Source: Acidobacteriota bacterium
GTDB taxonomy: Bacteria > Acidobacteriota > Holophagae > Acanthopleuribacterales > Acanthopleuribacteraceae
Length of the DNA: 64,000 nt
NCBI GenBank assembly: GCA_020439745.1
Contig: JAGQSC010000016.1
Location: 62,001 to 126,000 of the forward strand
Direction of reading: 5' to 3'
Shown one piece after another: positions 1 through 64,000 of this stretch. The stretch's first letter is position 1; every line of letters begins with the position of its first letter. A program made the position numbers and the translations under genes. Below the pieces are notes generated by a model. It was not told where the DNA came from and did no database searches. It saw only the letters and a list, made by a program, of their open reading frames with translations.

Positions 1-456
1 GCGCAGTTTCTGAATGTCGCTTCCGCGGTCTGTGGACTTATCGTCGTCAGCAATGACGCGGACGGTCACCTTCCGTGCGGCGGCGTCCCGCAAGGCATGG
101 GTGATCTGATCATCGGTGATGGTAAAGACACACACATCGATGTGTGCCTGGGCCCGGCGAATGGCATTTGAAATTAATTGACGGCAATCGGGCCCGGGAC
201 TGAAGCCAAACTCTGACGGATTTGGTAGGTCCCGTTTCTGGTCCAATAGCTTCACCACATCATGCAGCCAATTGACTTCATCACTGTCTGCCAGCCTTGT
301 TCGAACCAAGTCAAAGGCCCGGTTACGCAGGAACCGCACGTCATTTTCATCCATGACAGGACCCAACAGCGCGTGAAGCGACTTTCGTTCCTCGCGCGAA
401 AGCCTTAAATCGCCGAAAGACTGAGTTAGAGCTTCAACCAACTGTTCGCGATCCAT
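1..456 (-). CDS. Phospholipase D-like family protein (partial, N-terminal part)
   Basis: The first 152 codons of a gene that runs off the left edge. After about 90 residues of helical N-terminus the translation reaches a pattern typical of the first half of a PLD/Nuc nuclease domain: a run of small and hydrophobic residues (AHIDVCVFTIT), a helix (ITHALRDAAARK) and VTVRVIADDD. The HxK(x)4D catalytic motif would lie beyond the window edge, so nuclease versus phospholipase activity cannot be decided. The start ATG (456-454) shares its A with the TGA stop of the upstream propeller gene (TGATG), so the two are probably translationally coupled. Fold assignment is moderately firm; function is open. 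Confidence 0.7.
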   Translation of the reverse strand, partial: MDREQLVEALTQSFGDLRLSREERKSLHALLGPVMDENDVRFLRNRAFDLVRTRLADSDEVNWLHDVVKLLDQKRDLPNPSEFGFSPGPDCRQLISNAIRRAQAHIDVCVFTITDDQITHALRDAAARKVTVRVIADDDKSTDRGSDIQKLR

Positions 457-3400
457 CAGGGAACCGGGATCAGCTCGTATCCAGCCAGTTGTTGGCGCGC
501 CTCATCACCAAACAGGGCCATCCCCAAAACACCTGTGCCATTTTCCACTTGAACCCAGACGGTTGCAGCAGCGCTGAGTTCCGATGCCGAGAACAGATTT
601 GTCAACAGCAGAGTTTGCTTGGCGAAGGCGTTCAGCCCCAACAGATAGGCCGAAAGTTCGGTGCCGTCGGCTCGCCGCAATCGAATCACCAACTCCTGGT
701 AGGACGCGTCGGGATTTACCAATACAAGACCGTTCCACATCTGGGCTTCTCCGGCGACGTGAGGCATGACTGCATGGGTCCAGGTCTCACCAACCGCTCT
801 GATTCCTTCCATGTAATCAGCCGTGGACGCTGCACTGCCAAACAACTCGAATCCATAGATTCCTCGATTGGAAGTAGCTTCCACCCAGGCAACACCATTG
901 ACCAAAGGAGAAGGCAGCGCGGGATCTGCTTCTGCGGTTTCGGTCAACGCATCAAATAAGACCAGTTGGCGTGTGTTGGGGGCGAGGCTGACGGCTTTCG
1001 TGTCCAAGACCGATCCATCCGCCGCATAAAACTTGTAGGTCACATTGGCGGGCTGGCCATTGGGGTTCAGCGTGACAAGACCCGTCCAAAACAATCCGGT
1101 ATCAGAAGCCACGTGTGGATAGATGACTTTGTCGTGGGGTGCTTGTGCCATGGGAAGAACCGCCAATTGTGCGGACCCGTCCCATGTCCCAAAACTCAAG
1201 GATCCGTCCAGTTGCGCCAGTGGATCCGATGCTTCAATACGCGCCCAACTCACGTCAAATCCGCTACTGTAGACCGCGCCCAGCTCCAAGCTCTTCGTGG
1301 CTCCAACTGTGATTGGCCCCAAATCTTGTGAACGCATGGCGTCGCGGATCTGAATGGAACTGTCACGGCTGCTTCGATAACTGACGCCTGTAAAGAACCT
1401 TACTCGATTTGCCGCGAGATGCGTCAAGACCAATTGATTGTCGCGATCCTCATCGGTAGGCCAAGAAGCAGCTAACCTTTTGCCCTCTTGGTCTCGAGAA
1501 GTTTGTAGGATCAGGGGCAGGTGTGTCCCTTCCACCGCCCATTTTCCAACGGCACCGACCTGGGTCAGCGACTGAGCTGGAACTCGGGTATGACCATAGG
1601 CGGGGATCGTCAGATCCGACTCGCCTAAGGTATTGCCTTCATCATCGGTCACGGCCAAAGACAGCTGGATGTCTTGACCGTGCGGGTTCACCAAGTCGAG
1701 TTCATGGGTCAAAGACACGTTTTGCGTCTTGGTAAATGCAACCGGCTGGGCGAGTTCTACGGTGCGAGGGAAGAGCATTTGCCAGGCTCCACGACCGTAG
1801 GTGGCCGCAGTTAGTGCATAGGGACTGTCATCGATTTCAAGATCCACGACCACGTTTCCTACTGGCATACCGTTCATAAACGGCGTGAACGAATCGCCAG
1901 CATTCGTACTCATGTAGACCCCAATATCGGTGCCCACAAATACTCGGTCCGGGTTCCATGGATCCACCGCAACAGTATTGGCAGGGACATTGGGTAGCCC
2001 CGATCCAACGGCCTTCCAGTTGAGCCCACCTTCGTCAGAGCGATAGAGTCGCGAAGCACCGAATGCCGACCGGGTAACCCAGACACGCATCGGGTTGCTC
2101 ACGTGAAAATCGACATCAGAGATGTTGTCATCCGGCAGTCCGGCCGAGACGTTTTCCCATTGCGGCGTACTGGCCAGAGCATCATCACAACGAGATACAA
2201 GCCCGTCACTGGTGCCCACATACATGACCACGGCGTCACCCACCGCTTTACCCTCAATCACGGAAATCGGATCTGATGAAAACGCATCGGAAATGGGGGT
2301 CCAACTATCGCCTGCTGTAAAGGTTCGATATACGCGATTTGAACCGATATACATGCTGGTTCCCTTTTGACGCGTAGGCCGTGCCAGATCCATGGGCGTC
2401 ACCCATGGCCAGGGTTCGTTCTGGCCTAATCCATCTACGCCAAGCCAGCGAAAGGAGCGAGCGCGGTTGGTCGATCGGAACAAGGTGGGATAGCCATCAT
2501 AGGGATATGAAGTTTGAATCACGATTCGCGTGTCGCTGGGGTCCACCAGATTCATGAATCCGTCACCAGTCACCACGGTAAGGTCCCACACCTCATTGTT
2601 TTCTGTGGCGGACGAAGAGTTGTCTTGGGCGCCACCGTAGATGATGCCTGCGTCATCAGGATCCACTGCAATGTCGTAAAACTGCGTGATGTTCAAGTCC
2701 CCATTGAGGTTACTAAAACTCTGACCCCCGTTATCAGTCCGCCAAATGCCGCCGTCGGAGCCCACCCAATAGCGGTTGGGATCGGTTCGGTCATACACCA
2801 GAACATGGGTATCTTGGTGCACGGTTTGACCGCCGCCCCATGTCGCAGTCTGGTAATTCAATGTCGTGCCACCATCCACAGAAAGCGCAAATCGAATCGA
2901 ACCCACAAGCAGTTGATTACTATCGGTAGGTGACACAGCCAGGCACAAGTTGTACCAGCACTGGCCTTCGCATGCATCGCTATTACGGACTTGCCAGCTG
3001 TTGCCGCCATTGGTCGTGACATACAGAGTCGTGCCACCATCGGCTGCAACCAGCCCATAAAGTGTATTGTGGTCGCTGGGCGACATGGTAATCCGAGAAA
3101 GGCCCATTTGACCGGCATTGGGGAGCCCTGTGCTCAGTCGCGTCCAAGCTTGACCGGCATTGGTGGACTTATAGATCCCGTCTCCGCTGCGACCCCATCG
3201 GCTGATGGCCGCATACACGGTTGACGGTGACTGGGGATCGAAAATGATGTCGTTCACAGGTCCGGAATGCACCATGACCCATGATTGGCCACCATCAGTG
3301 GTGCGATACAGCCCACCATTAACTTGACTGCCGTTGTCGCAATAACCGTGGCCACCCACAAGGACTGTGTTTGGGTCGCTGGGGTGGATTGCAATCGCGC

Positions 3401-3992
3401 TGATGAACGACAGTTCTAATTCGTTGTTGGATCCATTGCGCGGGGAAAAGTGCGCACCTCCATCAGTAGACTTGAAGAGTCCAGTCCCAAAATACCCGCC
3501 ACAACTGCTAAACGACTCACCTGTACCTATCCAAACTGTCTCAGGGTCTTGTGGGTCAAGGGCAATGGATCCCACGGTCTGGGTACCTAGTCCATCCGTC
3601 AGAACTGTCCACGAATCGCCGCCATTGGTTGTTTTCCAGACGCCCCCTGCAGCCGAGCTCATGTACATCACGTCATTGGATCGGGGATCGATCACCAGAC
3701 CCGTCACACGTCCGGAAACCCTACCCATGATCCATCCAACCATGGCCATGGAACTGGGACCCATACTTCGCCATTCCGGCGTGACATCGCGCTTGGTTGC
3801 CATGAGCTCTTTGAGTGCGGCTTTTCGCAACAAATCCGGTCGGGCGATTTGGTCTAATCCACGGCGATTTCGAAACCACTCGTCGCGCATTTTGATCTGA
3901 GTTTCCTCGCCTTTTTCACGTTCGCCAGGTTCAGGTAGGGATTGTCCCCAAACCATCAGACCCAAAAAACTCAACAAACAAATACGCAACAT
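456..3992 (-). CDS. Secreted Asp-box (BNR/VPS10-like) beta-propeller protein, 1178 aa
   Basis: Probably an exported beta-propeller protein of the BNR/sortilin-like glycosyl hydrolase superfamily. Residues 1-17 form a signal peptide (MLRICLLSFLGLMVWG). Residues about 75-740 contain at least eight Asp boxes of the form S/T-x-D/N-x-G-x-x-W/F, for example TTNGGDSW, STDGGAHF, TTDGGQSW, STNAGQAW, TTNGGNSW, SDEGGLNW and STNAGDSF. Residues about 760-1178 are a separate beta-rich region with two diverged repeats, each carrying PHVA, then W-x-G-L-V, then LNP/VNP. The start is fixed by GGAGG upstream of ATG at 3992. Asp boxes are structural, so hydrolase activity is not implied. The gene overlaps the downstream PLD-like gene by one base. 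Substrate or ligand is unknown. Confidence 0.85.
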   Translation of the reverse strand: MLRICLLSFLGLMVWGQSLPEPGEREKGEETQIKMRDEWFRNRRGLDQIARPDLLRKAALKELMATKRDVTPEWRSMGPSSMAMVGWIMGRVSGRVTGLVIDPRSNDVMYMSSAAGGVWKTTNGGDSWTVLTDGLGTQTVGSIALDPQDPETVWIGTGESFSSCGGYFGTGLFKSTDGGAHFSPRNGSNNELELSFISAIAIHPSDPNTVLVGGHGYCDNGSQVNGGLYRTTDGGQSWVMVHSGPVNDIIFDPQSPSTVYAAISRWGRSGDGIYKSTNAGQAWTRLSTGLPNAGQMGLSRITMSPSDHNTLYGLVAADGGTTLYVTTNGGNSWQVRNSDACEGQCWYNLCLAVSPTDSNQLLVGSIRFALSVDGGTTLNYQTATWGGGQTVHQDTHVLVYDRTDPNRYWVGSDGGIWRTDNGGQSFSNLNGDLNITQFYDIAVDPDDAGIIYGGAQDNSSSATENNEVWDLTVVTGDGFMNLVDPSDTRIVIQTSYPYDGYPTLFRSTNRARSFRWLGVDGLGQNEPWPWVTPMDLARPTRQKGTSMYIGSNRVYRTFTAGDSWTPISDAFSSDPISVIEGKAVGDAVVMYVGTSDGLVSRCDDALASTPQWENVSAGLPDDNISDVDFHVSNPMRVWVTRSAFGASRLYRSDEGGLNWKAVGSGLPNVPANTVAVDPWNPDRVFVGTDIGVYMSTNAGDSFTPFMNGMPVGNVVVDLEIDDSPYALTAATYGRGAWQMLFPRTVELAQPVAFTKTQNVSLTHELDLVNPHGQDIQLSLAVTDDEGNTLGESDLTIPAYGHTRVPAQSLTQVGAVGKWAVEGTHLPLILQTSRDQEGKRLAASWPTDEDRDNQLVLTHLAANRVRFFTGVSYRSSRDSSIQIRDAMRSQDLGPITVGATKSLELGAVYSSGFDVSWARIEASDPLAQLDGSLSFGTWDGSAQLAVLPMAQAPHDKVIYPHVASDTGLFWTGLVTLNPNGQPANVTYKFYAADGSVLDTKAVSLAPNTRQLVLFDALTETAEADPALPSPLVNGVAWVEATSNRGIYGFELFGSAASTADYMEGIRAVGETWTHAVMPHVAGEAQMWNGLVLVNPDASYQELVIRLRRADGTELSAYLLGLNAFAKQTLLLTNLFSASELSAAATVWVQVENGTGVLGMALFGDEARQQLAGYELIPVP

Positions 3993-4053
3993 TAGGTACC
4001 TCCATTTCGAATGGCTATTCTAGCCTTGATTGATGAGGGGTCAATGTAAACTG

Positions 4054-4087
4054 CACGGAAAGGTTCCCGTGAAACGGGTGACCCGTT
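4054..4087. promoter_or_regulatory. Leader with a perfect 15-nt palindrome and an adjacent imperfect hairpin
   Basis: AACGGGT-G-ACCCGTT (4073-4087) is a perfect palindrome lying 22 bases before the ATG of the flavoprotein gene. Immediately upstream, CACGG (4054-4058) can pair with CCGTG (4067-4071) through a short loop. A weak promoter-like pair, TTGATT (4026-4031) and TAAACT (4047-4052), has only 15 bases between its elements. The palindrome could be a dimeric repressor site or an RNA hairpin occluding the ribosome binding site. The sequence alone does not tell which. The same arms AACGGGT/ACCCGTT occur in the inverted repeat at 14485-14547. Confidence 0.45.
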
Positions 4088-4109
4088 AGTTTTCGATGAA
4101 AGGAACCAA

Positions 4110-5495
4110 ATGAAAACCAATCGAGTGGATGTGGCTGTAATCGGTACTGGAACAGCAGGCATGAATGCCTACCGCGCTGCGAAAAAACACACCGACTCAA
4201 TCGCATTGATTGAGTCAGGTCCGTACGGAACAACCTGTGCTCGCGTGGGTTGCATGCCTTCCAAACTGTTAATTGCAGCCGCTGAATCGGCTCACGTGGC
4301 ACAGGAAGCACATGTCTTTGGCATTCACTTAACCGGGCCGCTTCGGGTGGATGGTGGCCAAGTCATGCGACGCGTACAAAGCGAACGCGACCGATTTGTC
4401 GGTTTTGTAACCGATGACGTGGCAAACTTTGATGCGCGCCATAAGATCCGTGGCAGGGCACGGTTCACGGGGCCCAACCGAATCCGAGTAAACGATGAAA
4501 TTGAGATCGAAGCACGCTCAATCGTCATTGCTACCGGTTCGACGCCGTTCATACCTTCCACCTTCGAATCAGTTTCGGAGTTTGTCGACACCAACGAATC
4601 TGTTTTCGAATGGCCCAAACTTCCGGAATCTGTGGCCGTGTTCGGTCCCGGCGTCATTGGTCTTGAACTTGGACAATCGTTGCATCGACTGGGCGTGCGA
4701 ACCACGGTTTTTGGCCGTTCCGCTAGAGTGGGACCTCTGACCCACCCAGAAATGCAAGCACAAGTCCAATCGGTACTTGGGCAGGAACTCAATCTGCAGC
4801 TGGAAACCAAGGTCGTATCCGCCAGCGTGCAAAACGGCCGCGCGCTTGTCAGTTACCTCACAAAAGAGGGCGCTTTGAAAGAGGCATCCTTTGATCGGCT
4901 CCTGATTTCCAGCGGCCGACGCCCCCAGCTTACAGATTTAGGACTTGAAACGACCGGGTTAACTTTCGACACAAATGGGGTGCCGCATCATAATCCCCGC
5001 ACCATGCAATGCGGCAGCAGCTCTATCTTTATTGCTGGCGATGCGATGAACGAACACATGTTGCTTCACGAAGCCTCCGACACCGGCAGAATTGCCGGTC
5101 GTAATGCCGCCATGTATCCTCATATTGAGCCGGGTCATCGACGAACGCCGCTCCAAATCGCATTTACCGACCCTCAGATAGCCATGGTTGGGCCTTCCTT
5201 TCAGGATCTGAATCAGCCATTGATTGGACGTGTTTCGTTTGTGGGTCAGGGACGTAGCCGGGTCATGGCCAAGAACAAAGGAGCCCTATTCGTTTTTGGA
5301 GAGCCCGGTGGTCGATTCTTGGGCGCCGAGATGCTGGGGCCATCTGCCGAGCACATAGGCCACCTGCTCGCGTGGTCGTTACAGCAAGGCCTCAGTGTCG
5401 AAGAGATGCTGGATATGCCGTTTTATCACCCTGTCGTGGAAGAAGGACTACGCACTGCATTGCGGGACTTGGACAGACAGATCAAAATCAGTTGA
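4110..5495 (+). CDS. Dihydrolipoyl dehydrogenase-like pyridine nucleotide-disulfide oxidoreductase
   Basis: An FAD/NAD(P)-dependent disulfide reductase of 461 residues, the usual family size. The N-terminal FAD site is VIGTGTAGMNA (about residues 10-20). The redox pair is in CARVGC followed by MPSKLL (about 46-57). The NAD(P) site is VFGPGVIGLELG (about 174-185), and IFIAGDA marks the second FAD contact. The C-terminal dimer domain keeps the catalytic His-Glu pair as HPVVEE, where the classical sequence is HPTxxE. No 2-oxoacid dehydrogenase E1/E2 genes are nearby, so lipoamide is only the likeliest substrate. ATG at 4110 has GAAAGGA upstream. The 3' end overlaps the convergent PilZ gene by 8 bases. 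Confidence 0.88.
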   Translation: MKTNRVDVAVIGTGTAGMNAYRAAKKHTDSIALIESGPYGTTCARVGCMPSKLLIAAAESAHVAQEAHVFGIHLTGPLRVDGGQVMRRVQSERDRFVGFVTDDVANFDARHKIRGRARFTGPNRIRVNDEIEIEARSIVIATGSTPFIPSTFESVSEFVDTNESVFEWPKLPESVAVFGPGVIGLELGQSLHRLGVRTTVFGRSARVGPLTHPEMQAQVQSVLGQELNLQLETKVVSASVQNGRALVSYLTKEGALKEASFDRLLISSGRRPQLTDLGLETTGLTFDTNGVPHHNPRTMQCGSSSIFIAGDAMNEHMLLHEASDTGRIAGRNAAMYPHIEPGHRRTPLQIAFTDPQIAMVGPSFQDLNQPLIGRVSFVGQGRSRVMAKNKGALFVFGEPGGRFLGAEMLGPSAEHIGHLLAWSLQQGLSVEEMLDMPFYHPVVEEGLRTALRDLDRQIKIS

Positions 5496-6063
5496 TCAGT
5501 TTGGATATGCGGCCCGCCACATCGTCCGGACTGGCGAACATAATGCCGAATCCGCCAAGCTGATGGATCACCACCCGTCCCATAAACTGTTCATTGCTCT
5601 GTCCCATCTTGATGCTTACCCAAACATTTTGGTTCAACGGTGGCAACTCACCTTCAAAGGGAATAAACAAACCACCGAACTTCATATTTGTATCGTATTC
5701 GTTCTTGAGCGTTTCCTTGCCCTCGAATTTCTTGGTGAACGGTTGTTCCTGAGACCCAAGAGGTGCCATGCCAAGAATGTCTGAACAAAACGATTGATTA
5801 ATTTCATCAAATTGCAATCCGAGAATGTTGTTCAGGATCTCGAATCGGAACCACCGAACCTGACCCGATAATTCGTACTGTTTGCCCTGTCTGGTCACAG
5901 TGACGCCCACGTGTTGACCAGGATTGATCACGCGTTTGTTGTGTAACACAACCCTCATCCCGTGAGGAGAGACGTTCTCCGTGTTGCCATAAATCGGTCC
6001 GTGTCCCGAATCCAATGCGACCCGCATCGCCTTTCGATCGCGTGTCTCTTCTCGTTTTTCCAT
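5488..6063 (-). CDS. Tandem PilZ-domain protein
   Basis: Predicted c-di-GMP-responsive protein of 191 residues. The first half has the PilZ signature: basic residues near the N-terminus (EKREETRDRKAMR), then NVSPHGMRV, matching the (D/N)xSxxG motif, followed by a beta-rich stretch (GQVRWFRF, LGLQFDE). The second half (FGGLFIPFEG, MGRVVIHQLGGFGIMFA) resembles the myxobacterial-type PilZ variant (TIGR02266) and lacks an obvious RxxxR, so it may not bind the nucleotide. I chose the ATG at 6063 because GAGGGG lies a few bases upstream. An ATG eight codons earlier has no such site. It may link to the HD-GYP protein at 43331 and PilT at 57302 through c-di-GMP and surface motility, which is inference. 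Confidence 0.8.
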   Translation of the reverse strand: MEKREETRDRKAMRVALDSGHGPIYGNTENVSPHGMRVVLHNKRVINPGQHVGVTVTRQGKQYELSGQVRWFRFEILNNILGLQFDEINQSFCSDILGMAPLGSQEQPFTKKFEGKETLKNEYDTNMKFGGLFIPFEGELPPLNQNVWVSIKMGQSNEQFMGRVVIHQLGGFGIMFASPDDVAGRISKLIN

Positions 6064-6147
6064 ACCAATACCCCTCGGACTTCGCAAATCCTCTAAATAC
6101 GGGGCTTAACGAGAATATAGTGCAAGATTGGCAAAAAAGGCAAGTCC

Positions 6148-7536
6148 TTACCAACCCATGAAAAAGGGCGGTATCAACAGAACCATCCCCGTAAGCACAA
6201 AAAACAGTTGCAGCGGTAGAACCCACCGCGCCCATTTCTCCCATGGAATCCCGCCGAGCGCCAACACACCCATACACACGGCAGACGTTGGGATTATCAG
6301 GTTACTGAATCCGTCTCCAAATTGAAACGCAAGCACAGCCGTCTGGCGCGACACGCCAACAAGATCGCCCAGCGGCGCCATGATTGGCATGGTGAGCGCT
6401 GCTTGCCCACTTCCCGAGGGCACAAAAAAATTCAGCACAGTTTGGACCAAGAACATGATCTGGGCACAAACCACGGCTGGGAGATGATCCAGGATGGATG
6501 AAAAACCATGCAAGAAGGTGTCAATGATTTTGCCCTGCTCAGCAATCACTAAAATGGACCGAGCCAAAGCGATGATCAAAGCGGTCGACAACAGGGCGGT
6601 TGACCCACTCAAGAACGCGTCTACGGCATCATTTCGACCCAAGCGACCGACCAACCCACATGCCAATCCCGTGGCAAGAAAAACAGCTGATATCTCCTCG
6701 ATATACCATCCTAATTTCAGGACGCCAGCCACGAGGACCACCATACCCAAAACAAACGTGATCAGTACCGCCACGTGACGACCCGTCAACAGAAGTTCAG
6801 CTTGTTGATCCAGCTTCAATTCATGGCGCTTGATTTGATCCAAATCGTAAACCGGGCTCAGACTTGGGTTCTTGTAGATTTTGCGGGCGTAGGACATCAC
6901 AAATAATACGGCCACCATCGTAATGATCACCCAGCAAACTATTCGGTAACTAAACCCGGAACCAGGTGGCAATTGCGCCACGGCCTGTGCCACGCCAATG
7001 GTGAAGGGATTCATAAAGGCACCAGCGAATCCCGCGCCTGCTCCTATGAATGGCATAGCCACACCCACTATGGAGTCATATCCCAAACTTAGGGAAAGCG
7101 GGACAAACACCAATACGAACGGCAAGATCTCCTCGCTCATGCCAATCAAGCCCCCAAAAAATGAAAACATAAACATCGACAAGGGGATCACAGCCATCCC
7201 CAACAACTGAGAGCCTTTTGTAGCGCGGACCAACTCCGCGATTCCCGCATCCACAGCGCCGGTACGTTGCAACAAACCAAACGCGCCACCCACAATCAGC
7301 ACAAAACCTATGATTTCCGCAGCGGCGACAAATCCGCGGATGGGCGCCATCATCAAGGCACCCATTCCTTGAGGCTCGGCTGCCACCTGATGGTAGGTAC
7401 CCGGTACGACTACATCGCGATGTCCAAGCTTTTCTCGATCAAACACTCCGGAGGGGACGATCCAGGTACAAAGTGCTACCAACACCAAGATGGATCCAAC
7501 AATCAAGAACGTGTTGGGCGTTTTCATTTGCTTCAT
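6148..7536 (-). CDS. YfcC/DcuC-family inner-membrane carrier
   Basis: A 462-residue polytopic membrane protein with about 11-12 hydrophobic segments, an N-terminal helix followed by TWIVPSGVF, and conserved stretches such as SFFGGLIGMSEEILPF, MPFIGAGAGFAGAFMNPF and FFVPSGSGQAALTMPI. These match the DcuC-type C4-dicarboxylate anaerobic carrier and YfcC families. Substrates in this superfamily include dicarboxylates and basic amino acids, so the substrate here is unassigned. The start at 7536 follows GGAGAAACC. The gene is divergent from the acyltransferase gene, leaving about 108 bases for both promoters. Confidence 0.82.
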   Translation of the reverse strand: MKQMKTPNTFLIVGSILVLVALCTWIVPSGVFDREKLGHRDVVVPGTYHQVAAEPQGMGALMMAPIRGFVAAAEIIGFVLIVGGAFGLLQRTGAVDAGIAELVRATKGSQLLGMAVIPLSMFMFSFFGGLIGMSEEILPFVLVFVPLSLSLGYDSIVGVAMPFIGAGAGFAGAFMNPFTIGVAQAVAQLPPGSGFSYRIVCWVIITMVAVLFVMSYARKIYKNPSLSPVYDLDQIKRHELKLDQQAELLLTGRHVAVLITFVLGMVVLVAGVLKLGWYIEEISAVFLATGLACGLVGRLGRNDAVDAFLSGSTALLSTALIIALARSILVIAEQGKIIDTFLHGFSSILDHLPAVVCAQIMFLVQTVLNFFVPSGSGQAALTMPIMAPLGDLVGVSRQTAVLAFQFGDGFSNLIIPTSAVCMGVLALGGIPWEKWARWVLPLQLFFVLTGMVLLIPPFFMGW

Positions 7537-7644
7537 GGTTTCTCCAAACACCTGGGATTGTTCATGCCGTGTCGGGCACATGCGTGGAACTCGGACATCT
7601 TAATGCCTCTTGTTTCAAGATTCCATTCGTGGTTGATTACGATC

Positions 7645-9042
7645 ATGATTTCAATCCCAACTTGGCTTTTTGTGTTGATGGCTGTCTTGGCCCTTGTTGC
7701 GCTTTTGGACCGCGTCTTTATGCCTAGTGTTCGATGGTTTCTGCGCCGGCGCATTAATGCGGTGATTGACCAGGTGAACCAGCGTCTGGACGTACGCATT
7801 CGACCCTTTCAGCTGACGCGGCGACGGGTCTTGATTCAGCGATTGATTTACGATCCCGTGGTGATGGAAGCATTGGAGAAAGAGGCCGTGGAAACCCAGG
7901 TACCACGGGACGCTCTCTCGCAACGTGTCAAACGGTACGCTCAGGAAATCGTGCCTGCTTTTAATGCCTATCTGTACTACCGCTTCGGTTATTGGCTGGC
8001 CAAACATGTCGTACAGCTGATGTACCGGGTAAGCGTTCGTTTTCGCGATCAAAGGGAACTCGAGTCCGTGGACACCAATGCCACGATCGTCTTTATGATG
8101 AATCATCGATCGAATATGGACTATGTACTGGTCTCTTTTTTGGCGTCTCAAAGGACCACGCTTTCCTATGCAGTAGGTGAGTGGGCAAGAGTATGGCCTT
8201 TGCAGTCACTGATCAAGTCCATGGGCGCTTACTTTGTGCGGCGCAACAGTGGCAACCCACTTTATCGCCGAGTCTTGGAACGATACATTGCCATGGCAAC
8301 CAAGGAGGGGGTATGCCAAGCTGCGTTTCCAGAAGGAGGACTGAGTAAAGACGGAGCATTGAAGCCAGCCAAACTCGGTTTGCTCGACTACATGCTGCGC
8401 AATTTTGACCACAAGAGCGATCGCGATGTGATTTTCATTCCCGTAGGTATTAACTATGATCGCACCTTAGAGGATCGATCATTGATCCGATCATTGGATC
8501 CAGATCAGGCGCCGCGAAGCCGCTGGTTTGCCGCTAAGACCACAGGCCAGTTTTTGCGTCGCAATTTGGCACTGATGATTCGCAGCCGTTGGCGTAATTT
8601 CGGCATCGCGGCGGTGGTTTTTGGTCGCCCGATTTCGGCTGCGGCATTTGCCCAAAAACACAACATTCTATTCTCGTCCATGGACCGAGAATCAAGGTTC
8701 GAAGCCATAAAGCTACTCGCCGACGAAATCATGACGTCCATCGCCACCGAAGTGCCGGTACTTCCCTTTTCTGCCTTATGCACCATTCTCCTGGCCGAAC
8801 CGAACCGAACTTGGTCCCGACTCGATTTAAAGACAGCCGCTGCAGATTGGTTGCATGCCAGGGTGAGCCACGGAAGCGTTGCCATGTTAGACGATGCGGA
8901 TCTGGAAGACGGATTTGACGCAGCGTTGGATATGCTTTTACTTCGACGATTCGTTCATCAAACCAACCACAAGATACTCGCCAATGAGGACGAAAGAGAT
9001 ATTCTCGCTTACTATGCAAATTCTATTTCCCACCTGCCCTAA
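7645..9042 (+). CDS. PlsB-like glycerol-3-phosphate / lysophosphatidate acyltransferase
   Basis: A membrane-anchored acyltransferase of about 465 residues. A hydrophobic N-terminal segment (about residues 3-20) is followed by a basic stretch. All four family blocks are visible: NHRSNMDY (the HxxxxD catalytic block), GAYFVRR, FPEGGLSKDG and IPVGINYD. Their order and wording are closer to PlsB/GPAT than to PlsC. The protein is much shorter than E. coli PlsB (807 residues) and has only a short C-terminal helical extension. Start choice is uncertain: ATG at 7645 gives a typical anchor, while ATG at 7603 adds 14 residues. Neither has a strong ribosome binding site. It probably acts in phospholipid synthesis and is co-oriented with the next two genes. 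Confidence 0.82.
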   Translation: MISIPTWLFVLMAVLALVALLDRVFMPSVRWFLRRRINAVIDQVNQRLDVRIRPFQLTRRRVLIQRLIYDPVVMEALEKEAVETQVPRDALSQRVKRYAQEIVPAFNAYLYYRFGYWLAKHVVQLMYRVSVRFRDQRELESVDTNATIVFMMNHRSNMDYVLVSFLASQRTTLSYAVGEWARVWPLQSLIKSMGAYFVRRNSGNPLYRRVLERYIAMATKEGVCQAAFPEGGLSKDGALKPAKLGLLDYMLRNFDHKSDRDVIFIPVGINYDRTLEDRSLIRSLDPDQAPRSRWFAAKTTGQFLRRNLALMIRSRWRNFGIAAVVFGRPISAAAFAQKHNILFSSMDRESRFEAIKLLADEIMTSIATEVPVLPFSALCTILLAEPNRTWSRLDLKTAAADWLHARVSHGSVAMLDDADLEDGFDAALDMLLLRRFVHQTNHKILANEDERDILAYYANSISHLP

Positions 9043-9084
9043 TCCACACCTCACGGTCGCCCTCAAATGACTGGGGCATCAGCA

Positions 9085-10872
9085 ATGAAGCCTGAGTTGA
9101 GTAGCTTGCAGCGCTGGTTGGTCTTAACAATGCTCGGTCTCGCTGGCGTTTATTGTGCCGTCATTCTGGTCGTCCAACTGGGAAGACCCCTGTACACGGA
9201 TGATATGTGGTGGCATTTGCGAACGGGTCAGATCATTCTTGAACATGGGTTTCCTACGCAAGATCCGTTTCTGTTTACGGCCCATTCCGACAAGCCCTTT
9301 TTTCATGAGTGGTTGTTCCAGGTTATTTTGGCTTCTGTTCACAGCGTGGTGGGATTGTATGGATTGCGTTTCTACCACGTGTTCATGGGCGGGATTTGTC
9401 TCTGGTCTGTGTGGCGATATGCCCGGTCCATGGGATGTGATCGGTGGCTCGCTTTTCTCGCAACCGGGACGCTCGTGGTGTTCGCTTATCAACGCCTCTA
9501 CCAAATGCGGCCCGATCTTTTTACGATCTTTTGTTTTTATCTGGCGTTATCCCTGTTCAATCGCGGACTCATTGACGGCTGGCGCAGAACCAGCATGGCG
9601 CTTTTCTGTTTGATCATTGTCTTTTGGGGAAACGCGCATTCGCTGGTCATGGTTTACTTGCCCATGGTCAGTGCGGCCTGTGGGATAGCCTTGATGTACC
9701 GCCATCCCAACGCGCGTTCGTCTGTGACCGTGATGGGCTTGAGTATGGCTGCATTGAGCCTTAACCCTCGAGGTCCACACCTCTACACCTTCTTCTTTGC
9801 CCACAATGCCAACAATCCGTTGAGCCTCGTGATTGATGAGTGGGGTGCTTTCACCTTCTTTCGCATACCCCCCTACTTTCCGCTTTCATCGCCCACCCTA
9901 CACATAGCGACATTCTGCTTGTCCCTTGCCTTGCTCGCCGCCACAATCCTGATCGCAAAACGTTTCGTATCGAGCCGTCAGACTGCAGAAATGGCCGAGA
10001 TGTTACTGACCGTTCAAGCTGTATTGGCCCTTGCTGCGTTGGTTTATGCCATACGATTCCTGTGGATGGTGCCGGTTATCATCGTAGCCATGCAACACCA
10101 CCTCAGGCGATGGCCCGTGTTTTCATCAATGCTGTTCTTGATCACCGTTGTTTGTCACTTCAATCACCCCAGCACACAGGCCACTTTCTTTCCCTTGAGC
10201 CACCCATATCAGCGCGACCTGTATCGTCGCATGGCTTTCGATGCCATCAAATTCAATCACCGCGCTGTCGCTTTTCTCAAGGATCACGAACTCCATGGCA
10301 ATGTGCTGAACCCCTACTTCATGGGAGGCTACTTAGCCTATTGGCTGCCACAGTCGAGAACCTTTGTCGATGGCCGATTTGACCGCTATTCGGCAGAGGT
10401 TGACGCGGATCAGAACGCACTGAAGAATGGTTCTGGTAATTGGGTCTCTCTATCCGACAAATACCGTTTTGACATGGTAATCGCACCTCACACCCAAGAC
10501 TGGCAGCCATGCATCGCGGCTTTGACCGCACTGGAGTGGCCGTTGATTTATAGCGACGCGGATAGCAGTATCTATGCACGGCCTAGCTACTGGTCCGCCC
10601 ACAGCGAACAACTTGCGCACATCTGGCAGGTCCCAGATGAAAAAGCCGTCATGAACGAAACCATCAAACGCCAAGCCGAACGGGACTGGCTAGCACGCTA
10701 TCACGGTTCCTTGACAACTCCTGAAACCGATCTTCAGGCATCGTTGATCTGGATCGACATCGAAAGAGCCAGAGAAGTGCTTCGTCAACATCGCGAGCTG
10801 GAAAAGACAGATTGGGTCACGTCTCTGAGGCATATTCAGCAGATCATGCGAGCAGTCGCTGCACCAAAATAG
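9085..10872 (+). CDS. Polytopic membrane protein, GT-C glycosyltransferase-like
   Basis: A 595-residue membrane protein with about ten hydrophobic helices over the first 360 residues and a soluble C-terminal part. After the first helix there is an acidic loop, YTDDMWWHLRTGQ, and then FFHEWLFQV. This arrangement is seen in GT-C-fold lipid-sugar-dependent transferases (the PMT/ArnT type), where acidic residues of the first loop are catalytic. The C-terminal part has GGYLAYWLP and FVDGRFDRYS, typical of uncharacterised members of such families. ATG at 9085 is preceded by GGGG. The ATG at 9067 has nothing. No acceptor can be named, and this is a fold-level suggestion only. Confidence 0.6.
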   Translation: MKPELSSLQRWLVLTMLGLAGVYCAVILVVQLGRPLYTDDMWWHLRTGQIILEHGFPTQDPFLFTAHSDKPFFHEWLFQVILASVHSVVGLYGLRFYHVFMGGICLWSVWRYARSMGCDRWLAFLATGTLVVFAYQRLYQMRPDLFTIFCFYLALSLFNRGLIDGWRRTSMALFCLIIVFWGNAHSLVMVYLPMVSAACGIALMYRHPNARSSVTVMGLSMAALSLNPRGPHLYTFFFAHNANNPLSLVIDEWGAFTFFRIPPYFPLSSPTLHIATFCLSLALLAATILIAKRFVSSRQTAEMAEMLLTVQAVLALAALVYAIRFLWMVPVIIVAMQHHLRRWPVFSSMLFLITVVCHFNHPSTQATFFPLSHPYQRDLYRRMAFDAIKFNHRAVAFLKDHELHGNVLNPYFMGGYLAYWLPQSRTFVDGRFDRYSAEVDADQNALKNGSGNWVSLSDKYRFDMVIAPHTQDWQPCIAALTALEWPLIYSDADSSIYARPSYWSAHSEQLAHIWQVPDEKAVMNETIKRQAERDWLARYHGSLTTPETDLQASLIWIDIERAREVLRQHRELEKTDWVTSLRHIQQIMRAVAAPK

Positions 10873-10907
10873 TAAGATCACCTTAACGATTCTACTCGAG
10901 GTGGCTT

Positions 10908-12722
10908 ATGCGAGAATGCGATCTAATCATGAAGGGCGGCATAACCAGCGGTGTCGTCTATCCCGAAGCAATCCATGAGTTGGCTCAAACCTATCGCTTC
11001 CGCAATATTGGGGGTACCTCGGCCGGCGCCATTGCCGCGGCAGTCGCGGCTGCAGCCAGTTACGGCCACGCCCACGGTGTACCCGACGCTTTCGAGCAAT
11101 CCCAACGAATTCCTCAATGGCTGGGCGGCAAATCCCCACGTACCAAGTCATCCAACTTGCTGGCGTTGTTCTCGCCCCAGCCAACCACTCGTCCCTATTT
11201 TCATGGCGCACTCGCCTGTCTCGGTCATCCCCGCGGTCGCTGGCTGCGTTTACTTGTTGCTGGCTTGCGTTGGTTTTGGCCGAACGCATTACTGGGAGCG
11301 GCGGCCGGGTTAATGCTGATGGCTCCCGCATGGATAAGTAGTCCAAGTTACTGGCTTTGCGTACCGACTGCTGCACTGACAATTGGCTTCGCACTTTCCG
11401 CAATCGCCCTCAAGATCAAAAGCGGCCTCATCCGATCGATCGAAAACAATGACTATGGCTTCTGTCGCGGATTGGATGACCACGACCATCCCAAGTCGCT
11501 CACGGGTTGGCTGGATGATCTGATCAAACGCATCAGCGGTTTGCAGCGGCCATTGACATTCGGTGACCTTGCCGGTCATGGATCAGAGCCCGATATCAAT
11601 CTCGTGATGATGACCACGAACGTCACACAGGGACGTCCCGTCTGTCTACCGCACTTAAACGATACCGCAAGCACGTATTTTTTTGACCCAAAAGTGTTTT
11701 CCACGTTCTTCCCAAAAGATACCGTTGACTGGATGGTGTGCCACAGCAAACGGTACAAAGACAGTGATTTGTATTTTTGGCCCGAAGCCGAACATCTACC
11801 GGTCCTCGTCGCTACGCGCATGTCACTTTCGTTTCCGCTGCTTCTGAGCGCGATTCCAGTCTATGCCATCGATTTCTCTCGGGAAACTGACAAACAAGTA
11901 CCCGAGCGAAACTGGTTTTCAGATGGGGGAATCGCGAGTAATTTCCCCATCCATTTCTTTGACGCTGCCTTACCACGCAGGCCTACATTTGCCATCAACC
12001 TCACGCCATTGCATCCCGATAAGGAGAGCAAAGTCTGGATGCCCCAAACAAACGGCCAAGGCCGTGCCGCGCGCTGGTACCGTTTCGAATCCGAGAATCA
12101 ACTAAGTTTATCGGGCTTCTTGGCGGCCATCATGGACAGTATGCAGAACTGGAAGGACAACGAGCAAATGCGCATCCCGGGTTATCGGGACAGAATCGTG
12201 CATGTAGCTTTGTCTGAAGATGAGGGTGGCCTGAATCTGAACATGCCACCCCAACACATCACAAATCTGTCCAACCGGGGACGAGCGGCTGCAAGACTGT
12301 TGGCTGAACGCTTTTCCGCGCATCCACCGGAGGGGACACTGCTGACGTGGAACAACCACCGATGGGTCAGATATCGCACACTCATGAACGCTTTGGAGGA
12401 AATCTTCAAACAGATGAAGCGAGCGTTTGAGCATCCCTTCGGCGAACATGAGTTGACTTACGAGGCACTGATCCAACGACCCTTAAACGAAGCGCCGAAA
12501 AGCTACCCTTTTGCCAACCTGCGCCAACGCAAATTTGCGTATCGGACAACGCGTCAGTTCCTGGACGCCCTTAATCAGTGGACCGCGCCGTCTATGACTT
12601 TTGGTGAGGTTCGCGGTAAAGGAACACCGAAGCCTGAACCACAATTACGTGTGATGCCCAGATCCATTCCATCACAGCGTCCCACAAAGCGTCAGTCACA
12701 GTCGAAGCCATCGCGTAGGTAG
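10908..12722 (+). CDS. Patatin-like phospholipase with membrane-spanning insert
   Basis: A predicted serine lipid acyl hydrolase of 604 residues. The nucleophile elbow GTSAGA (about residues 37-42) and the second dyad motif SDGGIASNF (Asp near residue 339) are intact, and the N-terminal LIMKGGITSGVVYP is the patatin oxyanion region. Between the two catalytic blocks lies an insert with two strongly hydrophobic segments (about residues 110-172) that should anchor the enzyme to a membrane. The C-terminal tail is rich in Pro, Lys and Arg. GAGGTGG precedes the ATG. The last 31 bases overlap the convergent ADP-ribosylglycohydrolase gene. Lipid substrate is unknown. Confidence 0.85.
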   Translation: MRECDLIMKGGITSGVVYPEAIHELAQTYRFRNIGGTSAGAIAAAVAAAASYGHAHGVPDAFEQSQRIPQWLGGKSPRTKSSNLLALFSPQPTTRPYFHGALACLGHPRGRWLRLLVAGLRWFWPNALLGAAAGLMLMAPAWISSPSYWLCVPTAALTIGFALSAIALKIKSGLIRSIENNDYGFCRGLDDHDHPKSLTGWLDDLIKRISGLQRPLTFGDLAGHGSEPDINLVMMTTNVTQGRPVCLPHLNDTASTYFFDPKVFSTFFPKDTVDWMVCHSKRYKDSDLYFWPEAEHLPVLVATRMSLSFPLLLSAIPVYAIDFSRETDKQVPERNWFSDGGIASNFPIHFFDAALPRRPTFAINLTPLHPDKESKVWMPQTNGQGRAARWYRFESENQLSLSGFLAAIMDSMQNWKDNEQMRIPGYRDRIVHVALSEDEGGLNLNMPPQHITNLSNRGRAAARLLAERFSAHPPEGTLLTWNNHRWVRYRTLMNALEEIFKQMKRAFEHPFGEHELTYEALIQRPLNEAPKSYPFANLRQRKFAYRTTRQFLDALNQWTAPSMTFGEVRGKGTPKPEPQLRVMPRSIPSQRPTKRQSQSKPSRR

Positions 12723-13633
12723 TCGATAAAGGGCGATTGCTCCAGACACGACCACCAATGATCTGGGACGGGATCCACAGCAGCAGCAATACCTCCCGCA
12801 ATGGCGCAGGTCGTGTCACGGTCTCCCAACCCGGTTACCGTAGACCAAAGGGTGGCCTGAAAATCGCCTAAATGGCGGGCTGCACACCAAATTGCAAAAG
12901 GCACCGTGTCTTGGGCCAGCATGCGCTGCCCACTACCCAGAACTTGAGCCGCTTCTTCTGGTTCTATTGAGAAGTCAAAAGCCATTGCCTGCATCAGCTT
13001 TTCACGAGTCTCCGACGCATCCATCAAGGACACAGTTTCGCGCAAAAGACGTTTACCCCTTTGGTCATCGTCGCATTCATGCCGCATCTGCCAAGCCAAA
13101 GCGGCAGCTAATGCGACGGCGACAGCTCCCCATATCCCTTCCGGATGTGCGTGCGTGACCTCGGCTTGGGCCTTCGCTTCACTCATAACCTCCGTCAAAT
13201 CATCGGCAAAATAGACACCTAAAGGCGCTACCCTCATAGCAGCGCCATTACCCATGGAGCCACTTCCCGCAAACTGGGCACGTGAGACAAACCGCCAGTC
13301 TCCGCCATTGGCCAGAATCTGCAATTGTTGATGAACGCCCTTGCCGTAACCACGCAAAGGATCGCGTTGATAGTTGTAGGCAAACACAGAAGCCAGGACA
13401 TCTTGGTCCACATGGCCCTTGCGAGCTAATACCTCCATTAAGCCACAAGCCATGATTGAATCATCAGTAGCCATCCACTGTGGATTGGGTAAATCCCTCC
13501 GTGAAATACGCATACTGACCAAGGACGATTGGCCATAAAAGCACTCGCCGAATGCGTCACCGGCCATGAGTCCGTCTAACGATCTGACCGCACGTGAAAT
13601 CCTCAAGTTATGTTGTCCAGATTGATCTCTCAA
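12692..13633 (-). CDS. ADP-ribosylglycohydrolase (DraG/ARH) family protein
   Basis: A 313-residue member of the dinuclear-Mg/Mn ADP-ribosylglycohydrolase fold. Visible metal-ligand regions are GLMAGDAFGE near residue 25, DDSIMACGLM near residue 57, and the C-terminal GDRDTTCAIAGGIAAA near residue 275 (the usual wording is GxDxDTxAAIxG). The family removes ADP-ribose from Arg or Ser, or acts on nitrogenase reductase in nitrogen fixers. No nif genes are present here, so the target is unknown. The start is TTG at 13633, supported by GAGAGG five bases upstream. It lies 32 bases downstream of the esterase gene, probably in the same transcript. Confidence 0.85.
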   Translation of the reverse strand: MRDQSGQHNLRISRAVRSLDGLMAGDAFGECFYGQSSLVSMRISRRDLPNPQWMATDDSIMACGLMEVLARKGHVDQDVLASVFAYNYQRDPLRGYGKGVHQQLQILANGGDWRFVSRAQFAGSGSMGNGAAMRVAPLGVYFADDLTEVMSEAKAQAEVTHAHPEGIWGAVAVALAAALAWQMRHECDDDQRGKRLLRETVSLMDASETREKLMQAMAFDFSIEPEEAAQVLGSGQRMLAQDTVPFAIWCAARHLGDFQATLWSTVTGLGDRDTTCAIAGGIAAAVDPVPDHWWSCLEQSPFIDYLRDGFDCD

Positions 13634-13665
13634 TCGAACCTCTCAAAATACCTGCGCGGAAAGGA

Positions 13666-14403
13666 CTAGCCGTATCTCTGCGTCAAATGAATCAAACTTT
13701 GACGACGCCACGATGTCCAGTCATGTGCGGTGTCCTTGCCCCAAATATCACGAGTATGTGGAATACCCTTTGCTTGAAGCATGTCGGCTAACATGATGGT
13801 TTCTTCAATGCAGCCCTCTTCATAGGGACCCTGACCGCAAACCAGCGAAACGTGGGTATGGGCCCTTACTACGTCCAAACATTCACCAGCCATATTGGCC
13901 GCATAAGCCAATGGGTTATTGAAATAGACATCACCATTCGAGAATCCGCCCGTGAAATGGGTTAGCAGATACCGACCACTCATGCAAAGTGCATAGTCAA
14001 AGGTCTGCGGGTGTTTGAGCGCGTAATTCGCCGCGTAATAACCACCAAGACTGGCCCCTGCCAGACCAATAGGGATCTGGGCACTTTGACAGTCATGGCG
14101 AATGAAGGGTACCAACTGGTTCATGACAAAATCTTCATAGGCCATCAAACGCCGCACACGCAGGTCTGGTGGGTCTGTCTTGTTGGTAAGACACTGGCTC
14201 ACAGTGCTTTCAGGTGTATACAACTTGATACGCCCCGATCCAATCAAATGGGCGAGATTCTGAACCATCATCTGCCGTTCCCATTCATGGGCAAATCCAG
14301 CTGCGGTCGGAAATGCAATCACGGGAAGGCCCCAGTGACCATAGCACCACAAGTGTATGGATCGCCCGATCGCAGGGCTATGTATCATTTCATGGCGTTT
14401 CAC
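13666..14403 (-). CDS. Alpha/beta-hydrolase esterase (Esterase D-like), paralogue of the 21789 gene
   Basis: A 245-residue serine hydrolase of the PF00756-type esterase group. The nucleophile elbow is GASLGG and the probable catalytic His is in HDWTSWRR near the C-terminus. Shared wording with the esterase at 21789 (WG-PV--FPTA-G at the N-terminus, SGRIK-Y, C-terminal GPYE and HDW-SWR) shows they are paralogues. That second copy is embedded between two ATP-grasp genes, which suggests this one serves the same pathway. I chose GTG at 14403 because AAAGGA lies six bases upstream. An in-frame ATG five codons earlier has none. No signal peptide is seen, so it is probably cytoplasmic. Confidence 0.83.
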   Translation of the reverse strand: MKRHEMIHSPAIGRSIHLWCYGHWGLPVIAFPTAAGFAHEWERQMMVQNLAHLIGSGRIKLYTPESTVSQCLTNKTDPPDLRVRRLMAYEDFVMNQLVPFIRHDCQSAQIPIGLAGASLGGYYAANYALKHPQTFDYALCMSGRYLLTHFTGGFSNGDVYFNNPLAYAANMAGECLDVVRAHTHVSLVCGQGPYEEGCIEETIMLADMLQAKGIPHTRDIWGKDTAHDWTSWRRQSLIHLTQRYG

Positions 14404-14484
14404 GTTCTGTCCTTTCACATGAAGACAATCAGTCTACACATTTTTTGGCTCTACGTGAACGCGTGCGCAGGTTTTTAACGTTGA

Positions 14485-14547
14485 AACGGGTCGGCACTCG
14501 CCGAGGAGGGATAGGGGGGATGGCTCAATCGCGTGCGCCGACCCGTT
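14485..14547. repeat. Long-spaced inverted repeat between folE and the esterase gene
   Basis: AACGGGTCGGC (14485-14495) is the exact reverse complement of GCCGACCCGTT (14537-14547), 11 bp with 41 bases between the arms. The intervening sequence is purine-rich on the plus strand (GGAGGGATAGGGGGGA). There is no T-run after it on the transcribed minus strand, so a standard intrinsic terminator is unlikely. It could be an RNA structure in the folE-esterase intergenic transcript or a paired protein-binding site. The outer arms AACGGGT/ACCCGTT are the same as those of the palindrome at 4073-4087. Confidence 0.5.
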
Positions 14548-14550
14548 GTT

Positions 14551-15147
14551 CTATGGATGGGGTTGCAATAACCGCGCCTGCTGGAAGGAATTCAGCTGCT
14601 CAATGCCCAAGGTCACTTCTGTCAACGTGTCCGAAAGTTGTTTTTCAACCCCGCGCATCATCATGCAGAGGTGTTGTGCCACGATTCGTACGTGTACGGC
14701 CCGGGCCTGAACGGCATCCATGACGGCTTGAGCTACCTGATGGGTAAGACGTTCTTGCACTTGAAGCCTACGTGCAAAGATGTCCACGAGTCTAGGAAAC
14801 TTGGATAAGCCCAATATCTTGCCATCGGGGTAATAACGGATCTCAGCCTGACCCCAAAACGGCAAGACATGATGCTCGCACAAACTATAAAATTCAATGC
14901 CTCGAACCGCAACCAGATCGCCCTGTCCTTCAGCTTCAAAAACGCCCTCACCAATCGCGTCTTGAACAGTCATCTCGTATCCATCGAGCAAAAAGCGATA
15001 AGCATTGGCAAAGCGCTCGGGCGTTCGTCTTATGCCTTCCCGGTCCAAATCCTCACCGGCATGCATCAAAATCAAACGACCCGCTTGGCACAAGGGCGTG
15101 TCCAAGTCTACTCTCGGCGCCAGCCGCATCACTTTTGGTTGATCCAA
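14551..15147 (-). CDS. folE: GTP cyclohydrolase I
   Basis: Converts GTP to 7,8-dihydroneopterin triphosphate, the entry step of folate (and pterin or queuosine) synthesis, in the cytoplasm. The 198-residue length is typical. The zinc and catalytic motifs are present: EFYSLCEHHVLPF with the Cys and His pair, and QHLCMMMRGVEKQ with the second Cys. GIRRTPERFA near residue 38 is the conserved N-terminal block. The start is TTG at 15147, fixed by GGAGG six bases upstream. The gene is divergent from the S51-like peptidase gene. No other folate genes are nearby. Confidence 0.95.
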   Translation of the reverse strand: MDQPKVMRLAPRVDLDTPLCQAGRLILMHAGEDLDREGIRRTPERFANAYRFLLDGYEMTVQDAIGEGVFEAEGQGDLVAVRGIEFYSLCEHHVLPFWGQAEIRYYPDGKILGLSKFPRLVDIFARRLQVQERLTHQVAQAVMDAVQARAVHVRIVAQHLCMMMRGVEKQLSDTLTEVTLGIEQLNSFQQARLLQPHP

Positions 15148-15325
15148 CGAAAGCCTCCGCCCGTCTCACGATTCACGTTGAAGGAGTCACCCTGATAGGG
15201 GGCTCTTATCAATGAGCATCAAACACGCGAAGGGCCGTGAATATTCCATCCATGCCAGGTTGCGTGTGTTCATACCCCTCGACGTGGATTTTTTCATCTG
15301 ATAAAGTGCCCCGGGGGTTATTGCT

Positions 15326-16270
15326 TTGAACAAATTGGCGCGGGTTACATTACTGGGACCGCAGAGATTTGAACCCAACGTGGCGGACGTTTTCAAGCAA
15401 GCCAGTTTCTGCGGTCGGACTGCCGTCATAACAGCCGGATGGCAAGAACGCGAAGAAGAAATCAACGAACTGGCGGAGCATCTCAACCTGGACGTCACCA
15501 ATCTCAACCTGTACCGGCGGGCAGAGCGAGTCTTCAACGCCGAGCCAGATTTCCACCATGCATACAGCGAACGTCAAAACATGCTCCTCAGACTCCAACG
15601 CATCTACAGAATGCGACTGGAAAAACTGCTAGACGTGGCGCGACGCTTTCTGAAGCGAAGCGAAGATCCTGACCTGATGGATTTGGAACGAGAGTCGGCA
15701 ATTGCTGATGTGAGACGGCTCGACGAGCATCATTTGAGTCGGATACGTGAAATACATGCCTCATTCAATCAAGTGTGGAAGCGCGACAAACTGCCTGGAT
15801 TACAGGCTGAAACCGAAGCAGTCGCGCGCGATCTGCATGATTGTGATGCGCTTTGCATTGCAGGTGGACACGTGGCTATTCTCCTCAACCGCATGCGTAT
15901 GTTCAATATTGCCCAAGCAGCGGACGGATTGCCCATTGTGGCTTGGTCGGCTGGGGCCATGGCCATTTCAGAACGCATTGTTTTGTTTCATGACAGTCCA
16001 CCTCAAGGTGCCGGTAACGCCGAACTCCTAGAAAGCGGGCTGGGCCTGCATCGGGGTTTAATCGCATTACCACATGCCGATCAACGCCTAAGGCTCGACG
16101 ACCCCATAAGAGTGAGCCTATTTGCGCGAAGGTTCCATACCAGTCTTTGTGTGGCACTTGATGCCGGCGCCGTTGTTCATTGGGATGGCACCAACTGGCA
16201 TACGGCCCTGGCGGCTCGCGCATTAACTCAAGATGGTCAAACACAACCGCTGGAGCTTGCATGTCCTTAA
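15326..16270 (+). CDS. S51 peptidase / cyanophycinase-like protein with helical insert
   Basis: A 314-residue protein of the class-I-glutamine-amidotransferase-like S51 family (peptidase E, cyanophycinase). CIAGGH near residue 177 and the nucleophile elbow WSAGAMA near residue 206 are followed by GLGLHRGLIALPHADQR, which matches the cyanophycinase/PepE block around the catalytic His. Residues about 85-165 form a charged helical insert not usual for PepE. Known members cleave Asp-x dipeptides or cyanophycin. The TTG start at 15326 has GGGGG upstream. It overlaps the next esterase gene by 10 bases, so they form an operon. The nearby ATP-grasp ligases make a role in trimming an amide-linked product plausible, but that is inference. 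Confidence 0.75.
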   Translation: MNKLARVTLLGPQRFEPNVADVFKQASFCGRTAVITAGWQEREEEINELAEHLNLDVTNLNLYRRAERVFNAEPDFHHAYSERQNMLLRLQRIYRMRLEKLLDVARRFLKRSEDPDLMDLERESAIADVRRLDEHHLSRIREIHASFNQVWKRDKLPGLQAETEAVARDLHDCDALCIAGGHVAILLNRMRMFNIAQAADGLPIVAWSAGAMAISERIVLFHDSPPQGAGNAELLESGLGLHRGLIALPHADQRLRLDDPIRVSLFARRFHTSLCVALDAGAVVHWDGTNWHTALAARALTQDGQTQPLELACP

Positions 16271-17394
16271 CCATACGGGCACTAGAGCAGTCCAAACCCC
16301 AGTCTGAAGGAATTGATAGCTGGATTGGCAATCAGGAATTTCCTTTGGTCGAAGATCGCTACGTCACCTTCGTCTATCGCGGCGAAGCGGACCAAGTGCT
16401 CCTTCAGCACTTTATCTATGGACTGCCGACCTCCCAAGACTTCAAACGGATTGAAGGTACCGATCTGTGGTATCTGACCATTGAAGTCCCCCCACACTCG
16501 CGTTTTGAATACAAATTCGATGTCGTCAAAAATGATCAGCACTCCTGGATCAGAGATCCGCTGAATCCCCGCATGGCGCGTGACCCTTTCGGTTCCAATT
16601 CCGTGTGCCATACGGCCGGATATGAGCCCCCCTTTTGGGTGCAATCGGATGAAAATGCCCGCGAAGGCAGTATCCACAAACTCTATATCGATCACCCCAA
16701 CGGATCCCGGAACCACAAGGTTTTGATTTACATTCCTGCACGATACCGCAAGTCGCGACGTTATCCCTTATTGGTCGTGCATGATGGACAGGACTACCTG
16801 AAATACGCCTCCTTGAAAACCGTATTGGACAATCTCATTCATCGGCTAGAGATCCCGCCCATGATTGCGGCATTGACGCAATCAGAAGACCGCATTCACG
16901 AATATGCCGCCAATGAGACACATGCACAATTTGTCGTGGAGTCGCTCCTACCCTTGTTGGAAAGCCGTCTCCCCCTTCAACGCGGTCCCGAAACCCGTTG
17001 CCTCATGGGTGCCAGCTTCGGTGCTGTGGCATCCTTGCACACCGCTTGGAAGTACCCCGGCATTTTCGGCAAATTACTCCTTCAGTCTGGAAGTTTTGCA
17101 TTTACGGACATCGGCTGGCACCAGCGCAGTCCCGCATTTGATCCAGTCGTACATTTCGTCAACGAATTCCGCAAACATCCTGGCCGCCCCAGCGAAAAGA
17201 TATTTGTAAGTTGCGGGACGTACGAGTCATTGATCTACGAAAATCGTTCCATGGTGCCGTTGCTACAGGAAACGGGAATCAACGTCAAATACCGTGAATT
17301 TCGAGATGGCCACAACTGGGAGAACTGGCGTGATCGATTGCGGGAAGGTCTTTCTTGGCTCTTTCCAGGACCACTCTGGATGGTCTACGAATAA
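16261..17394 (+). CDS. Enterochelin-esterase-like hydrolase with N-terminal early-set domain
   Basis: A 377-residue two-domain protein. Residues about 20-130 form an Ig-like early-set/CBM48-type domain (FVYRGEADQVLL, GTDLWYLTIEVPP, FEYKFDV). Residues about 140-375 form an alpha/beta-hydrolase of the Fes/esterase D group with LLVVHDGQDYL, the nucleophile elbow GASFGA and the catalytic His in DGHNWENWRD. Relatives hydrolyse enterobactin esters or sugar esters. No siderophore genes are nearby. ATG at 16261 has GGAG six bases upstream and lies inside the end of the S51-like gene, indicating translational coupling. No signal peptide is seen. Confidence 0.85.
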   Translation: MSLTIRALEQSKPQSEGIDSWIGNQEFPLVEDRYVTFVYRGEADQVLLQHFIYGLPTSQDFKRIEGTDLWYLTIEVPPHSRFEYKFDVVKNDQHSWIRDPLNPRMARDPFGSNSVCHTAGYEPPFWVQSDENAREGSIHKLYIDHPNGSRNHKVLIYIPARYRKSRRYPLLVVHDGQDYLKYASLKTVLDNLIHRLEIPPMIAALTQSEDRIHEYAANETHAQFVVESLLPLLESRLPLQRGPETRCLMGASFGAVASLHTAWKYPGIFGKLLLQSGSFAFTDIGWHQRSPAFDPVVHFVNEFRKHPGRPSEKIFVSCGTYESLIYENRSMVPLLQETGINVKYREFRDGHNWENWRDRLREGLSWLFPGPLWMVYE

Positions 17395-17439
17395 GATGTG
17401 ACAACGGGCACCGCAAGCGCTATGTTTGATTAGGATCCT

Positions 17440-20400
17440 ATGCGTCAACTTATTCTGTTTCTTCTGCTTGGCACAACAGCCCATGCCCAGAGGTTCAACA
17501 TCCGAACCTTCGACATCAAAGACGGTTTACCCCTGGGTCAACCGCTCAATCTGTTCGAGAGTTCCGAGGGTTTTCTTTTCCTGGCTACCTACGCGGGATT
17601 GACCCGATATGACGGCACGCAATGGATAACTTGGACGCGCCACAATGGAATTCCATCCTCCGAAATCCTGGACATCGAGCAACTCAGCGATGGCTCTATC
17701 ATCGCTTCCTTCGAGAATCAAGGTCTCTGGACGGTGTTGCCCCAAGCCCGTCCCATCTTGCCAGAGCTGAGCCAAACGACGATCCACACGATGCTCATGG
17801 ATTCAAACGGCGTTTTGTGGATCGCGACCACAGGCGGATTGTTCCGCTGGAATAACCAGGTGCTGGTGTGTGTATATCCGAATCCCAACATTGCTTTGAC
17901 GCGTGTGCGCGACACCATTTGGATCGCCGATCATTCAAAGGTCTATTCATTTGATTCCAGCGGTAATCAACTGAGGACGATTGAGCACCCAAAACTGCTT
18001 TCGGGCATCAAATACCTCACCAGTTTTGCTGGAAAAGAGCTCATGGTTGGGGCCGATGGCGGCGTGCTGATTTTCCAGCCGGAACCTCAATGGATCCCCT
18101 ATCCCGAGGGTGTGTCGGTTGGAGACGCAAGTTGCGATGACGATCCCAACTTGACTTGGCTCGGTTGCTCGTCTGGTCTCATTGCCTGGACCGGTGTCAA
18201 TTGGTGCCGACTCACAAAGGAACACGGGCTACCCGATTCGCGCGTACGTTCCATCGAGTATGACAAGATCGGTAACCTTTGGGTCGGAACCGATGGCGGC
18301 CTGGCGCGATATCAATATGGACCTTTCGCATCGTATTCGGTGGAGCACGGACTACCACACCCATTTGTGCGCTGCTTATTTAGGGATCGCGACGGAATCA
18401 TCTGGGCAGGTACCCGGCGAGGTCCTGCACGATTCATCAAGCGTCGGTTTGAAGCATTACCTCTGGAGCTGTTTCCTGATCCATTGATTTACGACATCGA
18501 TCAGGACCGGTCTGGGCGTATGTTGTTCGCGACACGTCATGGATTCACCGTTCTGGACAAGGGCCAATCGACACACTACACACAGGCAAATGGATTGCCA
18601 ACCGACATCATGGTATCGCTACTGGTGGACGCATCGGGCAGAATTTGGCTCGGGGGACGGGGGCTTTTTGAATGGCGCAACGGTCAATTTGTGGAATATG
18701 GAAGAGATAACTTGGCCAGCGCAAGCGTGGTGACGATGGCAGAACAAAATGATGGAACGATTTGGCTGGGGACCTCACGAGGGCCACAGCTATTTGACCC
18801 CCGTTCCGGCCACTTCGAAGATTATGGTGCCCAGATAGCCACCAGTATCTGGAGCATAGAAACGGATGACCATGGCACAACTTGGTTTGCAACCAACGGC
18901 TACGGGGTCGCTCAATATCACCCAGACAAGGGGATGTCATTTATCGATCAAACCAATGGCCTACCTAACGACTACGCATGGCAGGTCCTCAAACAGGGCC
19001 AGGATTTGTGGATTGGGCACGGAAAAGGTATCAGTCAGAAATCCGCTGACCAGTGGAAACACTACGATATCAGTGACGGCCTCGCAGATGCTGAACAAGC
19101 GGCGACGGCCTGTTTGGCGCTACCCAATGGAGACATTTGGTTTGGAAGTGGAAGTGGTATTTCCACCTACACGCCCTCACTGAAGTCACCCACTATTACT
19201 GAATTGCCCACGTATCTCACGTCAGTCGATGGTCTGATCGACGGAGAAAGCACCTGGGGACAACCACCCATTTCATTTCGATTCAACGCCATTCACTTGA
19301 ACGGACCCACCTTGTATCAATATCGACTTATTGGACTTGGTGAACAATGGTCGCCTGCTACTCGAGAACGCGGTGTCACCTTTGCGAACCTAAATCCAGG
19401 AACATATCAGTTCGAGGTCAGGTCGGTTCTTGACAATGGATTTATGGGACAGCCTCTCGTTTTCCCCTTCATCATTCATCCTCAATGGTGGCAGACGACA
19501 TTGAGCCGTTTGATGGGCATTCTCTGCTTGGGATTGGTGGTGCTGTTGATCGTCAAGTTGAGAACGAGACGCATGGAGCAGCGACGCCAAGAACTTGAGA
19601 CGCAGGTAGCTGCCAAGACCCGTGCTTTGCGGCGCGCAAATCAAGAACTGCTTCATGTCCAAGAACAGTTGGTGGAAACCGCACATCAGGCCGGTGTTGC
19701 AGAATCAGCCCGCCAATTTCTTCATTTAGCTGGCAACACGCTGAACAGCATGGCGGTGTCCATTCACGCCATCAAAGATTACGTGCGCGATTCCTCCGAA
19801 TACGCCATTCTCGATCGCTTAAAAAATCTGACAACGGAGCTGCAACCCAACCAATTGACGGAACGTTTGCCTCCGGTACTCGATAGCTTCGCGTCGCTCA
19901 AAAAGAAGCGGTCATCAGCCACGCAGTCTGAGTTGAACAGCCTCACGGAAGGGTTGCGTCTGCTTACCCAAGTGGTTCGCGACCAGGAAGATCTGGCGGC
20001 AAACGCGTCGATGACGCAACCCTTTGATTTTGCAGGACGCCTAAAGGACATGTTGGACCAACCCCCAGAATGGCTGCGTGAAGGGCGGTTTGCCGTGGAT
20101 TTGAAGGTATGCGATAACTTTCCGACCATAGCCATTCCGCGGGTCGTCATCATGCGCGTGGTTAGGGAGCTCTTAAGAAATGCGGTCGACGCGATAGATG
20201 CCCAAGGCGGCCGCAACCATCACATATCCATTGATTTGAGCTGCGACTCGTCCACGATCACGGTTTCGATCAAAGACACGGGCATCGGTCTATTGCCCGA
20301 AGAGATAAATCGTGCCTTCACGTACGGATTTTCCACCAAAGAAGGTGCCTCAGGTTTTGGTCTTCATTATTGCGCGAACACACTGAGGGAATTGAATGGA

Positions 20401-20520
20401 AACCTCAGTCTACACAGCGATGGCCCAGGCCAAGGGGCCACCGCAACCTTGACGATCCCTTTAAAGCACGAGTCAAAGGTCACCATTGACGATGGAATAT
20501 CTGCAATGCCTTCAAGTTGA
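17440..20520 (+). CDS. Propeller-sensor histidine kinase (Reg_prop, Y_Y_Y, HATPase), 1026 aa
   Basis: An inner-membrane sensor kinase. A signal peptide (about residues 1-16, ending AHA) is followed by about 14 Reg_prop-type repeats, such as GNLWVGTDGGLARY, which suggests two seven-bladed periplasmic propellers. A Y_Y_Y domain follows (about 612-685), then one transmembrane helix (about 685-707) and a coiled coil. The phospho-acceptor region is unusual: FLHLAGNTLNSM near residue 761 instead of the common HELRTP. The ATPase has an N box (LLRNAVDAID), DTGIGL and GFGLHYC. No receiver domain is fused. It ends 45 bases before the first ATP-grasp gene, so it may control that operon. The partner regulator is not obvious. 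Confidence 0.88.
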   Translation: MRQLILFLLLGTTAHAQRFNIRTFDIKDGLPLGQPLNLFESSEGFLFLATYAGLTRYDGTQWITWTRHNGIPSSEILDIEQLSDGSIIASFENQGLWTVLPQARPILPELSQTTIHTMLMDSNGVLWIATTGGLFRWNNQVLVCVYPNPNIALTRVRDTIWIADHSKVYSFDSSGNQLRTIEHPKLLSGIKYLTSFAGKELMVGADGGVLIFQPEPQWIPYPEGVSVGDASCDDDPNLTWLGCSSGLIAWTGVNWCRLTKEHGLPDSRVRSIEYDKIGNLWVGTDGGLARYQYGPFASYSVEHGLPHPFVRCLFRDRDGIIWAGTRRGPARFIKRRFEALPLELFPDPLIYDIDQDRSGRMLFATRHGFTVLDKGQSTHYTQANGLPTDIMVSLLVDASGRIWLGGRGLFEWRNGQFVEYGRDNLASASVVTMAEQNDGTIWLGTSRGPQLFDPRSGHFEDYGAQIATSIWSIETDDHGTTWFATNGYGVAQYHPDKGMSFIDQTNGLPNDYAWQVLKQGQDLWIGHGKGISQKSADQWKHYDISDGLADAEQAATACLALPNGDIWFGSGSGISTYTPSLKSPTITELPTYLTSVDGLIDGESTWGQPPISFRFNAIHLNGPTLYQYRLIGLGEQWSPATRERGVTFANLNPGTYQFEVRSVLDNGFMGQPLVFPFIIHPQWWQTTLSRLMGILCLGLVVLLIVKLRTRRMEQRRQELETQVAAKTRALRRANQELLHVQEQLVETAHQAGVAESARQFLHLAGNTLNSMAVSIHAIKDYVRDSSEYAILDRLKNLTTELQPNQLTERLPPVLDSFASLKKKRSSATQSELNSLTEGLRLLTQVVRDQEDLAANASMTQPFDFAGRLKDMLDQPPEWLREGRFAVDLKVCDNFPTIAIPRVVIMRVVRELLRNAVDAIDAQGGRNHHISIDLSCDSSTITVSIKDTGIGLLPEEINRAFTYGFSTKEGASGFGLHYCANTLRELNGNLSLHSDGPGQGATATLTIPLKHESKVTIDDGISAMPSS

Positions 20521-20543
20521 TTTAGTGCGCTAACCCATATATT
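20517..20543 (+). promoter_or_regulatory. Possible promoter of the ATP-grasp/glycan operon
   Basis: TTGATT (20517-20522) and TATATT (20538-20543) resemble sigma-70 -35 and -10 elements. The spacer is only 15 bases, shorter than the usual 16-18. The site overlaps the stop codon of the sensor kinase gene and lies 22 bases before the ATG at 20566, which itself has a strong GGAGGAG. Transcription may also read through from the kinase gene. Confidence 0.3.
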
Positions 20544-20565
20544 GTGATCTCCGGAGGAGCTACAC

Positions 20566-21801
20566 ATGGCCAAACTCACACGGCATATTGGACTTTCATT
20601 GGGCGGCGATATCTGCTGGCCTATCTGTTATGAAGAGATCATGAAACGCCTGAATCTTTCCATTCCGTACAAAGGCGATACGATTCAAGTGGCTGTTGAG
20701 CGTGTGACCATTGAACCGTTCGACTTGCGCCAATCATGCAAATACAACGTGGTGTTGGATCGATTAACGCATTGGTTTCACACATCACGCGAGTGGATCA
20801 AGAAAGCCGTCATCATGGACGACCTGTACGTGTTGAATAATCCATGGTCCATTCAATCCATGGAAAAACAAACCTCGTACTGCGCCATGATCAAGTTAGG
20901 CATGCCCATCCCTGAAACATGGCTCATTCCTCCAAAAGAACACGAGCCGACCACCGATTTGCGTCACACTTTGATGTCGTATGCAAAACTATTTGACCTT
21001 GGAAGTATTGGCGAGAGCTTGGGATATCCCGTGTTTATGAAGCCTTACGACGGTGGCGCGTGGGTGGGTGTCACAAAAATAGACGATGAACAGAAATTGC
21101 GTGCCTCCTACGAGGAGTCTGGCAAAAAGGTTATGCATATTCAAAAGGGCGTCGATCCCTTTGATCGATTCGTCCGCTGCATTGGGTTGGGTCCTCAGAC
21201 TCGTTACGTGAACTACAACCCTTCGGCAGCCCTCCATAATCGCTACGAAATCGATATCGATATTACCGACGAAGACACCGAGCTTTTGCGCGACATTACG
21301 CTTACGATCAACACGTTTTTTGGATGGGACTTCAATTCCTGTGAGTCCTTGCGTAAAGATGGTCAGTGGTTTCCCATAGATTTCGCCAATCCCTGTCCAG
21401 ACTCACAAGTGACGTCCCTGCATTACCATTTTCCCTGGATTGTTCTGGCCAACATTCGCTGGTCGGTCTTTTGTGCCGTGACGCTGCGCAAGATGCGAAG
21501 AAACCTCGACTGGGAGCCTTTCTATCAAATCGCGGCCAAGGACATGCCCTACCGAGAGCGCATCTCAGCCTACGCGGCTCTCGCAAAAGAACGCTTGCAG
21601 GCAGACCAATTCGAAGAATTCTGCGCCAAGCACCTAGGTCATCTGAACGAAGTGGCCTATGAGTTTTTTGCATCCGACATGGCCCGTGAGGCCGTGCGCA
21701 AAAAAGTAGCAGCCCTTTTCCCAGAACACGAAGTGGATGAATTTACTAACCTCTTCTGGCAACGGATTCAGTTGTGGCGTGAACGCGAATGTCAGGTCTA
21801 A
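20566..21801 (+). CDS. RimK-like ATP-grasp ligase
   Basis: A predicted ATP-dependent carboxylate-amine ligase of 411 residues. The N-terminus (about 1-95) looks like a pre-ATP-grasp domain. Then come KQTSYCAMIKLGMPIPETWLIP, where ligases normally recognise the unfolding substrate loop, GYPVFMKPYDGGAWVGV with the ATP-binding Lys, and a C-terminal metal-binding block (FNSCESL, FPIDFANPCPD) with Glu, Asp and Asn. About 110 helical residues follow. It is only distantly like the four other ATP-grasp proteins here, so it may perform a different ligation. GGAGGAG precedes the ATG. The esterase gene starts inside its 3' end. Substrates are unknown. Confidence 0.8.
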   Translation: MAKLTRHIGLSLGGDICWPICYEEIMKRLNLSIPYKGDTIQVAVERVTIEPFDLRQSCKYNVVLDRLTHWFHTSREWIKKAVIMDDLYVLNNPWSIQSMEKQTSYCAMIKLGMPIPETWLIPPKEHEPTTDLRHTLMSYAKLFDLGSIGESLGYPVFMKPYDGGAWVGVTKIDDEQKLRASYEESGKKVMHIQKGVDPFDRFVRCIGLGPQTRYVNYNPSAALHNRYEIDIDITDEDTELLRDITLTINTFFGWDFNSCESLRKDGQWFPIDFANPCPDSQVTSLHYHFPWIVLANIRWSVFCAVTLRKMRRNLDWEPFYQIAAKDMPYRERISAYAALAKERLQADQFEEFCAKHLGHLNEVAYEFFASDMAREAVRKKVAALFPEHEVDEFTNLFWQRIQLWRERECQV

Positions 21802-22547
21802 GTGAGGCAAGTTGGGTTGTAACCGCGCCCCCACTTCAACGATCTGTACGTGTTCAGAGATGGGGTTGGTGGGGCGATCCGGTGCTTCTCTTTCCCACGG
21901 CAGGGGGTGATGCCGGCGAAGTTGCTCGATTTCATCTGATTACCGCTCTAGAGCCGCTGATTTCTGCTGGACGGATTAAGGTCTATTCTGTGGACAACGT
22001 ACCCGGACAGGCACTGCTTTTTGAGGATCACCAGCCAACGGTGCTCGCCCATTTCTTCCATCAATACGCGGCCTTCGTACACGATGTGGTGCTACCCATA
22101 ATTACCCATGACTGCGATCAAATACCGGTCATCACGGCTGGCGCATCGTTGGGTGCGTTTCACGCTATGGCTCTTGCTTGTCGCTATCCGAACAAGGTCA
22201 GAGCGGCGATTTGCATGTCACCCACGTTTGAGCTGGCCCGTCTCCTAAACGGTCATCGCGATGAAAACCTGTACCTTGCCAGTCCACTGTATTTCCTAGG
22301 CGCGGCACCAGAAACTCAAGTGGCTCAGATTCGACAGCAGAAATTGATCATGGCTTTTGGCTCAGGGCCTTACGAGAATCCGCGCCGTGCATGGCAACTC
22401 TCAGACGTTATGCGACATCGGAACATACCATGCCACCTTCACCATTGGGGGCCAACCATCGGTCATGACTGGTCCTCTTGGAGAATGATGTTGCCACACT
22501 ATCTGAACCAACTGACCGAGGTTGTACCCGAGCTACAATATGCCTAA
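21789..22547 (+). CDS. Alpha/beta-hydrolase esterase between two ATP-grasp genes
   Basis: A 252-residue cytoplasmic serine hydrolase, paralogue of the 13666 gene. The nucleophile elbow is GASLGA and the catalytic His is probably in GHDWSSWR. The N-terminus WWGDPVLLFPTAGGDAGE and the segment SAGRIKVYSVD align with its paralogue. ATG at 21789 lies 13 bases inside the previous gene with no strong ribosome binding site, so translation is probably coupled. It sits between a RimK-like ligase and a second ATP-grasp ligase. It might cleave or transfer an ester or thioester intermediate, or proofread the product; this is inference. Confidence 0.83.
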   Translation: MSGLSEASWVVTAPPLQRSVRVQRWGWWGDPVLLFPTAGGDAGEVARFHLITALEPLISAGRIKVYSVDNVPGQALLFEDHQPTVLAHFFHQYAAFVHDVVLPIITHDCDQIPVITAGASLGAFHAMALACRYPNKVRAAICMSPTFELARLLNGHRDENLYLASPLYFLGAAPETQVAQIRQQKLIMAFGSGPYENPRRAWQLSDVMRHRNIPCHLHHWGPTIGHDWSSWRMMLPHYLNQLTEVVPELQYA

Positions 22548-22557
22548 GGAGTGACCG

Positions 22558-23778
22558 ATGCATGTGATTTTCGTAGAGCCGTGTTTCCCTACCTACCAAA
22601 CCAAGTTCGTCCGTGCCCTTCGTGAGGTCGGTGCTTTTGTGACGGGCATCAGTGAAGTGCCTTATGATTCCATGCCCGGCTCGGTCAAAGAAATGTTGAA
22701 TCACCACGAGCATGTCCCTTCGGTGGTTCATGAAGGGGCGATGTATGAGGCGGTCCGACGCGTGCAGGGCAAGGGCTGGGTGGATCGACTAGAAGCTACC
22801 GTGGAAGCGCATATCCTTCCCGTTTCTAAGGTGCGCGAAGCTTGCAAGATCCCGGGTACCTCGGTCCGAACGGCCTACCTGTGCCGCGACAAGCCTGCCA
22901 TGAAACAGGCACTTCGCGAGGCCGGCGTCCCTTGCGCTCAGTCGACAGGCGCCAGTTCGGCTGATGAGGTCCGCGCCTTCGCAGCAAAGGTGGGGTATCC
23001 CATTATTATCAAGCCTCCCGATGGGGCAGGCGCGGCAGGCACCGTCAAAGTCAACAGCGACGAGCAATTGGAATCTGCCATCCAGTCATCAGGTGTCCAT
23101 CGCGGATATTCGGTTGCCTGCGAGGAGTTCATCGAAGGTCACGAGGCCTTCTACGACACCATCACCATCGGTGGTCAAGTGGTGCATGAGTTTATTTCTC
23201 ACTACTATCCAGGCGTCTTGGAAGCCATGCGCACCCGCTGGATTTCACCCCAAATCGTCACCACGAACCGAGTGGGCGTATCCAGTTACCAGGACGTGAA
23301 AGACATGGGGGCCAAGGTGATACAGGCACTTGGCATTGGCACATCTGCGACCCACATGGAGTGGTTCGCGGGGCCCAAAGGCCTGAAATTCTCAGAGATT
23401 GGCTGTCGACCCCCGGGCGTTGGCGCTTGGGACCTTTACTGCGCCGCCAACGACATGGATATCTATAAAGAGTGGGCTAACGCGATTGTGCATCGCAAAC
23501 CGGGAGCCGTTCCATCTCGCAACTACTCTGCAGGCATGATTGCCTTGCGACCCGACCGTGATGGGAAGATTGTGGGTTATGAAGGGCTTAACCACATAGA
23601 ACGTAAATATGGACAATGGATCATTGACGGCCACTTCCCGCCACCCGGTTCACCCACTCGTCCCATCGAAGGTGGTTACTGGGCCAATGCCTGGATGCGC
23701 ATGAAATACCCCGACTACGACGGCCTGCGACAAATCCTGAATGAAGTGGGTGAAACTGTCAAAGTCCGCGCCCGATAG
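22558..23778 (+). CDS. ATP-grasp carboxylate-amine ligase, copy A
   Basis: A 406-residue ATP-grasp enzyme of the same subfamily as the three tandem genes at 34871-38561. Shared landmarks in order: an N-terminal Rossmann-like domain beginning HVIFVEP, CRDKPAMKQAL, GYPIIIKPPDGAGAAG (ATP-binding Lys and glycine loop), CEEFIEGHE, THMEWF and FSEIGCRPPG, whose Glu and Asn/Arg positions bind metal-ATP. AAGGAG lies before the ATG. It is ten bases after the esterase gene and 25 bases before the sulfotransferase gene, so it joins the ligase module to the glycan module. The acids and amines it joins cannot be read from sequence. Confidence 0.85.
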   Translation: MHVIFVEPCFPTYQTKFVRALREVGAFVTGISEVPYDSMPGSVKEMLNHHEHVPSVVHEGAMYEAVRRVQGKGWVDRLEATVEAHILPVSKVREACKIPGTSVRTAYLCRDKPAMKQALREAGVPCAQSTGASSADEVRAFAAKVGYPIIIKPPDGAGAAGTVKVNSDEQLESAIQSSGVHRGYSVACEEFIEGHEAFYDTITIGGQVVHEFISHYYPGVLEAMRTRWISPQIVTTNRVGVSSYQDVKDMGAKVIQALGIGTSATHMEWFAGPKGLKFSEIGCRPPGVGAWDLYCAANDMDIYKEWANAIVHRKPGAVPSRNYSAGMIALRPDRDGKIVGYEGLNHIERKYGQWIIDGHFPPPGSPTRPIEGGYWANAWMRMKYPDYDGLRQILNEVGETVKVRAR

Positions 23779-23803
23779 AGTTAGGAACGCTCCACGTTTC
23801 ATC

Positions 23804-24631
23804 ATGTCCGTCCGATCGCTACTGTCCAACTTGGTACCCCACTCCAGTGTCAAAGAATGGGAGAGGTTTCACCAAATAATCGCGAACAACCCTCGAGCGC
23901 TGTTACTGGCGTTAAACAGGTTTCAGAAACCCATCCTGGTGTCAGGATGCCAGCGATCTGGAACGACTGCCCTAGCTAACCTTTTGTTCCGCAGCCCGGA
24001 CATCGACGACTATCGAATTCGTGGTAACGGCGAACTTGAGGGTGCTGAAATCCTCAGTGGGATCCGTCCCTATGAACAACACCGTAGATGTGTCTTTCAA
24101 ACTACCTATTTGGACGGTCGGTTTGAAGAATACCTTTCGATGCCCAAAGACGCACGTCTCGTTTGGATGCTTCGTAACCCAGAATCTGTCATTTACTCAC
24201 TGGTCCATAATTGGGCACGAAAACCACTCGACCGACTGTTCGAGTCATGTGGATTGGATCAGTTGACTCCTGCCGAAAGCACGCGACATCGTCGACTGGG
24301 GAAATGGTCATTGTCACCTCTCACTAAGGCTTGTGCTGCCTATTTGGGCAAAACCAGCCATCTTTTTTGGATACGCGATCATCTTCCACGTGACCAGTGG
24401 GTGGCTGTTGACTATGACCACTTGGTGACGCAACAAGCATCAACGCTCAAAGCAATTTTTGAATTCTGCAATGTGTCTCTGCCCAAAGACGTTGCCACTC
24501 AACTTCATGCACGTAGCACGGCCAAACACAAGGGGTGGCGTTCAAACCAACGCGCCTACATACGCGAACGCTGCAACGATTTCTATCAGCTGGCGTCGCG
24601 AGAAACGCTTCACATGGTGCCTAACAAGTGA
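23804..24631 (+). CDS. Sulfotransferase family protein
   Basis: A predicted PAPS-dependent sulfotransferase of 275 residues. The 5'-phosphosulfate loop is SGCQRSGTTALANLLF near residue 50. The 3'-phosphate-binding region is LVWMLRNPESVIYSL near residue 125, with the Arg and Ser in the expected places. VAVDYDHLV and a basic C-terminal stretch also fit. These enzymes sulfate polysaccharides, lipids or peptides. Its place at the head of four glycosyltransferase genes points to a glycan. The ATG at 23804 is chosen because the upstream in-frame codons overlap the ATP-grasp gene. The ribosome binding site is weak. It ends in a GTGA overlap with the next gene. Confidence 0.85.
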   Translation: MSVRSLLSNLVPHSSVKEWERFHQIIANNPRALLLALNRFQKPILVSGCQRSGTTALANLLFRSPDIDDYRIRGNGELEGAEILSGIRPYEQHRRCVFQTTYLDGRFEEYLSMPKDARLVWMLRNPESVIYSLVHNWARKPLDRLFESCGLDQLTPAESTRHRRLGKWSLSPLTKACAAYLGKTSHLFWIRDHLPRDQWVAVDYDHLVTQQASTLKAIFEFCNVSLPKDVATQLHARSTAKHKGWRSNQRAYIRERCNDFYQLASRETLHMVPNK

Positions 24632-25827
24632 AGGAATTTTTGTTTTTTACAAGAGACAAATATCCAGAATTGCGTGTTGAGGTCACGGAACTCATTCTCA
24701 AAAGGCTCCCTGAATATGGTTTTTCCTTTTACTGGGTTCTTCAATCATCAGGGTCCCCAAAGATTGACGAAGAATGGGACGGCACTCACAAATCGCTGGT
24801 ATGCGCCGTAGGGGGCCGGAGTTTCATGTCGATTGCCATTAATCATCTGTTGGACGTGTGCAATGACTTGTGGGCCCTGCTCTTCTTAAGGAAAAGGCGT
24901 TATGCTGCCATTCTAGTGAAGGATAAATTCCTCATCGCTACCCTTTTGACCTTGGTTTCAATGGTTACGTCGCGACGACTTATTTTTTGGCTATCGTTCC
25001 CGTTCCCAGAGGCCTGGAGTACCTCCAATCACAACTCCTGGACCTTTCACTTATTCAACCGAATTCGTGGGCCCATCGCAAGAAGGTGCCTGTACCGGTT
25101 CATTCTTCCACGCGCCACTCATGTTTTTGCTCAAAGCGAGAAGATGAAGCAGGACATTATCGAACAAGGAATCAATCCGCAGAAGATCACAGCCATACCC
25201 ATGGGCGTCCCAATGGTTGACCTAAAACTCCCCTATCCAACTCACAATGTCACTAAGCCTGACAATCAGATTTGGCTCACCTATTTGGGCACGCTCTCGA
25301 AGCTCAGGCGGCTAGACATTTTGATTCACGGAATAGCCCTATCAAATCCGAAACCCAACATGAAATTCCTCCTGATCGGCGATTCACAGGACATTCGCCA
25401 CACCCGCGAACTCGAGTCACTCGTCAACGAGCTAAACCTGCAACAAACCGTCATTTTCAAAGGGTTCATGGATAGACCCATCGCGTGGTCCTATGTCTCC
25501 CAGAGCGATCTGTGCTTTTCTCCATATGACACCAACCCCGTACTCGCCAGTACTTCGCCCACCAAGCTCATTGAATACATGGCACTGGAAAAGCCAGTCA
25601 TTGCAACCGAACATCCAGAACAAAGAGCGATCATCCAGAAAAGCGGTGCAGGATACCTTGTGCCTTACGAGGCCAATGCGCTTGCTGAGGTCATCAACAT
25701 CGCATTGAAGGACCCAGAAGTCCTGCGGTCTAAGGGCAAACAGGGACGAGCATGGGTCACCAAAAACCGAGACTATTCCACCATCGCCGATGATCTGGCG
25801 ATCTGCCTCCAGCGAATCGTTTCATGA
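24628..25827 (+). CDS. Glycosyltransferase family 4 protein
   Basis: A 399-residue GT-B retaining glycosyltransferase, probably cytoplasmic or peripheral to the inner membrane. The N-terminal half binds the acceptor. Two hydrophobic stretches near residues 75-125 could touch the membrane. The C-terminal half has the nucleotide-sugar fold: IWLTYLGTLSKLRRLD, NMKFLLIGDS, then TKLIEYMALEKPVIATE, which holds the EX7E-like acidic pair. The start is GTG at 24628, overlapping the previous stop as GTGA, and the stop overlaps the next gene as ATGA. Donor and acceptor are unknown. Confidence 0.85.
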   Translation: MKEFLFFTRDKYPELRVEVTELILKRLPEYGFSFYWVLQSSGSPKIDEEWDGTHKSLVCAVGGRSFMSIAINHLLDVCNDLWALLFLRKRRYAAILVKDKFLIATLLTLVSMVTSRRLIFWLSFPFPEAWSTSNHNSWTFHLFNRIRGPIARRCLYRFILPRATHVFAQSEKMKQDIIEQGINPQKITAIPMGVPMVDLKLPYPTHNVTKPDNQIWLTYLGTLSKLRRLDILIHGIALSNPKPNMKFLLIGDSQDIRHTRELESLVNELNLQQTVIFKGFMDRPIAWSYVSQSDLCFSPYDTNPVLASTSPTKLIEYMALEKPVIATEHPEQRAIIQKSGAGYLVPYEANALAEVINIALKDPEVLRSKGKQGRAWVTKNRDYSTIADDLAICLQRIVS

Positions 25828-27005
25828 ACAAGAAACCGCGCATCGCATTCTTCACTTGGATTTATCCTAACTGCCCAGGATACAACGACTTCAACAATCG
25901 CGTGCAGTCGCTTAGCGAGGACTTTGAGGTTACTGTCGTATCAAATACTCCTGATGCACGCGTCCATTTTGGCCTGCCACAAGAACGATTCCATCATATA
26001 CCGTGTATCCGTGAGCCTTGGCCTATCCTCACACATTACCTCGTCCAAACCAATCGTTACCTGATGAATACCAAGCCATTTGGCGTCTTTTTTTGCAACA
26101 GTTTCTTTGCGCCGTTCCTGCCTTTTCTGAAACATCCAAGGACCGCACTGTACTGGAATGAACACCCCAGTCATGCATACCCTGCGAAGTCAAGGTGGTC
26201 AGCACTTTCACCGATTGTGCTTCCCCGCAATGGCGCCATGCGAGCGCTGTACTACAAGGGTGCACGCGCGGCCAATGTGGTTATGCCTATCGGCGAACGA
26301 CTCAAAGACGATCTCATCAAACATCGTGTCCCAACAGAACGAATCGTGTGTGTTGCGATGGGAGTAGACGCTCGCTTTCAGGTTGCAGGCTCGCGCGAAC
26401 CCTACCGTGGGGATCGTCCCATTCACTTGGTGTATGTGGGATCCATTTCTGAAGATCGGGGCCGTAACATCATGCTCGAGGCACTCGCTCAAGCCAAATC
26501 TGAAGGTGCCCAATTTAGATTGACTCTGGTGGGTGGGCCACCCCAAGAACTGGCTATCTGTCATCATCTGGCACAGTCCCTTAACATCCGTTCAGACGTG
26601 AGTTTGCACGACGCAGTTCCCGGAAATCGCATTCCCGACTATCTGTTACGAGCAGACATGGGTATTTGTATCTGGGCCAACAAGCCCCATTGGAACTACA
26701 ACCCACCTACAAAGCTCTTTGAATATCTGGTTTCAGGACTGCCCGTGTTCGCTAGTCGCATCAAGACACACACAGATACGATCACAGATGGCTATAACGG
26801 TATTGTTTTTGATTACGACGTGGGCTCTATGAAAGAGGCACTACTCAATATTTGGCATTCAAGGGAAAAACTACCTGAGCTTTCAGCCCATGCCGCCGAA
26901 TCGGGTGCGGATTATTTGTGGCCCATGGTCAAACATCGTTTCATAAACGCCATCAAATCCAAATGGAGGATTGAGGAAAACGGGGTTAGCAATGATAGGA
27001 TTTGA
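25824..27005 (+). CDS. Glycosyltransferase family 4 protein
   Basis: A 393-residue GT-B enzyme. The N-terminal domain begins RIAFFTWIYPNCPGYNDF. The C-terminal donor domain contains IHLVYVGSISEDRGRN, FRLTLVGGPPQE and TKLFEYLVSGLPVFAS with the conserved Glu. It ends with a basic segment. The start ATG overlaps the preceding TGA (ATGA), and the stop overlaps the ATG of the following gene (TGATG). It is part of the four-glycosyltransferase run, so it probably adds one sugar of the same repeat unit. Confidence 0.85.
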   Translation: MNKKPRIAFFTWIYPNCPGYNDFNNRVQSLSEDFEVTVVSNTPDARVHFGLPQERFHHIPCIREPWPILTHYLVQTNRYLMNTKPFGVFFCNSFFAPFLPFLKHPRTALYWNEHPSHAYPAKSRWSALSPIVLPRNGAMRALYYKGARAANVVMPIGERLKDDLIKHRVPTERIVCVAMGVDARFQVAGSREPYRGDRPIHLVYVGSISEDRGRNIMLEALAQAKSEGAQFRLTLVGGPPQELAICHHLAQSLNIRSDVSLHDAVPGNRIPDYLLRADMGICIWANKPHWNYNPPTKLFEYLVSGLPVFASRIKTHTDTITDGYNGIVFDYDVGSMKEALLNIWHSREKLPELSAHAAESGADYLWPMVKHRFINAIKSKWRIEENGVSNDRI

Positions 27006-28216
27006 TGCACTCTTGTACGCATGGTATTTGGGAAGCATTGCGACGACGAATACTTATCAACACCAGTTCATTTCCTAGACCTAACGATCAAGGCGGGCCT
27101 CGTTTTGTCCGGGATTTGGTGTATGCATTGCAAAAACATTTTGACGTCACCGTGCTCGCGCCATCGTTTGCCGACTGTGATGCCAAGGACGATCTTGATG
27201 TGCGTCGGTACCCTTATTTCTGGCCCCGATCATGGCAAAAGCTCGCCCACGGCCACGGCATGCCCACGAACCTAAAAACCTCCAAGCTGGCCTTGATTCA
27301 GGCCCCGTCACTCATGGCCTGCCAAAGCCTCAATATCAGAAAGACTGCGCGTGAACCGTTTGATTTGGTGAATTCACACTGGCTCGTCCCGCAAGGTCTG
27401 TGCTTCGCTATGGCGCGGAGCAAACTTCCCCACGTCGTCACGGTACATGGCGGCGACATCAACATCTTGTCACGTGTCCCGGGCGGACACATGATCTCAA
27501 AAAAAGTGGCGAAACACACCAACGCGTTTATTGTGGTTGGTTCAGAACTGACCCGTAAGCTCGAACACTTAATCGGCACACCATTTGTGCATTCAGTGCG
27601 CCCCATGGGCTACGACCCGGATATGTTCTTTCAAAAAGGGCCCGTGTCGACGACACCCCATTTTCTATATGTTGGGCGCCTCGTTGAAAGCAAAGGTCCC
27701 CAGGATTTATTGCGTGCCTTTGCTAATTTGAAACACCAAATCGACGGGCATGTGTCGTTCATTGGAGATGGGCCTTTGGCCGGTGACTTGAAACGTGAAG
27801 CGAGCGAGCTGGGCATTTCGAGCCGAGTTGCATTCCTTGGACGGCAAGAACATGCAACCGTAGCCACAGCCATCTCGTCGTGTACCGCGCTTATCGTACC
27901 GTCACGGGCCGCCAAGACCGGCGTTGCCGAGGGTTTTCCCACGGTCATCATGGAAGGATTGGCAGGAGGTGCGGTTGTTATTGCTTCCGATGTAGGCAGT
28001 ATCAGCGATGTACTGATTCATGGCAAGAATGCTTTGCTTTTTGACTCAAGAGATGTTCAACAGTTAACTTCTCTACTTAGCCAAGCGGCCCGTGATGAGC
28101 TCACATCTATTCGAGATGCAGCCGCTCGAACGGCCGCAAAACACACCTGGGAAAGTATTGCCAATCACTATTCAGATGTCTTTGAAAGCGTTTGGGCCAA
28201 GGCCAATTCAAATTGA
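27005..28216 (+). CDS. Glycosyltransferase family 4 protein
   Basis: A 403-residue GT4 enzyme. Visible are LINTSSFPRPNDQGGPRFV with the N-terminal glycine-rich acceptor-side loop, VVTVHGGDINIL, FLYVGRLVESKGPQDLL, VSFIGDGPL and GVAEGFPTVIMEGLAGGAVVIAS. The last is a textbook EGFP-x4-E motif for the retaining mechanism. ATG at 27005 is preferred over TTG at 27002. Both overlap the previous stop, and AGGA lies upstream. The stop overlaps the next gene's TTG start (TTGA). Confidence 0.87.
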   Translation: MHSCTHGIWEALRRRILINTSSFPRPNDQGGPRFVRDLVYALQKHFDVTVLAPSFADCDAKDDLDVRRYPYFWPRSWQKLAHGHGMPTNLKTSKLALIQAPSLMACQSLNIRKTAREPFDLVNSHWLVPQGLCFAMARSKLPHVVTVHGGDINILSRVPGGHMISKKVAKHTNAFIVVGSELTRKLEHLIGTPFVHSVRPMGYDPDMFFQKGPVSTTPHFLYVGRLVESKGPQDLLRAFANLKHQIDGHVSFIGDGPLAGDLKREASELGISSRVAFLGRQEHATVATAISSCTALIVPSRAAKTGVAEGFPTVIMEGLAGGAVVIASDVGSISDVLIHGKNALLFDSRDVQQLTSLLSQAARDELTSIRDAAARTAAKHTWESIANHYSDVFESVWAKANSN

Positions 28217-29361
28217 AATTATTGCAGGTGTGTGCCTACTATCCTCCCCGCATCGGCGGTGTTGGCGAAATGGTGAGGCAGCTACACCGTAACTATCTGG
28301 CCTGCGGGATCCATTCATGGGTCCTCACGTCTAAAGTAGGTGCACACGACCCTCAGATCATTGAGTTAGGATCCACACCGCTGAGTTTTGTACTAGGGAT
28401 CATGAGCATGACGCGCCGTACCGCAGGTTTCGATGTGGTCCATTGCCATGCCGGTGAAACCGTGTTGCTGCCACTACTGATGAAGATATTGGGTATCAAG
28501 ACACCCATAATTGCGACCCTACACATTCACCCCCCTACCTATCGAAAAGCATGCAGACCTTATCGAATTGGCAACATTCAAATAAAGATGGCTTTCATTC
28601 CCAATCTCAAATTGCACTTAATGACAGCGATGCAATCCATGGGACAACGCCTGATGAGATGGTTGGCAGACGAGACAGTCTATGTCTGCCATGCAACCGC
28701 TCGACAATCGTTGGGTTACGGCCTCCAAAAAAACTCCGTTGTCCACAACGGCACCACACTGCCGGTACCAAAAGACACGCTAAGTTCACCCTCCGATATT
28801 CTATTTGTAGGTTCTGACAATTTCTGTAAACGTCCCGCAGTGTGTCTTTACGTGTTGGCTAAAATCCTAATGTCTCGTCCAGAGACCACCTTGAGGTTTG
28901 TGGGCGTGTCGCAGCATCCTGAGCTCAAACGCTTGATCACTTTATGGCAGCTCGAGGATCGAGTTTCTTTCGAAGGAAACATTGCGCCCGAAGATGTGCA
29001 TGGTCTCTACCAGAGCACAAAGATTTTGCTCATGCCTTCCAGCTATGAGGGCCACCCCATGGCCCTACTCGAGGCCGGTCTTCACGGTGTCACAACTGTT
29101 GCATCCGAGGTAGGGGGGATCCCTGAAATCCTTGAAGATGGATTGACTGGATTTGTGGTTCCCCCCAACGATATTGAGAAAATGACCGCGTGCTGCGTAC
29201 GTTTGCTCGAAGACCCAGCTCTCAGGCATACCATGGGAAAGGCCGCACGAACGCGAATTGAAGAGAACTTCTTGATCACACATACAGCTGCGGCTTACAA
29301 AGACATCTATGGCCAATTATCTGGGCGTGTTCTTGCGGAAAAAGAAGATTGCGATCATTGA
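28213..29361 (+). CDS. Glycosyltransferase family 4 protein
   Basis: A 382-residue GT4 enzyme, last of the four. The N-terminus has CAYYPPRIGGVGEMVRQL (glycine-rich loop). The donor domain has DILFVGSDNFCKRPAV, TLRFVGVSQHPE, then SSYEGHPMALLEAGL with the EGxP-x4-E pair, and GGIPEILEDGLTGFVV. I take TTG at 28213, which overlaps the previous stop as TTGA like the other junctions in this run. A TTG at 28192 is possible. Its last 45 bases overlap the convergent flippase gene. Confidence 0.84.
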   Translation: MKLLQVCAYYPPRIGGVGEMVRQLHRNYLACGIHSWVLTSKVGAHDPQIIELGSTPLSFVLGIMSMTRRTAGFDVVHCHAGETVLLPLLMKILGIKTPIIATLHIHPPTYRKACRPYRIGNIQIKMAFIPNLKLHLMTAMQSMGQRLMRWLADETVYVCHATARQSLGYGLQKNSVVHNGTTLPVPKDTLSSPSDILFVGSDNFCKRPAVCLYVLAKILMSRPETTLRFVGVSQHPELKRLITLWQLEDRVSFEGNIAPEDVHGLYQSTKILLMPSSYEGHPMALLEAGLHGVTTVASEVGGIPEILEDGLTGFVVPPNDIEKMTACCVRLLEDPALRHTMGKAARTRIEENFLITHTAAAYKDIYGQLSGRVLAEKEDCDH

Positions 29362-30795
29362 CCGACAGGCCACCAAGCTGATCCACCGAAATCGCACCGC
29401 AAACACGCCAAACAAGAGCGCGACGCCCATTAAACCCAGCACCCTCATTACCATTGAATCCAAAAACAGGTAGACACTGAACCCAGCCAAATTGGAACTT
29501 ACGATCAACAGGAAAGGTGTGATTGACAGGCGTATTTCGTCGCGTCGAAGCCCAATCACTACAATCATTAACGAAATCACGGGCACCAATGCATTGACAA
29601 CCACAATCGCCGTGGCGGCTTGGTGGCGCTCCAAAATTAGCCAAATAATCCCGTAAAAGAGCAATGTCATTACCAACTGAATCCCACTCAAAACGGCGAT
29701 AGCGCGACCCCTAGCTTGAATGTTAAAGAGCCCGTTATTAATGAGAACCGCAATCTGAAACGGCACTGAAGCCAAGTAGATCGCCACGAACGCAAACACC
29801 GGCGCGAATTCTGTGCCGAGTAGTAATGCAACAAAATCCCGGCCAATTGCCAACCACCCCAGAAACAGGATCGAGGCACCCGCGGCACTCACGCGGTTCA
29901 TGGTATCTAACCACATCCTCAATCGAGTCAATTGAGCGGAGGCTACAAGTTCAGACATCACGGGCAAAACGCCCCGAAAAACGTTCTGCCAAATAGCCCT
30001 AATGCTGGATACAAGCGTGACGGCAATGGCAATGTGCCCCGCCATTTTGACGTCACACAAGAGCGCCACCAGGTACACCGAAAGCGAATCCCGCAGGGCC
30101 GAAGAAAGCGTGCCAACGTGACCCATTGCCAAGAAGGACAAATAGGGCTTCAAGAGTCCGAGTTGGCGTAGATCCAATGACACCTCCATGAGTCGTCTGA
30201 GCATGCGGTACGACCACACAACCAACAGCGCGAAAAATAAGCTCAAGGCCCAAAAAACTGCATCGACTCCAGCCCAGAGGTACGCGACACAAACTACCAG
30301 TAACGAGCCAGCCGACCGGATCAAGTCAAGGATCACGCCAGAACTTGCCTGTCCGATGGGCGTAAACAACACACGCGTCGATTCCAGAAAGAGACGCGTC
30401 AAAGCAAAAAGCGCAACCCACATCACCCACCAGTGTGATTCCGTGGTGACACGCGAGAACCACAAAAACAAACCGAAAGCCACGACGCAGGAAATAATGG
30501 CTGATCCCGTAAGCGTGGCCGAAACAAAACATTCCGATTCTCTTTTCAGCCCCTGTTGCCATAACGGCGACAGCCTCAGCACGACCACTCGCGAAAAACC
30601 TACACCGGAAGCTAGCATCCAAAATCCGATCAAGGCAACCACAGCTGCATACTGGCCATAATCCGAGACTCCTAGCACACGTGGTATCAATACACCGTTC
30701 ACAGCCAAAATCACAAATGTGCCTATGGATCCCATCATTAGGACACGCGCGTTATGGGCTGCCCTTTTGGTTTCATCATTGTTTTTTGCGTTCAA
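29317..30795 (-). CDS. Wzx-like oligosaccharide flippase (MOP superfamily)
   Basis: A polytopic inner-membrane protein of about 492 residues with 12-14 hydrophobic segments and the polysaccharide-flippase N-terminus (VLIPRVLGVSDYGQYAAVVALIGFW). It should move lipid-linked sugar repeat units across the inner membrane, the step following the four glycosyltransferases encoded opposite. No Wzy polymerase or chain-length regulator is visible in the window. Starts are ambiguous: TTG at 30795 has GAGG close upstream, while TTG at 30858 would add 21 residues without a clear site. It overlaps the last glycosyltransferase gene tail to tail. Confidence 0.82.
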   Translation of the reverse strand: MNAKNNDETKRAAHNARVLMMGSIGTFVILAVNGVLIPRVLGVSDYGQYAAVVALIGFWMLASGVGFSRVVVLRLSPLWQQGLKRESECFVSATLTGSAIISCVVAFGLFLWFSRVTTESHWWVMWVALFALTRLFLESTRVLFTPIGQASSGVILDLIRSAGSLLVVCVAYLWAGVDAVFWALSLFFALLVVWSYRMLRRLMEVSLDLRQLGLLKPYLSFLAMGHVGTLSSALRDSLSVYLVALLCDVKMAGHIAIAVTLVSSIRAIWQNVFRGVLPVMSELVASAQLTRLRMWLDTMNRVSAAGASILFLGWLAIGRDFVALLLGTEFAPVFAFVAIYLASVPFQIAVLINNGLFNIQARGRAIAVLSGIQLVMTLLFYGIIWLILERHQAATAIVVVNALVPVISLMIVVIGLRRDEIRLSITPFLLIVSSNLAGFSVYLFLDSMVMRVLGLMGVALLFGVFAVRFRWISLVACRSMIAIFFFRKNTPR

Positions 30796-30997
30796 GTGAC
30801 CTCGTTGATCTAACAGTGTAGGACCGCCCGGCAAACGTGGCAATGAGTACTGGAACAATTTGGCCGTTGAGCCAGAATTTTCAAAAAACGTATTTTTTTC
30901 AGTTGCATATCCGCTGGACAGACACTATCTTCATGAGCAGCCGATCACAAAATGAAATGAAAAGACGTCAAAAGCGACGACGACTTGAGTTAAGATA

Positions 30998-31010
30998 TTG
31001 GTTTAACCAA
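30998..31010. promoter_or_regulatory. Perfect 13-nt palindrome upstream of the fibre gene
   Basis: TTGGTT-T-AACCAA lies 59 bases before the GTG start at 31070, within the AT-rich divergent region that also serves the flippase gene (30796-31069). Its size and symmetry suit an operator for a dimeric regulator. I found no convincing -35/-10 pair beside it. Apart from this and the Shine-Dalgarno AGGAGG, the region holds no other feature I can support. Confidence 0.35.
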
Positions 31011-31069
31011 ACAAGTATTTGGGGTCGAGTGAGTGGGGATACTTCACACGAACAGCTAGGAGGATCATT

Positions 31070-32689
31070 GTGACAACATTCAAGCCAGGAAAGGCCATTG
31101 CATGGGTGCTGGCGGCAGCCGCCAGTCTGGTGATGGCCCAAGATAAAGGCAAGGACCTTGCCGAGACGATTATGAACGCAGACATCATCTATTTTGAGAC
31201 ATTGGGTGATTACGACACGATTGAATTGACGGTCAGCGGGCAGGGCAATCTTTTCCATCGCACCTACGAAGGCTGGGACGTCCCTGCCATTAACCTCAAC
31301 GAGAGCATGCTTGCAGACGGTGAATACACGTTTGAGTTGCGTGCGACACCCAAATGGAACAGGGCTGACAAAACGTCGGTTACTGAGAACGGTGACCAGC
31401 GAGTGGGCCTCGCGGTGGCTCCGGGAACCAATTTCGTACAAAGCGGCTATTTTCGCGTCGTCAACGGACAGTTCGTACTGCCTCAAGAGGAAGGCGTATT
31501 GACGCCAGTTGCACAAAGCCAGCCTCATAACACGACTCACCACTCTGCCAAAGCGGCTGATGGTGAAATCGACCAAGACGACGATGGCTCCGACGATCAA
31601 GTGATCGCCGACGACCTGATCGTGGATGGCAGTGCATGTGTGGGCTTGGATTGTGTGAATGGTGAGAGCTTCGGCTTTGACACGATTCGTCTGAAAGAAA
31701 ACAACCTGCGGATTAAGTTTCAAGACACTTCATCTTCCGCCAGTTTTCCATCGCGCGACTGGCAATTGACTGCAAACGATTCGGCCAATGGCGGTGCTAA
31801 CAAATTCTCCATCGACGACATTGATGGTGGCCGAACTCCCTTCACCATTGAAGCAGGGGCCCCCAGCCATTCACTTTATGTGGATGACGGTGGTCGAATG
31901 GGTCTGGGAACGTCAACACCTGTCACTGACATCCATGTCGTTTCAGGCAACACCCCTACCATGCGTTTGGCACAAGACGGATCATCAGGTTTCACACCGC
32001 AGACCTGGGATGTAGCGGGCAATGAGACGAACTTCTTCGTTCGCGATGCCACAAACGGTTCGACACTTCCGTTGCGAATCCGACCGTCTGCCCCTTCGAA
32101 CGCGATCTTCATTGATACGGACGGCGACATTGGGATGGGGACCTCTTCGCCCAGTGCGTCGCAACACATCAATCGCTCGAACGGAACGGCGAAATTGTTG
32201 ATCCAAGATACGACTGCTTCGTCAACCTTCCTTTCAATGATTGAAATGAACAACGCCAGTGGTGGTGGCGTGGCATTCCGTATGGTCAACGGATCTGACA
32301 CGATCGATTTCAATAACACAAGCAGCGAGTTCCGGGTGAATTTCAACGACGGTGACAACCAAGAAATGGCGCTTGATGCCGATGGTAATTTGGAAATCGA
32401 TGGAACTCTGACCACCATGGTTCCGAAGACAGTTCCCGATTACGTCTTCGAGGCAGACTACGCTTTGATGCCAATGGCTGATCTAGAGCATTTCGTCAAA
32501 ACGAACAAGCATTTGCCTGGGATCCCCTCCCAAGCTGACGTTCAAGCTGCCAACTACAAGATGAACATGGTTGAGCTTCAGTTCCAATTGCTTGAGAAGA
32601 TTGAAGAGTTAACGCTCTACACCATTGATCAACAAAAAACCATCCAGATGTTGCACCAGCGCTTGGAACAGATGGAGCAAAACCGTTAA
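31070..32689 (+). CDS. Secreted fibre-like protein with S74-related C-terminal region
   Basis: A 539-residue exported protein. GTG at 31070 is fixed by AGGAGG. The signal peptide covers about residues 1-23 (AIAWVLAAAASLVMA). An N-terminal beta-rich domain (about 30-150) is followed by an Asp-rich linker and then repeated segments ending in RMGLGTSTP and DIGMGTSSP, the G-x-G-T-x-x-P pattern seen in tail-fibre and adhesin stalks. The C-terminus (VPDYVFEADYALMPM, KHLPGIPS, LLEKIEELTLYTIDQQ) resembles the region following intramolecular-chaperone fibres of Bacteroidota and ends in a coiled coil. The peptidase S74 catalytic Ser-Lys dyad is not evident. It is probably a surface or matrix protein. 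Confidence 0.72.
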   Translation: MTTFKPGKAIAWVLAAAASLVMAQDKGKDLAETIMNADIIYFETLGDYDTIELTVSGQGNLFHRTYEGWDVPAINLNESMLADGEYTFELRATPKWNRADKTSVTENGDQRVGLAVAPGTNFVQSGYFRVVNGQFVLPQEEGVLTPVAQSQPHNTTHHSAKAADGEIDQDDDGSDDQVIADDLIVDGSACVGLDCVNGESFGFDTIRLKENNLRIKFQDTSSSASFPSRDWQLTANDSANGGANKFSIDDIDGGRTPFTIEAGAPSHSLYVDDGGRMGLGTSTPVTDIHVVSGNTPTMRLAQDGSSGFTPQTWDVAGNETNFFVRDATNGSTLPLRIRPSAPSNAIFIDTDGDIGMGTSSPSASQHINRSNGTAKLLIQDTTASSTFLSMIEMNNASGGGVAFRMVNGSDTIDFNNTSSEFRVNFNDGDNQEMALDADGNLEIDGTLTTMVPKTVPDYVFEADYALMPMADLEHFVKTNKHLPGIPSQADVQAANYKMNMVELQFQLLEKIEELTLYTIDQQKTIQMLHQRLEQMEQNR

Positions 32690-32710
32690 ATCGGCACGCC
32701 TAAAAAGCGA

Positions 32711-32741
32711 AAGGCCCGAGCATCGCTCGGGCCTTTTTTTT
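32711..32741 (+). terminator. Rho-independent terminator
   Basis: AAGGCCCGAG (32711-32720), loop CATCG, and CTCGGGCCTT (32726-32735) form a perfect 10-bp GC-rich stem continuing into a run of eight T. It begins 21 bases after the stop codon of the fibre gene, and also lies just downstream of the convergent CBM48 gene end at 32766. This is the clearest terminator in the window. Confidence 0.95.
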
Positions 32742-32765
32742 GATGCTATGAAAAGCGCTGGCCGG

Positions 32766-33122
32766 TTAGGCTTGCACTTTCAGCACACTGTTGAATGAAC
32801 CAAACTGGTTTGGAGACCAGCCGTCTGCATTGGGATCCGGCAACCAGCGTCCATTACTCACGAATTTGTATTCATAGTCACCGCTTTCAAGCATCAGACT
32901 AACCTGATATTCACCGGCACCGGTTTCTTTCATCGCCTTGTCGCTGGGATTCCAGTCGTTGAACGTTCCTGCGACGAATACAGCACTACCCGGTTCGGCC
33001 TTAAAGTGAAGGGTAACCTTCTTGCGTTTGGCTTTGGCTGTGGTTTTTTTCTTGGCTACCGGCTCTTTCTTGGCAGTCGTTGTTGTCTTTTTTGTTTTTG
33101 TCTTTTTCGTGGCGTCCGCCAT
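32766..33122 (-). CDS. CBM48/AMPK-beta-type glycogen-binding protein with Lys-rich tail
   Basis: A 118-residue two-part protein. Residues 1-35 are almost only Lys, Thr and Ala (KKTKTKKTTTT, AKRKK), like the tails of bacterial histone H1-like proteins. Residues about 36-118 are a CBM48/AMPK glycogen-binding domain: VTLHFKAEPGSAVFVAGTFN, DWNP, YEYKFVSNGRW, then NQFGSFNSVLKV. Such domains bind alpha-1,4-glucans. The start at 33122 is fixed by GAGGAG. In-frame codons further upstream lack one. It is divergent from the GT5 glycogen-synthase-like gene, which supports a glucan link. The cationic tail could bind nucleic acid, anionic glycan or the ligase products; this is inference. Confidence 0.85.
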   Translation of the reverse strand: MADATKKTKTKKTTTTAKKEPVAKKKTTAKAKRKKVTLHFKAEPGSAVFVAGTFNDWNPSDKAMKETGAGEYQVSLMLESGDYEYKFVSNGRWLPDPNADGWSPNQFGSFNSVLKVQA

Positions 33123-33260
33123 TTTGAGGGCTCCTCTATTGGGCTTTTTGAACGAGAACAGTTCCTCGTTCAAAATCAACCCGTTAGGATAACCAAAACC
33201 CCATCGAAAGTCCACGAGAATAGCTGATTTTCTAATAAATAGGCCTATTTCATGCGACGT

Positions 33261-33290
33261 TTGGCGGATTCGCCACCAGTAAGCTATAAT
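33261..33290 (+). promoter_or_regulatory. Promoter with overlapping inverted repeat, GT5/ATP-grasp operon
   Basis: TTGGCG (33261-33266) and TATAAT (33285-33290) are separated by 18 bases, a good sigma-70 match, and lie about 65 bases before the ATG at 33355. The sequence TGGCG-GATT-CGCCA (33262-33275) is an inverted repeat covering the -35 element, so it could be an operator. The divergent region 33123-33354 also has to hold the promoter of the CBM48 gene, for which I see no clear elements. Confidence 0.5.
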
Positions 33291-33354
33291 CCGCCTACAG
33301 GATAAGGTCTTTCAAAACAGGGACTTCTGGGTTGTTTTGCAGCGAGGTGGCGTC

Positions 33355-34860
33355 ATGACTGCAGCTCGGCGACGCGAAAAGAAACGCATCCTCATCGTTA
33401 CGCCTGAGATTACATATTTACCCAAAGGCATGGGCAACTTAGCCAACCACTTGCACGCGAAAGCTGGCGGCTTGGCCGATGTCTCAGCCACACTGGCCGC
33501 CACCCTATACGAACAGGGCGCGGATGTTCACGTGGCCCTGCCACATTACCGCCAAATGTTCCATGTGAATGTGGGCCATTTCATCAACGAGGAACTGCGC
33601 ATCTACAAAAGCAAGATGCCCGAAGAACGCATTCACCTGGCTGAAGACCGCATTTTTTACTACCGTGAAAAAGTCTACGACGACTACGCAGCCATCAATA
33701 TGAAACTGGCATTGGTTTTCCAACGCGAAGTCATCAATAACATCATCCCTCGCGTCAATCCGGACATCATCCACTGCAATGATTGGATGACCGGGCTCAT
33801 ACCTGCCATTGCTCGACGGCAAAACATCCTATCCTTGTTCACCGTCCACAACATCTTCTCTTTGAAAACAAACCTAGAACACATTGAAGAGGTGGGTATC
33901 GATAGCCGCGAGTTTTGGCGCTACTTGTATTTTGACAGGGCACCCCAGTCATTTTCTGATTCGTACAAAACCAACTATGTGGATTTTCTCGCTTCAGGTA
34001 TCTTTGCAGCCGATTTCATCAACACGGTGAGCCCCAACTTCCTTTTGGAAATCGTGGACGGCCACCACAGTTTCGTCAAAGACCACTTGCGACGCGAGAT
34101 CGTCAACAAATATCACGCCGGCCTGGCGGCGGGAGTCTTAAATTCTCCGGACCCCAAATACAACCCCCGAACGGACAAAGCCCTGATCCGGCGGTACAGT
34201 GACGAGACCTACGCGGAGGGAAAACGCGAGAACAAGGTCAAACTGCAACAGTTTCTCGGACTGGATGTGGATCCCAATGCGCCCTTGTTTTACTGGCCAT
34301 CGCGACTGGATCCTATCCAGAAGGGTTGCCAACTGCTTGCCGATATTCTCTTTTCCATTGTTTCTGACTACGCCCGTTACAAGCTGCAGGTGGTGATGGT
34401 CGCCAACGGGCCCTTCCAGACCCATTTCAACGAAATCGTCGAACTTCATGATGTGCCCAACCGCATCTCTGTGGTCGACTTTGATGAGCGCCTCTCCCAT
34501 GTCGCATATGCAGCCTCTGATTTTCTATTTATGCCCTCACTTTATGAGCCCTGCGGGTTACCTCAGATGATCGGACCCATCTACGGCACTTTGCCTGTGG
34601 CAAGAGATACAGGTGGTATACACGATACGGTGCAGCACCTCAATGTTGCGGCCAACAAGGGCAACGGTTTCCTGTTCAAGCACTACGATGCTAGAGGATT
34701 ACGCTGGGCCGTGGACCAGGCAATGGCCTTTCACCTATTGCCGAAAACGGTTAAGGCGACGCAGATTCAGCGAATCATGAAAGAAAGTCTAGATCAATTC
34801 AACCATTCAGTGACTGCCAAGCGCTATATTGAAATCTACCGGAAAATATTGAACGTATAG
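33355..34860 (+). CDS. GT5 glycogen/starch synthase-like glycosyltransferase
   Basis: A 501-residue GT-B enzyme of the ADP-glucose-type glycogen synthase family (usual length about 480). The N-terminal donor-binding KxGGL motif is present as KAGGLADVS near residue 36. HCNDWMTGLIPA and FTVHNIF follow. The C-terminal half has PSRLDPIQKGCQLL, and the catalytic Glu block is YEPCGLPQM near residue 398 followed by ARDTGGIHDTV. Key residues look intact, so it should be active. GlgC, GlgB and GlgP are absent from the window and three ATP-grasp ligase genes follow, so its product may not be storage glycogen. GAGGTGG precedes the ATG at 33355. Confidence 0.87.
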   Translation: MTAARRREKKRILIVTPEITYLPKGMGNLANHLHAKAGGLADVSATLAATLYEQGADVHVALPHYRQMFHVNVGHFINEELRIYKSKMPEERIHLAEDRIFYYREKVYDDYAAINMKLALVFQREVINNIIPRVNPDIIHCNDWMTGLIPAIARRQNILSLFTVHNIFSLKTNLEHIEEVGIDSREFWRYLYFDRAPQSFSDSYKTNYVDFLASGIFAADFINTVSPNFLLEIVDGHHSFVKDHLRREIVNKYHAGLAAGVLNSPDPKYNPRTDKALIRRYSDETYAEGKRENKVKLQQFLGLDVDPNAPLFYWPSRLDPIQKGCQLLADILFSIVSDYARYKLQVVMVANGPFQTHFNEIVELHDVPNRISVVDFDERLSHVAYAASDFLFMPSLYEPCGLPQMIGPIYGTLPVARDTGGIHDTVQHLNVAANKGNGFLFKHYDARGLRWAVDQAMAFHLLPKTVKATQIQRIMKESLDQFNHSVTAKRYIEIYRKILNV

Positions 34861-34870
34861 TGAGGAACCT

Positions 34871-36091
34871 ATGGACCTCCTGATTCTTTCACCAGGTTAT
34901 CCTTCAGAGATGCCTCACTTCACGAGAGGTGCCGCCGAAGCAGGTGCCCGTGTCTGGGGTGTGGGCGATCAGCCCGCTCAAGCATTACCTGAAATGGCTC
35001 GCAAGTCGCTAACCGGATACTTGCAAGTTCCTTCATTGTGGCGGGAAGATGATGTGTTGACGCGGGTCAGCCAATGGCGTGAGGCGCCCAAATTCGACCG
35101 CGTTGAGTGCTTATGGGAACCCGGAATGATTCTTGCCGCCCGGGTACGACAGGCCTTTGGCGCGCCCGGTCTTTCGGTGGACGACACGGTTCCCTTTCGC
35201 GACAAGGAAGCCATGAAAGCAAAGCTCGACCAAGCCGGTATTAGGACGCCCAAGCACTATCGCGCCACCACGGTCGCCGCTTGTTGGGATTACGCCCACG
35301 AAATAGGCTTTCCCATTATCCTTAAGCCAATTGCTGGTGCAGGTTCAGCAGACACCTATCGCGTCAACGACTCGGATCAACTCCGTTCCGTTCTGCCTAA
35401 ACTTCAACATGTCCCTGAGGTGAGCGTCGAGGAATTTGTCGATGGTGAAGAGTACACCTTTGACACGATCACGATTGAGGGAAAGATCGCGTATTACAAC
35501 ATCGCATGGTACCGTCCCAGGCCGCTCGTGGCGCGAACCAATGAGTGGATAAGTCCGCAGGTCATCGCTCTGCGACATGTGCATCAGAAGGAATTGACTG
35601 GAGGCGTCAAGATGGGGTTTGACGTGATCAAAGCGTTGGGTTTTCAAAGTGGTATCACGCATATGGAATGGTATCAGAAGGCAGATGGCGAAGTGGTATT
35701 TGGCGAGATCGGGGCGCGCCCCCCAGGCGCTCGGCAAGTGGATCAAATGAATTTTGCATGCGATATCGACGTCTTTCGCGAATGGGGCCGTTCGGTGTGT
35801 TTTGGCAAGTTTGAAGCTGTCGTGCAGCGCAAATACAACGTGGCAACCATTTTCAAGCGGGCACAGGGCCAGGGTCGTATCTTTCGCATGGACGGACGCG
35901 ATTGGATCCAGCGCAAGTGGGGCGACCACATCGTATGGGACAATCTGTTGCCCGTCGGTGCCATGCGCCGAAATTGGCGTCAAACACTCGTCTCCGATGG
36001 CTTCTTAATGATGCGCCATCCAGACTTGCAAACAACCATAGCGATGGCCGACGATGTGGGCGAACGCCTGCAGTTATATGCGCGACCCTGA
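34871..36091 (+). CDS. ATP-grasp carboxylate-amine ligase, copy B
   Basis: A 406-residue ATP-grasp protein, first of three tandem paralogues. Landmarks: an N-terminal domain beginning DLLILSPGYPSEM, FRDKEAMKAKL, GFPIILKPIAGAGSA (ATP loop with Lys), VEEFVDGEE, THMEWYQ and FGEIGARPPGA. It starts ten bases after the GT5 stop with GAGGAA upstream, so it is co-transcribed with that gene. It is about equally related to copies A, C and D by eye. Its C-terminal 80 residues (FKRAQGQGRIFRMDG, WIQRKWGDH) differ from theirs, which may reflect a different acceptor. Substrates are unknown. Confidence 0.85.
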   Translation: MDLLILSPGYPSEMPHFTRGAAEAGARVWGVGDQPAQALPEMARKSLTGYLQVPSLWREDDVLTRVSQWREAPKFDRVECLWEPGMILAARVRQAFGAPGLSVDDTVPFRDKEAMKAKLDQAGIRTPKHYRATTVAACWDYAHEIGFPIILKPIAGAGSADTYRVNDSDQLRSVLPKLQHVPEVSVEEFVDGEEYTFDTITIEGKIAYYNIAWYRPRPLVARTNEWISPQVIALRHVHQKELTGGVKMGFDVIKALGFQSGITHMEWYQKADGEVVFGEIGARPPGARQVDQMNFACDIDVFREWGRSVCFGKFEAVVQRKYNVATIFKRAQGQGRIFRMDGRDWIQRKWGDHIVWDNLLPVGAMRRNWRQTLVSDGFLMMRHPDLQTTIAMADDVGERLQLYARP

Positions 36092-36109
36092 ATTGAAAGG
36101 AAGCTGCTT

Positions 36110-37327
36110 TTGAACGTCATCTTTGTAGCCCCTTATTTCTTGCCAGCTACCGTTCGCTTCATAGACGCCGTGGCAGGGCTGCCCAACGTACGAGCGGGAC
36201 TGATCAGTCAGGATCCCTTGACCTTGTTACCTGCGGACATACGCAGTAAGCTGAAAGCCCACCACCGTGTTCAAAACGGGATGGACCCCAGGCAAATCCT
36301 CCAAGCAGCGCGCGCATTGTCCGCAGAGCTTGGCCCGGTACAGCGACTGTTTGGTGCGCTGGAGGACCTTCAAGTAGCCTTGGCACAGGTTCGCGAGGCC
36401 CTTTCCATACCAGGCTTAAGCGTTGAGGCTGCCAACAATTTCCGCGACAAATCCACCATGAAATCCGTACTGCGATCTCAGGGGGTACCGTGTGCCCGTC
36501 ATTGCTTGGCGCACACACCCAACGAAGCGATGGCATTTGTGTCGGAAGTCGGATTTCCCATCGTCATTAAGCCCCGTGCAGGCGCCGGTGCCAGAAATAC
36601 CTTTCAAGTCGATGACGCGGCGGCCTTGAAGCAGGTGCTCAGCGGGCTCCCTCCCAACCATCACGATCCCACCATGATGGAGGAGTTTATTCAAGGTGAG
36701 GAGCATTCCTTTGACTGTATCTCTATCCGTGGCGAAGTTGTGTGGCATTCCATCACGCGCTACTATCCCACGCCACTGGAAGTGCTCAAGAACCCGTGGA
36801 TCCAATGGTGTGTTTTGCTACCCCGGGAAATCGATGCGCCGGAATTCGATCCAATCCGACTACACGGTCAACGTGCGCTCAAAGCGCTCGGCATGGGCAC
36901 CGGACTGAGCCACATGGAGTGGTTTCGGCGAAGGGACGGAAGTGTCGCCATTTCTGAAGTCGCAGCCAGACCGCCCGGCGCACAAATCACCACATTGCAC
37001 AGCGTGGCTCACGACATGGACCTCTTTAAGGCCTGGGCCAAACTCATGGTGTTCGAGACGTTTGACATACCGCAAAGGAAATATGCTGCTGGCGTCGCAT
37101 TCCTGAGAGGCAGCGGCTACGGCCGTGTCAAACGGGTAGAAGGATTGGAGCAGGCTCAAAGAGATGTTGGATCACTGGTTATTGAACATAAATTGCCACA
37201 GGCTGGCCAGTCGGCCGGGAGTGGGTACGAAGGACAAGGGTACGTAATTTTGCGTCATACCGATACCGAAGTGGTCAAACAGGCGCTTAAGAAGCTCATT
37301 ACGACCGTTCGAGTGGTAATTGAATGA
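36110..37327 (+). CDS. ATP-grasp carboxylate-amine ligase, copy C
   Basis: A 405-residue paralogue, closest to copy D: both have the RYYPTPLEV block followed by NPWIQWCVLLPR, the THMEWFRRRD-type block (SHMEWFRRRD here) and the RPPGAQI end of the metal site. Other landmarks are FRDKSTMKSVL, GFPIVIKPRAGAGARN (ATP loop) and MEEFIQGEE. The C-terminus has YAAGVAFLRGSGYGRVK and SGYEGQGYVILRH. The start is TTG at 36110 with AAGGAAG upstream, 18 bases after copy B. It probably joins a carboxylate and an amine through an acylphosphate, as known for the superfamily. Confidence 0.85.
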   Translation: MNVIFVAPYFLPATVRFIDAVAGLPNVRAGLISQDPLTLLPADIRSKLKAHHRVQNGMDPRQILQAARALSAELGPVQRLFGALEDLQVALAQVREALSIPGLSVEAANNFRDKSTMKSVLRSQGVPCARHCLAHTPNEAMAFVSEVGFPIVIKPRAGAGARNTFQVDDAAALKQVLSGLPPNHHDPTMMEEFIQGEEHSFDCISIRGEVVWHSITRYYPTPLEVLKNPWIQWCVLLPREIDAPEFDPIRLHGQRALKALGMGTGLSHMEWFRRRDGSVAISEVAARPPGAQITTLHSVAHDMDLFKAWAKLMVFETFDIPQRKYAAGVAFLRGSGYGRVKRVEGLEQAQRDVGSLVIEHKLPQAGQSAGSGYEGQGYVILRHTDTEVVKQALKKLITTVRVVIE

Positions 37328-37337
37328 AGGATGTCCC

Positions 37338-38561
37338 ATGACCAAAAACGTTGTCTTCCTGGCCCCGCATCTGATGCCCGGTACCTTGGTGTTTCTCAGA
37401 GCAACCGCGCAATTGCCCAACATTCAACTCGGTATCATCAGCCATCACCCCGCTTCAGCCATTCCACCTGATCTGAAGCCAAACATCGAAGCACATTACC
37501 AGATCCAGAATGCGCTGGACCCTATACAGGTGGCAAAAGCCGCCCAATTCATAGGCAGCAGATTGGGGGGAATAAGTTGCCTGTTGGGTTATCTGGAGGA
37601 ATTGCAAGTCACTTTGGGTGAAGTTAGGGACATGTTGGGCATACCCGGTCTTGGCAAACAGGCATCGCTCAACTTCCGTGACAAATCGCAAATGAAAACG
37701 CTGCTGCGCCAACATGGGCTTCCTTGCGCAGCACATGCAGTGGCTCACACTGCCAAAGAGGCCATTGATTTTTGTCAACAGACTGGGTTCCCGGTGGTCG
37801 TTAAGCCACCAGCCGGACTCGGCACACGCAACACCTATGAGATCAAGTCACCCTCCGAGTTGAAAAACTACTTGGCCAAACATCCCCCATCAAATGGTAG
37901 TCCTGTGATGCTGGAAGAATTTGTGGTGGGGAGTGAACACTCATTCGAATCCATGTGCCGCAACGGACAGACACTGTGGCACAGCCTAACGCGTTACTAC
38001 CCTACGCCCCTCGAAGTGATGCAGAACCCCTGGATACAGTGGTGTGTCCTGCTTCCAAGAGATATTGACGGGCCCGAATACGCGGATATTCGAGCGGTCG
38101 CAGCACGAGCCAACCAAGTCTTGGGTATGCAAACAGGGCTCACGCACATGGAATGGTTTCGCAGACGCGATCATAGCATCGCCATATCTGAAGTGGGTGC
38201 TCGGCCTCCAGGTGCCCAAATCATGAAGATCATCTCATACGCACATGACGTTGACTTCTATCAATCCTGGGCCAATCTCGTAGTTCACGGACAATTTCAG
38301 CCCCCGGAACGCAAGTATGCCGTCGGTGCAGCCTACTTGAGGGGCCAAAAATCGGGTCGTGTCAAGGCGATACACGGACTGGATAAGGCGCAGTCAGAAA
38401 TCGGCGGGCTGGTAGTTGATGTACAACTCCCCCAAAAGGGACAATTGAAATCAAGTAGTTACGAAGGTGAGGGTTATGTACTACTGCGTCACGAAGATAC
38501 CGAAACGGTCAAGCACGCCCTAAAACGATTAATCACGCTGGTCCAAGTGGAAATGGAATAG
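37338..38561 (+). CDS. ATP-grasp carboxylate-amine ligase, copy D
   Basis: A 407-residue paralogue, clearly the sister of copy C across its whole length, so probably a recent tandem duplicate. Landmarks: NVVFLAPHLMPGT, FRDKSQMKTLL, GFPVVVKPPAGLGTRN (ATP loop), LEEFVVGSE, THMEWFRRRD and SEVGARPPGAQI. ATG at 37338 has AAGGA upstream and lies ten bases after the copy C stop. It is the last gene of the GT5/ATP-grasp operon. The next gene, a hybrid kinase, has its own promoter-like site. Substrates are unknown. Confidence 0.86.
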   Translation: MTKNVVFLAPHLMPGTLVFLRATAQLPNIQLGIISHHPASAIPPDLKPNIEAHYQIQNALDPIQVAKAAQFIGSRLGGISCLLGYLEELQVTLGEVRDMLGIPGLGKQASLNFRDKSQMKTLLRQHGLPCAAHAVAHTAKEAIDFCQQTGFPVVVKPPAGLGTRNTYEIKSPSELKNYLAKHPPSNGSPVMLEEFVVGSEHSFESMCRNGQTLWHSLTRYYPTPLEVMQNPWIQWCVLLPRDIDGPEYADIRAVAARANQVLGMQTGLTHMEWFRRRDHSIAISEVGARPPGAQIMKIISYAHDVDFYQSWANLVVHGQFQPPERKYAVGAAYLRGQKSGRVKAIHGLDKAQSEIGGLVVDVQLPQKGQLKSSSYEGEGYVLLRHEDTETVKHALKRLITLVQVEME

Positions 38562-38580
38562 AAACCATAACCTCTTTCTT

Positions 38581-38611
38581 TTGACGTCCTTGACCGTTCA
38601 TTTGGTAGAAT
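38581..38611 (+). promoter_or_regulatory. Extended -10 promoter for the hybrid kinase gene
   Basis: TTGACG (38581-38586) and TAGAAT (38606-38611) are separated by 19 bases. TGG directly before the -10 hexamer supplies an extended -10 element, which can compensate for the long spacer. The site begins 20 bases after the copy D stop and its -10 lies 26 bases before the kinase ATG, so the kinase can be expressed separately from the ligase operon. Confidence 0.5.
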
Positions 38612-38637
38612 GAGCGACATATTGAGCTGGTTTTTCC

Positions 38638-41600
38638 ATGAACACACTGATTCGACTCCCGATTCTCACGCTCTGTGTGTGGTTGGGGTGCGTCCACGTT
38701 TGGGGCAGCGATTCCGTAGCTGGCAAACATCTGGAGTTCAGCGCCCTTTCCATTGAGCATGGTCTCTCGCAGAGTTCCGTATACGATGTGGTCCAAGATC
38801 ATGACGGACTGATTTGGCTGGCAACCGAGGACGGATTGAACCGATATGACGGTGTTGGGTTTAACGTTTACAAGCACAATCCCAAGAACCTGAACTCGCT
38901 TTCAGAAAGCCATATCCTGTCCCTACATGTGGGCCCCGACGGGTCGCTTTGGATCGGTACGTTTGGCGGCGGACTCAATCGCTTTGAAAGCAAGAATGAC
39001 AGTTTCACGCGTTACCTGAATAACCCAAGTGATCCCCGTTCATTGAGTGGGGATCACGTCGCAGACATAGTCACAGACCAACAAGGGGACCTGTGGATCG
39101 CGACATTGGACTCTGGCATCAGTTGTTGGTTACGGGATAAAGATGAATTCGTGCAGTTTTCAGCCAACCCCAATCAAGTCGGGAGTCTCAAAAGTAACCT
39201 AACGTATTGCTTGGCTACCGATGCCAATGGTGATGTATGGATTGGCACACTTCACGGGTTATACAGACTCCGCTCCGAACTTCTAGCGAACGCAAAGTCC
39301 GGTCAACATCTTTTTGAGCCCTATCTGCATAACCCGGATGACCCCGATACCATCCCCTCTGACTCCATTCGCGCCATTTTGGTCGATAGCAACCACACAT
39401 TGTGGGTAGGGACGACATCGGGCCTATGTCGCAGTCTAGAGACAGTGGACGCCACAACATTTGGTCGGTTCAAAAATTACACCGCCGGTAATGCGGAAGA
39501 ACACGACCTATACCATCATGATGTGCAAGTCATTTTTGAAGATAGCCGAGGTAATCTGCTTGTCGGCACCGATGGCGGTGGGTTGTATATCTACCAAAGT
39601 TCAACGGATAGCTTTGTACAATATGACCATCAACCTGCCGATGCTGAAAGCATATCCTCAAACCGCGTTTGGTCCATCGCGGAAGATCACTCAGGTCTTC
39701 TCTGGTTAGGTACTTTTGTGGGAGGCGTGAATCGCCTTGATCTGCGAAGGCTGCAGTTTAATCACCTGTACCATCAACCACGCAACCCAAACTCATTGCC
39801 CGATAACTTTATCAAAGCCATCGCCAAAGACGGAAAAGGCCGTTTGTGGCTTGGTACCGGATCTGGTGTCGTAGCGATATCGCCTGACTACCCGAACACT
39901 CGGGTTGGCGAACCGATCGTTCTTTTTCAGGAATCTCATGAACCCAATCGGTCCGATAGCCTCAGCCATAACTACGTACGCTGTCTTACAGTGGACTCGG
40001 ACGGTTATATATGGGTGGGTACGTGGGGCGGCGGGCTCAACCGCCGCCACCCAAACAAAAACCAATATGAACGCTTTCTACATGATCCATCTGATCCAAC
40101 CAGCGTCAACCACAGCCTCATTCGATCGCTGATGGTCGACCGCAATGGCACGCTTTGGGTGGGCACATCGAACGGATTGGATCGCTTTGATGCGCAAAAG
40201 CGGATCTTCTTACATCACATATTCGAGCCGGAAGGAAGTGCCAATCAGGATAAGAACAGGGTTTCATCCATTCTCGAGAGTCGATCAGGCACATTTTGGT
40301 TGGGCACCGATGGCGGCCTTCTGCGATTTGATCCCGTGACGGGAACGTACACTAGTTATACGCACAATCTTCACAAAGAAGGTGGCCTGAGTAGTAATCT
40401 CGTGCGGCCATTGTATGAAGACAAGGACGGCATTATCTGGCTGGGCACCAAAGGCGGCGGTCTCAATAGACTTGACCCTGTTACCGAAAAGTTTACCCAT
40501 TTCACGGAGGCGGATGGCTTACCCAACAACGTGATCTATGCCATTCTTCCCGACCGTCTCGGCCGTTTCTGGCTATCTACCAACAAAGGACTCACGCAAT
40601 TCGACCCGGACACGGGCACCTGCCTCGTATTTGATGTGCGGGACGGACTACAGAGTAACGAGTTCAATTGGGGCGCTTCGTACCGAGGTGAAGACGGCAC
40701 CTTATACCTGGGCGGTATCAATGGGCTGAATGCCTTTCATCCGGAAAGACTGATTTTCAACAACAATAAGCCACTGGTCGCGTTTCGGGACTTCAGATTG
40801 GGATATAGCCAAGAACCCCTTGAAATACCTGTTTGGACCAAAAACCGTGTGACGATTCCCTACGCCAAGAATGCATTTTCTGCGGAGTTTGTCGCCCTGG
40901 ACTACACCAATCCCAGCAAGAACAAGTTCCGGTATCGGCTGGAAGGATTCGATCAAAACTGGCACGATTTGGGTAATATCAACCGCATCAATTACACGAA
41001 TTTGGATCCAGGTATCTACAAGCTCGAAGTCATGGGCTCCAACAATGACGGCTTGTGGTGTGATCAGCCAGCCATTCTCACCATTGCAGTCGTACCCCCG
41101 TGGTGGCTGACTGCCTGGGCTCAGTCACTGTTCGGTTTTGCGACTCTGGGATTGGTGATGCTTGCCTTGCTCCAATTCATACGACGTAGAGACCAGAAAC
41201 AAGCACGTCTGCTGGAAGACAAAGAACGGGAATTGGCTCAAGAAAGGGCATTTGCGGAACGTCTGGAACATTTGGACCAACTTAAAGACGAGTTTATGAC
41301 CAACACCAGCCACGAGCTGAGAACACCGCTCAATGGGATCATCGGGCTCGTGGATGCCGCGCTCAGAGGCTCAAACGGTGAGTTGGAGCCCGGGCTCAGG
41401 TCCGATCTGTTTGTGGTCCTCGCAAGTGCCAAGCGACTTGCCAATCTAGTCAACGACATCCTTGACTATGCAAGGATCCGGGAGAACACCATACAGATTG
41501 TCCATCGCGCCATTGACATGCACGGATTGACGAACATTGTCATCAGTCTCTTGCGGCCGTTAATCGGCCGAAAACCCGTGGCATTGATGAATTTGGTCCC

Positions 41601-43317
41601 TACAGATTTGCCTGCAGCCTGGGCAGACGAGAATCGAGTCCATCAGATCATGTACAACCTGGTGGGCAACGCGATCAAATTTACCGAATCTGGAGCTATT
41701 AAGGTTTCCGCCTACGAAGACAGAGACCGTCTTCACATATTCGTTCATGATTCCGGCATCGGCATACAACCTTCCGACTTGAACCGTATCTTCAATTTTT
41801 ATGAACAGCTTGACGTTGAGCCAACCGCTCGCTCACAAGGCGCTGGATTAGGCTTGGCGATTACCAAAAAGCTCGTTGAGCTCCATGGAAGCGAACTCAA
41901 AGTGGAGTCCAAACAAGGGATTGGCACTACGTTCAGTTTCGACCTGCCGGTAAGTAGTGAGCGATTGTCGTCTACCGGCGACACATTGGCTGGGCTGACT
42001 CAGACAGAGTGGGAAACCGTCGCCAGAGATATTTCGATCCAGGCCCGCATCCTGGTCGTTGATGATGAGCCCGTGAACCTGCGCGTGTTGATGCGTCAAT
42101 TGGGGTCCGAAGGGTTTGAAGTAACTCAAGCCCAATCGGGCGAGGAGGCCCTTCAGCTCCTGGACGCCGGGCCCACTTATGATCTGGTGCTGTTGGACAT
42201 CATGATGCCTGGCCACACGGGCATCTATGTGTGCCAGGAAATCAGGAAACGCTATAACGCAAAAGAGCTACCCATCATCATGTTGACGGCCAAATCCATG
42301 CCAGAAGACCTCGCGGAAGGCTTTGAAGCTGGTGCCAATGACTACGTTCTGAAGCCTGTCACCGCAGACGAACTGATTCCACGATTGAAGACGCATTTGA
42401 CTACAGCCAAATTGCACGAAGACTTGGAAGAGGCGCGCGAGGCGGCGGTCAATTTTGAAGTCGAACGAGAAAAGGCCATTATGGCAACTTCCGTGCTCCA
42501 TAATATTGGGAATGTACTCAACTCTCTTCGGATCTCGGCCCAACAGATTGACCGAATCTTACTTCGCTCTAAAGTCCACTTTCTGGAACGGGCGGGCAAC
42601 ATGATGCATGATCATATTGACGACTTGTCGACTTACCTCACAAAAGACCCGAAAGGGAAACTGCTGCCCGCCTTCATCAAAGAAGCTTCAACTGTGCTCA
42701 AGGATGAACACACCCACATCGGCCGAGAGTTGGGAAGCTTGAGTAAAAAGTTGGATCTCATACGTGACATTATTGAGACACAACAACGTCTGGCCAGAAC
42801 ACAAGAACAAGAATCACGAATGCGCCTGGCTGATATCGTGAACGATGCGCTGCAGATCCAGCAGCAATTCCTCTTCCGCCGAAACGTCATAGTGGAAACA
42901 GATTTAGACAACGATGCCGAAGCGTTCTGTCAGGAATTGCATGCTGTAAATGTATTGATCAACCTCACCAAGAATGCAGTGGAAGCCTACTCGGGTGTTT
43001 CGGACCGAGAAAAAACCCTGCACATTTCATGCGGCTATGACGACAAACACACACCGTTCATCAGTGTGGCGGACCATGGTGTGGGGCTGGACGATGTTCA
43101 GATGCGTCATCTGTTCCAACATGGCTATACCACCAAACCTGGAGGACACGGCTTCGGTCTGCACTACAGTAAAAAGGCGATGAATGCGATGAACGGCCAC
43201 TTAACTGCCACCAGTAAGGGTCACAATCAGGGAGCCGTATTCACCATGCATTTTCAGCCTGTCAAACAGCCCGTTCACGTAGGTCTTTCCGGAACTGATG
43301 AGCGTCAGTTAGAATAG
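38638..43317 (+). CDS. Giant hybrid sensor kinase with two kinase cores, 1559 aa
   Basis: A membrane sensor. A signal peptide (about 1-22) precedes 14 Reg_prop repeats such as GSLWIGTFGGGLNRF, two likely seven-bladed periplasmic propellers. Then come Y_Y_Y (about 740-818) and one transmembrane helix (about 822-848). Kinase core 1 has TSHELRTPLNG near residue 890, an ATPase with YNLVGNAIKF and GAGLGLAITK. A receiver domain (about 1136-1255) has LVVDDEP, LLDIMMPG and KPV. Core 2 has the unusual acceptor VLHNIGNVLNSL near 1287 and a second ATPase with LTKNAVEAY, DHGVGL and GFGLHYS. Core 2 resembles the kinase at 17440. It is followed 13 bases later by the HD-GYP gene. Confidence 0.9.
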   Translation: MNTLIRLPILTLCVWLGCVHVWGSDSVAGKHLEFSALSIEHGLSQSSVYDVVQDHDGLIWLATEDGLNRYDGVGFNVYKHNPKNLNSLSESHILSLHVGPDGSLWIGTFGGGLNRFESKNDSFTRYLNNPSDPRSLSGDHVADIVTDQQGDLWIATLDSGISCWLRDKDEFVQFSANPNQVGSLKSNLTYCLATDANGDVWIGTLHGLYRLRSELLANAKSGQHLFEPYLHNPDDPDTIPSDSIRAILVDSNHTLWVGTTSGLCRSLETVDATTFGRFKNYTAGNAEEHDLYHHDVQVIFEDSRGNLLVGTDGGGLYIYQSSTDSFVQYDHQPADAESISSNRVWSIAEDHSGLLWLGTFVGGVNRLDLRRLQFNHLYHQPRNPNSLPDNFIKAIAKDGKGRLWLGTGSGVVAISPDYPNTRVGEPIVLFQESHEPNRSDSLSHNYVRCLTVDSDGYIWVGTWGGGLNRRHPNKNQYERFLHDPSDPTSVNHSLIRSLMVDRNGTLWVGTSNGLDRFDAQKRIFLHHIFEPEGSANQDKNRVSSILESRSGTFWLGTDGGLLRFDPVTGTYTSYTHNLHKEGGLSSNLVRPLYEDKDGIIWLGTKGGGLNRLDPVTEKFTHFTEADGLPNNVIYAILPDRLGRFWLSTNKGLTQFDPDTGTCLVFDVRDGLQSNEFNWGASYRGEDGTLYLGGINGLNAFHPERLIFNNNKPLVAFRDFRLGYSQEPLEIPVWTKNRVTIPYAKNAFSAEFVALDYTNPSKNKFRYRLEGFDQNWHDLGNINRINYTNLDPGIYKLEVMGSNNDGLWCDQPAILTIAVVPPWWLTAWAQSLFGFATLGLVMLALLQFIRRRDQKQARLLEDKERELAQERAFAERLEHLDQLKDEFMTNTSHELRTPLNGIIGLVDAALRGSNGELEPGLRSDLFVVLASAKRLANLVNDILDYARIRENTIQIVHRAIDMHGLTNIVISLLRPLIGRKPVALMNLVPTDLPAAWADENRVHQIMYNLVGNAIKFTESGAIKVSAYEDRDRLHIFVHDSGIGIQPSDLNRIFNFYEQLDVEPTARSQGAGLGLAITKKLVELHGSELKVESKQGIGTTFSFDLPVSSERLSSTGDTLAGLTQTEWETVARDISIQARILVVDDEPVNLRVLMRQLGSEGFEVTQAQSGEEALQLLDAGPTYDLVLLDIMMPGHTGIYVCQEIRKRYNAKELPIIMLTAKSMPEDLAEGFEAGANDYVLKPVTADELIPRLKTHLTTAKLHEDLEEAREAAVNFEVEREKAIMATSVLHNIGNVLNSLRISAQQIDRILLRSKVHFLERAGNMMHDHIDDLSTYLTKDPKGKLLPAFIKEASTVLKDEHTHIGRELGSLSKKLDLIRDIIETQQRLARTQEQESRMRLADIVNDALQIQQQFLFRRNVIVETDLDNDAEAFCQELHAVNVLINLTKNAVEAYSGVSDREKTLHISCGYDDKHTPFISVADHGVGLDDVQMRHLFQHGYTTKPGGHGFGLHYSKKAMNAMNGHLTATSKGHNQGAVFTMHFQPVKQPVHVGLSGTDERQLE

Positions 43318-43330
43318 CCTATTAGTCACC

Positions 43331-45313
43331 ATGTACACCATCTATCACGGTCCTGGATTTTCCGAACGTCACCTCATCGATGAGCTGGAGCGGCGAGGTC
43401 TGGTCATTCGCGAACTCAACGCTGACACACGTCCCGATGACCACTGCCCAAATATTATCCTGGCCGACCATCAACTTATTGAACAGTTTGACGGCATGGA
43501 CGGATTGAGACGTCAATGCGGAACCATGTCCTACATCATTGCCAACACCCATACCGAAAGCGACTTGGAAGTACCCCAAAACTGGCCCCGCAACATGACA
43601 CTCAAGGCCATTGAAGCCGGAATCCGCCACACCGGTCTGTTGATTCGCCAACGCATGATGGAACACACGTTAGGTATAGAACGCAACCAATTGCTTCAGC
43701 TGACTAATATTGGCATTGCATTAAGTGCGGAAAAGAACCTGGACACGCTGCTGGCTCGTATCCTTACTGAGAGTAGAAATCTCGCGTGTTGCGATGCCGC
43801 TTCCCTGTTTTTGATGGAACGTCACGAGCAGAATCGTCGTAACCTCATATTCAAGCTCACGCAGAACGATACGATCGATTTCCCTTTTGAGGAAAAAAAG
43901 TTCCCCCTGGACAAGAATTCATTGGCTGGGTTTGTGGCACTCACAGGCGAAGTCTTGTGTCTGGAAGACGTCCACAAGCCTCCGGCCAACGCACCTTGGC
44001 GTTTCAACTCCTCTTTCGACCGCGAAATGGGTTACCACACCAGATCCATGCTGATCATCCCGATGCGCAATCATCAACAAGAAGTGATAGGCGTGCTTCA
44101 GTTCATCAACCGCAAAAAAGACCGATCTGTGAAGCTGGTCAGTGCGGCCGTGACGGAGCGAGAAACGATATCGTTTGACCGCGACATTGTGACCCTCTTG
44201 CGCGCCTTGGCCGGTCAAGCTGCAGTCGCCATCGATAACAGTATCCTAATTGCAAACATTCAACAGTTATTTGAGGGTTTCGTGAGCGCTGCAGTGACGG
44301 CCATCGAACAGCGTGACCCTACCACGAGTGGTCACTCGTTCCGAGTAGCTGAGTTATCGACACAAATGGCCATGGCCATGCCGCGCTTTGACCGTCCTCG
44401 ATTTCGAAGTGTCTCGTTTAGTGAAGAAGAGATCCGGGAATTGCGCTACGCCTCTTTGTTACATGATTTCGGCAAAGTGGGCGTTCGCGAACACGTCCTA
44501 GTCAAGGCAGACAAACTACCGCTCAACGGGCTTGACCACATGTGGTTCCGATACGAGCTACTCAAAGAACAAATCCGCAGGAAAGCTGCCGAAGAGAAAA
44601 TCTCGTTGATTCGTCAAGCAGGGGTCACGGCGTACGAACAAAAGGCCCCGGCCTTGGATGCAGCCATGCATCAAGAAATTGAACAACTGGACCATTTCTT
44701 TTCGGAGATCGTTTCTGCTAACAAGCCTTCTATACTCCCTGATGAACGCTACCACAACCTGGAAGCGATCCGCATGATGCCGTCTTTTCGTGCGGGCGAT
44801 CGGCAGTTGGAACTCTTAACTGAAGCAGAGTTCATGGCGCTTTCCGTACGAAAAGGCAGCTTGACACCGGAAGAACGCAGTGAGATAGAGTCGCATGTCG
44901 TGCACACCTATGATTTTCTGGCGCGCATTCCCTGGACCACAGGACTCAGCCGTATTCCTGATATTGCCGTTGCCCACCATGAGAAATTGGATGGAAGCGG
45001 GTACCCCAAAGGGCTCTCTGACGACGATATCCCCTTAGGATCCAAGATCATGACCGTATCGGACATTTACGATGCTCTCACTGCATCTGATCGTCCTTAT
45101 AAAGCTGCCATGCCCGCGCCGCGTGCCCTGGCGATCTTGGAAGACGAAGCCAAGCAGGGCCTACTTGATGGGGATCTGGTGCAACTTTTTATTGAATCCA
45201 AGATTTTCAACGTGGTCGATCCACAATACGGAAGAACCATGGGTACACTTGACGTACAGGTCCAACCTCACCGCGATGTTTGCGACTACGATTTTGAAGG
45301 GCGTTTCGATTAG
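43331..45313 (+). CDS. GAF and HD-GYP domain protein, probable c-di-GMP phosphodiesterase
   Basis: A 660-residue cytoplasmic signalling protein. The N-terminal 100 residues look like a diverged receiver-type fold without a clear phospho-acceptor Asp. A GAF domain spans about 135-310. The HD-GYP domain has HSFRVAELS near 336, HDFGKVGV near 378 and HHEKLDGSGYPKGL near 549. Metal and GYP residues are intact, so c-di-GMP hydrolysis is likely. Between HD and GYP there is a Lys/Glu-rich helical stretch about 100 residues longer than usual (roughly 395-515). It lies 13 bases after the hybrid kinase gene, suggesting a joint output. The ribosome binding site is weak. Confidence 0.87.
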   Translation: MYTIYHGPGFSERHLIDELERRGLVIRELNADTRPDDHCPNIILADHQLIEQFDGMDGLRRQCGTMSYIIANTHTESDLEVPQNWPRNMTLKAIEAGIRHTGLLIRQRMMEHTLGIERNQLLQLTNIGIALSAEKNLDTLLARILTESRNLACCDAASLFLMERHEQNRRNLIFKLTQNDTIDFPFEEKKFPLDKNSLAGFVALTGEVLCLEDVHKPPANAPWRFNSSFDREMGYHTRSMLIIPMRNHQQEVIGVLQFINRKKDRSVKLVSAAVTERETISFDRDIVTLLRALAGQAAVAIDNSILIANIQQLFEGFVSAAVTAIEQRDPTTSGHSFRVAELSTQMAMAMPRFDRPRFRSVSFSEEEIRELRYASLLHDFGKVGVREHVLVKADKLPLNGLDHMWFRYELLKEQIRRKAAEEKISLIRQAGVTAYEQKAPALDAAMHQEIEQLDHFFSEIVSANKPSILPDERYHNLEAIRMMPSFRAGDRQLELLTEAEFMALSVRKGSLTPEERSEIESHVVHTYDFLARIPWTTGLSRIPDIAVAHHEKLDGSGYPKGLSDDDIPLGSKIMTVSDIYDALTASDRPYKAAMPAPRALAILEDEAKQGLLDGDLVQLFIESKIFNVVDPQYGRTMGTLDVQVQPHRDVCDYDFEGRFD

Positions 45314-46176
45314 TCCGACGGAAATTGCGATGCGTCCCAAACCACAGAGGTCTCTTTTGCGTTCAATGGCCAGGAACTGATCTTCAGTTCGACACCGTTC
45401 ACCGTCCGCTGAAACCATGCCGACCGCTGATGATCCGGCGAGACACACGCAAATATTCCTTCAGGTATCAGCAACACCGCATCATTTGGATCATCAATTC
45501 GGCGCATGTAGACACCTTCATCGCCCCGTTGAAAAAAATAGCTATGATCATCTATCCAACGGGGAAAGTACTCATGGTGATCGTTTTTGCTGAGGTTTCT
45601 CATCGATCCAGAACCCAACGACATGAGGAAGATCTGGTCTTTGCCGTCACCTTTCTCCAAATAGAATAAGATGTCACCCTTGTTGAATGCACATTGCGGA
45701 TTATAGGGTTTGGGTCCCGCCCATGAAGTTACCGGTTTTACTTCCCCACTGGAGCGATCCCAGATCAAGATCTCCATATGACCATCGACATCGCCGTTGT
45801 ACAACAACCCCGCCCCATCATGAGTCCACTCCGGGCCACTTTCTCGAGATTCATCATGGGTCACCTGCGACCAGCGACCATCCTTATCTCTCAACCAAAT
45901 GTCTCGTTGACCATCCACCAAACGTGCGACTGCAAGGTAGTTACCATCGGGTGCGTAATCCGCATAAATACTGCCACGATCCAATATCGTCGTTTTGTTT
46001 GACGACAGATCGAGCTGAATCAAATGCCACTTGTCAGGCTTAAAGTCTGACCAGTCCGCTTTGGTCTGCATGACTGAAAACACAAGGCTCTGTCCTGACG
46101 GATGCCAAGTCAACCAACCTGGTGTCGTACGTAACGTGTCGGTTTGACAAAATATCAACAGAAAAAAAATCGCCAT
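45310..46176 (-). CDS. TolB/PD40-type beta-propeller protein
   Basis: A 288-residue protein made of WD40-like PD40 repeats: PGWLTWHPSGQSLVFS, YADYAPDGNYLAVAR, SGPEWTHDGAGLLYN, EYFPRWIDDHSYFF and ACVSPDHQRSAWF. The family resembles the propeller of TolB and of DPP-IV-type proteases but no catalytic domain is attached. A short hydrophobic N-terminus (AIFFLLIFC) suggests export. ATG at 46176 is preceded by GAGG and lies one base after the stop of the PAS kinase gene, so the two are coupled. It may be a sensor-associated periplasmic protein. Its last bases overlap the convergent HD-GYP gene. Confidence 0.75.
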   Translation of the reverse strand: MAIFFLLIFCQTDTLRTTPGWLTWHPSGQSLVFSVMQTKADWSDFKPDKWHLIQLDLSSNKTTILDRGSIYADYAPDGNYLAVARLVDGQRDIWLRDKDGRWSQVTHDESRESGPEWTHDGAGLLYNGDVDGHMEILIWDRSSGEVKPVTSWAGPKPYNPQCAFNKGDILFYLEKGDGKDQIFLMSLGSGSMRNLSKNDHHEYFPRWIDDHSYFFQRGDEGVYMRRIDDPNDAVLLIPEGIFACVSPDHQRSAWFQRTVNGVELKISSWPLNAKETSVVWDASQFPSD

Positions 46177-46177
46177 A

Positions 46178-48664
46178 TCATTGATCCTCACATACCAATT
46201 TCTCGTCAAGGACGTCACGTACCACTTTCCGGAACTGAACGGCACTGACGGGTTTGAGAAGAATACGTCTTACACCCAGTGCTGAAGGCGTGGATTGGGC
46301 CAGTTTCTGGCTAAATCCAGACATCAAGACAACCGGTAGTTTGGGGTTTACAGCAGCGATTGCCTTGGCGACTTTATCGCCGGTCATATCGGGCATCGTC
46401 TGATCGGTAATCACAAGGTCAAATCCCGCAGGATCTGCTTGAACCCAACGCACAGCTTCCACACTACTTGTCGTCGTTTGAATTCGATATCCGGACTTCT
46501 CCAGTACCGCACCCAGCATCGTCACAATGGGTGCTTCATCGTCGACCAAAAGAATACGTTCGTCTCCGCCACCTGCGGAGACTTCTGATGGCAGCGACTG
46601 AACCTGGCTGTCCGTCATCAATGGAAGCGCTACCTCTACGGACGTACCATAACCAACGCGGCTCTTTACCGCGATGCCACCACGGTGGTTCAAGACAATT
46701 CCATGAATCACCGACAAACCTAATCCCGTTCCTTCACCGACTGGCTTCGTGGTGAAGAAGGGTTCAAACACGCGGTCGAGGACTCCTTCGTCCATCCCTT
46801 CACCCGAATCTGAAACACTGACGATTGCATGGTGTCCAGGAGCTACATGGAAAGCATTCGTCGGGCCCAGGTCTGACTGCGCGATTCGCACCTTTAGGGT
46901 TCCTCCGCACTCACGCATGGCATAGATACTATTGGTGCATAAGTTGATGATGACCCGTTGAATATCTCCAGGATCGCCTTTGACCACACAGGTTTCACCC
47001 AATTGCAAATCCAAGACAACGGTCGAAGGCATGGTGGACTGTACCAACTTCATGGCCTCACCCACCACCGTGTTCAATGTCAAAGGCGTGTTTTGCTGTT
47101 CAGGTGTGCGACGACTGAAACGCAGTATTTGACGGATGAGGTCCTTTCCCCGAGCGATGAAAGACGCAGCCTGATCAATGGAACGGGAGTCAGACCGCGC
47201 CAGTTCAAGAGCCAGATCAATGCCCTGAAGAATGTTGTTGAAATCGTGGGCGACACCTCCTGCCAAAAGACCAATCGCCTCCATTTTTTGGGCATGTCGC
47301 AATTGTGCCTCCAACTGCTTTTCTGATGTAAGGTCCCTAATGACTGCCACCAACCGGTCAACAGCCGATATTTGATGGATACCGATTCTCATAGGAAACG
47401 GTGTTCCATCCGCTTTAACACCGGTCGCATCGAAAGAAGTGTTTCCCTTCAGTAGACTCCCTTGGAAACCGCTGGGCCCTGAAACCACCAAGTCCGTAAG
47501 CGCTGGTGGATGCTTGTCGCCACATAAGAACAATGCCTGAGCCGATGCATTCATTTGAACAATTTTGCCGTCGGCATCCAGCGTCAGGACTGCATCAAAC
47601 GCAGCATCCAATATCGCTTGATTCAACAGGTCGCGCGCCGTAATGGCGTCACGAGCTTCCATGAGTTGGGTGATCATGCTCTCACGCTCGCGTTCTGCTT
47701 TTATTCGGTCCGATATGTCCGAAACCGAGGCCATAAACACGGACTCGTGCCGCCATGCAAGGAATGCAGAACTGACTGCTAATACACAACTTATCGTATC
47801 GCCACCCTTCTTCCGTATCCGCAATTCGCCCTGCCACACGCCCAAATGCTGTAACGCATCCAGATCCAGAGCTGGGATCAGGAAATCAGAGATCTGGACA
47901 CCCATAATCTCGCCGATATGGGCGGCTCCAATCATCTGTAGGAACGAGCGATTGGCGTAGATGATCCTTCCCGTCGGATGGAACATGGCGATCCCGTTTA
48001 TGGACGACTCAATGGCTTTGTCTTTGACACGCATCAGGCTCTCAACCATGAGCTGCGCCGTCACATCCTTGAATGTGATCACGGCACCTGTAATATCACC
48101 CTCTTTGGTCACCTGGGCTCGGGCATTCATCGACATCCATATGGGTTCGTGATCACTTCGTTTGTATTCGTGATTCAAATCGTCACATGCTGCGCCTGTT
48201 GTCAGAGTAAGGCTCAACGAATGTGCACATGGCTCATCCAACTGAAGAACTTGCGCAAAATGCCGATGCATCAAATCGCTCTTAGGGCAGCCAATCAATC
48301 GCGCTGCATTTGAATTGCAATCCACAACACAACCTGTCCCATCGACAAAGAGCAATCCATCTGGTATCGCGTCCAATACGGATGATATTTCTGACCGCTC
48401 GTCCATTGGAAATAACGAAACCCATATTCGGCCATGGTCGGTGTGGTTGATGAAAACCTTGTAATAAGAACCTTGGATACGGGATTGGCTTACCCCTTCT
48501 GAGATTGCTGAGACACCTAACACATCCGTTAGCGAATGACCCAACAGCGGACGTTGCAGCAACTGCGCCGCAGTTGGATTAGCGTACGTGACCCTACCCT
48601 GCCTATCTGCGGCGATGATGCTGATGGGTATGTGTTCAAATGGCTCATCGATGCGGTCGTCCAT
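46178..48664 (-). CDS. PAS-domain hybrid histidine kinase with C-terminal receiver
   Basis: An 828-residue cytoplasmic kinase with no signal peptide or membrane helix. Four PAS-like domains occupy about 1-455 (for example IIAADRQGRVTYANPTAAQLL, LFVDGTGCVVDCNSNAARL and MFHPTGRIIYANRSFLQMIG). The acceptor site GVAHDFNNILQG is near residue 470. The ATPase has INLCTNSIYAM, VSDSGEGMD and GTGLGLSVIHG. The receiver at about 700-820 has LLVDDEAP, ITDQTMPD and KPVS. The FNN-type acceptor is characteristic of the NtrB-like hybrid group. It is encoded 75 bases after the lone receiver gene, which is its likely partner. Confidence 0.9.
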   Translation of the reverse strand: MDDRIDEPFEHIPISIIAADRQGRVTYANPTAAQLLQRPLLGHSLTDVLGVSAISEGVSQSRIQGSYYKVFINHTDHGRIWVSLFPMDERSEISSVLDAIPDGLLFVDGTGCVVDCNSNAARLIGCPKSDLMHRHFAQVLQLDEPCAHSLSLTLTTGAACDDLNHEYKRSDHEPIWMSMNARAQVTKEGDITGAVITFKDVTAQLMVESLMRVKDKAIESSINGIAMFHPTGRIIYANRSFLQMIGAAHIGEIMGVQISDFLIPALDLDALQHLGVWQGELRIRKKGGDTISCVLAVSSAFLAWRHESVFMASVSDISDRIKAERERESMITQLMEARDAITARDLLNQAILDAAFDAVLTLDADGKIVQMNASAQALFLCGDKHPPALTDLVVSGPSGFQGSLLKGNTSFDATGVKADGTPFPMRIGIHQISAVDRLVAVIRDLTSEKQLEAQLRHAQKMEAIGLLAGGVAHDFNNILQGIDLALELARSDSRSIDQAASFIARGKDLIRQILRFSRRTPEQQNTPLTLNTVVGEAMKLVQSTMPSTVVLDLQLGETCVVKGDPGDIQRVIINLCTNSIYAMRECGGTLKVRIAQSDLGPTNAFHVAPGHHAIVSVSDSGEGMDEGVLDRVFEPFFTTKPVGEGTGLGLSVIHGIVLNHRGGIAVKSRVGYGTSVEVALPLMTDSQVQSLPSEVSAGGGDERILLVDDEAPIVTMLGAVLEKSGYRIQTTTSSVEAVRWVQADPAGFDLVITDQTMPDMTGDKVAKAIAAVNPKLPVVLMSGFSQKLAQSTPSALGVRRILLKPVSAVQFRKVVRDVLDEKLVCEDQ

Positions 48665-48739
48665 CTTGATCCACCAAGTAAACGGAGCTTCTGTTAGATC
48701 AATCGGAATATGTCGTCGAAATGTTTAAGAAACCGTCGG

Positions 48740-49111
48740 TCATGGATAAATGAGTTGACGAACAATCTGCACTAAGTCGTCGCCTCTGACAGGTTTCTCG
48801 AGAATCTTGGCAACACCAGATGCCTCGGCCAATGCTTCAAATTCGCGCTGGTAGTAGCCAGTCATCAGAATGACTTGCGGCGGCGATGGTAGGCCATTTA
48901 TTTGCTTCGAAAACTCAAAACCATTGATGGGCTCCATGCGAACGTCACTGATCACCACCCGCGGTTGATGTTCTCGAATAAATTCAAGCGCGGTAAGGGG
49001 ATTATTGAATGTGTGAACATCAAATCCCGAAAAAGACAGGTACTGACTGACGATGACCAGAATCTGTTCATCATCATCCACAAGAACCAGAGCAATACGC
49101 TCACCAATCAC
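48740..49111 (-). CDS. Single-domain response regulator
   Basis: A 123-residue CheY-like receiver without an output domain. It has LVLVDDDEQ (acidic Mg site), the phospho-acceptor Asp in VVISDVRM, the switch Thr in ILMTGYYQ and Lys in ILEKPVRG. I chose GTG at 49111, with GAGG five bases upstream. An ATG at 49162 would overlap the preceding gene by 23 bases and add a segment not typical of receivers. It probably exchanges phosphate with the adjacent hybrid kinase. Confidence 0.85.
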   Translation of the reverse strand: MIGERIALVLVDDDEQILVIVSQYLSFSGFDVHTFNNPLTALEFIREHQPRVVISDVRMEPINGFEFSKQINGLPSPPQVILMTGYYQREFEALAEASGVAKILEKPVRGDDLVQIVRQLIYP

Positions 49112-49139
49112 GACAACCTCAGATGTGACGTTGAACGGC

Positions 49140-50594
49140 TCATCGTACCATGTTCTGTTCATCTGTTGAAAACACTTGAACGTCACAGACGTCGCTGTCA
49201 CTGAGATAGGCCAGGAATTGCGCTTCGCTTTCGCCACGCAGGTGCACGTCAAAAAACATGCGACTCGATCGGTCGACAATTTGGTGCATCTGACTCGCCC
49301 CCACAGGACTTAGCGGGCCCAGCCACTGATATATGCGCCCAAAATACGCGAAGTCACAGAAGTCAAAGTGTTGACTTTGATTGATCAACACCCAAACTGC
49401 TTCATTGCGTGCATGGGACAGGGCGAAGTCGTTGCGCCATCGTCGAGCTACCTCGCTTGAGAATAGCAAGTAAGGTGTCGTGATTTCGGCTCCAGAAAGG
49501 GTGGAACCGTAGTGGAAACCGTCCAGGTTCACAGCTGCACCGACCCGATCATCGACGATAGACCACTCAACAGCTGCTGCGCCCCCGAACGACATGCCGA
49601 TAGCTCCAACGGACGTCAAGTCCAGTCGTCCGGTCAACGCGTGTTCGAACTCACCCGTCTGGATTTTCTCACACGCATTGAAGGCAATCATCATGTCATC
49701 GACCCATATGTCGGAACGTTCAAGGACTGTTGGGATCAATGGCGCCAAAGACGCATACGAATTGGGATCAAAGTGGGGGTTTTCGGCCAGCGGCATCAAC
49801 GCCTCGCGAAAAGCGGAGACCTCATCATTGAACTGATTACCCAGGGCTTCATCGTAACTGATGAACTGACCATCAAGGTATTGGATACCCAAGCATTCGG
49901 ATGGGTGCGTAACCGAGCAAACCACATATCCGTGGCTGGCTAACTCTTCAATCAATCCCTGGTTTTGATTGACATATCCTTGCAAGTAGCCATGCGAAAA
50001 GAAGATCACGGGCAGTGGCCCTTCAAGAGGTGATGCCCCCAGATAAGTGTTGGTTTTCACCTTATCGAGGTGACTGAAGATATAGGATGGCATGTGCCAG
50101 GAACCCGCCATCACGCGACTCATTCGTTCGGCATCTGGCCAATAGGGTTCGGAGCGGTCGTGTTCGGTTATGATTGCTGGGTACCACAATTTGAGCATCA
50201 ACCGGCGACCTGAATCTTCCACTTCCAACCAGGTAGCGCCCACGCCATAAGGACCGGTCGGATCGGGCAATTGAAACACAGGAATGGTCCAAGGAAGAAA
50301 AACTGCAGCAATCCAGCTCGACGTAAATAGCATGAAACGAAAATAGGTTCGTGTGCGTGGCAGATCAGATCTCTGTCTATTTGCAAAAAGCAGCATCAGC
50401 GCAAAGGTGTTAATTCCCAAGAGTGCCCAGGCAGGCCAAAGCTGCCAACGACCACCTTCCACCCACCACTGGGCAAGCCAGGCACCCATGCCTGCAACCA
50501 TCAATGGGGGTAGCAGTTGCTTGCGCCGGCCAAAGACAATGGCCAAAGCTTGCAGCGCAAGTACCACAAACAAAATTACTTCGAGCGGCCTCAT
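49140..50594 (-). CDS. PAF-acetylhydrolase-like membrane alpha/beta hydrolase
   Basis: A 484-residue protein with about four N-terminal transmembrane helices (residues 1-110) and a hydrolase domain. It has VIFFSHGYLQGY (oxyanion loop), the nucleophile elbow GMSFGGAA, LDGFHYG with the catalytic Asp and SQHFDFCDF with the catalytic His. The wording matches the platelet-activating-factor acetylhydrolase/dienelactone hydrolase group, which cleaves short or oxidised acyl chains from phospholipids. The catalytic domain should face the periplasm or cytoplasm; topology is not settled. No Shine-Dalgarno is visible before the ATG at 50594. A hairpin lies there instead. Confidence 0.82.
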   Translation of the reverse strand: MRPLEVILFVVLALQALAIVFGRRKQLLPPLMVAGMGAWLAQWWVEGGRWQLWPAWALLGINTFALMLLFANRQRSDLPRTRTYFRFMLFTSSWIAAVFLPWTIPVFQLPDPTGPYGVGATWLEVEDSGRRLMLKLWYPAIITEHDRSEPYWPDAERMSRVMAGSWHMPSYIFSHLDKVKTNTYLGASPLEGPLPVIFFSHGYLQGYVNQNQGLIEELASHGYVVCSVTHPSECLGIQYLDGQFISYDEALGNQFNDEVSAFREALMPLAENPHFDPNSYASLAPLIPTVLERSDIWVDDMMIAFNACEKIQTGEFEHALTGRLDLTSVGAIGMSFGGAAAVEWSIVDDRVGAAVNLDGFHYGSTLSGAEITTPYLLFSSEVARRWRNDFALSHARNEAVWVLINQSQHFDFCDFAYFGRIYQWLGPLSPVGASQMHQIVDRSSRMFFDVHLRGESEAQFLAYLSDSDVCDVQVFSTDEQNMVR

Positions 50595-50604
50595 GGCCGT
50601 AGTC

Positions 50605-50624
50605 TAACCGGCATCGGCCGGTTA
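50605..50624 (-). promoter_or_regulatory. Hairpin in front of the acetylhydrolase start codon
   Basis: TAACCGGC (50605-50612) pairs perfectly with GCCGGTTA (50617-50624) across a four-base loop. It lies between the stop of the epimerase gene (50631) and the ATG at 50594 on the minus strand. There is no T-run, so it is not a standard terminator. Its closeness to the start codon suggests an mRNA structure affecting translation or stability. Confidence 0.4.
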
Positions 50625-50630
50625 AGTCAC

Positions 50631-51542
50631 CTAGGAGACGCTGCGGCGACGTTCGCAGCGCCGCGACAATACAATCGCATCAGACAGAATACGATCCATA
50701 CTCTCTTTGGGTGCCCAGCCAGGTACGGACGGAGAGAAAACCTGCAAGTCTTCAATGGGTTCCCGGTAGAGTGGGTGGACGGCACGGCGGGGGTTCAAGT
50801 ACGCAATCTCGGATCGCGAAGCGGTCACCGACTTAATGCGTTGCGCCAAGTCAATAACCCTCGTGTGCATTCCGCGGGCAACATAGGTCCCAGCGGGGCT
50901 GAACAAACTAATCTCGACCGCGCGAGCGACGTCATCCACATGTAACAACTCATGGGATCGATGGCCATCCCCGAATACGGTAATCGGTCTTCCCGTCTGA
51001 GCCTGTTCCATCATGCGGGGAACCGCGAATCCCGCAGCAGAACTCTGACCGGGCCCAGCAATGGTGCAGCTTCTCAATACCCAGTATGGAAGCGACGCTC
51101 GGCTAAGGGTAAAGGCAATCTCCATTTCGGCGCGCCTTTTTGCACGGATAAAGGTGTTCCTTGGTGCTTGTGGTCTAACCAGCGTGTCTTCGGCTTCAAG
51201 GGTCGAAAGAAATAGAAGTGGGACCCGCATATTGACAGCCCAGTTGGTGACATGACGAGCGAGCCCAAGAATTTCCGCTTCCAAACGAGGGCGATCCAGA
51301 ATATGAAAGGCGCCCACGGGCCCCGCGAGATGTACGATTCGGTCTATGCGTCCGGTGGGTGCTTCCACATCTCTCACATCGGCGATATCTGCATCGAACT
51401 GACTGCGGCCCGCAAACCAGGTTGGGCTTACCAATGCGGTGCTCAAATTGTCGATGACGACCACCTCATGGCCGTGATCCAATAACAGTTTGGTCAGCGC
51501 CCGCCCTACAAATCCGAGCCCACCGGTAATCAGCACTCGCAT
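50631..51542 (-). CDS. Extended SDR / NAD-dependent epimerase-like protein lacking the catalytic Tyr
   Basis: A 303-residue Rossmann protein of the sugar-nucleotide epimerase/dehydratase family. It has VLITGGLGFVGRAL (NAD site), VVIDNLS (adenine-ribose contact), DRIVHLAGPVG and SHELLHVDDVARAV. At the YxxxK active site the sequence reads FIRAK, so the Tyr is Phe while Lys is kept. Unless another residue substitutes, redox chemistry would be weak. It may be a structural or binding paralogue. GGAGGG fixes the ATG at 51542. The neighbouring SDR also has an altered active site. Confidence 0.83.
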   Translation of the reverse strand: MRVLITGGLGFVGRALTKLLLDHGHEVVVIDNLSTALVSPTWFAGRSQFDADIADVRDVEAPTGRIDRIVHLAGPVGAFHILDRPRLEAEILGLARHVTNWAVNMRVPLLFLSTLEAEDTLVRPQAPRNTFIRAKRRAEMEIAFTLSRASLPYWVLRSCTIAGPGQSSAAGFAVPRMMEQAQTGRPITVFGDGHRSHELLHVDDVARAVEISLFSPAGTYVARGMHTRVIDLAQRIKSVTASRSEIAYLNPRRAVHPLYREPIEDLQVFSPSVPGWAPKESMDRILSDAIVLSRRCERRRSVS

Positions 51543-51667
51543 CCAGCCCTCCGCAAAAGTCACTGGTGAGCAAACTTTAAGCCAACTCTTTATTTATCAG
51601 CAACATAATCAAGTTCGGCTTGTCGACCCATCACCCTACAGCCAGTTGTGTCAATCAACAGAGACAA

Positions 51668-52462
51668 CTAATGCCGGAAACCCGTTTCTCGACCGACCCA
51701 ACGAGCCAACGCTGGGAAGCGAAAAAACCAGCGGATGAGTGCGGGATAACAGTATTCACGTTTGGGGTGATCGATGAGCCGTTCTATGACACGTGCACAT
51801 TCTTCAGGTGGAATCGTTCGCGACAATTGGTTTGCCTTTGGAATTCGGGCTTCAGACCCAGGATTATGCTGGAAGTAACCCGAGCTCACTTTGCCAAACA
51901 CAACGTGCGTGGTTGTGACCCCCGTGCCAGCCAAATCTTGATACAGCGCTTCGTTCAAGCCGCGCAATGCATATCTTGCAGCCACATAACCTGTCGCACC
52001 AGGCCAAGGACTCAACGACGCGGGAGACCCCACAAACAGGATCCTGCCGGACCCGCGTTTCAAGAAGTGGGGCATCCAGAATTGCGTGACATTGAATGCG
52101 CAAAAATACGGCGCGTCCATCATACGTCGCGCCTCATCAGGTGTGGTTTCCTCAATGAACTTCCACGCACCTGCACCCGCCGCATGAATCAGTACGTTCG
52201 GCACCCCCAGCAAATGTTCAATTCGGCTCATGATCGCCTGGGTGACTTCCCCCGTGGACAGATCACCTGCCTCAAAATGCGCCTCGAGTCCGCGATCATT
52301 CAAATCGCTGCAAACGGCAGCGAGTTTCTCCTTGGAACGAGCGACGAGCACGACGCGATATCCAGCCTGCGCCAGAAGCCTTGAAGAGGCTTCGCCAATG
52401 CCGCTTGATGCACCCGTCACGATGGCTATGGGTGGTGTCAGTCTACTTTGCGAGTTGTGCAA
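51668..52462 (-). CDS. Short-chain dehydrogenase with YxxxR in place of YxxxK
   Basis: A 264-residue classical SDR: TGASSGIGEASS (cofactor loop), VLIHAAGAG (NNAG position), the catalytic Ser in LFVGSPASLS and Tyr in GYVAARYAL. The active-site Lys is replaced by Arg, a rare change that may lower activity. Arg in the VVLVARSKEK region suggests NADPH preference. The TTG at 52462 lies 20 bases inside the lytic transglycosylase gene with no clear ribosome binding site, so translation would depend on coupling. The substrate is unknown. Confidence 0.83.
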   Translation of the reverse strand: MHNSQSRLTPPIAIVTGASSGIGEASSRLLAQAGYRVVLVARSKEKLAAVCSDLNDRGLEAHFEAGDLSTGEVTQAIMSRIEHLLGVPNVLIHAAGAGAWKFIEETTPDEARRMMDAPYFCAFNVTQFWMPHFLKRGSGRILFVGSPASLSPWPGATGYVAARYALRGLNEALYQDLAGTGVTTTHVVFGKVSSGYFQHNPGSEARIPKANQLSRTIPPEECARVIERLIDHPKREYCYPALIRWFFRFPALARWVGRETGFRH

Positions 52463-53126
52463 CGGGCTTTACGGGACCCTTACCTGGACGAGAGCAAAGC
52501 ACGGATCTGTATCCAATGGTCGGATCATAGGTCGTGATTTCGTCCTGATAAAACTGACGCACTTTCTTGATGTAACGTCGAGTCTCTCGGTAAGGAGGCA
52601 CGCCGCCGTATTTATCCACGGCATGTTCGCCCGCATTATAGGCAGCAAGCGTCAGGTTCACATCCCCTTCGAAATAGCCGAGCAGGAACTTAAGGTATTT
52701 GATGCCACCCTTGATGTTTTCTCGCGGGTCCCAAGCATCCGCCACACCAAACCGTTTTGCGGTATCTGGTATCAACTGCATCAGTCCCATCGCCCCTTTG
52801 TTAGAAAGTGCGCGATAGTTCCTCGACGATTCAATCTCAATAACTGCCTTCACCAACTCAGGGTCCACGCCGTAAGCGTTGGCAATGGGATCCACCAGTC
52901 CATCAATCTGATCCCAAGATAATTGATATTTAGAATTCAGCGGCGTTGCGCGTCGCTCCGCTGCTTTCACTTCTTTGGGAATATATTTGTCAACCAGCTT
53001 ATAGCCCGGTTTTTTGATGGGCCGATCAGTAATCACCAATTGGCCGTTGGGCGACTTGTAGGAAAACAACTGTGCCAGGAGGCAAGACCCCCATAACAGC
53101 ATAGAAAAGACCATCAACCAACGCAC
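52443..53126 (-). CDS. Lytic transglycosylase (SLT domain, DUF4124-like N-terminus)
   Basis: A 227-residue exported muramidase-like enzyme that cleaves peptidoglycan to 1,6-anhydromuropeptides. The signal peptide covers about residues 1-18. A short DUF4124-like segment (FSYKSPNGQLVITDRP) precedes the SLT domain. The catalytic Glu is in IEIESSRNYRAL, followed by GAMGLMQLIPDTAKRFGV and AYNAGEHAV. I chose GTG at 53126 because AAAAGGGG lies just upstream. TTG at 53147 is the alternative. The anmK gene at 60053 could recycle its products. Confidence 0.9.
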   Translation of the reverse strand: MRWLMVFSMLLWGSCLLAQLFSYKSPNGQLVITDRPIKKPGYKLVDKYIPKEVKAAERRATPLNSKYQLSWDQIDGLVDPIANAYGVDPELVKAVIEIESSRNYRALSNKGAMGLMQLIPDTAKRFGVADAWDPRENIKGGIKYLKFLLGYFEGDVNLTLAAYNAGEHAVDKYGGVPPYRETRRYIKKVRQFYQDEITTYDPTIGYRSVLCSRPGKGPVKPVAQLAK

Positions 53127-53201
53127 GAAGACCCCTTTTGGTATCAACCCAATAGCCCATTATGCGGGGAAAATCGAGTGTAGGTCAAGTTTGCTTAAGC
53201 A

Positions 53202-55838
53202 CTAAGCCCTAATCAACGCGCGTATTTGGCTAAGCCCCAGCGTTAATGCATCGTCAATCTTCTCGCCTTGTTTGCCACCTGCCATGGCCATATCGGGTCG
53301 GCCCCCACCGCTTCCTCCAACGACTTCTGCCATCGCTTTCACAAGTTGGCCGGCGTGAATGATGCCATCCTCCAACTTGACTTTGGCAATCAATTGCGCC
53401 TGACCGTCGTTTTTGGAACCTATGAGCACAACGCCACGCTGAATCCGGGCCATGAGTTCATCGGCAAGCTGACGCAGTGCGCCACCTGCCACTTGCTCCA
53501 CCGCTTTCACTAGGACGCGGAAATCGCCCACTTCATGAATGGCCTCACTGCCGCTACCGCCCTTAGCAGCTTGAATTTTCAGTGATTCAATCTGTTTTTC
53601 CAGGGCCTTCTTGTCTGCTTGCCAACGAGCCAATGATTCGACGATTTGCTCTCTACCTAATGCAAAGCGATCAGAGACTTCTTGCAAAATGGCTTCTGAA
53701 TGCTGGAATCGTTCAAATGCAGCAACGCCTGTGATACCCAGAATTCTCCTGATTCCCGAGGCCAAGCCACGTTCAGAAATGATCTTGAACGATCCAATAC
53801 TTCCGGTGGATGGCACATGCGTCCCACCACAGAGTTCCATGGAATAGTCACCGATACCAATGACTCGAACTTCTTCAGCATATTTTTCACCAAACAGGGC
53901 CATGGCACCCGCCTGTTTGGCATCATTGATATTCATATGTGCGATGCTCAGAACGTGATTCGCCAAGATCTCGCGGTTCACGGCTAGTTCGACACGCTCA
54001 ATCTGTTCGGCGCTCATCGGCGCAAAATGCGTGAAATCGAATCGCGTTTTGTCTCCATCCACCAAGGAGCCCGCTTGCCGTACGTGTTGGCCGAGTTCAT
54101 CGCGTAGCGCACGATGGAGGAGGTGCGTTGCGGTGTGGTTTTTCATGATGTTGGCTCTGTTTTCTGCATCAACCAAGGCTTGAACCGAATCGCCGACCCG
54201 AATGGACCCCGAGTTGAGAATTCCATGGTGAACAACCCACCGGTCGAGCACTTTGGTGGTGTGTTCAACACCAAATTCGGAATCACCCACCTTCAGAAAT
54301 CCGCGATCCCCTATCTGTCCCCCTGATTCGGCATAGAACGGGGTTTGATCCAGAACCACCTGGGCAAGCACGTGTTCCTTCAGTTCGGTCACGGTTTCAT
54401 CATCGACTAGAATTAACCGAATCACGCCAGAACCTTCGGTCCCGTCGTGGCAAGTCTGTCTTGTTTGGCCCTGCAGCTTTTCGTAAGCCGGATTCACCGT
54501 ATCTGCTTTGAAGTCAGCATCCGCTGCCGATGCTTTGGCGTCGGCCTCCATCAGTTGACGAAAATCATCATGATCTAACGAGAGATCCGCGTCGCGAGCA
54601 ATGTCTTCCATCAAATCTATGGGGAATCCATGAGTCCCATACAAGAAGAACATCACCTGCCCAGGTATGTGGGATTGCCCGGCGGCCTTCAGTTGTTCCA
54701 AATACTTCTCAAGGATTGGTAGACCGCGATTCAAGGTGGACTCGAACTGGCGTTCCTCTACCAACGCCAGGGTTTCTATTTGGGGTTGTTCCTTGATGAG
54801 TTCGGGGTAGGCGGACCCCATTTTGGTCACAAGCGATGCTACCAACTCGTGAAGAAAGGGACCATCCGTGCCCAATTGTTTACCAAACCGCATGGCGCGT
54901 CGCATGATACGTCGCAACACGTACCCGCGCCCTTCATTGGAGGGGACCACCCCATCCGCGATCAGAAACGAAATGGCGCGGAGATGGTCGGCAATCACTC
55001 TCAACCCCACGGTTTGAGATCGCGAAAAGGGTTTGTGCAATTCCAGCCTAGCCGCTATGGGTTCGATCAGGTCAGTGAACAGATCGGTATCGTAGTTGGT
55101 GAGCACACCTTGTACCGCAGCACACACCCGTTCCAAACCCATACCCGTATCCACACTGGGTTTGGGCAACGGATTCAGGGTCCCGTCGGGTTGCCGGTCA
55201 AATTGCATGAACACCAAGTTCCATATTTCCATGTAGCGATCCAAGCCGTTGGCGATACCTGTGTAGGCATCCTCTTCATCGGAGGCCTCGGGCCCAAAAT
55301 CAAAGAAGATTTCGCTACATGGCCCGCAGGGTCCAGTATCGCCCATGGCCCAAAAATTGTCCTTGGCGCCAAAACGGAAGATGCGGTCCTTGGGAACACG
55401 CTCTTGTTGATGCCAAATATTCTCAGCTTCATCATCATCCTCAAAGACAGTCACATACAGACGTTCTTTTGGTATGCCAAGTGTCTCAGTGAGAAAAGCC
55501 CAAGCCAACTTGATGGCTTCTTCTTTGAAATAGTCGCCAAACGAGAAATTGCCCAGCATTTCGAAGAATGTATGGTGACGCGCCGTATAACCGACATTGT
55601 CCAGGTCATTGTGTTTGCCCCCGGCGCGTACACATTTCTGCGAGGTACAAGCCCTTCGATAGGCCCGCTGTTCACGCCCGAGGAACACATCCTTGAATTG
55701 GTTCATACCGGCATTGGCAAAAAGGAGTGTGGGGTCGTTCGCTGGGATCAGGCCCGAAGATGGGACGCGTTTGTGATCATGGTCCTCAAAAAAGGCTAGG
55801 AACGATTCTCTCAGTTGTTCGGAACTCAAGGAACGCAC
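53202..55838 (-). CDS. alaS: Alanine--tRNA ligase
   Basis: Charges tRNA-Ala in the cytoplasm. The 878-residue length is standard. Class II motif 1/2 regions appear as RHHTFFEMLGNFSFGDYF and GDTGPCGPCSEIFFD. The editing domain keeps HTATHLLHRAL and CGGTHVPSTGSIG, the His and Cys metal ligands. The C-terminal Gly-rich GGSGGGRPDMAMAGG is the usual DHHA1-type end. The start is GTG at 55838 with GAGGT six bases upstream. It lies 56 bases downstream of the FHA gene. Confidence 0.97.
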   Translation of the reverse strand: MRSLSSEQLRESFLAFFEDHDHKRVPSSGLIPANDPTLLFANAGMNQFKDVFLGREQRAYRRACTSQKCVRAGGKHNDLDNVGYTARHHTFFEMLGNFSFGDYFKEEAIKLAWAFLTETLGIPKERLYVTVFEDDDEAENIWHQQERVPKDRIFRFGAKDNFWAMGDTGPCGPCSEIFFDFGPEASDEEDAYTGIANGLDRYMEIWNLVFMQFDRQPDGTLNPLPKPSVDTGMGLERVCAAVQGVLTNYDTDLFTDLIEPIAARLELHKPFSRSQTVGLRVIADHLRAISFLIADGVVPSNEGRGYVLRRIMRRAMRFGKQLGTDGPFLHELVASLVTKMGSAYPELIKEQPQIETLALVEERQFESTLNRGLPILEKYLEQLKAAGQSHIPGQVMFFLYGTHGFPIDLMEDIARDADLSLDHDDFRQLMEADAKASAADADFKADTVNPAYEKLQGQTRQTCHDGTEGSGVIRLILVDDETVTELKEHVLAQVVLDQTPFYAESGGQIGDRGFLKVGDSEFGVEHTTKVLDRWVVHHGILNSGSIRVGDSVQALVDAENRANIMKNHTATHLLHRALRDELGQHVRQAGSLVDGDKTRFDFTHFAPMSAEQIERVELAVNREILANHVLSIAHMNINDAKQAGAMALFGEKYAEEVRVIGIGDYSMELCGGTHVPSTGSIGSFKIISERGLASGIRRILGITGVAAFERFQHSEAILQEVSDRFALGREQIVESLARWQADKKALEKQIESLKIQAAKGGSGSEAIHEVGDFRVLVKAVEQVAGGALRQLADELMARIQRGVVLIGSKNDGQAQLIAKVKLEDGIIHAGQLVKAMAEVVGGSGGGRPDMAMAGGKQGEKIDDALTLGLSQIRALIRA

Positions 55839-55894
55839 GTGGACACCTCGCTTACGCGGTCTAAACGGCGAAGTCTATCACAATCCGAACGCTC

Positions 55895-56989
55895 TCAGAC
55901 GTCCTCTACGCCGTCTGCCAGGCGCAGTGTATCGATCTTACAAGCCAGATGCTCACCAGTCTGAAGGTCTTGGGGTGCCTCACTTTCCCCGGGAACCAAC
56001 ACCTGCTCGCGCAAGAGCAACAAGAGAATGCGACACACCTGCAAATCGGGTATGTTTACGTGCTCCATGATCTCTGGCACTGTGCGAAATTTAGACACGG
56101 CACGCAACACCTCGAAGACTGAGGAAGGGAACTTGTGCAAGAACACCGCAACCTGTGTATTCATACACAGTGATTCACCAGCAGGTGGTAAATCTGCTAA
56201 ATAGACAGGAATCTCATCCTGTTCGACTAACGCCTCCATCAGCAGTTCTTGTAAACTCTGGGTCAAGCTGGTTGGAATGGGTTTGCGACTCGGCGAAAAA
56301 AAATCAAAGTCACCCTCGACAATCGCCATCAACCTAAAGAACGCCTTCTTCCCTTCGAACGGACCCAGTCGGGCATGCACAGCCTGCCCCGCTTCCATGA
56401 CCACTTCACCCTCGATTGTGGGGTTCTTGACAACCAAAGTGCCGCTGGTCCCATTAATATGCAGGATCTGTAGTAAGGACGCTAAATTTATCGAGGCCAA
56501 CGTACCGTTGAGCAGGCTCTTTCGCGGTTGGTCTGACTCGCGACTGACCGTTCTCAGCTTATTCGTCAATTTGTCCATGTGCTGCGGATCAACCGCAGAG
56601 ACTTTCAAATTGCTATCGTTTTGTACCAGCTGGACTTTGAACTCACTGGAACATATTTGAAGGGTGTCTCCATCCATCAGCCGTGAATGAGAAATGCGTT
56701 TGCGATTGACAAATACGCCATTGGTGCTACCCAAATCTTCAATGGTCGGCTCTGAGCGGGCATAGGAAATCTTTGCATGAAAACGAGAAACGCCAGGCTC
56801 GTCCAACTGAATCTGAACGTTCTCACCGCGACCAATCAACGCCTCTTGCAACGAAAGCACACGAAACTCTCGTCCGCGGTTTGACCCATTGACCTGGGTC
56901 ATAATCAAGCGGTCTGATTTCTGAAGCACCGACAGATGTTCCACCCGAGCGATGCGAGTGGGGCCGTCTGGTTCCGAGGATTGCGTCAT
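55895..56989 (-). CDS. FHA domain and DUF4388 (PATAN-like) protein
   Basis: A 364-residue cytoplasmic signalling adaptor. The FHA domain at about 35-118 has IGRGENVQIQLDEPGVSRFHAKI and DLGSTNGVFVN, the phosphothreonine-binding Arg, Ser and Asn. DUF4388 follows at about 160-265 (GTLASINLASLLQILHINGTSGTLVV, VVMEAGQAVHARLG, AFFRL). The C-terminal 90 residues look like a winged-helix-like segment. Such proteins occur with motility and gliding systems of Myxococcota and Acidobacteriota. It lies upstream of alaS and downstream of pilT on the same strand, separated from pilT by 312 bases. Confidence 0.85.
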   Translation of the reverse strand: MTQSSEPDGPTRIARVEHLSVLQKSDRLIMTQVNGSNRGREFRVLSLQEALIGRGENVQIQLDEPGVSRFHAKISYARSEPTIEDLGSTNGVFVNRKRISHSRLMDGDTLQICSSEFKVQLVQNDSNLKVSAVDPQHMDKLTNKLRTVSRESDQPRKSLLNGTLASINLASLLQILHINGTSGTLVVKNPTIEGEVVMEAGQAVHARLGPFEGKKAFFRLMAIVEGDFDFFSPSRKPIPTSLTQSLQELLMEALVEQDEIPVYLADLPPAGESLCMNTQVAVFLHKFPSSVFEVLRAVSKFRTVPEIMEHVNIPDLQVCRILLLLLREQVLVPGESEAPQDLQTGEHLACKIDTLRLADGVEDV

Positions 56990-57301
56990 CGTCTTTCCTT
57001 AGTCCCATTGAGTCCGAATCTCAATATTATCACGAGCCTATTTACCATCGGGAACTGATCACAGTTCAAGAATTAAGCATCAACGATGATTCCTCGTGCT
57101 TTTCTTGCAATTTCCCCTGACACGCCCTATCTTGAGAGAAAAGTCATGGCCAATAGAGGGGGAAATGAGCCGTGACCCCCTGCTTAACGCACCGTGAATG
57201 TCGCGGTGCAGCGTATGCTTAAAATCCTGGTTTGACTTCAAGTGGGATGCCGGACAAACGACAGTTTGTCTGCGATCATCTACGTTTGTAAAAGCGAACT
57301 T
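56990..57301. other. 312-base intergenic region between pilT and the FHA gene
   Basis: No convincing gene is seen. Two small inverted repeats are present: GACAAAC-GACA-GTTTGTC (57253-57270) and GCACCG...CGGTGC around 57189-57209. Neither is followed by a T-run on the minus strand. The region should contain the 3' end of the pilT transcript and the promoter of the FHA gene, but I cannot assign a -35/-10 pair. Confidence 0.4.
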
Positions 57302-58519
57302 CTACTCATCCAATTGACTTGAGAAGTCGAACAGAGCGTCTTCGTCGGTCTTCCCTCCACCAAAACTGTTACCCGGATCGTCTGGCGCATCGATGCCGCT
57401 GGAACCCGAAATCGAGCGTTCCATGTAATCCCGGGCAATATCGCTGGTACTCTGGATACCTTGTGCTTTCAGTTTGAATTCGTCTGGGTTGGAAGCGCGC
57501 TTCAAAGCCTCATCAAACGTAATCAGATTGTTCTTCCACAGGTAATAAAGCGATTGGTCAAATGTCTGCATCCCGTATTGGGAAACACCAGCAGCAATCG
57601 CGTCATGAATGAGCTTGGTCTTTTCCTTTTCTTCAATGCAGGAACGAATATAAGGCGTGGCAATCATGATCTCAACCGCCGGAACACGGCCTTGGTTGTC
57701 CGCTCGAGGCACCAAACGCATGGAGATGATGGACTTGATGACGCCAGCCAGCTGTAACCTGATTTGTTTCTGCTGATGAGGAGGAAACACGGTCACGATA
57801 CGGTTAATGGTTTCCGTCGCGTCCAGCGTATGTAGCGTGGACAGCAGCAAGTGGCCCGTTTCAGCGGCGTTGATCGCGGTTTCAATGGTCTCGTAGTCCC
57901 GCATCTCACCGACCAGAATTACATCAGGGTCTTGCCGCAATGCTCCCCGCAAGGCGGACGCAAATGATTTGGTGTCCACATCGACTTCGCGTTGGTTGAC
58001 GATAGACTTCTTGTCGCGATGGAGATATTCGATGGGATCTTCGATGGTAATAATGTGTTCAGTACGTCGCGCATTGATATGGTCGATCATGCCCGCCAGC
58101 GTCGTTGACTTACCGGAACCGGTGGTGCCCGTGCAAAGGATCATTCCCCGCTGTTCCAAACAAATATCTTCAATGGTGGTCGGAAGACTCAGTTCTCTGA
58201 TCGTTAGAATACGAACGGGAATCACACGCAGTACCATACCCACCGTGTTTCGCTGTTGAAAGATGTTGCAGCGGAAACGGCCCAATCCCGGTACCGAGTA
58301 GGCCACGTCGATTTCGTGGTTTTCTTTGAACTTTTGCTTTTGCCGCCCATTCAAAATAGAAAACGCCATGGAAATTGTGTCTTCTTGCATCAAGCGGTTG
58401 ACCTCGGTTAGTAGGGTCAAATGACCGTCAATGCGTATGATGGGGTGGCTGCCTACCTTTAAGTGCAAATCGGAAGCTTTGCGCTCCGTTGCGGTTTTTA
58501 ACAGGTCGTTAATATGCAT
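57302..58519 (-). CDS. pilT: Type IV pilus retraction ATPase PilT
   Basis: A hexameric cytoplasmic ATPase that depolymerises type IV pili. Walker A GTTGSGKSTT, the Asp box and Walker B region (ALRQDPDVILVGEMRD) and the His boxes (TGHLLLSTLHT) are intact. The conserved C-terminal AIAAG motif reads AIAAGVSQYGMQTFDQ, a PilT hallmark. At 405 residues it is about 50 longer than usual, because of an acidic Gly/Ser-rich tail after residue 355. GGAGGGTGG fixes the ATG at 58519. No other pil genes lie in the window. It may cooperate with the PilZ and FHA proteins; this is inference. Confidence 0.94.
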   Translation of the reverse strand: MHINDLLKTATERKASDLHLKVGSHPIIRIDGHLTLLTEVNRLMQEDTISMAFSILNGRQKQKFKENHEIDVAYSVPGLGRFRCNIFQQRNTVGMVLRVIPVRILTIRELSLPTTIEDICLEQRGMILCTGTTGSGKSTTLAGMIDHINARRTEHIITIEDPIEYLHRDKKSIVNQREVDVDTKSFASALRGALRQDPDVILVGEMRDYETIETAINAAETGHLLLSTLHTLDATETINRIVTVFPPHQQKQIRLQLAGVIKSIISMRLVPRADNQGRVPAVEIMIATPYIRSCIEEKEKTKLIHDAIAAGVSQYGMQTFDQSLYYLWKNNLITFDEALKRASNPDEFKLKAQGIQSTSDIARDYMERSISGSSGIDAPDDPGNSFGGGKTDEDALFDFSSQLDE

Positions 58520-58598
58520 AACCACCCTCCTGGCGTTGGGAATGTCTACCTTATTTTTACTTGATTCTTGGGAACATTGCCAGTCTCGTGCACGAACT

Positions 58599-59396
58599 TC
58601 ACGGGTATTGAGGTAAAACCAGGGAATTGGGTCGCACTGAAATGCGGCCGTCAATGTCGTTGCGATTGGATATGTGTTTCATGCCATCCAAAAGCGCAAT
58701 CAACTCAATTTCACCACCCAAGGCGCTTCGCATGCCTTCTGCCACATCGTGAACGCCATGAACGGCTAAAACCACATAGGTCGCTTCAACGAAGTGTATC
58801 TTGCCAGAGGGATCACAAAAGACCCGGCCGATGTCCGGGTAGTCGACTTCAATCCATCGATGCAAGACAAGACCCTCCAGCTTGAGCTTCACCGAATCTG
58901 TGTCTTTATAGGCCACACCCGTAACCGCTCGGGATGCCACACCAAGCTTACTGATCAGGTACATGGCCGCATTACAGAATCCGACACAGTTACCCGATTT
59001 TCGAGCCAGCACCGATTCTGCATCCTGAACAACAGCTGGGCCCTCATCGGTATAGGCAATTTCATTGCGCATCCAATGGAAAATAATTTCTACTTGGTCA
59101 ACGAGACGGCCCTGCGCAGCCTGATCCAGTCTTCTAGCCAAACCCGCCAGGTGTGCGGGCATATCCAAGGGCCTCCGACCACGCAACCGAGCGTTTAAGG
59201 GGTGATTGTCCACCTCAACCGTGATTTGCATGCCCGAATCGAGTTGACGGGTGCGCTGCGAAAACCCGTTGTTACGATAGTCAGGAAAGACGGGGGTCCG
59301 AATATCTCTCACCACAAAGGACGCCCGTTGGCCACCAATGAGCACCGGTGCGCCCGGCATGCCCCAGGCCAAACACATCAGTGGCACCAAAATCAC
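58599..59396 (-). CDS. Transglutaminase-like cysteine peptidase-fold protein, exported
   Basis: A 265-residue protein with an N-terminal signal-like segment (about 1-17) and a transglutaminase-like core. The catalytic triad is visible as Cys in SGNCVGFCNAAMYL, His in VLHRWIEVDYP and Asp in VFCDPSG. The VDQVEIIFHWMRNEIAY helix precedes it, as in the family. Bacterial members can be proteases or transamidases and their substrates are mostly unknown. GTG at 59396 overlaps the stop of nusB (GTGA), so it is translated with that gene. Confidence 0.82.
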   Translation of the reverse strand: MILVPLMCLAWGMPGAPVLIGGQRASFVVRDIRTPVFPDYRNNGFSQRTRQLDSGMQITVEVDNHPLNARLRGRRPLDMPAHLAGLARRLDQAAQGRLVDQVEIIFHWMRNEIAYTDEGPAVVQDAESVLARKSGNCVGFCNAAMYLISKLGVASRAVTGVAYKDTDSVKLKLEGLVLHRWIEVDYPDIGRVFCDPSGKIHFVEATYVVLAVHGVHDVAEGMRSALGGEIELIALLDGMKHISNRNDIDGRISVRPNSLVLPQYP

Positions 59397-59812
59397 GGTG
59401 TGACCTCTAGTCGATTGTTGGTGCCCCAGGCATGGATGATGCCATTGATGAAGGACGTACTTTGTTCTGAGCTAAAGAGTCTAGCCAAAGTTACGACTTC
59501 GTCGGCGACTACTTTCCAAGGCACATCCTGGTGATGAATCAACTCATAAAGACCGATTTGCAACACGATACGGTCCACAATGGCCATTCGCTCCACCGAC
59601 CAATTCTTGGCATAGGCGCCAATTTCCAAATCGAGTTCGGCTATGTTTTCGAGCACCCCTTCAACCAAAGCCTCCGAGAAGGACCGCGTTTTCGGGTCCG
59701 CTTTTTCTCGATTCCAAAACCCATCGCGCAAGTCATCCACATGCTGACCTGTTAACTGGATTTGGTACAGCATCTGAACGGCAAACTGACGAGCTCTTGA
59801 TCGTGAAGACAT
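59393..59812 (-). CDS. nusB: Transcription antitermination protein NusB
   Basis: A 139-residue all-helical RNA-binding protein acting with NusE on boxA in rRNA operons. Typical blocks are RARQFAVQMLYQIQLTG at the N-terminus, VDRIVLQIGLYEL in the middle and ADEVVTLARLFSSEQSTSFINGII at the C-terminus, broken here into the EVVTLARLF and STSFINGI segments. ATG at 59812 gives the usual length. A start 13 codons upstream is possible. It is not beside ribH, unlike in many bacteria, and is followed by a transglutaminase-like gene. Confidence 0.93.
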   Translation of the reverse strand: MSSRSRARQFAVQMLYQIQLTGQHVDDLRDGFWNREKADPKTRSFSEALVEGVLENIAELDLEIGAYAKNWSVERMAIVDRIVLQIGLYELIHHQDVPWKVVADEVVTLARLFSSEQSTSFINGIIHAWGTNNRLEVTP

Positions 59813-60026
59813 GGCGAATCCAACATACGGTTCTTTGACCCTGAAAATCAAGGGTAACCCAGTTTACACGATCGCGGCTATCGATCAAACCGCCGGTGCT
59901 CTGCGACGCCCAAAAAGGACGGCTCGCCTACACAAGTTGCAACGTTGGACCATGCGTTTGGTTACAAGCAATGGCGTCGATCTGCTGTTGACCTATAATT
60001 TGGCCATGGCGCCGATGATTGATTGA
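59811..60026 (+). CDS. Possible 71-residue protein upstream of anmK (doubtful)
   Basis: An open frame of 71 codons begins at the ATG that overlaps the nusB start on the other strand (CATG) and ends inside the anmK leader. The translation is basic in the middle (RRPKRTARLHKLQR), with hydrophobic ends, and matches no family I know. There is no clear ribosome binding site. It fills most of the 240-base gap between nusB and anmK, and its codon use is not unlike real genes here. It could equally be non-coding leader sequence. Confidence 0.2.
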   Translation: MANPTYGSLTLKIKGNPVYTIAAIDQTAGALRRPKRTARLHKLQRWTMRLVTSNGVDLLLTYNLAMAPMID

Positions 60027-60052
60027 GTGCATCATTCCTGATGGAGGGCCCA

Positions 60053-61165
60053 TTGGAACGAGAGCTTTACGTGGGAACGATGACCGGCACATCCTGTGAT
60101 GGGACCGATGTGGCCTTGGTGTCCGTGAGTCAAAGCGGTAACTTCCTCTGTCAGGTTGCAGCCACCGAACCCTGGTCGGACGAACTCAAGTCCCAAGCAC
60201 TTGTGTTGGCTGAATCAAGAACATGGTCGGCTGAAACCTATTTGGCATTTGAAAAAGCCTACACCACTCAAGTCGTGAAAGCCGTCAACACAGTAATAGC
60301 CTGTGGGGAGGTGGCACCCGAGTCCATAAGTGCCATTGGTTTTCATGGATTGACTTTGGCTCACGTGCCTCACCCAAACCCAACCAACAGCACTCTTCAG
60401 GTTGGAAACCCCTTCCAGCTTTCGGCGGCATTTCAAGTGCCAGTCATCTTTGATTTTCGACGGGCCGACATGGTGGTCGGCGGTCAAGGTGCACCATTGG
60501 CGCCGTTCATCGACTTTCACATGTTTGCATCGACGGAACCGAGGATTCTGCTCAATCTCGGCGGTATCGCCAATTTGACCTATCTGCCGGCCTCACCCCA
60601 AGTTGACGACGTGGTGGCCTATGACACAGGTCCCGCTAACATGATTATGGATGCGCTGGTGCGCCAAGCCTTGCCCCATGAACCGTTCGATCGAGATGGC
60701 GCCTACGCACGCAAAGGCCAAATCCATTTTCAGGTGTTCGATAAATTGGCACGGTCGGATTATTTTGACATTGCGGGTCCCAAAAGCACGGGTCGAGAAG
60801 CCTACGGTCACGACGTGTTATCGCTCTTCTCAAACATTGAGCGACTTGAAGACCGATTGGCGACAGCTGTGGAATTTACGGTTGAAACGATTACCGCAGC
60901 CATTCAAAAAATGGACCCCACCAGCTCAGCAAGGGTCATCGCATCAGGTGGTGGAGTCAAGAATGCCTACTTGATGGAACGCCTTGCGTTTCGTCTTCAA
61001 CCGCGTTCGGTTTCGGATACCAGCTCCTACGGAATGGATCCTGACTCGAAAGAAGCGATCCTCATGGCTTTGCTTGCCCACGCACACATGCATGGAATCC
61101 CAGGTAACTTCCCCAGCGTTACGGGCGCCCAGAGGCGCGTGATTTTGGGCGCACGCACCCATTAA
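60053..61165 (+). CDS. anmK: Anhydro-N-acetylmuramic acid kinase
   Basis: Phosphorylates 1,6-anhydro-MurNAc, released by lytic transglycosylases, to MurNAc-6-phosphate during cell-wall recycling. The 370-residue length fits. Conserved blocks: VGTMTGTSCDGTDVALV at the N-terminus (usual wording GTMSGTSxDG), GGQGAPLAPFIDF, LNLGGIANLTYL, YDTGPANMIMD and the ATP-binding ASGGGVKNAYLM. TTG at 60053 has GGAGGG just upstream and gives the natural N-terminus. Upstream in-frame codons lack a site. The 3' end overlaps ctpA by four bases, tail to tail. Confidence 0.94.
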   Translation: MERELYVGTMTGTSCDGTDVALVSVSQSGNFLCQVAATEPWSDELKSQALVLAESRTWSAETYLAFEKAYTTQVVKAVNTVIACGEVAPESISAIGFHGLTLAHVPHPNPTNSTLQVGNPFQLSAAFQVPVIFDFRRADMVVGGQGAPLAPFIDFHMFASTEPRILLNLGGIANLTYLPASPQVDDVVAYDTGPANMIMDALVRQALPHEPFDRDGAYARKGQIHFQVFDKLARSDYFDIAGPKSTGREAYGHDVLSLFSNIERLEDRLATAVEFTVETITAAIQKMDPTSSARVIASGGGVKNAYLMERLAFRLQPRSVSDTSSYGMDPDSKEAILMALLAHAHMHGIPGNFPSVTGAQRRVILGARTH

Positions 61166-62769
61166 TGGTCTTGTCGGTGTGCTCGGGCGTACTCTTTCAG
61201 TCCATAGGCATAATTGTCGGGTAACTTGGCCGTGCCCAAATAAACCGCCAAGAGTTCAGCCGCCTCGTCAAATAGGTCGTGGCAAGCCCGTACTTGAGGG
61301 TCGTGCGCAGCCGCAAATCGCCATGCTGTATCCGCGTCATGACTGTGCAAAAGTTGAAAGGAGAGTTTTTCGAGCAGCAGCTCGCGATGTAATTTGAGCT
61401 CTTCCCAATCGACCTTTTGCTTGCGATCCATCAGGTATGCCTGAAAATCTGCCAACAACGCTTCGGGCGGCTCCCAATCCGCATTCAATTCACCATATCG
61501 GTCCTGATTCAGGACCGCAAAATTGAAAAAGGCGTTATTGCCCAGCTCTAGTTTTGACACGGCATCGGGCACCTTGTCATAGGCAATGTACACGTCGGGT
61601 ACAATGCCGCGGACCTGCAACACCTCGCGACCGGCAAAAGTGAAAAACCGCTCACCAACCGGACTCTCATCGGTGAAAAACAATGACTCTGATGATTTGG
61701 GATGCATATATTCGTTCATGGATTCATAGGCGCCTTGGATGTTTCGTCCTGAAGGGGTGTAGTAACGCGCCGTGGTTAACGCCAATCCTTTGGATCCGTT
61801 ACCTACTGGGAACACGCTTTGAACCAGGCCCTTGCCCCATGAAGTGACACCGACAATGAGACCTCGATCATGGTCCTGGATGGCACCAGCCACAATCTCT
61901 GAAGCCGAGGCGCTGCCTCGATCAATCAAAACAATTAGGGGCATGGGCGCAATCGGCGAGATTTCTTCCGAAACGTATTCCTGATTGGCGTTACTCATGC
62001 GCCCCCTGGTGGAAACGATCGTCTTCTCTCCGGGCAGAAACAGACCGGCCACACCGATCGCTTGTGGCAACAGGCCACCGGGGTTGCCGCGCAAGTCCAA
62101 CACTAGGTTCACCATGCCTTCGGCCTGCAATGAGCCGATGGCCGCGATCACTTCGTGGGTAGCTGTTTCGCCAAAATCCTTAAGGGCTATGTAGCCAGTC
62201 GTCTGATCCAACATGAAGTAGGATCGGATGTTGCTGGTGGGTATCTCCGCTCGAACGAGCGTCACCTGCACGGTTTCGTCGCGAGCCACTCGCTTAACTT
62301 GCAATGTAACCGTCGAATCCAGAGGTCCCCGTAACATGCGAATGGCTTCACCCACACTCAACCCTTGGGTATCTGTCCCATCAATGGAGAGGATCTGATC
62401 ACCCGCTCGGAACCCGGCCAATGCGGCTGGAGAACCCGACATAGGCGCTATGACGGTCAGCCTGCCGTTGTCTTGCCCCAGGTGAATGCCCACGCCGAAA
62501 TAAGAACCGCGTTGATCTTCTTTCATGGTTTGATAACGGTCCGCAGCGTAATAGACCGTGTGTGGATCCAATTGAGACACAAGGCCCGTTAACGCGCCTT
62601 TTGCCAATACATCCACATCCGTTTCCTCAACGGCATTTACCTGCACCAGAGTCAAAACCTCGGCTAGCCGATTGAGCTGTGAATTCAGGCGCTCCGTCTC
62701 ACTGGGCCCATCTGTGGCCGATGTGAACGTGGCAAGTAGAAAGACAGGTAACCAGCGCCGTGCAAACAT
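61162..62769 (-). CDS. C-terminal processing peptidase (S41, PDZ)
   Basis: A 535-residue exported serine protease of the CtpA/Prc group. The signal peptide covers about 1-18. An N-terminal helical region is followed by a PDZ domain (YFGVGIHLGQDNGRLTVI, GDQILSIDGTD) at about 85-170. The S41 core has LVLDLRGNPGGLL, the nucleophile Ser in DRGSASASEIVAGA near residue 288 and the general-base Lys in TSWGKGLVQ near 311. An extra C-terminal helical region of about 130 residues follows. It processes periplasmic or cell-wall proteins. ATG at 62769 is preceded by AAGG. It follows the 199-residue unknown gene on the same strand. Confidence 0.92.
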   Translation of the reverse strand: MFARRWLPVFLLATFTSATDGPSETERLNSQLNRLAEVLTLVQVNAVEETDVDVLAKGALTGLVSQLDPHTVYYAADRYQTMKEDQRGSYFGVGIHLGQDNGRLTVIAPMSGSPAALAGFRAGDQILSIDGTDTQGLSVGEAIRMLRGPLDSTVTLQVKRVARDETVQVTLVRAEIPTSNIRSYFMLDQTTGYIALKDFGETATHEVIAAIGSLQAEGMVNLVLDLRGNPGGLLPQAIGVAGLFLPGEKTIVSTRGRMSNANQEYVSEEISPIAPMPLIVLIDRGSASASEIVAGAIQDHDRGLIVGVTSWGKGLVQSVFPVGNGSKGLALTTARYYTPSGRNIQGAYESMNEYMHPKSSESLFFTDESPVGERFFTFAGREVLQVRGIVPDVYIAYDKVPDAVSKLELGNNAFFNFAVLNQDRYGELNADWEPPEALLADFQAYLMDRKQKVDWEELKLHRELLLEKLSFQLLHSHDADTAWRFAAAHDPQVRACHDLFDEAAELLAVYLGTAKLPDNYAYGLKEYARAHRQDH

Positions 62770-62815
62770 GACCTTAATATACGCCTTATCTACGGCTGGA
62801 GCCAACCCGCGAAAA

Positions 62816-63415
62816 TCAATCGGCAGGTCTGGCTGCGCTGAGCAACGCAATCTGTTCTTCTGGCGGGAAGGCACTGTCCAATCCCAACGACTGAATACGT
62901 AGCGGGCCCTCTTTACTCATCACGAAACGATAACAACAGGTGGCTTCCTTCAACCCATCGTCCATTTTCTGGACGCCCGAGAAGCGGATGACCTCGATGC
63001 CCGATGCGTTTTGTTCCAGCCTCTGTTCTCTTGTCTTGAACTCCAGTTCGTTGAGGCGTTTCTCCAAATCAATCATGGTGCTTTGCCGCAACTTATCCAG
63101 TGTCCATTCCTTCCAGTCATCATCCCTTTGAATGGCAATAATGGCCTGGGCGCGTTCATCGGCCATGTGTTCCGTGTCCCAGAAGGAGATGACTTCCAAC
63201 CCGAATGCGCGGTTAATGCGATAGGGCTCAAACCTATCCGGTAAGTCCAACTTCACCAACTGATCCGCGCGCAGCAATACGTCCTGTGGATCCGTGACAG
63301 CTCGTAACCGGATCACTAGAATAACCCCGATTACAACCACCCAAATCGACACCCAGACAATCAGGAGCTTGAGGATGCATCCTCTTTTTCGTGCGCCTTG
63401 ATCCGCTTCGCTCAA
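62816..63415 (-). CDS. Membrane-anchored protein of unknown function
   Basis: A 199-residue protein not recognised as any family. A basic N-terminus (ARKRG) is followed by one transmembrane helix (about residues 16-37, LLIVWVSIWVVVIGVILVI) and a 150-residue extracytoplasmic domain with a mixed alpha/beta pattern, including FGLEVISFWD, a charged amphipathic helix (DLEKRLNELEFKTREQRL) and VIRFSGVQKM. TTG at 63415 is chosen for GGAGG six bases upstream. It lies 46 bases before the ctpA gene in the same direction, so it may be a partner or substrate of that protease. Confidence 0.75.
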   Translation of the reverse strand: MSEADQGARKRGCILKLLIVWVSIWVVVIGVILVIRLRAVTDPQDVLLRADQLVKLDLPDRFEPYRINRAFGLEVISFWDTEHMADERAQAIIAIQRDDDWKEWTLDKLRQSTMIDLEKRLNELEFKTREQRLEQNASGIEVIRFSGVQKMDDGLKEATCCYRFVMSKEGPLRIQSLGLDSAFPPEEQIALLSAARPAD

Positions 63416-63520
63416 TGAGCACCTCCAAGAACTGGGCATTCTAACCCGATCGCACAACAGGATGGTGTTTGGCCCCCACAAAACTGCTATCATGATCCGA
63501 CAGCGTGTGAGGAGCGTGTT

Positions 63521-64000
63521 TTGACCAAGACCATCACTATTTGTCGGCCCAACGGCTTTTGCGCCGGCGTTGAGCGAGCCATCAAGATCGTCGACTTGGC
63601 ATTGGAAGCCTATGGCGCGCCTATTTATGTCAATCACGAAATTGTTCACAACCAACACGTGGTCGACGATTTGGCCAGTAAGGGCGCTGTGTTTGTGGAC
63701 GACCTGAACGATGTCCCCATGGGAGCCAAACTGATCTATTCGGCCCACGGGGTCAGCCCGGAAGTGCGTGAAAAGGCAACGACCCGCGGCCTGGAAGAGA
63801 TTGATGCCACTTGCCCACTCGTCACCAAGGTCCATCTGGAAGCGATTCGATTCGCAAAAAAGGGTTACCACATCTTCTTGATTGGACACGCCAACCACGT
63901 CGAAGTCATTGGGACCTACGGTGAAGTGCCCGATCACATCACCATCGTCGAACCGGTTGACGGACCACAACTACAAGCCCAAATTCAAGCCCTACCTCAA
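63521..64000 (+). CDS. ispH: 4-hydroxy-3-methylbut-2-enyl diphosphate reductase (partial, N-terminal 160 codons)
   Basis: Last enzyme of the MEP isoprenoid pathway, an iron-sulfur protein making IPP and DMAPP. The fragment shows two of the three cluster Cys (RPNGFCAGVERAI and DATCPLVTKVH), the substrate-binding His residues in VNHEIVHN and YSAHGVSPEV, and GHANHVEVIGTYGE. The start is TTG at 63521 with GAGGAG upstream. The gene continues past the right edge of the window. It is divergent from the 199-residue unknown gene, across about 105 bases. Confidence 0.95.
   Translation, partial: MTKTITICRPNGFCAGVERAIKIVDLALEAYGAPIYVNHEIVHNQHVVDDLASKGAVFVDDLNDVPMGAKLIYSAHGVSPEVREKATTRGLEEIDATCPLVTKVHLEAIRFAKKGYHIFLIGHANHVEVIGTYGEVPDHITIVEPVDGPQLQAQIQALPQ

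Follow-up and report, generated by a model that had tools for sequence, protein, structure and literature searches.

A conserved eight-family cassette of ATP-grasp ligases, hydrolases and a glycogen-synthase homologue with a putative link to alpha-glucan synthesis

Results

Comparison of protein families and gene order indicates that the 64,000-nucleotide stretch of Acidobacteriota DNA analyzed here (the window) holds a conserved eight-family cassette, made up of a GT5 glycogen/starch-synthase homologue, four families of ATP-grasp ligases, an S51 hydrolase and two esterases, often accompanied by GlgC. The cassette recurs far above chance and, as judged from sequence, behaves as a single evolutionary unit with intact catalytic residues that is tied to alpha-glucan synthesis genes. 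The genes concerned and their neighbors are as follows.

13666–14418, minus strand: second copy of the E2 esterase family, divergent from the cassette (PF00756, 49.6 bits)
15326–16270, plus strand: S51 peptidase-like hydrolase of the cyanophycinase/PepE superfamily, the core family S51 (PF03575)
16264–17394, plus strand: Fes-like/CBM48-CE1-like esterase E1 with an N-terminal E-set domain (PF00756, 91 bits)
17440–20520, plus strand: Reg_prop/Y_Y_Y sensor kinase lying within the cassette (Pfam)
20566–21801, plus strand: ATP-grasp ligase alpha, divergent and RimK/Ddl-like, marker of module A (conserved residues, Foldseek)
21789–22547, plus strand: alpha/beta-hydrolase esterase E2 (PF00756, 32.8 bits)
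22558–23778, plus strand: ATP-grasp ligase beta-1, putatively L-amino-acid-ligase-like, marker of module B (PF02222/PF02786 above cut-off)
23779–32700: inserted block (synteny with genome G001), comprising the next four entries
23741–24631: sulfotransferase (start probably 23804)
Starts at 24628, 25824, 27002 and 28192: four GT4 genes
29317–30858, minus strand: flippase-like gene
31019–32689: repeat/tail protein
32766–33215, minus strand: stand-alone AMPK1-type glycogen-binding CBM48 protein (AMPK1_CBM; PF16561, 46.7 bits, cut-off 26.8)
33337–34860, plus strand: GT5 glycogen/starch-synthase homologue (PF08323, 117 bits)
34871–36091, plus strand: ATP-grasp ligase beta-2 (PF13535, 30.8 bits)
36110–37327, plus strand: ATP-grasp ligase beta-3, copy 1 (PF02222, 46.1 bits)
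37320–38561, plus strand: ATP-grasp ligase beta-3, copy 2, same clade as 36110 (PF02222, 39.2 bits)

We found every gene named in the preliminary description at or near the position given there, including five ATP-grasp ligases, the embedded esterase, the GT5 and CBM48 genes, the sulfotransferase, the four GT4 genes and the flippase; the fifth ligase, placed there at 37338, lies at 37320–38561. The proposed grouping holds for the ATP-grasp, esterase and GT5 genes and fails for the sulfated half, and the true unit begins upstream at 15326, with the S51 hydrolase and the Fes-like esterase that had been missed. The sensor kinase at 17440 has a relative (46% identical) at the equivalent place in G001, a genome of the same genus, and only there; it is genus-specific rather than a core member. 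Hydropathy revealed no transmembrane or signal-like segments in the core cassette proteins.

Loci carrying 20566- and 22558-type genes within 20 kb of each other, which we call linked cassettes, numbered 31. E1 is present at all 31, S51 at 29, E2 at 28, GT5 at 26, beta-2 at 23 and GlgC at 10, and all eight families occur together at 20; these complete cassettes belong to Acidobacteriota, Planctomycetota and Pseudomonadota, while a partial one was seen in a single genome of Actinomycetota. The families often lie together in a single compact cassette of about 9–16 kb. Cassette families were the only ones to recur in at least 7 of 33 neighborhood labels (about 31 distinct genomes); an OPT transporter, an arginine deiminase, a methionine synthase and SufBD are recurrent neighbors limited to a few genomes. 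The marker ligases go together almost perfectly, unlinked cases included. Among 396 Acidobacteriota genomes, 21 carry a 20566 orthologue and 19 a 22558 orthologue, all 19 lying within the 21, and among 392 Planctomycetota genomes the figures are 42 and 40, with both present in 39 (Fisher tests, which ignore phylogeny, 2e-30 and 5e-49, respectively). Carriers make up about 5% of the sampled Acidobacteriota and 11% of the sampled Planctomycetota. Named organisms with the pathway include Planctomycetes bacterium Poly30, Acidobacteria bacterium Mor1 and Metallococcus carri. The Acidobacteriota counts leave out about 100 additional Acidobacteriota matches to 20566 (about 30% identity), which we rejected as orthologues because the scores are bimodal and the proteins form a different, shorter family. 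All eight distant genomes with 22558 also have 20566. Recurrence of the ligases with GT5 and esterase genes in distant genomes is therefore strongly positive, and the two halves do not occur independently as far as the ligase markers are concerned; their co-occurrence bears out the earlier idea of one pathway in which the GT5 and the esterase act with the ligases that flank the sugar operon on either side. Plasmid-borne spread was discarded, as the 20566 orthologue is absent from 72,556 plasmid records, where 22558 found distant ATP-grasp proteins only. An anti-phage defence system was likewise discarded, as eight cassette proteins gave no match to PADLOC models.

Beta-1, beta-2 and both beta-3 copies score above the cut-off of Pfam ATP-grasp models. 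Lysines K112 and K152, glutamates E190, E268 and E280, and R284 are nearly invariant among 69 beta proteins, and the closest PDB relatives of 22558 and 36110 are L-amino acid ligases (4wd3, E=7e-17, for the former; E=1.4e-16 for the latter). With an ATP-grasp domain and the catalytic Lys, Glu and Arg, the three beta families are putatively L-amino-acid-ligase-like, although no NCBIfam ligase model scores above its cut-off against them and the LAL_C2-type PF18603 reaches 23.4 bits in 36110 and 24.7 bits in 37320 (cut-off 29.4). Beta-1 forms a clade with four phyla represented, beta-2 a separate 16-member clade that also covers four phyla, and beta-3 a 15-member clade. The alpha ligase is more divergent. 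Its match to PF07478 is marginal (21.4 bits, cut-off 24), and its predicted fold, from a model of modest confidence, retrieves in Foldseek only ATP-grasp enzymes at E<=0.001; the family (30 relatives) has 112 near-invariant positions, including K159, E260, D272 and N275.

The S51 hydrolase matches PF03575 with 31.6 bits (cut-off 23.9), and its nucleophile S208 and H136 are invariant among 24 relatives. E1 finds enterochelin esterase in the PDB (E=4.5e-15), and its model (pLDDT 86) superposes with a TM-score of up to 0.78 on Fes and about 0.6 on CBM48-CE1 feruloyl esterases, at about 18–24% identity in these structural alignments. The CE1 fold, the catalytic Ser and His, and the N-terminal E-set domain are all present. 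Against NF007758, however, E1 scores 116.6 bits (cut-off 222), so it would be a family-level relative of those enzymes and not an equivalog. In E2, S120 and H226 are invariant, and comparison with solved structures gave no informative relative; the second copy at 13666 has a 79% identical orthologue in G001, which lacks the copy at 21789.

The GT5 of the window has invariant KAGGL, R323/K329 and EPCG motifs, with 279.8 bits against TIGR02095 (cut-off 328.45), while that of L037, a cassette of the common form, reaches 533.7 bits and passes the GlgA cut-off; two GT5 lineages fill the slot. GT5 appears in 20 of the 33 neighborhood labels, usually directly adjoining beta-1 or beta-2, and is retained in compact cassettes of Planctomycetota, Pseudomonadota and Acidobacteriota. 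No GlgC was found over the cut-off in the window genome (best match 47 bits, cut-off 424.9) and, taken with the GT5 score below the GlgA cut-off, this suggests that the donor may not be ADP-glucose. Elsewhere the genome encodes an alpha-glucan phosphorylase over its cut-off (833 bits), a GlgB-like protein (309.8 bits, cut-off 577) and a debranching-type protein (306.5 bits, cut-off 364.15), and GH77 and GH13 genes lie close to some cassettes. The CBM48 protein has a 68% identical orthologue at the equivalent place in G001, and these are the only two among the linked cassettes.

The sulfotransferase/GT4/flippase block (about 23.8–32.7 kb) is an insertion unrelated to the cassette. In G001 the genes that flank it adjoin each other, and the cassette there has no sulfotransferase, GT4 or flippase gene; no relative of the sulfotransferase was found in six genomes of the family, and the gene is present in 1 of the 31 linked cassettes. 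The block and the cassette have overlapping ranges of GC and GC3, so that the case for insertion rests on synteny. That the sulfotransferase seems to overlap the 22558 ligase is probably a start-codon artefact, there being a second Met at 23804.

Discussion

The best explanation we can offer, albeit a tentative one, is that the cassette directs the cytosolic synthesis and turnover of a putative alpha-glucan-linked amide or ester conjugate. The GT5, with ADP-glucose made by GlgC where GlgC is present, would make a glucan or an alpha-glucoside. Each of the four ATP-grasp families would be responsible for a single specific amide or ester bond, made via an acyl phosphate. The resulting amino-acid or short peptide-like chain would become joined to the glucan and would be trimmed or released by S51, E1 and E2, with E1 perhaps recognizing the glucan via the E-set domain. 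Such a pathway would yield an alpha-glucan in aminoacylated or peptidylated form, as a reserve of both carbon and nitrogen or as modified glycogen. A bolder version, which we find doubtful, is that glycogen-type alpha-glucan covalently bearing amino acids or short peptides is a widespread, unrecognized class of polymer, written by four ligases, erased by S51 and the two esterases, and used as a joint store of carbon and nitrogen.

A defined small molecule would suit a set of four different ligases no less than a polymer would, and this counts against the conjugate. So do the missing GlgC and the low GT5 score of the window genome, the lack of an informative solved relative for E2, and the many Acidobacteriota in which the glucan-side module is separate from that of S51 and the esterases. 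The product might instead be an oligopeptide-like amide chain capped by the GT5 with one or a few glucoses and matured or recycled by the esterases and S51, that is, a natural product, osmolyte or metal carrier. This is a possible reading, if a somewhat uncertain one: the existence of four distinct, separately conserved families points to four defined bonds, the closest relatives of the beta ligases are L-amino-acid ligases that form dipeptides, and the overall fold of E1 is nearest to the siderophore esterase Fes. A polymer nevertheless fits better with a common-form GT5 that scores as an ordinary GlgA and has GlgC adjacent at 10 of 31 loci, and no exporter or precursor-synthesis gene recurs across the 33 neighborhood labels.

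It is rather improbable that the ligases, esterases and S51 serve a metabolite of their own and that GT5 and GlgC are housekeeping glycogen genes that happen to lie nearby. The absence of GT5 from 5 of the 31 linked cassettes and the two lineages in its slot would agree with this, as would the module structure, since the S51-E1-alpha module and the glucan-side module lie apart in many Acidobacteriota. Yet GT5 is one of the few recurrent families, and its position beside beta-1 or beta-2 and its retention in three phyla speak against mere proximity. We consider it very unlikely that the ligases make a peptide primer for GT5, as a bacterial counterpart of glycogenin. The cassette does have an alpha-glucan link, and bacterial glycogen lacks a glycogenin homologue according to a 2024 review of prokaryotic alpha-glucan enzymes, which also states that GlgA and GlgE can initiate chains unaided (PMC11046441); moreover, priming needs neither two esterases nor a peptidase. 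Least credible is the amino-acid-decorated, sulfated surface glycoconjugate of the preliminary description, whose genes are interleaved and mostly on one strand in one genome, and which G001 synteny and the rarity of the sulfotransferase rule out as a shared product and already refute as a general pathway.

Several known systems resemble parts of the cassette. The beta ligases share ATP-grasp architecture and catalytic residues with L-amino acid ligases (RizA-like 4wd3, BL00235, BacD) and dapdiamide synthase, but the matches are partial-length, and here several paralogous families always accompany S51 and esterases and usually GT5. Cyanophycin synthetase and cyanophycinase likewise combine ATP-grasp amide ligation with an S51 hydrolase in a store-and-release logic; the cassette differs in its separate ligases of about 406 residues, its glucan synthase and its esterases, and we discarded a cyanophycin system as there is no fused ATP-grasp/Mur-ligase synthetase (best TIGR02068 match 41.6 bits, cut-off 850). 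E1 has the fold and domain order of Fes and CBM48-CE1 feruloyl esterases, but it sits in a cytosolic cassette with neither siderophore nor xylan genes. The common-form GT5 of the cassette is GlgA-type and often beside GlgC, whereas the ligases, S51 and the esterases have no role in the GlgC-GlgA pathway. Iyer, Aravind and colleagues reportedly surveyed ATP-grasp amidoligase neighborhoods by comparative genomics in 2009, and the cassette is of the same comparative-genomic class of ATP-grasp clusters. A full-text literature search, beyond whose reach that survey lay, returned no published description of the eight-family combination. The consulted sections of the 2024 review make no mention of ATP-grasp, esterase or peptidase (PMC11046441), and the cyanophycinase and enterochelin esterase of another report are separate, unrelated fungal HGT genes (PMC3612039).

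An eight-family pathway stands without a described product in the literature searched. The cassette points to a sugar polymer, or a molecule linked to sugar, that stays inside the cell and bears amino acids or peptides, and the pathway is directly testable in the named carriers. If the glucan link is true, a textbook storage polymer would gain a covalent amino-acid chemistry.

The conserved unit is an eight-family cassette

We delimited the unit in two ways, by mapping the window genes onto related loci and by an unnamed clustering of all neighbouring ORFs, and both agreed on one short family list. The clustering returned no family in at least 7 of the 33 neighbourhood labels beyond four ATP-grasp ligase families, GT5, a peptidase-like hydrolase (S51) and two esterases (E1 and E2); these labels correspond to about 31 distinct genomes (L034 and G095 are one genome, and L036 and L037 are two contigs of one MAG).

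Cassette genes in the window (start or range)
13666, E2 esterase, second copy
15326, S51 hydrolase
16264, E1 esterase
20566, alpha ATP-grasp
21789, E2 esterase
22558, beta-1 ATP-grasp
33337-34860, GT5
34871, beta-2 ATP-grasp
36110, beta-3 ATP-grasp
37320-38561, beta-3 ATP-grasp, the fifth ATP-grasp ligase

All eight families occur in 20 of the 31 linked loci, where orthologues of 20566 and 22558 lie within 20 kb; a set of 20 among the 31 was retrieved through that linkage, which fixes the marker counts for this set in advance but not the counts of the other genes (over all 31 loci: E1 31, S51 29, E2 28, GT5 26, beta-3 24, beta-2 23, GlgC 10). The eight families almost certainly form one pathway.

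The ORF check and the Pfam matches bore out the gene positions and domain assignments of the preliminary description. In Pfam, 20566 is a borderline hit (PF07478, 21.4 bits where the cut-off is 24), but the only matches of its AlphaFold model (mean pLDDT 61.6, pTM 0.67) at E<=0.001 were ATP-grasp proteins: D-Ala-D-Ala ligases and two graspetide cyclases, MdnC and MdnB. The remaining four ligases are L-amino-acid-ligase-like (PDB comparison run for 22558 and 36110). In a tree, the beta proteins form three well-supported clades, each spanning Acidobacteriota, Pseudomonadota, Actinomycetota and Planctomycetota, with MAG phylum labels taken from record titles, some of which may be wrong. The ATP-grasp Lys/Glu/Arg catalytic set is conserved across 69 beta proteins, as are E260, D272 and N275 in the 20566 family, the Ser nucleophile together with a His in S51, E1 and E2, and the KxGGL and EPCG motifs of GT5. 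The predicted E1 model (pLDDT 86) is of Fes/CBM48-CE1 type. Hydropathy gave no signal or membrane segments in the core cassette proteins.

The ligase markers co-occur across phyla

Orthologues of 20566 (60-79% identity, clearly set apart from a family at ~30%) were found in 21 of 396 Acidobacteriota, and those of 22558 in 19, all within these 21; the two genomes with 20566 only are G196 (1130 contigs, 92% complete) and G353 (81% complete). Among 392 Planctomycetota, 42 carry 20566, 40 carry 22558 and 39 carry both (exceptions G543, G741, G803 and G447). All eight more distant genomes retrieved via 22558 also have 20566, in three of them off the retrieved stretch; a Paenibacillus genome whose ATP-grasp relative is only a distant one lacks it. 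Fisher tests gave 2e-30 (Acidobacteriota) and 5e-49 (Planctomycetota) but ignore shared ancestry, so what carries the claim of co-occurrence is the patchy distribution among many families, together with the replication in a second phylum. Independent occurrence of the two halves, named in the preliminary description as counter-evidence, was not seen: 22558 carriers nearly all have 20566, even where the genes lie on separate contigs or megabases apart, as in four family genomes (G003-G006). The expected recurrence with GT5 and esterases held in the linked loci; that with the sulfotransferase, present in 1 of 31, did not.

G003-G006 are 10-12 Mb genomes with extra unlinked beta-type ATP-grasp copies (L048-L050, L055, L056, L058, L059). 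The actinobacterium Metallococcus carri carries a diverged set (L170:665-3600; 20566 at 43%, esterases at 30-34%), separate from the 22558/S51/E1 locus of the same genome.

The sugar block is very probably an insertion

In a genome of the same genus (G001; Holophagae bacterium, contig JAJCXM010000035.1) the order is S51, E1, kinase, 20566, 22558, CBM48 (minus strand), GT5, 34871, 36110, 37320. There, 22558 and the CBM48 gene are directly adjacent, and the block of sulfotransferase, four GT4 genes and flippase that separates them in the window is absent. Six other genomes of the family contain no sulfotransferase relative at E<=1e-5; in composition, the block was not distinguishable from the cassette. 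Loss of the block in G001 is a formal possibility, but the same loss would be needed in every other cassette too. Judged from gene order and occurrence, the block is an insertion outside the cassette, and the sulfated-glycan operon, previously placed in the pathway, drops out of it.

Adjoining the block is a repeat protein (31019-32689) with a tail-fibre-like C-terminus by eye and no Pfam match. An ADP-ribosylglycohydrolase (12692-13633, minus strand) lies upstream of the cassette, also in G001. Within the cassette and after it (17440-20520 and 38638-45313) lie Reg_prop sensor kinases and an HD-GYP protein; G001 has similar genes at matching positions, which makes genus-specific regulation a possibility.

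A possible decorated alpha-glucan

The part of a review of prokaryotic alpha-glucan enzymes considered here (PMC11046441) mentions no ATP-grasp, esterase or peptidase, and we found no account of the GT5/ATP-grasp/S51/esterase combination in the open-access literature. A 2009 amidoligase survey, most likely the publication that bears on the cassette, falls outside that coverage, so we regard the cassette only provisionally as a new form of ATP-grasp amidoligase clusters.

By its curated score, the GT5 in the common cassette is a GlgA; GlgC adjoins it in the 10 loci noted, and GH77 or GH13 genes occur in a few others. The window carries an extra glycogen-binding CBM48 protein, and its genome has, elsewhere, a GlgB-like gene, a debranching-type gene and an alpha-glucan phosphorylase. 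The window GT5 falls in a second lineage, scoring under the GlgA cut-off, and no GlgC above cut-off was found in the window genome, so the sugar donor could differ. The two GT5 lineages share 28-30% identity (33337-34860 against L037:8480-9955), the window type occurring in family f1 and the GlgA type elsewhere. In three related Acidobacteriota (L126, L130 and L132, from G095, G071 and G329), the GT5-ligase module is flanked by genes for an arginine deiminase and an OPT oligopeptide transporter, which weakly suggests a role for arginine or peptides.

The cassette would couple an alpha-glucan or glucoside to an amino-acid or peptide-like part through amide or ester bonds, and its dedicated hydrolases would turn the conjugate over. 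As its product we tentatively favour a decorated glucan, only a little ahead of a small glucosylated peptide-like metabolite.
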